From positions 1 to 41,120 of the forward strand of contig CAMDHE010000029.1 of the NCBI GenBank assembly GCA_945898095.1: a DNA stretch of 41,120 nt. Direction: 5' to 3'. A program made the translations under genes and the position numbers. This document shows positions 1-41,120 of the stretch, in pieces. Numbering within the stretch: position 1 is the first letter of the stretch; the number at the start of each line of letters is the position of its first letter. The notes below the pieces were generated by a model. That model was given only the letters and a program-made list of their open reading frames with translations. It made no database searches and was not told where the DNA came from. This DNA comes from Roseateles toxinivorans (GTDB taxonomy: Bacteria > Pseudomonadota > Gammaproteobacteria > Burkholderiales > Burkholderiaceae_C).

Positions 1-10
1 AGAAGACCGC

Positions 11-880
11 ATGAGCTACTGGCTTTTCATCGTCCAGCATTTCAGTGTTTCGCTGGTACTGGCATTGAGCTGCTATCTCGTGCTGCGTTCGGGCGAGATC
101 TCTTTTGGACAACAGGCTTTCTTCGGTATTGGTGCGTATGCCGGTGCAAGCGCGACCGTGATGTTCGGCTGGCCGCTGGCCGCTGCAATGGTGGTTGCCA
201 CGCTGGCTGCGGGTTTGACCGCCTGGGTTGTCGGCCAGAGCATTTGCCGAAGCGTGGGCTTTCGATTCACCTTGCTGACGCTCGTGTTTGGCGAATTCGT
301 CCGCGCGCTACTGGGCCGACTGAACTGGGTGAAGGAAATCAACGGCCGTGATGCAGGCCTGCAAGGCGCGCTTGGTTTTTCAGGAATCGAATACTACTTC
401 GAACATGGCCTTTCGGTCTGGGAGCAGGCCGCCATTGCGGTAGCCGCCGCACTCTGCTGTCTGCTGGCTATTGCACTGCTCGAGCGCGGTGCCATCGGAC
501 GGCGGATCAGGGCGGTTGCCGTCGACCCAGGCCTGGCGGCCAATGTCGGCATCAATCCGGTCCATACACGCTTGCAAGCCTTCGTTGCCGCAGGTGCAAT
601 CGCCGGCCTGGGCGGAGCTGTGTTCGCTCACCAGGCAAGCTATATCGAGCCTGCCAATTTCAGTCTGATGTCTGGCGTGCATGCTGTGGCGTACACGCTG
701 CTGGGTGGATTGACCAATGTGTTCGGTCCGGCAATCGGTACCTTCATTGATGTTGGCCTGCTGGAAGGCCTGCGCATCACCGGGCCTTACAGGATGGTGT
801 CATTTGGCGTACTGATCGTCGTCGTGCTGATCGTCTTTCCACATGGCGTGCTGGGGCGCATTAGGAGCAAAGATCGATGA
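11..880 (+). CDS. livM: Branched-chain amino acid-type ABC transporter permease (LivM family)
   Basis: This is an inner-membrane permease of the hydrophobic amino acid/carboxylate uptake (HAAT) ABC family. The 289-residue protein is almost entirely hydrophobic and carries the family's GEISFGQQAFFGIGAYAG segment (residues 28-45), a cytoplasmic coupling-loop region around residues 160-190 and a C-terminal LGGLTNVFGPAIGT segment. The ATG at 11 probably overlaps the stop of an upstream gene (TGA at 12-14, ATGA), most likely livH, which lies outside the window. Its own stop overlaps the livG start in the same ATGA way, so the two are translationally coupled. Members of this family also import aromatic acids, amides and urea; the proximity to CoA-transferase and GST genes makes a carboxylate substrate possible, but that is inference. 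Confidence 0.9.
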   Translation: MSYWLFIVQHFSVSLVLALSCYLVLRSGEISFGQQAFFGIGAYAGASATVMFGWPLAAAMVVATLAAGLTAWVVGQSICRSVGFRFTLLTLVFGEFVRALLGRLNWVKEINGRDAGLQGALGFSGIEYYFEHGLSVWEQAAIAVAAALCCLLAIALLERGAIGRRIRAVAVDPGLAANVGINPVHTRLQAFVAAGAIAGLGGAVFAHQASYIEPANFSLMSGVHAVAYTLLGGLTNVFGPAIGTFIDVGLLEGLRITGPYRMVSFGVLIVVVLIVFPHGVLGRIRSKDR

Positions 881-1626
881 GTCCCTTGCTGGCGGTACGC
901 GGCCTGCACAAAAGCTTCGGCCAACTCGTGGTGTTGTCCGGACTGCAGCTAGACGTCAAGCAGGGCGACATCATTGGCCTGATCGGTCCGAACGGTTCGG
1001 GCAAGACGACACTGCTGAATCTCATTAGTGGTACTGAAGCGGTCGATCGTGGCAATATTTGCGTGACGGGAAACGACATCACGTCGTGGCCCGCATGGCG
1101 GCGCCCGCAAGTCGGTATTGGGCGCTGTTTCCAGGACAGCCGGCTCTGGACTAACTTGACCGTCGGTGAACATTTGCTGGCCGTGGCTGAAACGCGTGGT
1201 TCGGCGCAGGCCGTTGGCCGGATGAATGCGCTGGCTTTGCTGGTTGGGCTCGATGTCGCCATTCATCGCCAATACCCTGACGCAATCAACCTGCTAGATC
1301 GGCGGCGGTTGGAACTGGTCATGGCTTCTTTTTCGGCATCGCATTTGCTTTTGCTGGACGAAATCACCGCTGGTCTCAATTTTGACGAGGCGTGCACCCT
1401 TTATGACCGGGTCAATGCGCTCGTGCTTGACCGAAAGGTGGGTGCGGTGCTGATGGTTGAACACCGACTCAGCCTGGTAGAAGGCTATTCCACCGCGATC
1501 GGCATGATGAATGAGGGGCAAGTTGTCATGACCGGACGTGGTGACCACGGCGACTTCCAATTGGCAATACAGAATATGTTTCCCGGTTCTGAAAAAATTT
1601 TGCAAAAGGAGATACCACGATGGTGA
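877..1626 (+). CDS. livG: ABC transporter ATP-binding protein, LivG family, with degenerate signature motif
   Basis: This is the ATPase partner of the preceding permease. The 249-residue protein has a canonical Walker A (GPNGSGKT, residues 37-44), a Q-loop (RCFQDSRLW), a Walker B region (LLLLDEITAGLN, with Ile where LivG proteins have Pro) and an H-loop His (MVEHRL). The ABC signature normally reads LSYGQRRRLE in LivG; here the aligned residues are INLLDRRRLE, so the conserved Ser and Gly of the C-loop are lost while the flanking RRRLE remains. In ABC ATPases that Ser and Gly contact the gamma-phosphate across the dimer, so activity may be reduced or asymmetric. It overlaps livM by four bases and the next gene by seven. 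No livF is seen downstream. Confidence 0.85.
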   Translation: MSPLLAVRGLHKSFGQLVVLSGLQLDVKQGDIIGLIGPNGSGKTTLLNLISGTEAVDRGNICVTGNDITSWPAWRRPQVGIGRCFQDSRLWTNLTVGEHLLAVAETRGSAQAVGRMNALALLVGLDVAIHRQYPDAINLLDRRRLELVMASFSASHLLLLDEITAGLNFDEACTLYDRVNALVLDRKVGAVLMVEHRLSLVEGYSTAIGMMNEGQVVMTGRGDHGDFQLAIQNMFPGSEKILQKEIPRW

Positions 1627-2027
1627 CCAGACTAAGCATTGCACGTCTGTTGCTGACTGCTGCGCTGGGCCTTGGCTGGCTGCCGCATGGCTTGGCCAGC
1701 GACACGCCTGCTGCTCACGCGACCAGTGCAGCGCCAAAGATCGAATGGGTCCTGAAACCTTCGAAAAATTCGCTCGAACGCGAGTCGATAATCACAATTA
1801 CGGATCGCGCAGGCAAGCCGATATCTAACGCCAAGGTAACGATCAGCCTGGATATGCCGAGCATGCCTGGAGCGCATCATGTGCCGCCGGTGCTGGCCAC
1901 GCCCACTAGTACGCCCGGTCTCTATACGGCACTGCTCCGACCAGAAATGGTAGGTGAGTGGACTGCCCGTATCGAAATGAGTGCACCGCAACGCTTGAAA
2001 ATATTCAAGAAATTCAATGTCGACTGA
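1620..2027 (+). CDS. Exported YtkA-like domain protein
   Basis: The 135-residue protein starts with a signal peptide (positively charged Arg4, a hydrophobic stretch to about residue 25, Ala-Ser-like cleavage region) followed by a small beta-rich domain. The segment with MPSMPGAHHV, TSTPGLYTA and GEWTARIEM resembles the YtkA/FixH-like domain, an Ig-like fold found in periplasmic or membrane-anchored proteins. The start is supported by an AAGGAGAT Shine-Dalgarno sequence at 1607-1614, and the ATG overlaps the end of livG, so it belongs to the same operon. Its function is unknown; a periplasmic role linked to the transporter or to metal handling is possible but not shown. Confidence 0.65.
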   Translation: MVTRLSIARLLLTAALGLGWLPHGLASDTPAAHATSAAPKIEWVLKPSKNSLERESIITITDRAGKPISNAKVTISLDMPSMPGAHHVPPVLATPTSTPGLYTALLRPEMVGEWTARIEMSAPQRLKIFKKFNVD

Positions 2028-2565
2028 TCCAGGAAAAAAATTGGATACAGTCCCGCGGCGGCAAGGCGAATGGCGAAGGCCGGGCCAAAGCGACGTCCCA
2101 ATGATCGCCAGCGCTGGGGATGGCCAGGGTATTGCGCTGGCCCTTGCCAGCTTGGCCGCTGGCTTCACCCTGCTTGTTGTCGGCCGCTCGCTTCAAAGAC
2201 TGCAGCAACGCATGACGACGCTGGCTGGCGCGGGCGACCGGCTCGCCTGCCATCAGGCAGACCTGCGCGACCCGTTTGCAGTCGACGCATTGTCTAAGCA
2301 AGTCAATGCCTTGCATGGCGTGCCGGACCTCGTTGTATTCAATGCTGGCGACCGATACCGCAAGCCATTCACAAGGACGGCATGTCGCCAACATCGTGTT
2401 CGATGGAGCTATCGACATGCCGCCACACACGAATGCTTTCCAGACCTACGGACGTCCACGATGGAAGACGGTCTGATGCTTACCTCCGAAATCGCTCAAA
2501 CCTATCTGTCGATGCACCACCAACCACGCAATGCCTCGTCACATGACATCGATCTTCGACCCTGA
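2017..2565 (+). pseudogene. Broken SDR gene: internal deletion plus frameshifts
   Basis: The reading frame is open for 182 codons, but its content is a damaged copy of an SDR like the intact one at 4640-5368. The N-terminal part (IASAGDGQGIALALASLAAG to DLVVFNAGDRYRKPF) matches residues of about 6-95 of the intact protein. It then jumps: in another frame, bases about 2362-2420 encode SQGRHVANIVFDGAID, matching PQGLHIAHVVIDGAID of the intact SDR. From about 2425 the first frame resumes with ECFPDLR and IAQTYLSMHHQPR ... DIDLRP, matching EMFPERH and IAETYWQLHQQPR ... EMDLRP. About 75 residues, including the catalytic region, are missing and two frame changes are needed. The start is unclear because no good ribosome site is seen and the 5' end overlaps the YtkA-like gene. 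Confidence 0.85.
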
Positions 2566-2592
2566 TGAAAGAAATTCTGAGCCAAACTTTTT

Positions 2593-2598
2593 TATGAT
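2593..2598 (+). promoter_or_regulatory. Possible -10 element for the GST operon
   Basis: TATGAT lies 50 bases before the GST start codon, in the AT-rich 83-base gap after the SDR pseudogene. No convincing -35 is seen at 16-18 bases upstream, so this is only a candidate. Confidence 0.25.
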
Positions 2599-2648
2599 GG
2601 TTTTCCAAGACTACTGAGCGCCTGAAAATACCAACAGAAGGAATTGAA

Positions 2649-3338
2649 ATGAATACCGATGATCCAGCAGGACAAGCAGAAAAAATAGAAACAGCAGGCA
2701 CATCCAGTGACCTGACTCTGTGGGGAGCGCAAAGTATCCGGGCGCTGCGTGCTCACTGGATGTTGATGGAAATGAATCTACCGTATGAATTCGTACCGGT
2801 ACGACCGCGCATGGAGTCGGCAACACCAGAATTCCGTGGAATCAGCCCGCGCGGCAAGGTGCCCGTGCTACGGCACAAGGACTTCCTACTGACCGAAAGC
2901 GCCGCGATCGTTCACTATTTGGCCGACACCTTTCCGACGCCTGCCGGCTTACAGTCGCCGCGCGGGCCGGTAGCACGCGCCCGGCGAGACGAATGGTCAT
3001 ATTTCATAATGACCGAGCTCGATGCGACTGCGCTTTACGTCATCCGTCGGCATACCGATCTCAAGCACTTGTTCGGCGATGCGCCGGTGGTGGTCGACTC
3101 TGCACGCACCTACTTCAACGCCCAAATCGAAGCAATGCGTCCACGGATCGGCGGACTTTCGAACTATTTAATGGGAGACGAATTCAGCGCCGTCGACATC
3201 TTGATGGCGACCACCCTGGACTGGGCCGAAAGCGCCGCGATTGCGTTACCGGAAGAAGTCCGCGCCTATCATCGTCGTACCGTAGCAAGGCCGGCATACC
3301 AGGCAGCGCGTTCACGTACGTTCAGGCCGATTGCCTGA
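2649..3338 (+). CDS. Glutathione S-transferase family protein
   Basis: The 229-residue protein has the two-domain GST layout. The N-terminal thioredoxin-like domain (about residues 20-105) shows LTLWGAQSIRALRAHWMLME, the cis-Pro segment GKVPVL and the glutathione-binding ESAAI motif; the C-terminal part (about 110-229) is all-helical and contains the SAVDILMATTLDWAES segment. About 20 extra residues precede the fold. The start at 2649 follows GAAGG about 8 bases upstream. It is the first of four same-strand genes with a class III CoA-transferase, an SDR and a GST-kappa-like isomerase, which suggests a glutathione-involving catabolic step. The substrate cannot be read from the sequence. Confidence 0.85.
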   Translation: MNTDDPAGQAEKIETAGTSSDLTLWGAQSIRALRAHWMLMEMNLPYEFVPVRPRMESATPEFRGISPRGKVPVLRHKDFLLTESAAIVHYLADTFPTPAGLQSPRGPVARARRDEWSYFIMTELDATALYVIRRHTDLKHLFGDAPVVVDSARTYFNAQIEAMRPRIGGLSNYLMGDEFSAVDILMATTLDWAESAAIALPEEVRAYHRRTVARPAYQAARSRTFRPIA

Positions 3339-3365
3339 CGCTAATTTGCCGCGAGGAATAGAACC

Positions 3366-4568
3366 ATGCACGGTGCCCTTCAAGGTGTGCGCGTACTTGA
3401 CATGACCACCATGGTGTCTGGACCAGTGGCAACCATGATTCTGGCGGACCAAGGTGCCGACGTGATCAAGGTCGAATCACCTAGCGGGGACTTGATGCGC
3501 CAATATGGCAGTATCGTAGAGGGCGTTTCATCATCGTTCCTGTCCTGCAACCGCGGCAAGCGCGGTTTGTGCGTCGACCTGAAAACGCCTGCCGGTCTTG
3601 AAATTATTCAGCGCCTGGCGGGCAAGGCCGATGTGCTGGTACAAAACTTCCGACCTGGCGCCATGGATCGTGTGGGGTTAGGAGAACAAGCCATACGGAA
3701 AATCCGACCAGACATTATTTATGTCTCCATCTCCGGTGTTGGCGAGACTGGCCCCTATTCACAGCAGCGTATTTACGACCCGATCATTCAAGCCTTGAGC
3801 GGGCTGGCCGAATTGCAAGCCGACCGAGAGTCGACAGGACGTCCGCGCATGGTGCGAACCATCATTCCTGACAAGACCACCGCACTTACCGCGGCCCAGG
3901 CAATTAGCGCTGCGCTGTTCTATCGCGAGCGATCTGGCGAAGGCCAGCATATTCGCATCGCCATGCTGGATGCGATGGTTGCCTACCTTTGGCCAGAAGC
4001 GATTTCCAGCCTGTCGTTCGTCGGCCGGGAACGTGATCCGGCATCCGGCCAGATGGGGCTAGACCTGGTGTTCGACACGCGCGATGGCTTCATCACAGCC
4101 GGCGCGTTGTCCGATCAAGAATGGCTCGGCATGTGTCGCGCGTTGGAGCGAGAAGACTTGATCAATGACCCGCGTTTTATAACGGCACGCTCGCGAATCG
4201 AAAACGGGGCGGCCCGCCGCCAGATTACGTCCGAGGCACTAAAACAATGGTGTTCTGCTGACATACTCGAACGGCTGCATGCGCACGGTGTGCCGTGTGC
4301 GCCGATCGTTAGCCGCATGGAACTGCTGGACAACGACCAGGTCCGGGAAAACGATCTGCTACACATTTTCGACGATCCTCACTTGGGACAGGTACGACAG
4401 CCGCGACCCGCAGCCCGGTTTGACAAGTCGCCATCAAGCATCCGGCGCCTTGCACCTGGGCTGGGCGGGCACAACGCCGAGATACTGGAAGAACTGGGTT
4501 ATTCGGCGTCACTATGCGAGCAGTTGCAAAAGGACGGCGTCTTGTTGACCGCTCTTCGAAATCAGTAA
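3366..4568 (+). CDS. Class III (CaiB/BaiF) CoA-transferase
   Basis: This enzyme family moves CoA between carboxylic acids through an aspartyl-CoA intermediate. The 400-residue length is usual. Visible motifs are GVRVLDMTTMVSGPVATM near the N-terminus, ADVIKVESP (31-39), the LVQNFRPGAMDRVGL stretch (91-105), YDPIIQALSGLAE (137-149) and Asp169 in IIPDKTT, which sits at the position of the catalytic aspartate of formyl-CoA transferase. GAGGAATAG just upstream of the ATG serves as the ribosome site. It lies 27 bases after the GST gene and 71 bases before the SDR gene, probably in one operon. It could activate the carboxylate imported or produced by this cluster; the acid is not identifiable. Confidence 0.9.
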   Translation: MHGALQGVRVLDMTTMVSGPVATMILADQGADVIKVESPSGDLMRQYGSIVEGVSSSFLSCNRGKRGLCVDLKTPAGLEIIQRLAGKADVLVQNFRPGAMDRVGLGEQAIRKIRPDIIYVSISGVGETGPYSQQRIYDPIIQALSGLAELQADRESTGRPRMVRTIIPDKTTALTAAQAISAALFYRERSGEGQHIRIAMLDAMVAYLWPEAISSLSFVGRERDPASGQMGLDLVFDTRDGFITAGALSDQEWLGMCRALEREDLINDPRFITARSRIENGAARRQITSEALKQWCSADILERLHAHGVPCAPIVSRMELLDNDQVRENDLLHIFDDPHLGQVRQPRPAARFDKSPSSIRRLAPGLGGHNAEILEELGYSASLCEQLQKDGVLLTALRNQ

Positions 4569-4639
4569 GTGTGAGACAAATAGACCCAAGGCAGCCCGCG
4601 GCTGAGTTGGTCGAAAATTCAGAGCAAGGAGACCAGCCA

Positions 4640-5368
4640 ATGATCAAAAAGAAAGCCGTGCTCGTAGTGGGTGCGGGGGACGCCACGGGGGGTGCCATCG
4701 CGCGCCGCTTCGCCCGCGAGGGCTATATCGCCTGCGTCACCCGTCGCCAGGCCGACAAGTTGCAGCCCTTGGTCGAACGCATACGCGCTGAAGGGGGCGA
4801 GGCCCATGCCTTCGGCTGCGATGCGCGTGACGAGGCCGCAACTTCGGCCATGGTGCAGGCGATTGAAGGCGACATCGCTCCGATTGAAGTGGCGGTGTTC
4901 AACGTGGGCGGCAATGTGCGCTTTCCAGTTGTGGATACCACCGAGCGCGTCTACCGAAAAGTCTGGGAGATGAGTGCGTTGGCGGGCTTCTTGCTGGGAC
5001 GCGAGGCGGCGCGCGTGATGCTTCCGCGTGGCCATGGCACCATCTTGTTCACCGGCGCTACAGCCAGCCTGCGCGGCAGTTCGGGCTTTTGCGCCTTTGC
5101 CGGTGCCAAGCATGCCTTGCGGGCGCTATCGCAAAGCATGGCACGCGAGCTAGGGCCGCAGGGTTTGCATATTGCGCATGTCGTGATCGATGGCGCCATC
5201 GATACCGCCTTCATCGCGGAGATGTTTCCGGAGCGCCATGCGCTGAGCGATCGCGCCGGTATCCTTGACCCTGACCATATCGCCGAGACCTATTGGCAAC
5301 TCCACCAGCAGCCTCGCAGTGCCTGGACCCAGGAGATGGATCTGCGCCCATGGATGGAACAATTCTGA
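4640..5368 (+). CDS. Atypical short-chain dehydrogenase/reductase (catalytic Tyr replaced by Phe)
   Basis: The 242-residue protein has the SDR Rossmann fold with a nucleotide-binding loop VVGAGDATGGAIARRFA (9-25) and the acidic CDARD segment (60-64). In the active-site helix the YxxxK motif reads FAGAK (Phe153 to Lys157), so the usual catalytic Tyr is absent. The segment AHVVIDGAIDTAF (179-191) and the C-terminal EMDLRP are shared with the broken paralogue at 2017-2565. ATG at 4640 is preferred over upstream alternatives because CAAGGAGA lies at 4625-4632. From memory, related proteins also carry Phe here, so the change may belong to the subfamily. It may use a different mechanism or have a non-redox role. 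It lies nine bases upstream of the isomerase-like gene. Confidence 0.85.
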   Translation: MIKKKAVLVVGAGDATGGAIARRFAREGYIACVTRRQADKLQPLVERIRAEGGEAHAFGCDARDEAATSAMVQAIEGDIAPIEVAVFNVGGNVRFPVVDTTERVYRKVWEMSALAGFLLGREAARVMLPRGHGTILFTGATASLRGSSGFCAFAGAKHALRALSQSMARELGPQGLHIAHVVIDGAIDTAFIAEMFPERHALSDRAGILDPDHIAETYWQLHQQPRSAWTQEMDLRPWMEQF

Positions 5369-5376
5369 GGATCAAT

Positions 5377-5970
5377 ATGACTGACAAGACATTGGATTTT
5401 TACTTCGACTTCGGCAGCCCCACCACCTATCTGGCCTACACCCAGTTGCCACGTATCGCACAAGAGACCGGAGCGACGCTGCGTTGGCAGCCGATGCTGT
5501 TGGGCGGCGTGTTCAAGGCCACCGGCAATGTGAGCCCGGTGAGCGTGCCGGCCAAAGGCCGCTGGATGCACGACGACATTGCACGCTGGGCCAGGCGTTG
5601 GGGCGTGCCTTTCGCATTCAATCCACATTTTCCGATCAACACCGTTACGCTGATGCGCGGTGCCTGCGGCCTGCTGATGCGCCATCCGGATGACTTCAGC
5701 CGCTATGTCGATGCTGTCTTCCATGCGATGTGGGTGGTGCCACGTAATCTGGGCGATGCCGCTGAATTGGCCGCCATGCTGACGGAAGCCGGCTTCGATC
5801 CAGCGAGCTTCATGGCCTTGGTGGGGGATGCCGAGGTCAAGGCAGACCTGGTGGCGCGCACCGAAGCCGCGGTTGCCCGTGGCGTGTTTGGCGCGCCGAC
5901 CTGCTTTGTCGGCGATCAGCAATTCTTTGGCCAGGACCGGCTGGAGTTCGTTCGCGAAGCGTTGGCTTGA
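5377..5970 (+). CDS. 2-Hydroxychromene-2-carboxylate isomerase-like protein (DsbA/GST-kappa fold)
   Basis: The 197-residue protein belongs to the glutathione-dependent isomerase family that includes NahD. It begins with FYFDFGSPTTYLAY, containing the Ser-Pro of the family's active site (Ser14), continues with a helical insert (about 60-130), and ends with the thioredoxin-like segment GVFGAPTCFVGDQQFFGQDR that has the cis-Pro. ATG at 5377 is chosen because GAGG lies just upstream and because the homology starts there. In naphthalene catabolism NahD converts a chromene carboxylate to the open benzylidenepyruvate. No other naphthalene genes are seen here, so a related glutathione-dependent isomerisation in another pathway is equally possible. 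It closes the plus-strand cluster. Confidence 0.85.
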   Translation: MTDKTLDFYFDFGSPTTYLAYTQLPRIAQETGATLRWQPMLLGGVFKATGNVSPVSVPAKGRWMHDDIARWARRWGVPFAFNPHFPINTVTLMRGACGLLMRHPDDFSRYVDAVFHAMWVVPRNLGDAAELAAMLTEAGFDPASFMALVGDAEVKADLVARTEAAVARGVFGAPTCFVGDQQFFGQDRLEFVREALA

Positions 5971-6114
5971 GGCGTGCCGCTCTCCAGGCCAGCTTTCCTG
6001 CTGGCGCTGCTTGCTTGCGATCAACAGCGAATTCCCTCTGCTGTTGAGAATCCCCGAGGCGGCTAGGGCGGACGATATTGTCAGCCTGATCGACGCCATA
6101 CGAGGAGAACCAAG

Positions 6115-6540
6115 ATGAATGATCTGCTTGCGAGAGACATGTTCGGAATGGAACCGGCGGAGAGTTTTTTCCGCAACTGGGCCATGCCTTGGCGCGGTGA
6201 AGTGGCGCAAAACTCACCCAGGATCAAGTTGGACCTGTCTGAGCATGATGGCCAATACCAGGTCAAGGCCGAGATTCCAGGTGTAAAGAAGGAAGACATC
6301 GACATCCGGATCGACGGCAACCAGGTCACGATCATTGCCGAGGTCAAGAAAGAAAGTGAAGAAAAGAGGGACGGTCGTCTGCTGCGCTGCGAACGCCAAT
6401 ATGGTTATGCGAGCCGGACCTTCAGCCTCGACTGTGAAGTCGATGAAGCCAAGACAGCGGCGAGATACCACGATGGCATCCTCGAGCTGACCTTGCCCAA
6501 GAAGTCTCCCAGCGAGACCAGGAAGATAGCGATTTCCTGA
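6115..6540 (+). CDS. Small heat shock protein, Hsp20/alpha-crystallin family
   Basis: The 141-residue protein is an ATP-independent holdase chaperone. The alpha-crystallin domain spans about residues 38-141, with the start segment PRIKLDLSEHDGQYQVKAEIPG, the VTIIAEVK strand, the YGYASRTFSL segment and the hallmark DGILELTLPKK near the C-terminus. The last residues KIAIS supply an I-x-I motif used for oligomer contacts. A GAGGAGAA ribosome site precedes the ATG. The 144-base gap upstream has no recognisable heat-shock promoter. It begins a stress-related cluster with the HPF-like gene. Confidence 0.92.
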   Translation: MNDLLARDMFGMEPAESFFRNWAMPWRGEVAQNSPRIKLDLSEHDGQYQVKAEIPGVKKEDIDIRIDGNQVTIIAEVKKESEEKRDGRLLRCERQYGYASRTFSLDCEVDEAKTAARYHDGILELTLPKKSPSETRKIAIS

Positions 6541-6554
6541 GCCTGCATCTTGCC

Positions 6555-6577
6555 GGTCATGCCTTGCTGGCATGACC
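6555..6577 (+). repeat. Perfect inverted repeat between hsp20 and the HPF-like gene
   Basis: GGTCATGCC and GGCATGACC form a 9-bp perfect stem around a TTGCT loop, starting 15 bases after the Hsp20 stop. No T-run follows, so it is more likely an mRNA-stabilising or processing hairpin than a strong terminator. Confidence 0.45.
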
Positions 6578-6625
6578 CGAGACAGGCTTGTCAGTTGCCG
6601 ACCATTGCTCGATCGGGTGCCTTTC

Positions 6626-6988
6626 ATGAAACTTCCAGTACAAATCGTCTTCCGTGACCTCGTGCCGCTGCCTTCACTCGAGAGCGAGATCCGGCAACAT
6701 GTAGAAAAGCTGGAACAGTTCGCGCCAGCATTGATCAGCTGTCATGTGACAGTGGAATCCACCGCCAATCGGCGCCATCAGGGACACCGCTACCAGGTCA
6801 GGATCGACTTGCGCGTGCCGGATGAAGAGATCTTCGTCGGCGAGCATCAAGCCGACGAGGACATCGCCGTGGCCATGCGCAACTCTTTTGATGCGATGCG
6901 CCGCAAGCTGCAGGATTACTCGCGGCGCCGGCGTGGGCAGATCAAGCAGCATGCCGAGCTATTGCCTCGCCAGATCAAGGACTTGTGA
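6626..6988 (+). CDS. HPF/RaiA-family ribosome-associated protein
   Basis: The 120-residue protein resembles the ribosome hibernation (S30AE/HPF) family: an N-terminal strand MKLPVQIVFRDL, a helix with SLESEIRQHVEKLEQF, paired strands (SCHVTVES, YQVRIDLRVPD) and a basic C-terminal helix (RRKLQDYSRRRRGQIKQH). Members bind the small ribosomal subunit and inactivate ribosomes in stress or stationary phase. The open frame extends upstream to 6572, but ATG 6626 coincides with the beginning of the fold. It follows Hsp20 in the same orientation, a pairing consistent with a stress module. It is divergent from classical HPF, so its exact role is less certain. Confidence 0.75.
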   Translation: MKLPVQIVFRDLVPLPSLESEIRQHVEKLEQFAPALISCHVTVESTANRRHQGHRYQVRIDLRVPDEEIFVGEHQADEDIAVAMRNSFDAMRRKLQDYSRRRRGQIKQHAELLPRQIKDL

Positions 6989-7051
6989 GGGCGAGGCAAT
7001 CAGCAATTGCTGACCGGCCAGAACATCGGTTTCAAAGGAGCAACGTCGACC

Positions 7052-7150
7052 ATGAACGCGAAGAAATGGTTCTTGACAATAGCGGCTGTTGCGCTGTTGG
7101 CGGCGGCGACATCGGCGGCCTTCGATCTTTATCCGTGGCTGGATAAATAG
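7052..7150 (+). CDS. Predicted 32-residue single-span membrane peptide
   Basis: This small open frame has a strong AAAGGAG ribosome site at 7034-7040. It encodes a basic N-terminus (Asn-Ala-Lys-Lys), a hydrophobic segment of about 18 residues rich in Ala and Leu (7-24) and a short tail ending in DLYPWLDK. It could be a membrane peptide or a very short secreted product. It lies between the HPF-like and helix-hairpin-helix genes on the same strand. No family is recognised and no function is assigned; expression is unproven. Confidence 0.5.
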   Translation: MNAKKWFLTIAAVALLAAATSAAFDLYPWLDK

Positions 7151-7220
7151 CTCACCACGAGGCCACGCCCATGCGGCGCTTGGCGAATCTTTCGGGTTTG
7201 CCGAACAAACGGGGTACGCC

Positions 7221-8171
7221 ATGCAGGACAAGACGCCGACACCAACAAGCGACGGCAGCCGACCTGCCGCGCAATTGCTTTCTGATAGCGCAAACGTGGC
7301 CGAGATGCTGCGCGAAATGGCCAGCCTTCTCGATGCGCAGGGCGGCAATAACTATCGGGCGGCCGCCTATCGCAAGGCCGCAGACAGCATTGCGGGCCTG
7401 AATCTGCGGGACATCTTTGACCGTGACGGTCTTGCGGGGCTCGACGCCTTGCCTGCCATCGGCCCGAGCATCGCTGCGGCAATCGCCGAGATGCTGACGA
7501 GGGGCCGCTGGAGCCGGCTCGATCGTTTGCGCGGGGACGCCGAGCCCGAAGTCCTGTTCTGCTCCATTCCCGGCGTCGGTCCTGAGCTGGCGCGAAGCCT
7601 GCATGAAAACCTCGGTGTCGATACGCTCGAGGCGCTTGAACTGGCCGCCAGCGATGGCAGGCTCGAGTTGCAGGTGCCGCGCATCGGCATACGGCGTGCT
7701 GCAGCGATCCGCGCTTCCTTGACGCAGATGCTCGACCGGAACCGGGCGCTGCGCCGCAGGCCATTGCCCGCGGCTTCGGCGCTTGAGCCGCCGGTCGAAT
7801 TACTGCTCGATGTCGATCGCGAGTACCGTGAGGGCGCCATGGCTGGCAAGCTGCCGACGATAGCGCCGCGGCGCTTCAATCCGGACGGATCAGCCTGGTT
7901 GCCGGTGCTGCACAACTCGCGTGGTGACTGGCATTTCACTGCGATCTACTCGAACACCGCGCGGGCCCATCAACTCGACCGGGTGCATGATTGGGTGATC
8001 CTTTACTGCGAAGGCCAGGATCACGTCGAACATCAATACACCGTGGTGACGCCGGCCGGCGGGGTCATGGCCGGCCGCCGCGTGGTGAGAGGCCGGGAGG
8101 CCGAATGCCGCGACTGGTATGTCCGGTCCAGCCTGCCATTGAGCAAAAACGAGCCTGCCATCAAGCGTTGA
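7221..8171 (+). CDS. Helix-hairpin-helix protein with PolX-type N-terminal domain, no polymerase domain
   Basis: The 316-residue protein begins with a segment like the 8-kDa domain of family X DNA polymerases ([18 protein letters not shown] and [17 protein letters not shown], about 25-60), followed by two helix-hairpin-helix motifs ([16 protein letters not shown] at 77-92 and [17 protein letters not shown] at 116-132). The palm and fingers domains and the PHP domain of bacterial PolX are absent. The rest (about 175-316) holds an unrecognised domain with [20 protein letters not shown] and [14 protein letters not shown]. It is expected to bind DNA non-specifically or at gaps. ATG at 7221 fits the start of the homology; the open frame continues upstream. 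Its 3' end overlaps the convergent ugpC gene by 11 bases. Confidence 0.7.
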
Positions 8172-9231
8172 TGCGCTGCCCGGTCTGCGCATCAAAGCAA
8201 TGCAATTGCCCGGCCGAGGGTTCGAGCAACAGCGTTGCACCGACCTTCGGCGGTGGCAGGCTGGCGTCGATGCGCAGTGTGAAAACCGCATCGCCCAGTC
8301 GCCCGTAGACCAGACGCTCGGCTCCCAGCATCTCGATCATCTCGACCTTGAAGGGCCAGCCCTCAGCGGCATCCCAGTTGGCCAGATGTTCCGGGCGCAG
8401 GCCGATGATCAACTCGCCATCTCGCGCTGCCGCTGCAGGCAGTTGCAGCGTGATGCCGCCGACGGTGAAGTCACGGCCCGAGGCCTGGCCTTTCAGCAGG
8501 TTCATCGGCGGCGAGCCGATGAAGCTGGCGACGAAGGTGGTGGCCGGTTGGCCATAGACTTCTTCGGGCGTGCCGATCTGCTCGACATGGCCGCCGTTCA
8601 TCACGATCATCCGCTGCGCCAATGTCATCGCCTCGACTTGGTCATGGGTGACGAACAGCGAAGTCACGCCGAGCTCACGGTGCAGCTTCTGGATTTCGAG
8701 TCTTGTCTGCGCGCGCAACTTGGCGTCGAGGTTGGAGAGCGGTTCGTCAAACAGGAACACCTGCGGGTTGCGAACGATCGCTCTGCCCATCGCGACCCGC
8801 TGGCGCTGGCCGCCCGAGAGCTCGCGCGGCCGCCGCTGCAAAAGGCCACCGAGCTCGAGGATCGCTGCAGCACGGTCGACCCGGGTCTTGATTTCGGCGC
8901 TGGCGACCTTCTTGATCTTCAGGCCGTAAGCCATATTGTCGAAGACCGTCATATGGGGGTAGAGCGCATAGTTCTGGAACACCATGGCGATGTCGCGGTC
9001 TGCCGGTTCGACCTCGTTGACGATGCGCGCGCCGATGGCGATCTCGCCGGCCGAGACTTCTTCCAGGCCGGCCACCATGCGCAAAAGCGTCGATTTGCCG
9101 CAGCCCGAGGGTCCGACGATGACGATGAATTCACCATCGGCAATTTCGGCGCTGATGCCGTGGATCACCTGGTTGGCCTTGGGCCCCGACCCATAGCGCT
9201 TGACGATCTTGCGTAATGAAATGCTTGCCAT
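8161..9231 (-). CDS. ugpC: sn-Glycerol-3-phosphate-type ABC transporter ATP-binding protein
   Basis: The 356-residue ATPase belongs to the MalK/UgpC group. It shows Walker [10 protein letters not shown] (40-48), the Q-loop [12 protein letters not shown], the signature LSGGQ (138-142), Walker [16 protein letters not shown], the His-loop [13 protein letters not shown], and a C-terminal OB-type regulatory domain beginning near residue 235 (IGSPPMN) with GLRPEH. Its ATG overlaps the ugpE stop (TAATG). It is the last gene of the ugpBAEC operon and powers uptake of glycerol phosphates or glycerophosphodiesters. Confidence 0.93.
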
Positions 9232-10082
9232 TATTTTTCGGTATCCACCAGACCCTTGACGAACCAGCGCTGCATCAGCATCACCACCAGCGCTGGCGGG
9301 ATCATCGCCAGGATGGCGGTGGCCATGATGATGTTCCAGTCATTGGCCGCATCGCCGCCGCTGATCATGCGCTTGATGCCGATCACCACCGGGTACATGT
9401 TTTCGTCGGTCGTCACCAGCAGCGGCCAGAGGTATTGGTTCCAGCCGTAAATGAACTGGATCACGAACAAGGCCGCGATGCTGGTGCTCGACAGCGGCAG
9501 CAGCACGTCTTTGAAAAAACGCATCGCCCCGGCGCCATCGATGCGTGCCGCTTCGACCAACTCGTCGGGCACGGTCATGAAGAACTGGCGGAACAGAAAG
9601 GTCGCGGTGGCCGATGCGATCAAGGGCACGGTCAGGCCCGCATAGCTGTTGAGCATGCCCAGATCCGACACCACCTGGTAGGTCGGCCCGATTCGCACCT
9701 CGACCGGCAGCATCAAGGTGACGAAGATCGACCAGAAGACGAAGGTCTTCAGCGGAAAGCGGAAATAGACAATGGCGAAGGCCGACAGCAGCGAAATGGC
9801 GATCTTGGCGATCGCAATCGTCAGCGCGCTGATCAGGCTGACCAGCATCATCCGACCGACCGGTGCGGTCGATCCCGAGCCACTGTTGTGGCCGGACAGG
9901 GCCGCCTGGTAGTTCTCCAGCAGATGATCACCCGGCAGCAGCGGCATCGGCGCTTGCACGATCGCCTGGGCTGTGTGGGTCGAGGCCACAAAGGCGATGT
10001 AGATCGGAAACGCGACGATCAGCACGCCAAGGATCAACACCAGGTGCGAGAGCAGCGTCAGGGCGGGGCGTTTTTCGATCAT
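9231..10082 (-). CDS. ugpE: sn-Glycerol-3-phosphate-type ABC transporter permease
   Basis: The 283-residue inner-membrane protein has about six hydrophobic segments and the binding-protein-dependent permease loop [21 protein letters not shown], which contacts the ATPase. The sequence [30 protein letters not shown] is strongly UgpE-like. It lies 12 bases after ugpA and overlaps ugpC by one base, so the operon is tightly packed. Confidence 0.92.
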
Positions 10083-10094
10083 CGCTGTGCCATC

Positions 10095-10982
10095 TCAGTA
10101 CTGGACTTTCTTCTCGACATAGCGGAACTGCAGCACAGTCAAGCTGATCACGATCGCCATCAGTACCACTGACTGCGCGGCCGATCCGCCGAGATCCATG
10201 GCCTTGAAGCCGTCGTAATAGACCTTGTAGACCAGGATGCTGGTGTCCTTGCCCGGACCGCCATGGGTCGCCGCGTCGATGATGCCGAAGGTGTCAAAAA
10301 AGGCATAGACGATGTTGATCACCAGCAGGAAGAAGGTGGTTGGCGAGAGCAGCGGGAAGACGATGGTCCAGAAGCGCTGCCAAGGCCCGGCACCATCAAT
10401 CGCCGCCGCTTCGATCAGCGATTTCGGGATCGACTGCAAGCCGGCGAGGAAGAACAGAAAGTTGTACGAGATCTGTTTCCACACCGCTGCGGCCACCACC
10501 AGGATCATCGCGTGGTCTGAGTCGAGCAGATGGTTCCATTGCCAGCCGAACTTGTTCAGGCCGTAGGACAGCACGCCGATCGACGGTGCAAACATGAACA
10601 GCCACAGCACGCCCGCAATCGCTGGCGCCACTGCATAGGGCCAGATCAGCAGGGTCTTGTAGACGCCTGCAGCCTTGACGACGCGATCGGCCATCACTGC
10701 CAGCAGCAGCGCCAGGCTGATGCCGATGCTGGCCACCAGGGCCGAAAACAAGGCCGTGGTCTTGAACGAGCCGAGGTAGCCGGCATCGTTGAACAGTTGC
10801 TGGAAGTTCTCCAGGCCTATCCATTCGGTCGAGAGACCGAAGGCGTCCTGCCGCTGCAGAGATTGCAGCAAAGCCTGACCCGCCGGCCAGAAGAAAAACA
10901 CCGCAATCACCAGCAATTGCGGTGTCAGCAACAGCCAGGGCAGCCAGCTTGACTTGAAGAGAACGCGCTTTTCCAGGCTCAT
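10095..10982 (-). CDS. ugpA: sn-Glycerol-3-phosphate-type ABC transporter permease
   Basis: The 295-residue permease has six hydrophobic segments and the coupling loop [22 protein letters not shown]. It starts with [18 protein letters not shown] at 10982; a longer frame reaches 11117 but would overlap ugpB, whose stop is at 11026, and lacks the family start. It pairs with UgpE to form the membrane channel. A 43-base gap separates it from ugpB. Confidence 0.9.
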
Positions 10983-11025
10983 CGGCAGGCAAGCATGAAG
11001 GCCGGCGGCATCAACTGATCGGGGC

Positions 11026-12333
11026 TTAGCTCTTGTTGGCTTTCTGGAACCGTTCGAGCTGTTCGTTGCCGCGCAAGACTGCCGCGTCAAGACCTTCCTT
11101 GGCGGTCTTCTTGCCACCCAGGATCTGCTCCATCTCTTCGTCGATGATGGTGCGGACCTGGACGAAGTTGCCCAGGCGGATGCCGCGCGACTTGTCGGTG
11201 GTCTTGCGGATCATCTGCGTCACGGCCACATCTGTGCCTGGGTTGAGCTTGTAGAAGCCTGATTTCTCGGTCAACTCGAATGCCGCTTTGGTGACCGGCA
11301 GATAGCCGGTGCGCTTGTGGCTCTCGGACGCCACTTCGGCCTGTGCGAGGTAATTGAAAAACAGGGCCACGCCCGTGTATTCGGGCGTTTTCTTGCCCGA
11401 CATCACCCACAGGCTGGCCCCACCGATGACGGTGTTCTGCGGTGCGCCGGGCACATCGGGGTAATAGGGCAGGGCGGTGATGCCGGCGGCGAACTTGGCG
11501 TTCTTCTTCACATTGGCATAGAGGCCGGAGGAACCGGTCATCATCGCGCATTCACCCGAGACAAAGGTCGCGTCAGCGGTATTGGCGCGGCCCTTGTAGA
11601 CCAGCAATCCCTGCTTGGACATATTCGCCAGGTTCTCGATATGACGCAGATGCAGCGGTGTGTTGAATTTCAGCCTTGTGTCGAGGCCGCCAAAGCCGTT
11701 GTTCTTCGTCGCGAACTCGACGTTGTGCCAGGCCGAAAAGCTTTCCAGCTGGGTCCAGCTGATCCAGCTGGTGGTGAACGGACATTTGCTGCCGCTGGCC
11801 TTGAGCTTGGCTGCCGCCAGCACGACCTCAGGCCAGGTGGTGGGCGGCTTGTTCGGATCCATGCCGGCTGCCTTGAAAGCGTCCTTGTTGTAATGGAATA
11901 CCGTCGTCGAGCTGTTGAACGGCATGCTCAGCATCTGCCCGCTCGGCGCGGTGTAGTAGCCGGCGACTGCTGGCACATAGGCGCCGGCGTCGAATTTGAC
12001 GCCTGCGAGCTTCATCACTTCGCCGACCGGCTGGATCGCACCCTTGCTGGCCATCATGGTGGCAGTGCCGACTTCGAAGACCTGCAGGATATGTGGCGCG
12101 TTGCCGGCCCGGAAAGCGGCCACCGCAGCCGTCATCGATTCGTCATAGCTGCCCTTGTACGAGGGCATGACCTTGTAGTCCTTCTGGCTGGCATTGAATT
12201 CACGCGCCAGGTCGTTGACCCAGTCACCGAGCCCGCCCCCCATCGAATGCCACCATTGGATTTCAGTCTGGGCCTGGGCCTGGGCACCAAGGCCAAGGGC
12301 TGCAGAAGCGATGATCAGATGTTGTAGTTTCAT
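11026..12333 (-). CDS. ugpB: sn-Glycerol-3-phosphate-binding periplasmic protein
   Basis: The 435-residue solute-binding protein starts with a signal peptide ([14 protein letters not shown] to about AQA at 20) and continues with [20 protein letters not shown]. Long segments agree with E. coli UgpB as I recall it, including [43 protein letters not shown] and [15 protein letters not shown]. UgpB binds sn-glycerol-3-phosphate and glycerophosphocholine, so the whole transporter can be named with confidence. ATG at 12333 is preferred to an upstream in-frame ATG at 12378 because it begins the signal peptide and GAGG lies about ten bases before it. It is the first gene of ugpBAEC. Confidence 0.95.
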
Positions 12334-12383
12334 GGTTCGATTGATCCTCAAAAAAATCGGCCGGGTTGTAGAAAACAAGCCCG

Positions 12384-12405
12384 ATCATATTTGTCAGCTG
12401 TGACA
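12384..12405 (-). promoter_or_regulatory. Candidate ugpB promoter with overlapping inverted repeat
   Basis: On the minus strand TATGAT at 12389-12384 is a good -10 candidate, about 50 bases before the ugpB start. Immediately upstream, at 12392-12405, lies TGTCA-N4-TGACA, a perfect 5+5 inverted repeat that would sit between the -35 and -10 regions, a typical place for a repressor. CTGTCAC within it also resembles one half of a Pho box, but a second half at the 11-base period is not present. E. coli ugp is controlled by PhoB; here the regulator is unknown. Confidence 0.35.
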
Positions 12406-12481
12406 GTTCGTGAATCTTTAATCATTGATGTTAACAAGAGGCGCGAGGCGATGGCAGAGATCTGCGCTGACAATCAGGCCC

Positions 12482-13264
12482 ATGCAGGAATTCCGACTTT
12501 GCCCACCCCAGGCCTTGCGCGCAATCCGCGGCGTGTTGACCGACATCGACGACACCCTGACTTCGCAGGGCGCGATAGCTCCTGCGGCACTGCATGCCCT
12601 GCATGTGCTCGAGGCGGCGGCTGTGCCTGTGATTGCAATCACCGGCAGACCGGCGGGTTGGAGCGAAGCGTTCGTGCTGGCCTGGCCGGTACATGCGATC
12701 GTGGCCGAAAACGGCGCGGTGATGCTGCGCCGCGATGGCCAGCAGTTGCGTCGCGATTTCACCCAAGCTGCAAACGAGCGGGCGGACAATTTTTTGCGTC
12801 TCCAGGCCTGCGCGCAGGCTGTGCTGTCGCAAGTGCCCGGCAGCCGACTCGCGACGGACAGCGCTGGACGCTTGACCGACATTGCCATCGATCACAGCGA
12901 ACATACCCATCTCGATGCGAGGCAGATCGAAGCGGTTTGCCTGCTGATGCGCAGTCATGGCTTGCACGCCACGGTCAGCTCGATCCATATCAACGGCTGG
13001 ATCGGCGAGCACAACAAATTGACCGCTGCGCATTGGGCGGTGCAGACCTTGTTCGCCCGGAAATTTCTGGCCGAAGAATGGCTCTATGTGGGCGATTCGA
13101 CCAATGACCAGCAGATGTTCGCCAGCTTGCCGCTCAGCATCGGCGTGGCCAATATCGCGCGCTTCCTGCCGCAATTGCTGACGCGGCCGGCCTATGTGAC
13201 CCAAGCCGAGCGCGGCGATGGTTTTGCCGAAGTAGCCGCAGCCTTGTTACTGGCAAGGCGCTGA
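12482..13264 (+). CDS. HAD-superfamily (IIB) phosphatase
   Basis: The 260-residue protein is a Cof/SPP-type HAD hydrolase. Motif I is DIDDTL with nucleophile Asp21 and acid Asp23, motif II is the AITGRP segment, a C2B-type cap occupies the middle, and motif IV is YVGDSTNDQQMF. This group includes sugar-phosphate and mannosyl-3-phosphoglycerate phosphatases. It is transcribed divergently from ugpB across a 148-base gap, so it may act on a phosphate ester brought in by the Ugp transporter, but that is inferred from position. ATG at 12482 begins the homologous part; the frame is open further upstream. Its end lies six bases from the convergent oxidoreductase gene. Confidence 0.8.
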   Translation: MQEFRLCPPQALRAIRGVLTDIDDTLTSQGAIAPAALHALHVLEAAAVPVIAITGRPAGWSEAFVLAWPVHAIVAENGAVMLRRDGQQLRRDFTQAANERADNFLRLQACAQAVLSQVPGSRLATDSAGRLTDIAIDHSEHTHLDARQIEAVCLLMRSHGLHATVSSIHINGWIGEHNKLTAAHWAVQTLFARKFLAEEWLYVGDSTNDQQMFASLPLSIGVANIARFLPQLLTRPAYVTQAERGDGFAEVAAALLLARR

Positions 13265-13270
13265 TCGAGG

Positions 13271-15394
13271 TCAGGCCCTGCGTCCGGCTTCGTGGCCTTC
13301 GCGCATGGCGCCTTCGATGAAGCCGATCGTTGCGCAGTCGCCCACCCGCTGCACTGGCAGACCGGCTGCTTGCAGCGCATCGGCCAGGGCATGGTTGGTG
13401 CTCGCCCCTGTAGCCAGCACGACCGAATCGGCGGCGGTCTGATGTATTGCACCTTCGTGATCACGCCAATGCACGGCGTCGCGGGTGATTTCGACCACGC
13501 TGGCCTGACGCTGCAAATTACCATGGGTTTCAACCGCTTCCAGCACTCGCCAACGGCGCACGATCGATAGCTCGGCGCCCGGTTTGGTGCTTGATTCCAG
13601 CACCGTGACCTTGCGTCCGCGGGCCAGCAGGAACTCGGCCAGCTCCAGCCCGACCAGGCCGCCGCCGATGATCACGACCTGTTTGCCCAAAGGCATCCAG
13701 AGCTTTGAGAGGTTCTGCAGCGCAGCCTGGCTGTCGGTGACGCGCAGCATGCCGCCGGCCTTGAACAAAGCACGTTCGGCGAAATTGAGCTTGCGCTTGA
13801 CGATCTCATCAGCACCATCGTTGGTCATCAAACGGCGCAACTCGTCGCCGCTCCAGACATGGGCCTGATCCGCACCCGGGATCGCCGGCGCTTCGCGCAG
13901 CGCGCCCGCCGCGACGATGATGGCGTCAGGCTTCATGGCGGCCAGCTTCTCCGCGGTCGCTTCCTGTCCTAAATGCACGGTGATGCCGGGTTGCTTCATC
14001 TGCTCGACCAGATAGTCCAGCAGGCGACCATTTTCGGGGTAGGCCAGGGCGGCGAAGAACAAGGTGCCACCCAGGCGCTGGCTGCGCTCAAGCAAAGTCA
14101 CCCGGTGGCCGCGCTGGGCGGCGACTCGTGCGGCCTCCATCCCGCCGGGTCCACCTCCGACCACGAGCACATGGCCGGGCCGGACAGCCGGCAGGATCGC
14201 CGCGACAGATTCAAAACCGGTCTCGGCGGCCACTGCACATTTGACCCGCTGATTGATGAAGATCTGGCTCACGCAGGTGTAGCAGTAGATGCAGGGCCTG
14301 ATTTCCTGGGGTCGGTTTTCGATCAGCTTGATCGGCAGATCAGGGTCGGCCAGTAATTTGCGCGCCATCGCGACGAACTGGAATTCGCCGCGCTCAATGG
14401 CGCGACTGGCATCTTCGGGTTCGATTCGACCTGCGCAGATCACCGGCACATCGACTGCCGCCTGCACCGCCCGGGCATAGTTGACGAAGCCGTTGGGCTG
14501 CTGCACCAGCGGCGCTTCGGTAAACGCGCTGCCCGTGGTGATGGTGGCATAGGCCGAAATGCTAATGGCCGCAGCGCCTGCTGCAGCAGCGAGTTTGGCG
14601 GTGGCAACGCAATCGGCCAGCGTGATGCCGCCCGGCGTGCGCAACTCCTCGCCATCGAGCCGGATCCAGACCGGGAAATCGGCACCGACGCGCTGCTTGA
14701 CTGCGGCCAGGGTCTCGAGAAGGAGGCGTGCGCGATTTTCCAGCGGGCCGCCATATTCGTCCTCGCGCTGGTTGTAGTAGGGCGAGAGGAATCCCGCCAA
14801 GATATAGGTATGGGCGGCGTGCAGTTCGATGCCGTCAAAACCGGCGGCCTGGGCACGGGCTGCAGCTGCGGCGAAATACTCGACCATCTGCTCGATGTCG
14901 GCCTTGTCCATGACGCGGATGCGGGGTTTGGTGCGGCCCATGCCGCCGACGAAATTGGCCATCTCGGCATCGGTCAAGGCGCTCAGAAAATCGCTCTTGC
15001 CACGTGGCGGCATAGAAGGCACCCACATTTCACGACCTTCGGCGAGGTCGCGGGTCGCCGTCTTGCCGGCATGCTGCAACTGCATCGCGATCTTCGCGCC
15101 ATGCTTGTGGACGCGTTCGGCAATGCCTGCCAGGCCGGGAATGAAATCGTCACGCGAGACACCGACCTGAAAGGGCTCGGCCGTTCCTGCGGGGTAGGCA
15201 ACGGCACAGACCCCCATCGTCAGCAGGGCCGCGCCACCCTTGGCCCGGGCTTCGTAATAAGCCTGGATGCGCTCGCCACAGAAGCCATCGACCTCGGCAT
15301 AGTTGGAGCCCATCGGGGCCATGATGATGCGATTTTTCAGTTCCAGCGAACCGATGCGCCCGGTTTGCAGCAGGGCGGTGAAGGATGGATTCAT
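13271..15394 (-). CDS. Fe-S flavin oxidoreductase, OYE/2,4-dienoyl-CoA reductase type
   Basis: The 707-residue protein has an N-terminal FMN-binding TIM barrel of the old-yellow-enzyme type (MNPSFTALLQTGRIGSLELK start, HAAH at 192-195 for substrate binding), a 4Fe-4S site with Cys368, Cys371, Cys374 and Cys386, and a C-terminal FAD/NAD(P) part (VLVVGGGPGGMEAA, VVIIGGGLVGLELAEFL). The CxxCxxC spacing is like trimethylamine dehydrogenase and differs from FadH (CxxCxxxC). Relatives reduce enoyl-CoAs, enoates or steroid double bonds (for example BaiCD). The substrate here is unknown. ATG 15394 is chosen as the family start; the frame runs to 15487, through the palindromic operator, which argues against the longer form. 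No clear ribosome site is seen. Confidence 0.85.
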   Translation of the reverse strand: MNPSFTALLQTGRIGSLELKNRIIMAPMGSNYAEVDGFCGERIQAYYEARAKGGAALLTMGVCAVAYPAGTAEPFQVGVSRDDFIPGLAGIAERVHKHGAKIAMQLQHAGKTATRDLAEGREMWVPSMPPRGKSDFLSALTDAEMANFVGGMGRTKPRIRVMDKADIEQMVEYFAAAAARAQAAGFDGIELHAAHTYILAGFLSPYYNQREDEYGGPLENRARLLLETLAAVKQRVGADFPVWIRLDGEELRTPGGITLADCVATAKLAAAAGAAAISISAYATITTGSAFTEAPLVQQPNGFVNYARAVQAAVDVPVICAGRIEPEDASRAIERGEFQFVAMARKLLADPDLPIKLIENRPQEIRPCIYCYTCVSQIFINQRVKCAVAAETGFESVAAILPAVRPGHVLVVGGGPGGMEAARVAAQRGHRVTLLERSQRLGGTLFFAALAYPENGRLLDYLVEQMKQPGITVHLGQEATAEKLAAMKPDAIIVAAGALREAPAIPGADQAHVWSGDELRRLMTNDGADEIVKRKLNFAERALFKAGGMLRVTDSQAALQNLSKLWMPLGKQVVIIGGGLVGLELAEFLLARGRKVTVLESSTKPGAELSIVRRWRVLEAVETHGNLQRQASVVEITRDAVHWRDHEGAIHQTAADSVVLATGASTNHALADALQAAGLPVQRVGDCATIGFIEGAMREGHEAGRRA

Positions 15395-15449
15395 GGATTT
15401 GGAGCGAGCAGCTTGAGGCCTGCATTGTTGGTCAGAAGCCGTTTCAGGC

Positions 15450-15466
15450 ATCGTCCGTTCGGACGC
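15450..15466 (-). promoter_or_regulatory. Palindromic operator copy 1 (flavin oxidoreductase side)
   Basis: The core CGTCCG-TT-CGGACG (15452-15465) is a perfect palindrome around a 2-bp centre. On the minus strand an AACAAT hexamer begins about 30 bases after its centre (15429-15424), giving a predicted transcript start near 15417 and a leader of about 23 bases to the ATG at 15394. It is one of six copies in the window. Confidence 0.6.
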
Positions 15467-15495
15467 TTCGGCTTTCGGTCGGGTCATTGCGATTG

Positions 15496-15512
15496 CTGTT
15501 CAAACGGACGAT
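15496..15512 (+). promoter_or_regulatory. Palindromic operator copy 2 (DUF1254 side)
   Basis: Read on the minus strand the site is ATCGTCCGTTTGAACAG; one half-site (CGTCCG) is intact and the other is weak. On the plus strand AAGAAT begins 30.5 bases after its centre (15534-15539), which would serve the DUF1254 gene. Copies 1 and 2 lie 45 bases apart, centre to centre, in this divergent promoter region. Confidence 0.55.
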
Positions 15513-15579
15513 GCAAGCCCGCGCGTCGGATACAAGAATGATGCGGAGTAGGCCCAATGATCCGGTTAACCATGCCCCC

Positions 15580-16953
15580 ATGATGAAGAAACTCGGTTTA
15601 TGCCTCAGCTTCTGGGCGCTGCTGCTCGGACTGAATCCGGCCAGCGCGCAAGCGCCTGCGCCGAGCGATGCCGAACTGCGCGCGGCCTTCATCTATGCCT
15701 ACCCTTATTACGAGTTCATGTGGCTGCGCGATCAAGCGCTGAATCATGCCGATTCGCTGACCTCCACGAGCTTGAACAAGTTTCGCCATCAGCGCCATCT
15801 CGCCACACCCGCTGATCGCTGGGCCAATGGGCCGATCAATGACACCTTTTATTCGACCGCCTGGCTCGACGTCGGCAAAGCGCCGGTCGTCCTGAGCTTG
15901 CCCGACACTGCTGATCGTTACTATGTGCTGGTGCTGATCGGTGCCGATACGAACAGCTTCGCCTATTTCGGCCGCCGCAGCAGCGGCACCAAGGCGCGCA
16001 AGGTGGCGATCATCGGGCCCGCTTGGCAGGGTGAAATTCCGCCTGCAGATGAGGTCGTTCGGGCCAGCTCGCGTGACCTCTATGTCAACTTGCGTGTGCT
16101 GGTGCGCGATCCGGCCGATCTGACCAACGCCCATCAGGTGCAGAATGGTTTCGGCCTTGTGCCGGTCGCAATCGACGGTCTGGACAGGCCGGACGGTCCC
16201 CGCCAACAGCCTTTGAAGGGTGATGTGGCGCGGATGTTCGACGTCATCAATGAAGCGCTGATCCGCAATCCTCCGCCCGCGGGCGGCACAGCCATGTTGC
16301 AGGGTTTCAAGGCCGTCGGCATTTGCGGTGCTGGCTGTAGTTTCGGCGCACTTGCCCCCGACTTGCAGCAGCGCTGGCGCGAGTTGGTGCCGCCGCTTTT
16401 GAGCCGGCTGAAGACCGCGCTCGATGGGGCGCGCCGCGATGTCATCCGGGTCAATGGCTGGATTCCGTTCCGTTTGCCGCGCAACTTTGCCGCCAATTTC
16501 CCGGTGCGGGCTGGTTCGGCGGCCAATTCGGGCGGCATTTTCGGGCTCGAAGCCGCCGAGGCGGTCTACTTCATGGGCGTGACCGACGGCAATGATGAAA
16601 TCCTCGGTCAGGGACGGAGCTATCGACTGCATTTGCCCGCTGGCGAGCTGCCTGCCGATGCTTTCTGGTCCTTGAGCTTGTACGAATTTCTGCCTGATGG
16701 GCAATATATGGTCGCCAACAAGATCGACCGCTATTCAATCGGCGACCGCACCGAAGGGCTGGTCCGCAATGGCGACGGCAGCCTCGACATCTGGATCCAG
16801 CCTGCGCCGCCAATCGATTCTGCAAAATTGGCCAACTGGTTGCCCAGCCCGCTGGCCCACAAGTTCTACATCAATGCACGCATCTACCAACCCCGCGCCG
16901 AAGTCTTGAAAGCCGAATGGGCGATGCCCAAAGTCGAACGTCAACTCCCTTGA
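15580..16953 (+). CDS. Exported DUF1254/DUF1214 protein
   Basis: The 457-residue protein has a signal peptide (MMKKLGLCLSFWALLLGLNP to about AQA) followed by a DUF1254-like domain (about 45-180; AYPYYEFMWLRD, GPINDTFYSTAWLDVGKAPVVLSLPD, YYVLVLIGADTNSFAYFGRR) and a DUF1214-like domain (about 340-450; YRLHLPAGELPADAFWSLSLYE, IDRYSIGDRTEG, GSLDIWIQ). This pair of domains is widespread in exported bacterial proteins of unknown function. ATG at 15580 is followed by another ATG at 15583; both precede the signal peptide, and no strong ribosome site is seen. It is followed after 23 bases by an alkylsulfatase-like gene, so the two may act in the periplasm on the same compound. Confidence 0.8.
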   Translation: MMKKLGLCLSFWALLLGLNPASAQAPAPSDAELRAAFIYAYPYYEFMWLRDQALNHADSLTSTSLNKFRHQRHLATPADRWANGPINDTFYSTAWLDVGKAPVVLSLPDTADRYYVLVLIGADTNSFAYFGRRSSGTKARKVAIIGPAWQGEIPPADEVVRASSRDLYVNLRVLVRDPADLTNAHQVQNGFGLVPVAIDGLDRPDGPRQQPLKGDVARMFDVINEALIRNPPPAGGTAMLQGFKAVGICGAGCSFGALAPDLQQRWRELVPPLLSRLKTALDGARRDVIRVNGWIPFRLPRNFAANFPVRAGSAANSGGIFGLEAAEAVYFMGVTDGNDEILGQGRSYRLHLPAGELPADAFWSLSLYEFLPDGQYMVANKIDRYSIGDRTEGLVRNGDGSLDIWIQPAPPIDSAKLANWLPSPLAHKFYINARIYQPRAEVLKAEWAMPKVERQLP

Positions 16954-16976
16954 CGCATTCCTTCTCAGGAGCCGCC

Positions 16977-18422
16977 ATGCCCATACGCCCATCGCAATGG
17001 ATGCGATCACTGCAATATGCAGCCATCAGCCTGTTTCTGGCTTGTCCAGCAGCTGCCCATGATGAACCTGTCATTGCGCCCAATGAAGCCGCCAAACTGG
17101 CGCGAGCTGCAGTGATCCGCGAGTATCCGGCGCTGATGCAGGCGATTACAAGGGGCGGCGCCTTCGGTGGCGATTTCTCGGCAGCGATTGCCAACAAGAT
17201 GTACAGCCGCGACGATGCGGCGGCGATCGCTGATGCCAGGGCCAAGCTGAAGGTCGAGCCGCAGGGGCCGCGCAGCTGGCTGTTGCGGCTGCCCTTTGTC
17301 AACATCGCCTTGTTCGAGACCGATGCTGGTCTGGTCCTGATCGATTCCGGCTATGCACCCGCAGGACCGGCGCTGCGCGATGTGATCAAGTCGCTGAGCC
17401 AGCAGCCGATCCACACCATTGTTTTCACCCATTACCACGCTGACCATGCCTGGGGCGCCTGGGCCTTGATGGACATGGGGCCGGGTGGCGGCAAACCGCG
17501 CATCGTCAGCTCGGCGGGCTTCATCACGCAGATGGACCAGGATCTGCTCAGCTACGGCCTGATCGCCCGCAACAATCAACAAGTCGTCGTGCCGCGAAAC
17601 TGGGGCGATGTGCTGCGTCCGGACCTGACTTTCCATGACCGGATCAGCTTGCAGGTCGGGCGCGAGGAATTCGTATTGACGCAGTCGCGCGGCGAGACCG
17701 AGGATCAGCTCTGGGTCAACGTGCCGGGCCGGCGCATCGTCGTCAGCGCCGACTATTACCAGGGTTTCATGCCCAATGCGGGCAATGGCAAGCGGCGCCA
17801 GCGTTACCCGGAGGAATGGGCCTCGGCATTGCGCCAGATGATGGCCTTGAAGCCGCAGCGCTTGCTCAGCATGCATGGCCCGGCGCTGCTGAGCGAGGAA
17901 GAGATCCAGGACAAGCTCGGCAGCCATGCGCAGGCGCTGGAGTCGATTGCAGAGCAGACGCTGGCAGGCCTCAACGCCGGTCTGCGCACCGACCAGGTGA
18001 TCGACCGCATCAAGCTGGCGCCTGCCCTGGCTGGGCGTGAGAATCTGCGCGAGGACTATTCCACCGCCAAGGACATAGCGCGCATGGTGGTCAAGCAATA
18101 CGGCGGCTGGTGGGACGATCTGCCTTCGCATTGGAATCCGGCCCCGCTGTCGGAACAGGGCCGGGTAATCGCCGAACTGGCCGGCGGACCGCGCTTGCTG
18201 ATGAGCAAAGCGATTGCGCTCAGCCGCACCGATTCGGCATTGGCCGCCAGTCTGGCCGACTGGGCCTGGCTGGCTGCGCCTGCAGATGTCGAAGTGCTGC
18301 AGGGCGCGCTGCAGGTCTATGGCGCGCGCATCGGCCGCGACACCACGACCCAGGAAGCGCTGGTCTATATGGAGCATATGGTGCGGTTGAAACTGCAAAT
18401 CGGTCGCGAGACCAGGCCCTGA
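16977..18422 (+). CDS. Exported SdsA1-like metallo-beta-lactamase sulfatase/hydrolase
   Basis: The 481-residue protein starts with a signal peptide ending near residue 27 (CPAAA-H). The metallo-beta-lactamase domain shows LIDSG (121-125) and the zinc motif THYHADH (His152, His154, Asp156, His157). Towards the C-terminus, YGGWWDDLPSHWNPAPLSEQ followed by an ELAGG ... KAIALSRTDSALAASLADWAW stretch resembles the dimerisation domain of class III alkylsulfatases such as SdsA1. The C-terminal sterol-carrier-like domain of SdsA1 is not present, which explains the shorter length. Primary alkylsulfatase activity is plausible, but the HYHADH form is also found in other hydrolases. TCAGGA lies before the ATG. 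It shares an operon with the DUF1254 protein. Confidence 0.75.
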   Translation: MPIRPSQWMRSLQYAAISLFLACPAAAHDEPVIAPNEAAKLARAAVIREYPALMQAITRGGAFGGDFSAAIANKMYSRDDAAAIADARAKLKVEPQGPRSWLLRLPFVNIALFETDAGLVLIDSGYAPAGPALRDVIKSLSQQPIHTIVFTHYHADHAWGAWALMDMGPGGGKPRIVSSAGFITQMDQDLLSYGLIARNNQQVVVPRNWGDVLRPDLTFHDRISLQVGREEFVLTQSRGETEDQLWVNVPGRRIVVSADYYQGFMPNAGNGKRRQRYPEEWASALRQMMALKPQRLLSMHGPALLSEEEIQDKLGSHAQALESIAEQTLAGLNAGLRTDQVIDRIKLAPALAGRENLREDYSTAKDIARMVVKQYGGWWDDLPSHWNPAPLSEQGRVIAELAGGPRLLMSKAIALSRTDSALAASLADWAWLAAPADVEVLQGALQVYGARIGRDTTTQEALVYMEHMVRLKLQIGRETRP

Positions 18423-18441
18423 GTTTGCGTAGCGCTTAGTT

Positions 18442-18469
18442 CGCTCGATCGTGCGATGAGCGTCTTTCT
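18442..18469 (+). terminator. Candidate terminator after the sulfatase-like gene
   Basis: CGCTCGATCG and CGATGAGCG form a stem with one bulge and a TG loop (18442-18462), followed by TCTTTCT. It begins 20 bases after the stop codon. The T-run is interrupted, so termination strength is uncertain. Confidence 0.4.
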
Positions 18470-18522
18470 GATGGGCTGCATCGGCCCAAGCCAGCATTTG
18501 CGGTGATGCAGAGTTGCCGAAT

Positions 18523-18567
18523 ATCGTCTGTTCGGACGTATCAGTTGCTGGCAATGTTGCCTAAATT
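18523..18567 (+). promoter_or_regulatory. Palindromic operator copy 3 with -10-like TAAATT
   Basis: ATCGTCTGTTCGGACGT (18523-18539) contains the core CGTCTG-TT-CGGACG. TAAATT follows at 18562-18567, exactly 39 bases from the first base of the site, the same spacing as at 25348-25392. Over 48 positions the two promoters agree at 39. No good -35 is present, which fits an activator-dependent promoter. The predicted leader to the TauD-like gene is about 75 bases. Confidence 0.7.
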
Positions 18568-18648
18568 CGCGCGGCCTGGGCTGATTGCCGTTCGACAGGC
18601 AAAGGCAATATCAATACTTCAGTTTTTTCAGTTGCAAAGGAGATCACG

Positions 18649-19503
18649 ATGGATCAGGTCAGCCAGCTTTCCGACTGTGGCATTCAATGCACGCCGCTCA
18701 CACCAGCGATCGGTGCCGAACTCAGCAATGTCGACTTGGGCGGGCCGCTGAGCGACGAATCTGTCGCGTTCATTCGACAAGCCTTGCTGGACTGGAAAGT
18801 AATTTTCTTCAGGGACCAGCAGCTCGACACCGAAAAACTCGTCGCTGTCGCAGGCAGGTTCGGAAAACTGGCCCTCCACCCCTTCCTGATCGGCAAGCCC
18901 GACCACCCGGAAGTGCTGGCAATCAGCCGAAATCGCGAGCGGCGTGGCGGGGAAAACCTCTGGCATTCCGATGTGACCTTTATTCCGGCCCCACCTTTGG
19001 GAAGCCTGCTTTATTCCCACGAAATTCCGCCGATCGGTGGCGACACCCTGTTTGCCGACATGAGCGCTGCCTACGATGGTTTGTCGGATGAGGTCAAACA
19101 CAAGATCGAGGGCCGGCAAGCGATCCATGACTTCCGCGCCCATCGCGTGCTGATGCGCAAGGCAGGGGTGGCCGAAGACAAGATTGCCCGATATGAAGCG
19201 CAGTTTCCCCCGACGGCCCATCCAGTCGTACGCACCCATCCTGAAACAGGTCGAAAGCTGATCAACGTCAGCGTCGCATTCACCGAATACATCATCGACA
19301 TGGATCGTTCGGAGTCGGACGCCTTGCTGCAGCACCTGTATGCGCAAGCCAGCATTCCGGAGTACCAGGTCCGCTTCAAATGGACGAAAAACAGTCTGAT
19401 TTTCTGGGATAACCGCGCCACGCAACATTACGCAGTGTCCGACTACTGGCCGGCTGTGCGGACCATGGAGCGCGTCACGATCGAGGGCGACATTCCATGC
19501 TGA
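18649..19503 (+). CDS. TauD/TfdA-family Fe(II)/2-oxoglutarate dioxygenase
   Basis: The 284-residue protein has the family's His-x-Asp in WHSDVTF (His106, Asp108) and the distal iron ligand His260 in NRATQHYAVSDYW, followed by Arg271 and Arg275, one of which should hold 2-oxoglutarate. The family includes taurine dioxygenase, 2,4-D dioxygenase and the alkylsulfatase AtsK; all hydroxylate next to a leaving group. Two sulfatase-type genes nearby make an AtsK-like sulfate-ester cleavage attractive, but carboxylate or ether substrates are not excluded. AAAGGAGA precedes the ATG. Transcription probably begins at the palindrome-linked promoter upstream. It overlaps the following MFS gene by seven bases. 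Confidence 0.88.
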   Translation: MDQVSQLSDCGIQCTPLTPAIGAELSNVDLGGPLSDESVAFIRQALLDWKVIFFRDQQLDTEKLVAVAGRFGKLALHPFLIGKPDHPEVLAISRNRERRGGENLWHSDVTFIPAPPLGSLLYSHEIPPIGGDTLFADMSAAYDGLSDEVKHKIEGRQAIHDFRAHRVLMRKAGVAEDKIARYEAQFPPTAHPVVRTHPETGRKLINVSVAFTEYIIDMDRSESDALLQHLYAQASIPEYQVRFKWTKNSLIFWDNRATQHYAVSDYWPAVRTMERVTIEGDIPC

Positions 19504-20852
19504 AAATTAGCTCCCCGACGCTGCCGGCCCGCAACCGGATGCTGGGCTCGGCCGGATTCGCCTTGCTGATCATGCTCTTGATCCATATGACCAAGACCGT
19601 GGACCGCAACATCATGGGCGTGTTGTTCGAGCCTTTGAAGGCCGAGTTCGGGGTCAGCGACACCTTGCTCGGGTTGGTGGCTGGCGCCATCTTTGGCATC
19701 CTGCATGCGGTTGCCAGCCTCGTACTGGGGCATTTGAGCGACCGGATGAGCCGGGTGAAGTTATTGAGCGCCGCCTGTGTTCTCTGGAGCGGGCTGACCA
19801 TGCTGTGCGGCATGGCGACGAGTTTTTGGCAACTGGCGCTGGCAAGGGCCGGCGTTGCCATGGCAGAAGCAGGCTCGGCCGGAACGGCTGTCCCGCTGAT
19901 TGCCGAGATGTTCCCGCCGAATCGCAGGTCTTTGGCTACCGGCATCTACTTTCTGGGCGCGCCTTTTGGCGTCTTGGTCGGCATCGGCCTGGGTTCCTGG
20001 ATTGCCCAGAACTACGGTTGGCGTGCAGCCTTTTCGCTGGCGGGCTTTCCCGGCCTTTTGCTGGGCTTCTTGCTTTATGTTTGCGTCAGGGAGCCCAAGC
20101 GCAGCGGCCCCGATAGCCCGCAAACGGGAAGTACCGGCTTGCCTGCTCAAAAAGCCTCGCAAGAGGGCATAGTCACTTCGATCAAGGTCTTGCTGACCAA
20201 CCGACCGTACCTGTTTTTGACCCTGTCATGCGCTCTGGCTTCCATTCCTGCCACCGCCTTCGGTACCTGGGGCACCAGCTTCTTGATCCGGTCGCACCAG
20301 CTGTCGCTGCAGCATGCGGGCCTTCTGACCGGACTGATAGGCATCAGTGGCAATGTCCTGGGTACGATATTTTCGGGCTGGCTGATCGACCGGCTGACAA
20401 CAAAAAATCGCGCCTGGCAGATCCGGATCCCGATGCTCGGGCTGTTGCTGGCCACACCGATGGGCCTGCTTTACTTCCTTTGGCCGGCCGACATCATGTG
20501 GCAATTGGGCCGTCTGCCCGTACCGACAGTGATGTTGTTCGGTATATCTTTCGCCTTTTTTACCGGCTGGTGGATAGCACCGGCTTATTCGGCGATCAGC
20601 AACCTGATCGAAGCGGAGCGTCGCGGCTTTGCCACGGCCTTTTTCGGAGTGGCTTTCTCTGCGGTGGGAATGGGACTGGGGCCGCTGATCGTGGGTGCCA
20701 TCAGCGATCTGCTGACACCGGTCAGCGGGGTGGACTCGCTTCGTTATGCGATGGCCATTGCGATTTCCACGACCTTGGTCGCGGTGTGGCTGATGCGGCT
20801 GGCCATCCAGCCTTATCAGCTTGCACTTGAAGCCATTCACGCCAAAGACTGA
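19497..20852 (+). CDS. MFS transporter (Spinster-like)
   Basis: The 451-residue protein has about 12 hydrophobic segments and MFS landmarks: DRNIMGVLFEPLKAEFGVSD in the first helix-loop, GHLSDRMSRVKLL between helices 2 and 3, and GWRAAFSLAGFPGLLLGFLL in the middle, as in Spinster-type transporters. A hydrophilic stretch near residues 195-220 separates the halves. The ATG lies inside the end of the TauD-like gene (ATGCTGA), so they are translationally coupled. It probably moves the dioxygenase substrate or its product; direction is not known. Confidence 0.88.
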   Translation: MLKISSPTLPARNRMLGSAGFALLIMLLIHMTKTVDRNIMGVLFEPLKAEFGVSDTLLGLVAGAIFGILHAVASLVLGHLSDRMSRVKLLSAACVLWSGLTMLCGMATSFWQLALARAGVAMAEAGSAGTAVPLIAEMFPPNRRSLATGIYFLGAPFGVLVGIGLGSWIAQNYGWRAAFSLAGFPGLLLGFLLYVCVREPKRSGPDSPQTGSTGLPAQKASQEGIVTSIKVLLTNRPYLFLTLSCALASIPATAFGTWGTSFLIRSHQLSLQHAGLLTGLIGISGNVLGTIFSGWLIDRLTTKNRAWQIRIPMLGLLLATPMGLLYFLWPADIMWQLGRLPVPTVMLFGISFAFFTGWWIAPAYSAISNLIEAERRGFATAFFGVAFSAVGMGLGPLIVGAISDLLTPVSGVDSLRYAMAIAISTTLVAVWLMRLAIQPYQLALEAIHAKD

Positions 20853-20890
20853 CGAACCCGACAATCCCGGCGACCGGGTCTGGCTGCGAC

Positions 20891-22933
20891 TCAGACCTCC
20901 AGCGCCAGCAGCGTAGCCTGCTCGATCGCGCGATGGGCATCGAGTTGATCGGCGGCATCGGCGCCACCGATGACTGCGGTTGCGATGCCTCGCCGCTGCA
21001 ATTCAGGTAGCAGCCTTCGTTCTGATTCTTGACCGGCGCAGATGATCAGCTGGTCGATTGCCAGGCATTGCGCGACGCCATCCACTCGCAGATGCAGACC
21101 CTGCTGGTCGAGGTACAAATAGTCAACACCACCGAGCATCTGCACATTGCGGCGCTTGAGCAAATTGCGGCGAATCCAGCCGGTGCTCGGTGCCAGATCC
21201 TGGCCCAGCTTGCCCGGGCGCCGTTGCAGCAGCCAGATCTGTCGCTCCGAAGGCGCCAAATCCGGCGCACAGAGGCCGCCGCGTTGGAGGAATTCCGCGT
21301 CGATACCCCAAGTTGATTGATAGCTGGCCAGCGTTGGCGGCAGGCCCGGATCGCTGAGCCATTCGGCGATGTCGAAGCCGATGCCACCCGCGCCAATGAT
21401 GGCGATGTTGCGACCCATCGATTGCCTTCCCTGGGCCAGCGCCTGCGCATAGCCGAGCACCCGTGGATCGCCTTGCAGACCCGGCAGATCGAGCTCGCGC
21501 GCCCGCACGCCGGTCGCCAGCATGACCTGCTCGAAGCCCTGCAGCTGCCCGGCGTTTGGCGCCCGATTCAGGTGCACTTGAACGCCATGTATTGCCAGCT
21601 GGCGCTGGTAGTAGCGCAGCGTCTGGGCATATTCCTCCTTGCCCGGGATCTGCAGGGCCAGCAGGAACTGTCCGCCCAGGGCCGGTCCGGCCTCGAACAA
21701 TGTCACCTGGTGGCCGCGCATTGCTGCAGTTGCGGCGAAGGCCAGCCCGGCCGGGCCACCGCCGACCACCGCCAGGCGACGCTTGATAGCTGCCGGGCGC
21801 AACGGCCTCAGGGTTTCAAAGCCGGCGCGGGGATTGACCAGACAAGTCACCGGTTGTTGAAGGAAAACCCGATCGAGACAGGCCTGGTTGCAGGCGATGC
21901 AGGTATTGATCTCGTCGCTGCGGGCGCTGAGCGCTTTGACTGCCCAGTCCGGGTCGGCCAGCAGCGGCCGCGCCAGCGCGACCAGATCAGCCTGGCCATC
22001 CGCCAGCAACGCTTCGGCGGTCTCGGGCATGGCGATCCGGTTGCTGGCAATCACCGGTATCTTCAGGACCTGTTTCAAGCGCCAGGTCAAAGCGGCGAAC
22101 GGTGCGCGAGGCACCAGCGAGGCCACGGTGGGCACACGCGATTCATGCCAACCCGCGCCACTATTGAGCAGGTTGATTCCTGCTTGCTGCAAGGCCAGCG
22201 CCAGCTCGATCACCTCGTCCCAACTGCAGCCCCCGTCGACCAGATCAATCAATGAAATGCGGAACAGGAGCAATTGCGTCGGCAGCACCGCGCGAACGGC
22301 CTTGACCAACTCCAGCGCAAAGCAACGCCTGGCTGCTGCGCTGCCGCCCCAACGATCGCTGCGTTGATTGCTGCGCGGCGCGAGGAACTGATTGATCAGA
22401 TAACCTTCAGCGCCCATCAACTCGACGCCGTCATAGCCCGCTTGTGCTGCCAATGCGGCGGTGTTCGCGTAGCAGTCGATCAACTGCAGAATTTCAGCCT
22501 CGCTGAGTTCGCGCGGCGCCTTCTTGCCGAGCGGCGAGGCGATGCTCGACGGGGCTACGCCGCCTGTGGCGTAATCATTGCGGCCGATATGCAGGGCTTG
22601 CAAGGCGATCAACGCGCCTTCTTGATGCACGGCCTCGCAGAGCTTGCGGTGTGGCTCGAGCTGATCGACTCTCTGCAAGCTCGCCTGCTGTGCTGCAGCG
22701 GGATGGCCCAGCGCCATGTCGTCGACGCCGAAGCCACCGGTGATCATCAACGCGGCGCCGCCGCGCGCACGTTCTACGTAAAAAGCGCTGAGTCGCTCGA
22801 AACCATCATCGAGTTCCTCGAGTCCGGTATGCATCGAGCCCATCACGATGCGGTTACGCAGCGTCAGCCCGCCCACCTGCAGCGGCTGGCCCAGCAGCGG
22901 GAAACGTTGTCGCGCCGACCGCGAAGGGCTCAC
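20891..22933 (-). CDS. fadH: 2,4-Dienoyl-CoA reductase (NADPH)
   Basis: The 680-residue protein agrees with E. coli FadH throughout as I recall it: IVMGSMHTGLEE near the N-terminus, GAEGYLINQF with active-site Tyr177, NSGAGWHESR with His263, the 4Fe-4S motif with Cys345, Cys348, Cys352 and Cys364 (CIACNQACLD ... CLVNPRAG), IPGKEEYAQTLRYY and the NADPH region GAGGIGFDIAEWLS. FadH reduces 2,4-dienoyl-CoA so unsaturated chains can complete beta-oxidation. The start is GTG at 22933, overlapping the sulfatase stop (GTGA), so translation is coupled. It ends 38 bases from the convergent MFS gene. Confidence 0.93.
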   Translation of the reverse strand: MSPSRSARQRFPLLGQPLQVGGLTLRNRIVMGSMHTGLEELDDGFERLSAFYVERARGGAALMITGGFGVDDMALGHPAAAQQASLQRVDQLEPHRKLCEAVHQEGALIALQALHIGRNDYATGGVAPSSIASPLGKKAPRELSEAEILQLIDCYANTAALAAQAGYDGVELMGAEGYLINQFLAPRSNQRSDRWGGSAAARRCFALELVKAVRAVLPTQLLLFRISLIDLVDGGCSWDEVIELALALQQAGINLLNSGAGWHESRVPTVASLVPRAPFAALTWRLKQVLKIPVIASNRIAMPETAEALLADGQADLVALARPLLADPDWAVKALSARSDEINTCIACNQACLDRVFLQQPVTCLVNPRAGFETLRPLRPAAIKRRLAVVGGGPAGLAFAATAAMRGHQVTLFEAGPALGGQFLLALQIPGKEEYAQTLRYYQRQLAIHGVQVHLNRAPNAGQLQGFEQVMLATGVRARELDLPGLQGDPRVLGYAQALAQGRQSMGRNIAIIGAGGIGFDIAEWLSDPGLPPTLASYQSTWGIDAEFLQRGGLCAPDLAPSERQIWLLQRRPGKLGQDLAPSTGWIRRNLLKRRNVQMLGGVDYLYLDQQGLHLRVDGVAQCLAIDQLIICAGQESERRLLPELQRRGIATAVIGGADAADQLDAHRAIEQATLLALEV

Positions 22934-24426
22934 TGCTTGATCGATTTGCTGGCTTGTTCGTCAGGCCGCAGGCTGCCGCCGGCTTGGCGCGGCGGATATT
23001 CGCGCAGGCTGACCATATGGTCGACCAGGATGTCCTGCATCACCCCGCCTATCCACGACTTGCGCAGGGCCAACTGGTTGGAGTAGATGCCGCCATGCTT
23101 TTCATACGGGTCCATGCGCAGGTTGAAGAATGCGAAGCTCTGCTTGAGCGGATCGAAGAACCCTTCGCGCTCCTTCAGCAGGCCTTTCCAGTTGCCGGTG
23201 CGCAGTCCGATCAGCTCGCGTTCGTTGTAATAAACAAAGAAATTCCGCGCTGAATCGGCCTTGCCCTGCCAATGGGCCAGGTTGTCGATGCCGTCGATCT
23301 TGACTTGATGGCTGGCTTTGAGTTTGGCCGCTACATCAGGGATGCCGGCCGCAGCCGCCAAGGTGGTGAACAAGTCGTAATGGGTCTGGATGCCGTTGGA
23401 GACCGAATCCGCCGGAACCACGCCAGGCCAGCGAACCAGCATCGGCACACGGTAACCGCCTTCCCAGGAAGAAGCCTTCTCGCCCTTGAACGGTGTGGTC
23501 CCGCCGTCGGGCCAGTTGAATAATTGCGGACCGTTGTCCGAAGTGAAGATAACGATCGTGTTCTTGGCCAGACCGAGGTCATCAAGCTTTTTCAGCAACT
23601 GCCCGATATGGGCATCCATTTCCATCATGCCGCTGCCGTAGACATCGTCTTCGGAAGAATAGGGCGCGGCCAGATAGCGCGAGGCCGGTTTCAGATGCGT
23701 GTTGACATGCATCCTGGTCGGGTTATGCCAGAGAAAGAAGGGCTGCTTTGACTTCGCCGATTCATCCAGGAACTGCAGCGAATGCTCGACTAACTCGTCG
23801 TCGATCGTCTCCATTCTCTTGATCGACAAAGGCCCCATGTCCTTCGGTGCCTGGCCGGCATAGGCTTCGATGACGCCACGCGGGCCGTATTTCTTGCGGA
23901 AGGCCGGATCCTTCGGATAGTCCCGCTGCTCCCATTCCTCCTCGACATTCAGGTGATAGAGGTTACCGAAGAAGTAGTCAAAGCCATGCAGATTGGGCAG
24001 ATGCGAGTCGCGGTCACCGAGATGGTGTTTGCCGATCTGGGCGGTGCGGTAGCCCTGGGATTTCAGCAATTCGGCCAAGGTCGGATCGCGCTTGTCGAGC
24101 CCGATCGGGCTGCCTGGTAGCCCGACGGTGGTCAATCCGGTGCGGATCGGCATCTGCCCGGTCAGGAAGGCAGCCCGTCCTGCCGTGCAACTCGGCTCGG
24201 CGTAATGATCAGTGAACAGCTTGCCCTGCTTGGCCAGGCGATCGAGGTTGGGCGTGGGCACCATCATGCCGCGGCTGTAGGCACCGACATTGCTCGGGCC
24301 GATGTCATCACCCATGATGACCACGATGTTCGGGCGCTGCGGTGTTTGCGCCTGCGCGCTCAGCAAGAGCAGGGCGCTCAGGCCCAGGCTGAAGGCACGG
24401 ATGGCCGGCAGGATTTTGCTTTTCAT
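22930..24426 (-). CDS. Exported Cys-type arylsulfatase (S1 family)
   Basis: The 498-residue protein has a signal peptide (to about AQA, residue 26) and the alkaline-phosphatase-like sulfatase fold. Metal ligands are seen in NIVVIMGDD (Asp40, Asp41), and the formylglycine site is CTAGR (Cys80 to Arg84), a C-x-A-x-R form of the usual C-x-P-x-R. IGKHHLGDRDSHLPNLHGFDYFFG and IVIFTSDNGP (second metal site) are also present. The active-site Cys must be converted to formylglycine by an anaerobic- or FGE-type maturase that is not in the window. GAGGAG precedes the ATG. It sits in an operon between an enoyl-CoA hydratase and fadH, so desulfation appears linked to chain degradation. Confidence 0.9.
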   Translation of the reverse strand: MKSKILPAIRAFSLGLSALLLLSAQAQTPQRPNIVVIMGDDIGPSNVGAYSRGMMVPTPNLDRLAKQGKLFTDHYAEPSCTAGRAAFLTGQMPIRTGLTTVGLPGSPIGLDKRDPTLAELLKSQGYRTAQIGKHHLGDRDSHLPNLHGFDYFFGNLYHLNVEEEWEQRDYPKDPAFRKKYGPRGVIEAYAGQAPKDMGPLSIKRMETIDDELVEHSLQFLDESAKSKQPFFLWHNPTRMHVNTHLKPASRYLAAPYSSEDDVYGSGMMEMDAHIGQLLKKLDDLGLAKNTIVIFTSDNGPQLFNWPDGGTTPFKGEKASSWEGGYRVPMLVRWPGVVPADSVSNGIQTHYDLFTTLAAAAGIPDVAAKLKASHQVKIDGIDNLAHWQGKADSARNFFVYYNERELIGLRTGNWKGLLKEREGFFDPLKQSFAFFNLRMDPYEKHGGIYSNQLALRKSWIGGVMQDILVDHMVSLREYPPRQAGGSLRPDEQASKSIKQ

Positions 24427-24463
24427 TCAGGGCTCCTCTTCTATCTTCAATAATCAGTTTGGA

Positions 24464-25249
24464 TCAGCGGCCTTCGAAGTTCGGCTTGCGCTTGTCGACG
24501 AAAGCCTGCATGCCTTCTTTCTGGTCGCGCGTCGCGAACAACAACTGGTTGGCCTTGCGTTCGAGCATCAAGGCGGTGGCCAGCGAAGCATCGACACCCG
24601 CCAGCACGACTTCCTTGATCTGGCGTGCGGCCAGCGGCGGCATGGCGGCGATCTGGCCGGCCATCTTCAAGGCCTCGGCCATCACCTCGGCGTCGGGTAC
24701 GACCAGACTGACCAGGCCCATCACCTGCGCTTCATGGGCCGAAATCGGCCGACCGGTGAGCAAAATCCGCATCGCGTTGAACTTGCCGACGGCGCGCACC
24801 AGGCGCTGCGTGCCCCCGATACCGGGCATGATGCCGATGCGGATTTCCGGTTGGGCGAAGCTCGCAGCTTCGCCCGCGATGATGATGTCGCAATGCATGG
24901 CCAGTTCGGATCCGCCGCCATAGGCATAGCCGCAGACTGCGGCGATGACGGGCTTCGGGCATTGCTCCAGAGGTGCCCAGACCAGTTCGGTGTGGCGCTG
25001 CATGATTTCGATCGGATCAGCTTCGAGCAGGCCGAGAATGTCGCCGCCTGCGGCAAAGACCTTGTCACCGCCGGTCAGGACGATGCAACGCACGGAATCA
25101 TCGGCGCCCAGCATGGTGAATGCCTCGGACAGCAGATCCTGCAGCGGCAGGCTCAGCGCATTGGTCGCTTCGGGGCGGTTCAACAGCACCACGGCCACCC
25201 CATCCTGCGGGTAGCTGACCAGAACTTCCTTGTTGGCGGTATCGCTCAC
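24464..25249 (-). CDS. Enoyl-CoA hydratase/isomerase family protein
   Basis: The protein (261 residues from the GTG start) is a crotonase-fold enzyme. It has the oxyanion-hole segments FAAGGD (66-71) and YAYGGGSELAMHCD, and both glutamates used by hydratases (Glu115 in the GGGSELAM motif, Glu135 in PEIRIGIMPG), followed by GGTQRLVRAVG. Both acids being present favours hydratase activity over other crotonase reactions. The frame has no in-frame ATG; GTG at 25249 with GAGAG five bases upstream is preferred, while TTG at 25270 is the alternative. It is the first gene of the minus-strand operon with the arylsulfatase (37 bases apart) and fadH. Confidence 0.85.
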   Translation of the reverse strand: MSDTANKEVLVSYPQDGVAVVLLNRPEATNALSLPLQDLLSEAFTMLGADDSVRCIVLTGGDKVFAAGGDILGLLEADPIEIMQRHTELVWAPLEQCPKPVIAAVCGYAYGGGSELAMHCDIIIAGEAASFAQPEIRIGIMPGIGGTQRLVRAVGKFNAMRILLTGRPISAHEAQVMGLVSLVVPDAEVMAEALKMAGQIAAMPPLAARQIKEVVLAGVDASLATALMLERKANQLLFATRDQKEGMQAFVDKRKPNFEGR

Positions 25250-25347
25250 ATTGGCTCTCAGTTCATTCAATCAATCGCCTGCCCATGCTGGAGGCATGTT
25301 CAGTGAATCTCGATGTTGCCATCGTCGTCCATGGAGAATCGGCGAAC

Positions 25348-25392
25348 ATCGTCTGTTTGGACGTGTCAAATGCAGCCGATGCTGCCTAAATT
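25348..25392 (+). promoter_or_regulatory. Palindromic operator copy 4 with -10-like TAAATT
   Basis: ATCGTCTGTTTGGACGT (25348-25364) is followed by TAAATT at 25387-25392, with the same 39-base spacing as copy 3. The start codon ATG at 25400 lies seven bases after TAAATT, so the predicted transcript begins at or next to the A of ATG. It probably drives the long plus-strand operon 25400-32587. Confidence 0.7.
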
Positions 25393-25399
25393 CTCCCCT

Positions 25400-26188
25400 A
25401 TGCACAATTCCAACAGCAATCAGCAAGTTCAGCCCCGCGTCGTGCTGGTCACCGGGGGCAGCAAGGGCATCGGACGCGGTATCGCCGAGGGCTTTCTGGC
25501 AATGGGCGATCGGGTGGTCGTCTGTGCCAGGCAGGAACCCGAATCCCTGCCGTCCAGCGGCGCGGCCTCGGCCGAATTCATGGCCTGTGATGTGAAGGAT
25601 CTGGTCGCAGTTCAAAGCTTGATTGCCGCAATCGTGCAGCGCCATGGTCGGCTCGATGTGCTGGTCAACAATGCTGGCGGCAGTCCGTCGGCCGCCGCGG
25701 CCACCGCATCGCCGCGTTTTCACGAGAGCGTGATCCGCTTGAATCTGCTCGCGCCTTTCAATCTTGCACAGGCTGCCAATGCCCAGATGCAGCAGCAGGA
25801 TCAGGGCGGCGTGATCATCTTCATCGGCAGCATCAGCGCTTTGCGGCCTTCGCCCGGAACTGCGGCTTATGGTGCGGCCAAGGCGGCGGTGCTGAGTCTG
25901 GTCGGATCGCTGGCGGTTGAATGGGCGCCCAAGGTTCGGGTGGTGGCGGTCAGTCCGGGTCTGGTGCAGACCGAACAGTCGGCAATGCATTACGGCAACG
26001 AGGCCGGCATCGCTGCGGTTGCGGCGACGATACCGGCCGGCCGCATGGCTTTGCCGGCTGACATTGCACAGGCCTGCATCTATGTGGCTTCTGCGGCAGC
26101 TTCCTATGTCAGCGGCAGCAATTTGCTGCTGCATGGCGGGGGTGAGAAACCGGCCTTTCTCGATGCCGCCCAGTCGGGCAGCCACTGA
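25400..26188 (+). CDS. Short-chain dehydrogenase/reductase, probably leaderless
   Basis: The 262-residue protein is a classical SDR: VLVTGGSKGIGRGIA (15-29), CDVKD (63-67), NNAGG (90-94), Ser144 or Ser146 in FIGSISAL, and YGAAK (Tyr157, Lys161). The catalytic residues are intact, unlike the SDR at 4640. ATG at 25400 is preferred: the frame is open upstream, but those codons would lie in the operator and promoter. No ribosome site precedes it, and the -10-like TAAATT ends seven bases before it, suggesting a leaderless message. It may oxidise a hydroxyl of the substrate or a 3-hydroxyacyl-CoA. It is the first gene of a six-gene operon with acyl-CoA dehydrogenases. Confidence 0.85.
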   Translation: MHNSNSNQQVQPRVVLVTGGSKGIGRGIAEGFLAMGDRVVVCARQEPESLPSSGAASAEFMACDVKDLVAVQSLIAAIVQRHGRLDVLVNNAGGSPSAAAATASPRFHESVIRLNLLAPFNLAQAANAQMQQQDQGGVIIFIGSISALRPSPGTAAYGAAKAAVLSLVGSLAVEWAPKVRVVAVSPGLVQTEQSAMHYGNEAGIAAVAATIPAGRMALPADIAQACIYVASAAASYVSGSNLLLHGGGEKPAFLDAAQSGSH

Positions 26189-26201
26189 GCGCGGGCCGGC
26201 G

Positions 26202-27371
26202 ATGTTCGTCGATCTGAATCCGGCACAGCATGCCTTGCGGTTAAAGGTCCGCGATTATTTCAATCAGCTGATGACGCCAGAGTTGCGACTGGCGCTGCGC
26301 GGCGCCGAAGGCGGCGATCTGTTCCGCAGCACCGTGCGCCAGATGGGGCGCGACGGCTGGCTGGCGGTCGGCTGGCCCAAGGAATTTGGTGGCGCAGGCC
26401 TCAGCGGCACTGAGCAGTTGATCTTTTTCGAAGAGGCCAATATTGCCGGAGCGCCGCTGCCCTTCGTGACGATCTCGACCGTCGGTCCGGCCTTGATGAG
26501 CCATGGCACAGCGGCGCAGAAGGCGCGCTTCCTGCCAGGCATCGCTGCCGGCGAAATCATCTTTTCGATTGCCTATTCGGAAGCCTCTGCCGGGTCCGAT
26601 CTCGCCACGCTGAAGACCACCGCCAGGCTCGAGGGAGATCACTTCCTCGTCAACGGGGCCAAGTTATGGACCTCGGGCGTTGAGGCTGCCGACTTCATCT
26701 GGCTGGCCGCCCGTACCGATCCCGATCTGCCGCGCCACAAGGGCATTTCGCTGCTGATCCTCGATGCGACAGCGGCGGGCTTTTCGCATACGCCGATCGA
26801 GACTGTAGGCAACCGCACCGCAGCGAGCTATTACGACAATGTCGTCGTGCCGCGGGACATGCTGGTGGGCGACTTGCATGGCGGCTGGAAGTTGATCACC
26901 TCGCAACTCAACCACGAACGCCTGGGCCTGGGTGCCTGGGCTGACAAGGTCTTCGGCCCGTTCCGGCGCGTTCTGCAATGGGCCAAGGTGGCCGACGAAT
27001 CGGGCCGCTGCGCCATCGATCAGCCCTGGGTGCGGCGGGCCTTTGCCGATTGCTACACCAAGCTGGAAGCGCAGCGCATGCTGAACTTCCGTATCGCAGC
27101 CGATGTCGAAGCCGGCCGCCTTGACGTGGCGCTGGCCTCGACGGCCAAGGTCTACGGCTCCGAAACGGTGATCAAGGTGTTGCGCTCGCTGATCGACATC
27201 GTCGGCGCCTCGGCGCTGGTGCGATCGGGTTCGGCGGCCGGGCAATTGCTTGGCGAACTTGAATATGAGGCACGCCTGGCGACGATTGCGACCTTTGGCG
27301 GCGGCACCAATGAACTGCAGCGCGAATTGATCGCGCAATTCGGCCTGCATGCGCCCAAGACGCTGCGTTGA
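26202..27371 (+). CDS. Acyl-CoA dehydrogenase
   Basis: The 389-residue flavoprotein has the acyl-CoA dehydrogenase fold: an N-terminal helical domain, the FAD-contacting strand segment YSEASAGSDLA (125-135) with NGAKLWTSG (151-159), and a C-terminal helical domain ending in ATFGGGTNELQRELIAQ. The catalytic base is probably Glu239 in NHERLGLG, the position used by isovaleryl-CoA-dehydrogenase-like and steroid-type enzymes, because the other known position (YEGT) is Gly here. ATG 26202 is 13 bases after the SDR stop; the frame is open upstream but overlaps that gene. It is likely a homomeric FadE-type enzyme or one needing a partner; the substrate is unknown. Confidence 0.85.
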   Translation: MFVDLNPAQHALRLKVRDYFNQLMTPELRLALRGAEGGDLFRSTVRQMGRDGWLAVGWPKEFGGAGLSGTEQLIFFEEANIAGAPLPFVTISTVGPALMSHGTAAQKARFLPGIAAGEIIFSIAYSEASAGSDLATLKTTARLEGDHFLVNGAKLWTSGVEAADFIWLAARTDPDLPRHKGISLLILDATAAGFSHTPIETVGNRTAASYYDNVVVPRDMLVGDLHGGWKLITSQLNHERLGLGAWADKVFGPFRRVLQWAKVADESGRCAIDQPWVRRAFADCYTKLEAQRMLNFRIAADVEAGRLDVALASTAKVYGSETVIKVLRSLIDIVGASALVRSGSAAGQLLGELEYEARLATIATFGGGTNELQRELIAQFGLHAPKTLR

Positions 27372-27450
27372 TTGCTGCAGGCTGAATGGCGGCTGAATAA
27401 TCTGCGTCCAGGCCCATCCAAGGCCGTTTTCGAACCGAGAGACAAGCGAG

Positions 27451-28569
27451 ATGAAAGAACAATTGGCGCGCACTTTGATGACGCCGGCAAGCGGCAGGCG
27501 TTTGCGCGCCAGCGTCGCGCTCGACTATCCATTCACGCCACCGCAGACCGATGGCTCGGTGGTGGAGATTGCCGATGGCCTGCTCTGGGCGCGCATGCCG
27601 ATGCCGATGGCGCTGGACCACATCAATGTCTATCTGCTGCGAGGTGAAACCGGCTGGACCCTGGTTGATACCGGACTCAACACGGCTGACTGCCGCGCCC
27701 GCTGGGAGTCGATCGCGGCTGAACATCTGCAAGGGCTGCCGATTGAAGCGCTGATCTGCACCCATTTCCACTATGACCATGCCGGCCTGGCGCCATGGAT
27801 CACCGAGCGCTTCGGCGTGCCGCTGTTCATGACCTTGGGCGAGTTCATGACCATGAAAGTCTTGAACGCGCCGATGCCCGACCCGGTTCCGCCGGAGCAG
27901 ATCGCCTTCTACCAGCGCGCCGGCCTGCCGGAATTGCGCTTGACCAAGATGTTCGAAGCGCTGGCCGCGGATCCCTTCACACCGCCACCGATGCCCGCCT
28001 TCCAGCGCCTGCGCGGCGGGCAGGTTCTGCGCATCGGCAACCGTGAATGGACCATCATTATCGGCGAAGGCCATTCACCGGAACATGCTTGCCTGTATTG
28101 CGAGGCCGAAGGAATCCTGATTGCTGGCGACCAGTTGCTGCCGCGCATCAGCTCGAATGTGCTGGTGTCGTCAATCGAGCCCGAAGGCAATCCGCTGCAG
28201 CAATGGTTCGACTCGCTCGACCGGCTGGAAGTCTGCCGGGCCGACACCTTGATCCTGCCTTCGCATCAGAATGTCTATCGCGGTCTGCATTTGCGCACCC
28301 AGGAATTGCGCGAGCATCACCTGCAGCAGTTTGCCCAGTTGCTCGGTGCTTTGGAACAACAGGCCGAGTTCAGCGCCTTCGAAGCGATGAACCTGCTGTT
28401 CAAGAAACTGCGCCATCCAATGGACGACATGCTGGCGCTGGGCGAGACGCTGGCCCATCTGGCCTGGTTGCTGAAGGAAGGGCGTTTGCAGCGCCGACTG
28501 GCCGAGGACGGCTTATGGCGATACTCGCGCGAGCCAGGCGCGCTGATCGAAAAGGGGATGCATTGGTGA
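27451..28569 (+). CDS. Cytoplasmic metallo-beta-lactamase fold hydrolase
   Basis: The 372-residue protein has no signal peptide. The metallo-beta-lactamase core shows HINVYLLRGETGWTLVDTG (57-75), the zinc motif THFHYDH (His105, His107, Asp109, His110), a GEGHSPEH segment holding a further His, IAGDQLLP, and ILPSHQNVYRG. A C-terminal helical part (about 285-372) follows, as in LACTB2-like proteins. Placed inside an operon of acyl-CoA dehydrogenases and an acyl-CoA synthetase, it could be an acyl-CoA thioesterase, lactonase or ring-opening hydrolase; the sequence does not decide. Its stop overlaps the next gene's GTG start. Confidence 0.78.
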   Translation: MKEQLARTLMTPASGRRLRASVALDYPFTPPQTDGSVVEIADGLLWARMPMPMALDHINVYLLRGETGWTLVDTGLNTADCRARWESIAAEHLQGLPIEALICTHFHYDHAGLAPWITERFGVPLFMTLGEFMTMKVLNAPMPDPVPPEQIAFYQRAGLPELRLTKMFEALAADPFTPPPMPAFQRLRGGQVLRIGNREWTIIIGEGHSPEHACLYCEAEGILIAGDQLLPRISSNVLVSSIEPEGNPLQQWFDSLDRLEVCRADTLILPSHQNVYRGLHLRTQELREHHLQQFAQLLGALEQQAEFSAFEAMNLLFKKLRHPMDDMLALGETLAHLAWLLKEGRLQRRLAEDGLWRYSREPGALIEKGMHW

Positions 28570-29744
28570 GCGATCAATTCAGGATTGAAGTCAGCGACTG
28601 GCTGGAGGCAAATTGCCCGGCTTCGATGCGGCAGCCGATCAGCGCCGAGCAGATGGTCTGGGGCGGGTCGCGGCTGAAATTCAGCAGCGAGGACCAGCGT
28701 CTATGGTTCGAGCGCATGCGCGACCGCGGCTGGTTCGCGCCGGACTGGCCGCGTGAATATGGCGGCGGCGGACTCGATGCCGGCCAGGCCCATGTGTTGG
28801 AGCAAGAGATGCAACGCCTCGGTTGCCGCCAGCCGCAGTTCAACCTGGGCGTCTGGATGCTCGGGCCGGTCTTGCTGGAACTGGGCAGCGAAGCTCAAAA
28901 ACGCCAGCATCTGCCGCCGATGATGGCCGGCCAGGTGCGTTGGTGCCAGGGTTTCAGCGAACCCAATGCCGGTTCCGATCTGGCCAGCTTGAAAACCTCG
29001 GCGATCGAAGATGGCGATGACTTCATAGTCAACGGCGCCAAGATCTGGACCAGTTATGGCGATCAGTCGGATTGGATGTATGCCCTGGTGCGCACCGACG
29101 TCAAGGCCAAGAAACAGCAGGGCATCAGCTTCCTGCTGATCGACATGAACAGCCCCGGCGTCATGGTCAAGCCGATCGAGCTGATCAGCGGCAAATCGAG
29201 TTTTTGTGAAGTCTTTTTCGACAATGTGCGGGTGCCGCGCCTGCAACTGGTCGGTGCGTTGAACGATGGCTGGACCGTGGCGAAAAAGCTGCTCCAGCAT
29301 GAGCGTTCGGCGATGTCCAAGTTCAGCGCAGGAGCGGCGCCTTCGCATGACCCCCTGGCTGTCGCCAGGCCTTATCTGTTCGACGACCAAGGTCGCTTGC
29401 GCGAGCCGGTCTGGCGCGATCGGCTTGCCGCCCTGATGATGGATTCCCGGGCCTTTGCCTTGTCGGCGCAGCGCCTGCATGAGCAGGCCATGGCGGGGCA
29501 GGATTGCAACGGGCTGGCGGCGATCATGAAGCTGGTCCAGACCGAGCAGGAAGTTGCCAAATATGAGTTGCTGCAGCAAGTCATGGGTCAGCGCGGGCTG
29601 AGCTGGGAAGGCGATGAGTTCAGTCGCGATGAACATGACATCGCGCGACTCTGGCTGCTGACCAAGACTTACACCATCTCCGGCGGCTCGTCGGAGATTC
29701 AACTGAACGTGATTGCCAAGCGCGTACTTGGCCTGCCGGGCTGA
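28566..29744 (+). CDS. Acyl-CoA dehydrogenase, likely catalytic (alpha) subunit
   Basis: The 392-residue protein has the full set of family features: GFSEPNAGSDLASLKTSA (129-146) for FAD contact, NGAKIWTSYGDQSDW (156-170), catalytic Glu246 in LQHERSAMSK and the C-terminal TISGGSSEIQLNVIAKRVLGLP. It starts with GTG at 28566, overlapping the MBL gene stop (GTGA). The next gene encodes a second, degenerate acyl-CoA dehydrogenase directly after the stop (TGA-ATG). In actinobacterial steroid side-chain degradation such adjacent pairs form alpha2beta2 enzymes (for example ChsE4-ChsE5) in which only one subunit keeps the base. The same arrangement is inferred here. Confidence 0.88.
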   Translation: MSDQFRIEVSDWLEANCPASMRQPISAEQMVWGGSRLKFSSEDQRLWFERMRDRGWFAPDWPREYGGGGLDAGQAHVLEQEMQRLGCRQPQFNLGVWMLGPVLLELGSEAQKRQHLPPMMAGQVRWCQGFSEPNAGSDLASLKTSAIEDGDDFIVNGAKIWTSYGDQSDWMYALVRTDVKAKKQQGISFLLIDMNSPGVMVKPIELISGKSSFCEVFFDNVRVPRLQLVGALNDGWTVAKKLLQHERSAMSKFSAGAAPSHDPLAVARPYLFDDQGRLREPVWRDRLAALMMDSRAFALSAQRLHEQAMAGQDCNGLAAIMKLVQTEQEVAKYELLQQVMGQRGLSWEGDEFSRDEHDIARLWLLTKTYTISGGSSEIQLNVIAKRVLGLPG

Positions 29745-30887
29745 ATGATGACGCTGCTATTGAATCAGGATGAATCCATGCTGCGCGACAGCGCCCAGGC
29801 CTTCTTGTCTGCTGAAGCGCCGGTGACTGCGATGCGGCGCTTGCGTGACAGCGAAGATGCAACCGGTTTCGATCCGGAGCTTTGGCAACGCATGGTCGAG
29901 ATGGGCTGGTCTGGCATGCTGCTGCCCGAGCATTGGGGCGGTCTTGATTTCGGTTTCAAGGGCATGGGCGCATTGTTCGAACAATGCGGTCGTTATTTGA
30001 CCCCCAGCCCCTTGCTCGCCACTGTGGTGCTCGGCGGCGGCTTGCTGCTGCGCGCCGGCAGCCAGGCGCAATGCCAGCGCTGGTTGCCCCTGCTGGCCGA
30101 GGGCAAGGCCTGGTTCGCCCTGGCATTGGAAGAGCTGCCTCGCCATGACCCGCGCCAGGTCGCTTGCAACGCCACAAGAACCGCTACGGGATGGCAACTC
30201 GATGGTGAAAAATGGCTGGTGCTCGACGGACATATCGCCCAGCAGTTGATCGTGGTGGCCAGAACCTCGGGCTTGCCCGGGCAGGAACATGGCTTGAGTC
30301 TGTTCCTGCTCGATCCGGCAACTGCCGGTGTGCAGCTCAGCCGCAGCCGCATGATCGACAGCCGCAATGCGGCGAGGCTGCAGCTCAGCGCGGTACAGAT
30401 CCCGGCCGAGTCTTTGCTCGGCGCGCTGGATGGCGGTTTCGAGCCGCTCGACGCAGTGCTCGATCAGGCCAGAGTCTGTCTGGCGGCTGAAGGCCTGGGC
30501 TTGTTGCGCGAAGTGTTCGAGCGCACGCTCGATTATCTGAAGCAGCGGGTGCAATTCGATGTGGTGATCGGCAGTTTCCAGGCCTTGCAGCACCGGGCTG
30601 CGCGGCTACATGTCGAGCTCGAACAATGCCAGAGCGCAGTCGCTGCGGCATTGGCTGCGTTGCAGGACGATCCGGTGCAAGCCGCACAGCTGGCCAGCCT
30701 GGCCAAAGCCAAGGTCAGCAAGCTCAGCGAATTGCTGCTCAACGAGGCGGTGCAACTGCATGGCGGCATCGGCGTCACCGATGAGCTCGACATCGGACTC
30801 TTTCTTAAACGCGGCCGGGTGATCCAGCAGACTTTCGGCGACGCGGTTTTTCACAACGACCGTTATGCGCGGCTGAACGGTTTCTGA
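29745..30887 (+). CDS. Acyl-CoA dehydrogenase-like protein, likely non-catalytic (beta) subunit
   Basis: The 380-residue protein has the acyl-CoA dehydrogenase fold but has lost key sites. Where the partner has SEPNAGSDLA it reads LEELPRHDPRQVA, and the expected catalytic Glu is replaced: LDQARVCLAAEG has Ala242 where the partner has Glu246 in QHERS. The C-terminal QLHGGIGVTDELDIGLFLKRG segment is of the usual type and supports FAD or dimer contacts. It starts directly after the partner's stop, and a second ATG at 29748 is an alternative. This fits the beta subunit of an alpha2beta2 dehydrogenase. Confidence 0.85.
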   Translation: MMTLLLNQDESMLRDSAQAFLSAEAPVTAMRRLRDSEDATGFDPELWQRMVEMGWSGMLLPEHWGGLDFGFKGMGALFEQCGRYLTPSPLLATVVLGGGLLLRAGSQAQCQRWLPLLAEGKAWFALALEELPRHDPRQVACNATRTATGWQLDGEKWLVLDGHIAQQLIVVARTSGLPGQEHGLSLFLLDPATAGVQLSRSRMIDSRNAARLQLSAVQIPAESLLGALDGGFEPLDAVLDQARVCLAAEGLGLLREVFERTLDYLKQRVQFDVVIGSFQALQHRAARLHVELEQCQSAVAAALAALQDDPVQAAQLASLAKAKVSKLSELLLNEAVQLHGGIGVTDELDIGLFLKRGRVIQQTFGDAVFHNDRYARLNGF

Positions 30888-30898
30888 AGCAGGCACAG

Positions 30899-32587
30899 AT
30901 GACTGATGATTTCGATGCCAGACTGGCCCTGATCCAGTCCCAAATGACGGCGCCAGGCGCGCCCTTCGAGCTCGAATGGGTGGAGCAGGGCGGGCAGAAG
31001 CTGGCCGCTTATGCGCGCGCCTGCAAAACTTTGCCCGAACTGATTCAATCGGGCCGGGTCCATGGTGACAAACCCTTCATCGTCTATCAAGGCGATAACT
31101 GGAGTTTCACGCGCTTTTTTGCCCAGGTCGATGCCCTGAGCGCCAGGCTGCGTGAGGACTTTCATCTGCAGCCGGGCGACCGAGTGGCGATTGCGATGCG
31201 CAACCGGCCTGAATGGGCGGTGGCCTTTGCTGCTGTGGCCTTGCTGGGCGCCGTGCCTGCACCCTTGAACAGTTTCGGTGTGCGTGATGAATTGCTGGCC
31301 GGGTTGCGCGACATCGAGCCCAAGCTTTTGTTCGTCGATGCCGAGCGCTTGCAGCGTTTGTCGGGTGATCTGGAAACGCTGGGCTTCCCGGTGGTGGTGG
31401 TCGGCAGCGCTGTTGCGCCGGAGCTGTCCTACGAGGAACTTTGTTCGCGTCAGGCCGCGCCAGCGATCTTGCCCGAACTCGGCCCGGAAGATCCGGCCTT
31501 GATCTTGTTTACTTCGGGCGCCACCAGTCAGCCCAAAGGTGTGCTGTCAGGGCAGCGGGCGCTTTGTCAGGCGCTCTGCAATATCGACTATATCGGCGCT
31601 TGTGCCGCCATGAGTTCGCCCGCTGCGCTGCAGACCGTCATGCAACGCGGCCTGCTGCCAACGGTGCTGACCGCCGTGCCCCTTTTTCATGTCAGCGGTC
31701 TGCATGCCCAATTGCTGGCCAGCTTGCGCAACGGCCGGCGGCTGGTTTTCATGCACCGCTGGGACCCGCAGACCGCCTTGAGCTTGATGCGCGAGCATCA
31801 AGTGACCCAATTCAATGGGGCACCGTCGATGGTGCTGCAGTTGCTGGCCGAGCCTGGTTTTGACGACAAGGCGGTGGTCGGCAATCTGTCGGGCCTCGGT
31901 TTTGGCGGTGCCGGCCTGCCGCAACGCGCAATCGACGCCGTGCTCGGCCGGGTGAAACCCTCTTTGTCGGGTGTCGGCTACGGCCTGACCGAATCGAATG
32001 GCGTCGGCTCCGCAGTGGCAGGAGACGGTTTTGTGCAGCGCCCGACCAGTTCGGGCCTGATCTCGCCGATCATGCAATTGCGCTTGATGGAGTTGGACGG
32101 CAGCGAAGCTGCAAGAGGCCAGCCCGGCGAAGTCTGGCTGCGCGGCGTCAGCCTGATGCAGGGCTATTGGCGCCAGCCAGAAGCAACCCGAACCGCGCTG
32201 CATGACGGTTGGTTCCGCAGCGGTGACATCGGTGTTCTTGACGCCGCCGGCTATCTGAGCATCGTCGACCGGATCAAGGATGTGATCAACCGCATGGGTG
32301 AAAAAATCGCCGCCGCCGAGATCGAGTCCTGCCTCTTGCAGCACCCGGAAGTCAGCGAAGCGGCGGTGTTCGCCCAGCCCGACCTGCAGACCGGCGAAGC
32401 CGTCGCAGCGGTCGTGGTGCTCCGCGAGCACAGCCTTGTCGACGCGGAAGCATTGCGTCGCCATGTTGCCGGCCGATTGGCCGCCTACAAGGTGCCGCTG
32501 ATCATCCACCTGCGCTTCGAAGCGCTGCCGCGCAACCCGACTGGCAAGCTGCTCAAACAGCAGATCAAGCAGCAATATCTGGGCTGA
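30899..32587 (+). CDS. Acyl-CoA synthetase / AMP-dependent acid-CoA ligase
   Basis: The 562-residue ANL-superfamily protein would activate a carboxylic acid to its CoA thioester. Motifs are the phosphate loop LILFTSGATSQPKGV (201-215), PLFHVSGLHAQLLA, GYGLTESNGVG for the adenylate, WFRSGDIGVLDAAGYL, DRIKDVINRMGEKI at the domain hinge, and the C-terminal acylating lysine in NPTGKLLK. The substrate is not readable but the operon of three acyl-CoA dehydrogenases suggests a long, branched or cyclic acid. It begins 11 bases after the beta-subunit gene and ends the plus-strand operon that starts at 25400. Confidence 0.9.
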   Translation: MTDDFDARLALIQSQMTAPGAPFELEWVEQGGQKLAAYARACKTLPELIQSGRVHGDKPFIVYQGDNWSFTRFFAQVDALSARLREDFHLQPGDRVAIAMRNRPEWAVAFAAVALLGAVPAPLNSFGVRDELLAGLRDIEPKLLFVDAERLQRLSGDLETLGFPVVVVGSAVAPELSYEELCSRQAAPAILPELGPEDPALILFTSGATSQPKGVLSGQRALCQALCNIDYIGACAAMSSPAALQTVMQRGLLPTVLTAVPLFHVSGLHAQLLASLRNGRRLVFMHRWDPQTALSLMREHQVTQFNGAPSMVLQLLAEPGFDDKAVVGNLSGLGFGGAGLPQRAIDAVLGRVKPSLSGVGYGLTESNGVGSAVAGDGFVQRPTSSGLISPIMQLRLMELDGSEAARGQPGEVWLRGVSLMQGYWRQPEATRTALHDGWFRSGDIGVLDAAGYLSIVDRIKDVINRMGEKIAAAEIESCLLQHPEVSEAAVFAQPDLQTGEAVAAVVVLREHSLVDAEALRRHVAGRLAAYKVPLIIHLRFEALPRNPTGKLLKQQIKQQYLG

Positions 32588-32621
32588 GCAAGCCAGACGG
32601 GAATTGTCGGGCGCCTGAATT

Positions 32622-32656
32622 AAAAAGGGCTGCAAGGGTTTGATCCCCTGCAGCCC
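32622..32656 (-). terminator. Rho-independent terminator for the TonB receptor gene
   Basis: GGGCTGCAAGGG (32627-32638) and CCCCTGCAGCCC (32645-32656) form a long GC-rich stem around TTTGAT. Read on the minus strand it is followed by TTTTTA, the T-run of an intrinsic terminator, 24 bases after the receptor stop. Confidence 0.8.
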
Positions 32657-32659
32657 CTC

Positions 32660-32682
32660 AAGCCCTGCGGGCTTGCTGTTTT
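32660..32682 (+). terminator. Candidate terminator for the acyl-CoA synthetase operon
   Basis: AAGCCC-TGC-GGGCTT forms a short hairpin followed by GCTGTTTT, on the plus strand and touching the end of the convergent receptor gene. The adjacent larger hairpin at 32627-32656 would also form in this transcript. Confidence 0.45.
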
Positions 32683-35059
32683 ACCAGCGGTAGTTGAGGG
32701 TCACGCCCATCGTGCGTGGGTCGCTCCAGTAGCCCATCTGGAAGAAGCCCGAAACGTCCATCTGGGCGATCATCGTGTGTTGGTTGGTCACGTTCTTGAC
32801 CCAGAATGCGGCTTCGGCTTCACCCTTGCCGCCGAGCTTGATGCCGGTCATCTGCAACTTCACGTTCAAAGTCTTGGTCGCTGGCAGCAGCGACTCGGCA
32901 GCCGTATTGCCGACGGTTGCATTGGCTGCCGTGGCGCTGATCTGGCCAGGGTAGCCATAGCGGTCCGCCACATACTTGAAGTCAACCATCGCGTTCAGGT
33001 TTGCACCCGAACTCAAGGTCGCCAGGCGGCTGTCGAGGTTCAGGTTGAAGGTGTGCTTGGGCGCACCTGAAACCACCGTGTTGCTCGCCGCATCGATTGG
33101 AGCGCCAGTTGGGCTGGTGGTCAGATATTGACCAAACTTCGCATCGGTATAGCCGTAGGTGAGGGTGCCTCGCAGGTCACGTGTGATCCTCGCCGCTGCA
33201 TCGATTTCCAGGCCCTGGGTACGCAATTTCCCGGCGTTGATGATCGTGGCGTTGATCGAGCCAGCCGGCAAATAGCTGACCTGATAGTTGCTCACGTCGG
33301 TACGGAACAGATTCGCGCTGATCTGTCCCTTGCCGTCCCAGATCGACGATTTCACGCCGACTTCAAGAACTTTCGAGGTCTCAGGCATAAACGGAATATT
33401 CGGGCCGCTGACACCGGCAATGACCGGTGCTTCAGCCGGGAAACCGCCACTCTTGAAGCCCTGAGCGTAGCGACCGAAGATATTCGTATCGGCGTTCAGG
33501 CGGAACAGCAGGTTGAAACTCGGTGTGAACTTCGAGAAGGTGGCCGAAGCGTCCGTGTTGACTGTCAAAGGATTGGTGCCTTGAACGAAGTTCGCATCGG
33601 TCTTGTAGCGCCAGGATGTTCCACCCTTGATTTCCTGGGTATAACGGCCGCCCAATGTTGCAGTCCACGACTTGTCGATGTCCCAGTCGACCTGGCCATA
33701 AGCGGCTTTGGAGTCGCTGCTGACACGGAAGTTTGCAGCCTGATAACCGATCATCTGGGGCGCGAAGGTCAGCATCGTGCCCGATTGATTCTGCAAGGTT
33801 GTGCCTTCGTCGCTATAGAAATACAAGCCTGCGACATAGCGCAGCGGGCCTGAATTGCCGATCAGCTGGAATTCATTGGAGAAGGCCGAATAGTCGGTAT
33901 CGCGCCGGCCCTGGAAGATCAGATCGGGTGTTCCGTCATAGTCACCCGCATCCGCATAAATCATCTTGCGCAAAGAGCCGGTGTACTTCAGAGTGTTGTC
34001 GGGGTTGATCTTGTACTCGACCTTGACCGAATTGCCGGTGGTGTCAGCGCGCTGGTAGCCAGCGATGCTGCCGCCAGCCACTGACGTTGGATAGCCGTTG
34101 ATGACATATTGCTTCATGCCGACACCGATGCCGGTTGAAGGCAGGTAGCAGACCGTACCGACCTTGTACAAGCAGGTCGGATTCTGGAATGCGTACGTGG
34201 TGCCGCCAATCAGGGTGTTGAGTGGGTAGAGCGATCCATAGCCTGTGGACGAAATCAGTGAACCCGCCGGCATCGTCTCATTGATCCGGCTGATGTCAGC
34301 CGCGAAATCGATCGTCAAATCCTTGCTCGCTTCGAGGCGCGCTGCGATACGAGCGGCCTTGCGGTTCTTGTCACCCCAGGCCTTGCCGTTCGGGTTGGTG
34401 ATGAAGCCGTCCTGGGTTTCGTTGCGTGCTGCGATCGACAGGCTGAGGTTGCCCATCTTGGCCAAGTCGACGCTGATGCGCTCGAGCTTGCGGTTGAAGT
34501 TGCCGAGTTCGACGCCGACATTGCCGCCAAAGATACCGGAAGGCTTGCGGGTGACGAAGTTGATCGCGCCGGCTTCGGTGTTCTTGCCGAACAAGGTGCC
34601 TTGCGGGCCGCGCAGCGCTTCAAGTTGCTCGATGTCGACCAGGTCAAACAGCGCGCCCATGTTCTTGCCGACGAAGACGCCGTCGACATACAGGCCGACT
34701 GAAGGATCAGCCCAGATCGAAGGCTGACCTGAGGAAATACCCCGCATGCCGACTGCGGCGATCAAGCCTGAAACCGGCGTGTTGCTCATATTCAAATTAG
34801 GAATCACGCCGCTGAGGCCTTTCGGTCCCTCGATGCCGCGGGCTTCGAGTTGTTCGCCTGAGATGGCGGTAACCGCCAAAGGCACGTCAAGGATTTTCTC
34901 CTTGCGCTTCTGGGCCGTGATGACGACGGTCTCGAGCTTGTCGGTGGTCTGACTCGCATTATTTTCGCCGGCGGCAACTGCGACCGAGCCGTAGATCAAG
35001 CCGATCGCCAATGGAAGCAGCTTCACAGCCAGCTTTGACTCACAATGTGGGAACTTCAT
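32681..35059 (-). CDS. TonB-dependent outer-membrane receptor
   Basis: The 792-residue protein has a signal peptide (to about residue 30, VAVAA-G), a TonB-box-like ETVVITA (43-49) followed by QKRKEKILDVPLAVTAIS, a plug domain (about 55-170; VGMRGISSGQPSIWADPSVG and LRGPQGTLFGKNTEAGAINF) and a beta-barrel ending in a terminal aromatic residue (NYRW). This group is typical of receptors for hydrophobic carbon sources in proteobacterial degraders rather than siderophores, but that is a family-level impression. ATG at 35059 has AAGGAGA upstream; the frame is open further, through the promoter. Palindrome copy 5 lies about 90-107 bases before the start, linking the receptor to the catabolic units. 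It ends at a strong terminator. Confidence 0.92.
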   Translation of the reverse strand: MKFPHCESKLAVKLLPLAIGLIYGSVAVAAGENNASQTTDKLETVVITAQKRKEKILDVPLAVTAISGEQLEARGIEGPKGLSGVIPNLNMSNTPVSGLIAAVGMRGISSGQPSIWADPSVGLYVDGVFVGKNMGALFDLVDIEQLEALRGPQGTLFGKNTEAGAINFVTRKPSGIFGGNVGVELGNFNRKLERISVDLAKMGNLSLSIAARNETQDGFITNPNGKAWGDKNRKAARIAARLEASKDLTIDFAADISRINETMPAGSLISSTGYGSLYPLNTLIGGTTYAFQNPTCLYKVGTVCYLPSTGIGVGMKQYVINGYPTSVAGGSIAGYQRADTTGNSVKVEYKINPDNTLKYTGSLRKMIYADAGDYDGTPDLIFQGRRDTDYSAFSNEFQLIGNSGPLRYVAGLYFYSDEGTTLQNQSGTMLTFAPQMIGYQAANFRVSSDSKAAYGQVDWDIDKSWTATLGGRYTQEIKGGTSWRYKTDANFVQGTNPLTVNTDASATFSKFTPSFNLLFRLNADTNIFGRYAQGFKSGGFPAEAPVIAGVSGPNIPFMPETSKVLEVGVKSSIWDGKGQISANLFRTDVSNYQVSYLPAGSINATIINAGKLRTQGLEIDAAARITRDLRGTLTYGYTDAKFGQYLTTSPTGAPIDAASNTVVSGAPKHTFNLNLDSRLATLSSGANLNAMVDFKYVADRYGYPGQISATAANATVGNTAAESLLPATKTLNVKLQMTGIKLGGKGEAEAAFWVKNVTNQHTMIAQMDVSGFFQMGYWSDPRTMGVTLNYRW

Positions 35060-35149
35060 TCCGTTGTCTCCTTGTTTGATATGAAAATGATCCAAGTCAT
35101 GCTTGTCTCGATAAGGCCTGTGCATTTTCGGACTGTGGCTTTTCCCAAC

Positions 35150-35166
35150 ATCGTCTAAAAGGACTA
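35150..35166 (-). promoter_or_regulatory. Palindromic operator copy 5 (TonB receptor side)
   Basis: On the plus strand the site is ATCGTCTAAAAGGACTA, with one good half-site and one weaker. On the minus strand GAAAAT begins 29.5 bases after its centre (35129-35124), giving a predicted start near 35117 and a leader of about 58 bases to the receptor ATG. Confidence 0.5.
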
Positions 35167-35235
35167 AGTGCAAATCGGCAACGCCGGTGGACCGCAATCC
35201 GTACCTTCTTGTTTCACTTTCAGGCTCGCCCGCCA

Positions 35236-35252
35236 TAGTCCCATCAGACGAT
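35236..35252 (+). promoter_or_regulatory. Palindromic operator copy 6 (thiolase-like operon side)
   Basis: On the plus strand the site is TAGTCCCATCAGACGAT; its reverse complement ATCGTCTGATGGGACTA matches the consensus. GAAAAT begins exactly 30.5 bases after its centre (35274-35279), giving a predicted start near 35286 and a leader of about 45 bases. Copies 5 and 6 lie 85 bases apart in the divergent region. Confidence 0.55.
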
Positions 35253-35330
35253 GGGCACCCTCGCGATGCAGCAGAAAATCGCGACCAATTCGGGCCTGCA
35301 GGCCCCAGGCAAAGCAAGGAAGGTTGATTC

Positions 35331-36551
35331 ATGGGATTGCAAGGCAAGGCGGCCCTGGTTGGGGCGGCTCAGTACAAACCAGAAAAATACGCCAGCGCGC
35401 CGCGCATGTTTCATCTCGACCAGGTCGCTGAACTCGCCGGCATGGCGCTGGCTGATGCTGGTTTGGGTCTGCAGCAGATCGATGGCCTGGTCGTGCATGG
35501 GCCGCAGTTCCACGAAGCCGGCATGTTTGTGCCGGCGATGGTCGGTGAGCATCTGGGCATCAAGCTTGATTTCGCCGAAGTGGTCGACCTGGGAGGCGCC
35601 AGTTCGGTCGGCGCAGTCTGGCGCGCCGCGGCAGCGATCGAGTTGGGTTTGTGCGAAACCGTGCTTTGCGTGCTGCCAGGGCGCTTGGCTCCAGCAGCGC
35701 CGCATGACGATCATGCTGCGGCGGTAATGAAGGCTTCGCGCTATGGCGGGCACAGCATCAGATTCGGCGCACCCGAGACTGAATTCGACCTGCCTTACGG
35801 CCATATGGCGCAGAACACCGGCTACGCGATGATCGCCCAGCGCTATGCCGCCATGCATGGCTATGACGCCGCGGCCTTGGCCAGGATTGCGGTCGATCAG
35901 CGCTTCAATGCCAGCCTGAACGAGCAGGCGATGTTTTTTGGTCAACCGATCACGGTGGCCGATGTGCTGGCTTCGCGCATGGTGGCCGAGCCGCTGCGCA
36001 TGCTCGAGATCGTGATGCCGGTGGCTGGCGGCGCTGCGGTGATCGTCACCCGCGACGACATCGCCAAAGGCTGCAAGCACCGCGCTGTCAAGGTGATTGG
36101 TTGCGGCGAGCATGTGCAGACCAAATCACCAACCTATGCCGCCGACATGCTGGCCACGCCGATAGGGCCGGCCTCGCGCCGCGCTTTCGCCATGGCCGGG
36201 CTCAGGCCCGAGGACATGGACATGGCGCAGATCTATGACTGCTACACCATCACCGTCCTGTTGACGCTGGAGGATGCAGGCTTTTGTGCCAAGGGCCAGG
36301 GCATGCAATTCCTGCGTGATCATGACTTCACTTTCAAGGGTGACTTTCCGATGAATACCCATGGCGGGCAACTGAGCTTCGGGCAGACCGGCACAGCCGG
36401 TGGCATGACCCAGGTGATCGAGGCGATGCAGCAGATCCAGGGCCGATCCGGCCAGCGCCAGTTGCAGCGCCATGACCTGGCTTATGTATCGGGCACCGGC
36501 GGCGTGATGAGTGAGCAGGGCGCCTTGATCCTGCAAGGGGCTACCCGATGA
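35331..36551 (+). CDS. Thiolase-fold protein lacking the nucleophilic Cys (Ltp2/SCP-x-like, probable aldolase)
   Basis: The 406-residue protein has the thiolase superfamily fold, but where thiolases carry the Cys nucleophile it reads LGGASSVGAVW (87-97). The C-terminal NTHGGQLSFGQTGTAGG replaces the usual GHPxGxTG loop, and QIYDCYTITVLLTLEDAGF is typical of the lipid-transfer/thiolase-like group. In actinobacterial steroid degradation, Ltp2 of this type is a retro-aldolase that removes propionyl-CoA and needs the DUF35 domain of ChsH2. The following gene, overlapping by four bases, encodes a DUF35-MaoC fusion, so the same partnership is inferred. ATG at 35331 follows AAGGTTG, a weak ribosome site. 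Palindrome copy 6 lies upstream. Confidence 0.82.
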   Translation: MGLQGKAALVGAAQYKPEKYASAPRMFHLDQVAELAGMALADAGLGLQQIDGLVVHGPQFHEAGMFVPAMVGEHLGIKLDFAEVVDLGGASSVGAVWRAAAAIELGLCETVLCVLPGRLAPAAPHDDHAAAVMKASRYGGHSIRFGAPETEFDLPYGHMAQNTGYAMIAQRYAAMHGYDAAALARIAVDQRFNASLNEQAMFFGQPITVADVLASRMVAEPLRMLEIVMPVAGGAAVIVTRDDIAKGCKHRAVKVIGCGEHVQTKSPTYAADMLATPIGPASRRAFAMAGLRPEDMDMAQIYDCYTITVLLTLEDAGFCAKGQGMQFLRDHDFTFKGDFPMNTHGGQLSFGQTGTAGGMTQVIEAMQQIQGRSGQRQLQRHDLAYVSGTGGVMSEQGALILQGATR

Positions 36552-37507
36552 GCCAGCCGACCTGGAACAAACCGCTGCCCCAACCGACAGTTGCTTCGCA
36601 GCCATTCTGGGACGGCCTGAAAGCCCATCAGGTGCGCATCCAGCAATGCGAAGACTGCGCCCATTGGATCTTTTTCCCGCGCTTGCATTGCCCGCAATGC
36701 GCATCGCGCCGGCTGGCCTGGCGCGATGTCGCCGGCACGGGCAAGCTCTACAGCTACACCGTGGCGAGGGTGGCGACATTGGCTGAATTCAGCGATGAAA
36801 TGCCGCAATTGCTGGCAGTCGTGGAACTCGATCAAGGCCCGCATCTGAACACGACCATGGTCGGCGTGGCGCCCGAAAACCTGCAGGTCGGCATGCTTGT
36901 GCGTCCGGTGTTCGACGAACGGCCTGGCAGCATGACTTTGCTGCGCTATACCGCGGTCGATTCACCGCAGGCCGAGGTAATCCCGGCTGCATCTGTCGAA
37001 GCTTCGGCCGAAGTTGTCGTCGATAGCCCGGCGGCAGCCCCGCAGCGGCAGGTTTCCTGCAAGGATCTGGCCGCCATGCGCAGCCTGGTCAGCGATCAAT
37101 GGACCGACTGGTCGAATGATTTTCTCGTCAGCCAGCAATTGATTGACCAGTTCGCCGCCTTGTCGGGTGACGATTACTGGATCCATACCGATCCGCAGCG
37201 CGCGCGGGATGAAACGCCTTTTGGCGGCACGATCGCGCATGGCATGCTGATCCACGCGCTGGTCAGCAGGCTGCGCATGCCGCTGGGTTTTGCCGTGGTG
37301 GACTTCAACAATATGCTCAATTACGGTTCCGACCGCCTGCGCTTTACCGCGCCGGTGCCTTCGGGCAGCCGTATCCATGGGCGTTGCCGGGTCAAGGCGG
37401 TCGAATCGGTCAAGAGTGGCTTGCAAATGACGCTCGAGATCGCCATCCATGTGCTGGGCAATGATCGCCCCTCGCTGCTCAATGAGCAGGTCATTCTCTA
37501 TATGTAA
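36548..37507 (+). CDS. DUF35 (zinc ribbon/OB-fold)-MaoC hydratase fusion protein
   Basis: The 319-residue protein has two domains. Residues about 20-135 form a DUF35 unit: a zinc ribbon with Cys34, Cys37, Cys48 and Cys51 (CEDC ... CPQC) and an OB-fold with GTGKLYSYTVARVAT. After an Ala/Val/Pro-rich linker (about 137-175), residues about 185-319 form a MaoC-like hot-dog hydratase with SGDDYWIHTDPQRA (Asp208 or Asp209 and His213) and FGGTIAHGML. In actinobacterial ChsH2 the order is reversed, MaoC first and DUF35 last. It is expected to hydrate an enoyl-CoA and to dock the Ltp2-like protein of the preceding gene, which it overlaps (ATGA). Whether it works alone or with another MaoC subunit is unknown; no separate ChsH1-like gene is seen. 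Confidence 0.85.
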   Translation: MSQPTWNKPLPQPTVASQPFWDGLKAHQVRIQQCEDCAHWIFFPRLHCPQCASRRLAWRDVAGTGKLYSYTVARVATLAEFSDEMPQLLAVVELDQGPHLNTTMVGVAPENLQVGMLVRPVFDERPGSMTLLRYTAVDSPQAEVIPAASVEASAEVVVDSPAAAPQRQVSCKDLAAMRSLVSDQWTDWSNDFLVSQQLIDQFAALSGDDYWIHTDPQRARDETPFGGTIAHGMLIHALVSRLRMPLGFAVVDFNNMLNYGSDRLRFTAPVPSGSRIHGRCRVKAVESVKSGLQMTLEIAIHVLGNDRPSLLNEQVILYM

Positions 37508-37522
37508 GCAGGACCGTGAACC

Positions 37523-38647
37523 ATGAACGATAAAAGTCTGATCCGTCTGATGGTCATTGCCAGCCTGGCCTCGACCATCGGTGGTTTGCCCTTCAATGCC
37601 TTGCCGGTGATGCTGGGCAGTCTGGCCGACAGCTTTTCGCTCGCGCCCCAGGCCATCGGTCTGCTCGGCTCGATTTGTTTCGCTGGCTATCTGCTCGGTA
37701 CCTTGGGCGCGCCTTTCTGGATCGACCGGGTCAATTGGCGTTTGCTGACCATCATCAGCGCTGCCGGGACAGCGGCCTCCTTTGCCTTCAGCGCCTTCGT
37801 GATCGATTTGCAGGCGCTTTATATCGTCTGGGCCTTGATCGGATTTTTCGCCTCGACGATGACCTGTCTGGGCATGCGCATCCTGGGTGAGTTGCCCAAC
37901 AAAGTTCGCGCTTTTGGCTTTCGCCAAGGCACCGAGCTGACCGTCACCGCGGCCGTGCTGTTCGCCTTGCCGCCCTTGGTGATCGCAGTCTGGCATTACC
38001 GCGGCGCGGCCTTGGCGCTGGCCGCCGTGGTCGCAGTGCTGGGCTTGTCAGCGCTGTGGCTGCCGGCCCGGTCAGCGGCAGTTGCCCCGGTCGAGCTTGT
38101 GCCGAAAGGCCCGATCTCCTTGACATCGGCAGCGACGATGGCGGTTTTCTTCGTCTTCCTGACCGGCAATATCGGCCTGTGGACTTTCATCGAGCGGATC
38201 GGCGCAGCCCAGGCCTTCGCCCCGGCGCAGATGGGGCTGGTGTTCGCCGTGCTCAAGTTGCTGGGCGGTGCGGCGGCTTTTTCAGTCGCGATTGGCGGCG
38301 AGCGGCTGGGTCCAAATAAGCCCTATCTGTTGATGATTGCCGGCGTTTGCCTTGGCCTGGGCTTGCTGCACAGCCAGGCCGGTTTTGCCGCTTTCTCTCT
38401 GGGCACCTGGATCTGGGAATTTGCCTTCACCGCCGGTTGCGTGTTCCAGACCGCGGCGATCGCCCGCAGCGACAGTTCGGGCCGCGCCATCATGCTGGCA
38501 CCGGCCATCTTCGCCTTCAGTTCAATGGTCGGGCCCGGCCTGGCCGGCCAACTGGCCGCGGGTGGCAGCTTTGCCTTTGTGCTGTTGCTGGCCCTGGTTT
38601 GCAGTCTGGTGCCGGTTGCTTACTACCTGCTGCGGCGCAAGTCCTGA
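37523..38647 (+). CDS. MFS transporter
   Basis: The 374-residue protein has about 11-12 hydrophobic segments and begins with MNDKSLIRLMVIASLASTIGG. It is slightly short for the superfamily. GTLGAPFWIDRVNWRLL matches the loop between helices 2 and 3, and a second half begins near residue 195 (ISLTSAATMAVFFVF). It lies 15 bases after the DUF35-MaoC gene and ends the operon. Its substrate is unknown; uptake of the compound degraded here or export of an intermediate is possible. Confidence 0.82.
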   Translation: MNDKSLIRLMVIASLASTIGGLPFNALPVMLGSLADSFSLAPQAIGLLGSICFAGYLLGTLGAPFWIDRVNWRLLTIISAAGTAASFAFSAFVIDLQALYIVWALIGFFASTMTCLGMRILGELPNKVRAFGFRQGTELTVTAAVLFALPPLVIAVWHYRGAALALAAVVAVLGLSALWLPARSAAVAPVELVPKGPISLTSAATMAVFFVFLTGNIGLWTFIERIGAAQAFAPAQMGLVFAVLKLLGGAAAFSVAIGGERLGPNKPYLLMIAGVCLGLGLLHSQAGFAAFSLGTWIWEFAFTAGCVFQTAAIARSDSSGRAIMLAPAIFAFSSMVGPGLAGQLAAGGSFAFVLLLALVCSLVPVAYYLLRRKS

Positions 38648-38650
38648 AGG

Positions 38651-38678
38651 AAAAACGCCGGCCTGTTGCAGACCGGCG
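38651..38678 (-). terminator. Rho-independent terminator for the meta-cleavage operon
   Basis: CGCCGGCCTG-TTG-CAGACCGGCG (38656-38678) forms a 10-bp stem with one mismatch or wobble pair. Read on the minus strand it is followed by TTTTT (38655-38651), ten bases after the aldolase stop. Confidence 0.8.
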
Positions 38679-38688
38679 CTGGGTTTGA

Positions 38689-39726
38689 TCAGACCTTCAG
38701 CAGGCCGCGCTCGCGCGCCATATTGATCGCAGTGTCTTCGATCATGTCTTCCTGACCGCCGATCATCTTGCGCCGACCGAGTTCGAGCAGCAACTCGCGG
38801 GCATTGATGCCGTACTTCTTCTCGGCCCGCTTGGCAAACAGCAGAAAGCTCGAGTAGATGCCAGCGAAACCCAGCACCAGGGCGTCGCGGTCGATGCGGA
38901 CGACTTGATCCATCATCGGGAAGACCAGGTCTTCGGCGACATCGCTGACCTTGAAGAGATCGACACCGGTGATGATGCCCATGCGCTCGCAGACGGCAAC
39001 AAAAACTTCCATCGGCGTGTTGCCGGCGCCCGCACCGAGCCCTGCGGCTGAAGCGTCGATCCGGTTGGCGCCGCATTCCAGTGCCGCCAGCGAGTTGGCG
39101 ATGCCCATGGCCAGGTTGTGGTGGCCGTGGAAGCCGACTTCGGTCTCGGGCTTCAAGGCCGCGCGCACCGCTCCGATGCGTGACTTCACATCGTCGGGCA
39201 GCATATAGCCGGCCGAGTCAGTGACATAAACGCAATGGGCACCATAGCTCTCCATCAGCAGGGCCTGCTTGACCAGACCTTCGGCGCTGTTCATATGCGC
39301 CATCATCAGGAAGCCGACCGTGTCGAGGCCGAGCTTGCGCGACGCGTTGATATGCTGTTCGGAGACATCAGCCTCGGTGCAATGAGTGGCCACGCGGATC
39401 GAGGCAACGCCGTAGTCCTTGGCCATATGCAGGTGATCGACGGTGCCGATGCCAGGCAAGAGCAGGGCCGACACCTTGGCGCGTTTCATCAGCGGCACCA
39501 CCGCACCGAGGTATTCCTCGTCGGTATGCATAGGAAAGCCGTAATTGACCGAACTACCACCAAGGCCATCGCCATGGGTGACTTCGAGCAAGGGCACACC
39601 GGCAGCATCGAGTCCGCAAGCCACCGCCTTCATCTGCTCGAGCGACATCTGATGCCGCTTCGGGTGCATGCCATCGCGCAAGGTCACATCGTGCAGAGTG
39701 ACTTTCATTCCTTTGAGACTGCTCAT
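38689..39726 (-). CDS. dmpG: 4-Hydroxy-2-oxovalerate aldolase
   Basis: The 345-residue enzyme splits 4-hydroxy-2-oxoacids to pyruvate and an aldehyde, which is channelled to the acylating aldehyde dehydrogenase of the preceding gene. It is an HMGL-type TIM barrel with [51 protein letters not shown] and [13 protein letters not shown], which supply the metal-binding Asp and His residues and the RDG base. ATG at 39726 is chosen because GGAG lies seven bases upstream; ATG 39708 and TTG 39747 are alternatives. Homologues are DmpG, BphI, MhpE and, in steroid degraders, TesG; the sequence does not tell which pathway. Confidence 0.93.
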
Positions 39727-39743
39727 CTTGTTCTCCAACTTGT

Positions 39744-40661
39744 TCAAGCGCTGACAGGTGCCAGCTTGATATTGCCGGCGAGGATTTCTTCGGCAAACAT
39801 CTCGGCGGTACGCGCTGCAGCAGCGGTCATGATGTCGAGGTTGCCGGCATATTTGGGCAGGTAATCGCCCAGGCCCTCGACTTCCAGAAAAATCGAAACC
39901 CGGTTGCCATCAAACACCGGGCCGTTGACCAGGCGATAGCCCGGCACATAGCGCTGCACTTCGGCCAGCATCGCTTGCACCGAGGCATTGATCTCATCGA
40001 CCTTGGGCGCATCGACGGTCAGGCAATGGACGGTGTCGCGCATCATCAACGGCGGCTCGGCCGGGTTGACCACGATGATCGCCTTGCCCTTTTTTGCGCC
40101 GCCAACTTTCTCGATGCCATTGGCGGTCGTGCGGGTGAATTCATCGATGTTCTTGCGCGTTCCGGGGCCAACCGAACGGCTCGATGCCATGGCGACGATT
40201 TCGCCATAGGCCACTTCCTGCACGCGGCTGATCGCAGCGATCATCGGAATCGTCGCCTGCCCGCCACAGGTGACCATATTGACGTTCATCGTCTGTGCAG
40301 CCAGCATTGATTTCAGGTTCACCGGTGGCACGCAGAACGGGCCGATCGCGGCTGGCGTCAGGTCGATCATCAGCACACCTAACTCGTTCAGCTTGCGGCT
40401 GTTCTCGGCATGCACATAGGCGCTGGTCGCGTCGAAAGCGATCTGCACCTGATCGGCCAGCACATGGGGCAGCAGGCCGTCAACACCCTCGGCCGTGGTC
40501 TTGATGCCCATCTCACGGGCGCGTTTCAAGCCGTCTGATTCGGGGTCGATGCCGACCATCCAGACCGGTTCCAGAAACTCGCTGCGCTGCAATTTCATCA
40601 ACAAATCGGTGCCGATATTGCCGGGGCCGATCAAGGCGCATTTGATTTTTTTCGCTGTCAT
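39744..40661 (-). CDS. dmpF: Acylating acetaldehyde dehydrogenase
   Basis: The 305-residue enzyme oxidises acetaldehyde or propanal with CoA and NAD+. It begins with [20 protein letters not shown] (NAD-binding Rossmann loop), has [19 protein letters not shown] with the nucleophilic Cys, and the C-terminal dimer region [31 protein letters not shown]. It works in a complex with the aldolase. ATG at 40661 has AGGTGG upstream and is 14 bases after the hydratase stop. Homologues are DmpF, BphJ, MhpF and TesF. Confidence 0.93.
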
Positions 40662-40675
40662 CGCCAGTCCACCTG

Positions 40676-41120
40676 TCAATCAGTAAAGGAAATTGAACAA
40701 CCGCCCATGCCTTCAATCTGCATCGTGAAGCGGTCGCCGGGCCGGGCTGGCACCAAGGGTGCCAATGAGCCCGAAAGAATGATTTCGCCAGCCCGGAACG
40801 GAATCCCGAAAGCGCCCAGCGTATTGGCCAACCAGGCCACGGCTTCGGCCGGATGGCCCTGTACCGCAGCGCCAAGACCACTGCCTGCCGGTTCGCCGTT
40901 TTTCCACATCTGCATGCTGGCAGCGGCCAGATCCAGCGCGGCTGGGTCGGTATGCTGATTGCTGATCACGAACACGCCGCATGAGGCGTTGTCCGCGACG
41001 GTGTCCTGGATCTTGATCTGCCAGTTTTCGATGCGTGAATCGACGATCTCGAAGCAGGGCGCCACCCATTCAGTTGCCGCCATCACATCCGCGCGGCTGA
41101 TGCCCGGGCCTTGCAGGTCG
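40676..41120 (-). CDS. dmpE: 2-Oxopent-4-enoate (2-keto-4-pentenoate) hydratase, 5' end cut off by the window
   Basis: Only the C-terminal part of about 148 residues is present; the frame runs off the end of the window. It reads [17 protein letters not shown], then [18 protein letters not shown] with the metal-binding Glu, the [10 protein letters not shown] segment, and [20 protein letters not shown] near the C-terminus, all typical of the OHPD hydratase family. The enzyme adds water to 2-hydroxypenta-2,4-dienoate-type products of ring meta-cleavage to give 4-hydroxy-2-oxoacids for the aldolase. It comes first among the three genes seen in this operon. Homologues are DmpE, BphH, MhpD and TesE. 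Confidence 0.9.

Follow-up and report, generated by a model that had tools for sequence, protein, structure and literature searches.

The window analysed here, a stretch of 41,120 nt that makes up the entire contig C29 of the Roseateles toxinivorans genome (4.71 Mb), carries several catabolic gene units and raises the question of whether they are controlled together, and by which regulator. An earlier note on this DNA had proposed that six copies of one palindrome tie these units into a regulon, with the site at a class-II activator position and no regulator known for it. Based on Pfam searches, the window encodes an SDR, three ACADs, an MBL-fold protein, an acyl-CoA ligase, a crotonase, an Ltp2-like thiolase, and a ChsH2-MaoC-type protein, together with a TonB receptor, two Oxidored_FMN enzymes, a sulfatase, an alkylsulfatase-type protein, TauD, and MFS proteins. 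The closest locus to the window (L046; 98% in the MBL protein) is from a Burkholderiales MAG. Throughout, tes, scd, and ksh names are assignments by homology and gene order.

Comparison with relatives showed a longer palindrome of 20 bp, CATCGTCC-NNNN-GGACGATG (written out in full, CATCGTCCNNNNGGACGATG), which was scored using a symmetric 20-bp matrix trained on the relatives' loci. The six stretches reported earlier are all present at their coordinates, and the proposed core of CGTCYG half-sites around a 2-bp centre was correct, its axis lying within 0.5 base of the centre given before, although conservation reaches beyond this core, over 20 bp. Five of the six are full boxes (scores 17.7–25.6), whereas the copy at 15496-15512 is a half-site only (3.3). 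When searched literally with up to three mismatches, the earlier consensus found three of the six (0.14 expected; 0 of 100 shuffles reached three) and missed the other three. The features are as follows, with -10 distances in bases from the box axis.

15449..15468, minus strand: box for the flavin oxidoreductase (Oxidored_FMN) gene at 13271-15394 (minus strand); box score 17.7, -10 score 6.8 at 29.5
15424..15429, minus strand: -10 hexamer AACAAT of the flavin oxidoreductase promoter
15494..15513, plus strand: degenerate, doubtful half-site preceding the DUF1254 gene; box score 3.3, with half CGGACGATG intact and the other half spoiled
15534..15539, plus strand: -10-like AAGAAT, 30.5 from the axis, preceding the DUF1254/alkylsulfatase-type unit
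18522..18541, plus strand: box for the TauD-MFS unit; box score 19.2, -10 score 4.8 at 30.5
18562..18567, plus strand: -10 hexamer TAAATT of the TauD-MFS unit
25347..25366, plus strand: box for the SDR-ACAD-MBL-ACAD-ACAD-ligase genes; box score 20.5, -10 score 4.8
25387..25392, plus strand: -10 hexamer TAAATT of the SDR promoter, with an in-frame ATG at 25400, 7 nt on
35149..35168, minus strand: box for the TonB-dependent receptor gene at 32681-35059 (minus strand); box score 25.1, -10 score 6.0 at 29.5
35124..35129, minus strand: -10 hexamer GAAAAT of the TonB-dependent receptor promoter
35234..35253, plus strand: box for the Ltp2-like thiolase and ChsH2-MaoC-type genes; box score 25.6, -10 score 7.0 at 30.5
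35274..35279, plus strand: -10 hexamer GAAAAT of the Ltp2-like/ChsH2-MaoC-type promoter
38689..41086, minus strand: aldolase, acetaldehyde dehydrogenase, and hydratase genes (Pfam; tesG-F-E type, named by homology)

The last three genes share 82–84% identity with steroid-cluster genes of Comamonas testosteroni. All six -10 hexamers that had been claimed were found, 29.5–30.5 bases from the axis. The sites had also been placed in gaps upstream of genes; the longest ORFs extend over those at 15450, 25348, and 35150-35252, which lie upstream only if later ATG starts are used (15394 minus, 25400 plus, and 35059 minus); these are the likely starts. At a cut-off of 14, the window contained six box matches vs. 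none with the reversed matrix, the sixth (31078-31097, score 16.0) being a box-like sequence within the acyl-CoA ligase ORF that is probably due to chance. A spaced core, ATCGTCYNNNNGRAC, recovered 6/6 window sites and gave 22 rows in the whole genome vs. 2 in the reversed control. Two other patterns were discarded: the core CGTCYGNNYRGACG with one mismatch was useless (177 genome rows vs. 851 in the reversed control), and ATCGTC-N6-GACGAT with two mismatches gave 1460 rows (control: 232), many of which are probably codon runs.

The earlier note expected a whole-genome scan to find the site near related catabolic genes. Using the strict pattern CATCGTCYNNNNRGACKA, we found 14 rows at 12 distinct places, all 12 of which are on C9, C29, or C55, contigs that make up 3.0% of the genome bases (C9 and C55 were singled out by their box matches). 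For this pattern, the refuting outcome named in the earlier note, matches as frequent in unrelated genes as in catabolic promoters, did not occur. Allowing one mismatch added 25 rows, 9 on these three contigs and 16 elsewhere; thus, the looser pattern is not specific. C9 carries 11 boxes scoring at least 16, and a 20-kb stretch of C55 carries 3, with none in the reversed-box control on either. In the stretches scored, C34 had no distinct box and C44 had two (15.6 and 16.7). Five genes on C55 have homologues in the C. testosteroni steroid region; in the part of its ORFs that was scanned, a LysR gene adjoins amidase-like genes. Two boxes on C9, at C9:8308 (L148:8308-8327) and C9:26042 (L149:6042-6061), are identical over 20 bp with nearly identical flanking bases, which suggests a recent promoter duplication.

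A linked regulator had also been predicted. No regulator gene was found among the window ORFs scanned with Pfam, and C29 ends with the window; the candidates are two TesR/TeiR-like LuxR proteins encoded on contig C9.

C9 16005-17204, minus strand: LX1, a GerE protein
C9 61671-62978, plus strand: LX2, a GerE protein

The genes on C9 (69 kb) include those for a KshA_C Rieske protein, FAD dehydrogenases, CoA-transferases, a BphC-type dioxygenase, ACADs, and thiolases, and this content marks the contig as a 9,10-seco-type steroid cluster. Among all 62 of its called ORFs scanned with Pfam (three as pieces), LX1 and LX2 were the only helix-turn-helix (HTH) regulators and the remaining DNA-binding-type matches were antitoxins. 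Toxin-antitoxin-type pairs lie amid the steroid genes (L148:15123-15867 and L149:2202-2884), GNAT (weak, below cut-off) with a TacA1-like protein and PIN with a FitA-like protein.

Both LX proteins end in a GerE HTH (38.0 bits for LX1 and 26.7 bits for LX2; Pfam cut-off 23.5) and thus belong to the LuxR/GerE family. They are 36% identical overall, with 76% identity in the HTH and 27% elsewhere, and an alignment of the LX family gave the same picture (mean identity 0.69 in the HTH vs. 0.39 in the rest). LX2 directly follows an scdJ-type thiolase at the end of a tesB-tesR-like cluster, where a TesR ortholog would be expected; the gene order around its counterpart is the same in C9, in C. testosteroni (contig C26), and in the relative G140, and the published cluster order also ends in tesR (excerpts of PMC13101464). 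Given this place and the 62% identity that it shares with the tesR-position gene of C. testosteroni ATCC 11996, LX2 is likely the TeiR/TesR ortholog. Boxes precede the tesR-type operon in all three genomes (C9:59178; C26:139646; L190:13897 in G140) and LX1 has a box of its own upstream (C9:17320), so positive feedback would be expected. Of 30 LX loci (3.0–4.2 kb each), 16 contain a box scoring at least 14, compared to three reversed-box matches in all; in these 16, the box lies no more than 130 bp downstream of LX in seven and 151–333 bp upstream in five.

A structural model of LX2 (mean pLDDT 73.9, pTM 0.49) can be read, at the level of domains, as a GAF-like domain, a long helix, a PAS-like domain, and the HTH. 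In Foldseek, E-values of 2e-7 to 1e-5 were obtained for chains of phytochrome, DhaR, phosphodiesterase-GAF, and VqmA, and whole-chain TM was low. A second LX subgroup was observed at L160, L162-L164, and L166-L169 (Aromatoleum, Azoarcus, Thauera, and one MAG), with a different recognition helix, ..SRNTxRCQLRxxFAKTGVTRQTEL..; its eight loci contain no box scoring at least 14, and this subgroup may read another site.

In C. testosteroni ATCC 11996, the boxes are concentrated in the steroid-gene region. Contig C26 (239 kb, of which 21 kb [L096] belonged to the matrix training set) has steroid-gene homologues at 52–159 kb, and its 12 distinct boxes scoring at least 16 are all located at 59.7–158.9 kb, with none in the reversed-box control (2 rows at a laxer combined cut-off). 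These boxes precede a tesB-type gene (155305), the SDR (91303), an ltp2-like gene (69819), and kshA (113915), and the one at 139646 precedes the operon whose last gene occupies the tesR position. Another (59666) is flanked by a flavin-reductase (tesA2-type) operon and an FAD-dehydrogenase (tesH/I-type) operon that run divergently, and one (91947) is within a gene. According to excerpts of PMC6895838, TesR is required for induction of tesB-tesR, tesA1-tesG, and tesA2-ORF18 in C. testosteroni.

To place the box and LX in a broader context, 50 genomes were drawn from 80 loci chosen by a linked catabolic gene, after exclusion of short contigs and some close relatives. A full-length LX homologue was present in 49/50 (best E ≤5.4e-63), and at least four strict rows were found in 47/50; because the 50 genomes were picked by a gene of a similar pathway, this co-occurrence partly reflects the pathway rather than the regulator. 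In the exception to LX presence (G048), the match is only partial (4.2e-19); among the loci of the 50, L123, which is from this genome, alone lacks a site above 13. Four loci outside the 50, on contigs of 4.5–9.5 kb, lack one too. The three genomes below four strict rows are G014 (2), G020 (3), and G048 (2, at one place). There are up to 10 LX matches per genome (the maximum of the 50 being G049, L124, Pandoraea terrae), and 24 of the 49 LX-positive genomes have a single match, each still with at least four strict rows. The two Steroidobacteraceae, G014 and G020, have 5 and 7 LX matches, and their few strict rows count against the association. Steroidobacteraceae loci L065, L075, and L078 carry the box variant CTCGTCTGTTTGGAC, and the operator may have drifted in this family. 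Across the relatives' loci, 245 matches scored above 16 vs. 8 with the reversed matrix, but the matrix was trained on these loci; the strict counts in the R. toxinivorans genome and in the 370 genomes described below, and most of C26, are more nearly independent.

Among 370 class-level genomes, a strict match occurred in 112, and more than four rows were found only in G000 (14) and G140 (9), both of which are LX-positive. Four genomes without LX reach four strict matches, which counts against the association, and together with the 112 these indicate that single matches mean little. At E 1e-30, LX was detected in G000, G140, G618, and G644. The match in G618 (E 4e-79) has one TGA inside the aligned stretch; only one weak box (16.5) lies in the 20 kb around it and two strict rows lie elsewhere. 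No box was found at the examined loci of G644 (LX 31%, E 6e-38) or G251 (partial LX). These three genomes also count against the association. In 250 order-level genomes, LX was present in 4 (partial in G251) and another strict pattern in 9, with two or more places of that pattern only in G000 and G140. In G277, LX is present with no strict row, and boxes precede a tesB-type gene and other catabolic genes.

Conservation of the box upstream of individual genes varied. SDR homologues carry it within 300 bp upstream in 21/21 testable cases (0 in the reversed-box control), and TonB receptor homologues in 6/7, the six being 34–46% identical. Counting against a TesR/TeiR operator are Ltp2 homologues other than that of C. 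testosteroni (1/7 testable with a box within 300 bp), OYE homologues (1/6 testable), and TauD (0/1). An alkylsulfatase-type homologue in G140 (L189) has boxes at 0.15 and 0.34 kb on its upstream side; for a DUF1254 homologue in the same genome (L188), the upstream distance is 1.7 kb.

The distance between box and -10 is fixed. The word.A.AAT occurs 30.5 bases from the axis in 59 of 221 distinct boxes, and in 0–13 at every other distance from 10.5 to 49.5. A -10 score of at least 3 was reached by 179/221 boxes at 30.5±1 vs. 64/221 at 40.5±1; both the word and the -10 matrix were derived from many of these same sites, so it is the peak, and not the score, that carries the argument. In oriented sites, xAxAAT was the sole other conserved element, located at the same place for either orientation of the 17-mer (74 rows one way and 101 the other; of 320, 61 ambiguous rows and 84 without a called gene were excluded). 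If the -10 hexamer is taken to occupy -12 to -7, the axis falls at -42.5, a slight correction of the earlier estimate of about -43 that leaves a class-II location. As in a class-II box, the axis keeps this distance from the -10 in place of a -35 element: at normal spacing, four of the six TTGACA positions matched in 12 of 179 promoter directions (-10 at exactly 30.5), and none matched better. The nearest ATG is 5–9 nt past the -10 in 24 of 114 strong promoter directions, and the SDR message, with similar ones in many relatives, is probably leaderless. Strict-pattern specificity and the recurrence of the -10 at 30.5 in relatives support a regulon under a predicted class-II activator, and the regulon spotted in the earlier note is real.

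Taken with the regulator data, the palindrome is most likely the operator of TesR/TeiR-type LuxR-family activators, which would use it as a class-II activator box. A dimer with a GerE HTH would bind the 20-bp box, which would span about -52 to -33, the site of a -35 element, with its axis at about -42.5. The bound dimer would then recruit sigma-70 RNA polymerase, in class-II fashion, to a weak -10 (.A.AAT) that has no recognisable -35. As the signal, the GAF- and PAS-like domains at the N-terminus would sense a steroid or a steroid-CoA intermediate.

Other proteins could be imagined on such a site. A Crp/Fnr-family class-II activator reading TCGTC-N6-GACGA would share half-site spacing and class-II location with CRP sites, but the axis is 30.5 bases from the -10, i.e., at -42.5 vs. 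-41.5 for CRP, and the scanned ORFs of C9 and the window include no such protein; we regard this reading as very improbable. The LX paralogs may instead share the box and split roles, the window's main binder being LX1 or another paralog rather than the tesR-type LX2. The two LX genes here, the up to 10 matches per genome elsewhere, the contrast between a similar HTH and a divergent remainder in LX1 and LX2, and the box upstream of LX1 all fit such a split; because genomes with a single LX match keep at least four strict rows, one LX can suffice, and we regard the split as unlikely.

A repressor operator (TetR/KstR- or EdcR-like, or LuxR-type) that blocks polymerase at the -35 region is very unlikely. 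A palindrome covering this region fits a repressor too, and there are precedents in the TetR-type KstR/KstR2 of actinobacterial steroid regulons, in EdcR for estrogen genes, and in the LuxR- and TetR-type repressors reported for the C. testosteroni hydroxysteroid dehydrogenase gene, the LuxR-type one in the strain of TeiR itself, which counts against the activator (all from partial sources). However, Pfam scans of the 62 C9 ORFs and of the window ORFs covered revealed no TetR gene, promoters without recognisable -35 elements look activator-dependent, and a single fixed spacing in both 17-mer orientations suits an activator. KstR homologs are, in addition, described as absent from bile-acid-degrading Proteobacteria in excerpts of PMC8399759, and the EdcR palindrome, as given in a partial source, is a different sequence that overlaps the -10.

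With TesR/TeiR-type activation as the preferred reading, its likeness to known systems can be specified. The lux box is 20 bp long with a class-II axis at about -42.5, and the promoters described here share with it a GerE HTH regulator, a 20-bp palindrome, and an axis near -42.5; unlike the lux box, the box here has the CATCGTCC half, another sequence, and the GAF- and PAS-like sensor of LX2 differs from the acyl-homoserine-lactone domain of LuxR. VqmA is a PAS-GerE receptor and was matched by the LX2 model (best E 1.2e-5), but whole-chain TM is 0.18–0.24 on the query, VqmA has no GAF-like domain, and its ligand is another. In Actinobacteria, KstR and KstR2 unite scattered steroid-catabolic operons through one palindrome, as here, although they are TetR repressors of another phylum. 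As for TeiR/TesR of C. testosteroni, LX2 is its likely ortholog and the box precedes the tesB-type gene of the cluster reported to be TesR-dependent (partial source), whereas R. toxinivorans has two paralogs and its regulon includes DUF1254, alkylsulfatase-type, TauD, MFS, and TonB-receptor genes. Reviews, including excerpts of PMC8399759, describe TeiR as a polar membrane kinase, which differs from our reading and counts against it. According to the same excerpts, the steroid cluster of Pseudomonas stutzeri Chol1 contains two TeiR-like genes, and cholate use is delayed when one of them is deleted (unpublished there).

No TesR/TeiR operator was recognised in the literature searched, which lies outside the primary TeiR papers, and none appears in the consulted portions of PMC6678751, PMC8700777, PMC13101464, PMC6895838, PMC8399759, and PMC5062160; its novelty as a described site is therefore provisional. 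Excerpts of PMC8399759 state that little is known of how Proteobacteria regulate bile-acid degradation, and excerpts of PMC6895838 report that tesR-like genes occur in C. testosteroni alone.

With an operator defined, the regulator can be tested directly and steroid regulons can be read from genomes, and the box and regulator are potential parts for steroid biosensors. The box also ties the DUF1254, alkylsulfatase-type, TauD, and TonB receptor genes, whose roles are unclear, to steroid use. We tentatively suggest that one operator and one GAF-PAS-LuxR receptor family could govern aerobic steroid catabolism in Beta- and Gammaproteobacteria, with paralogs reporting different steroids or ring intermediates and with TeiR acting as a conventional DNA-binding steroid receptor, not a membrane kinase. 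If so, these paralogs, often several per genome, would combine similar DNA readers and divergent sensors on one common box.
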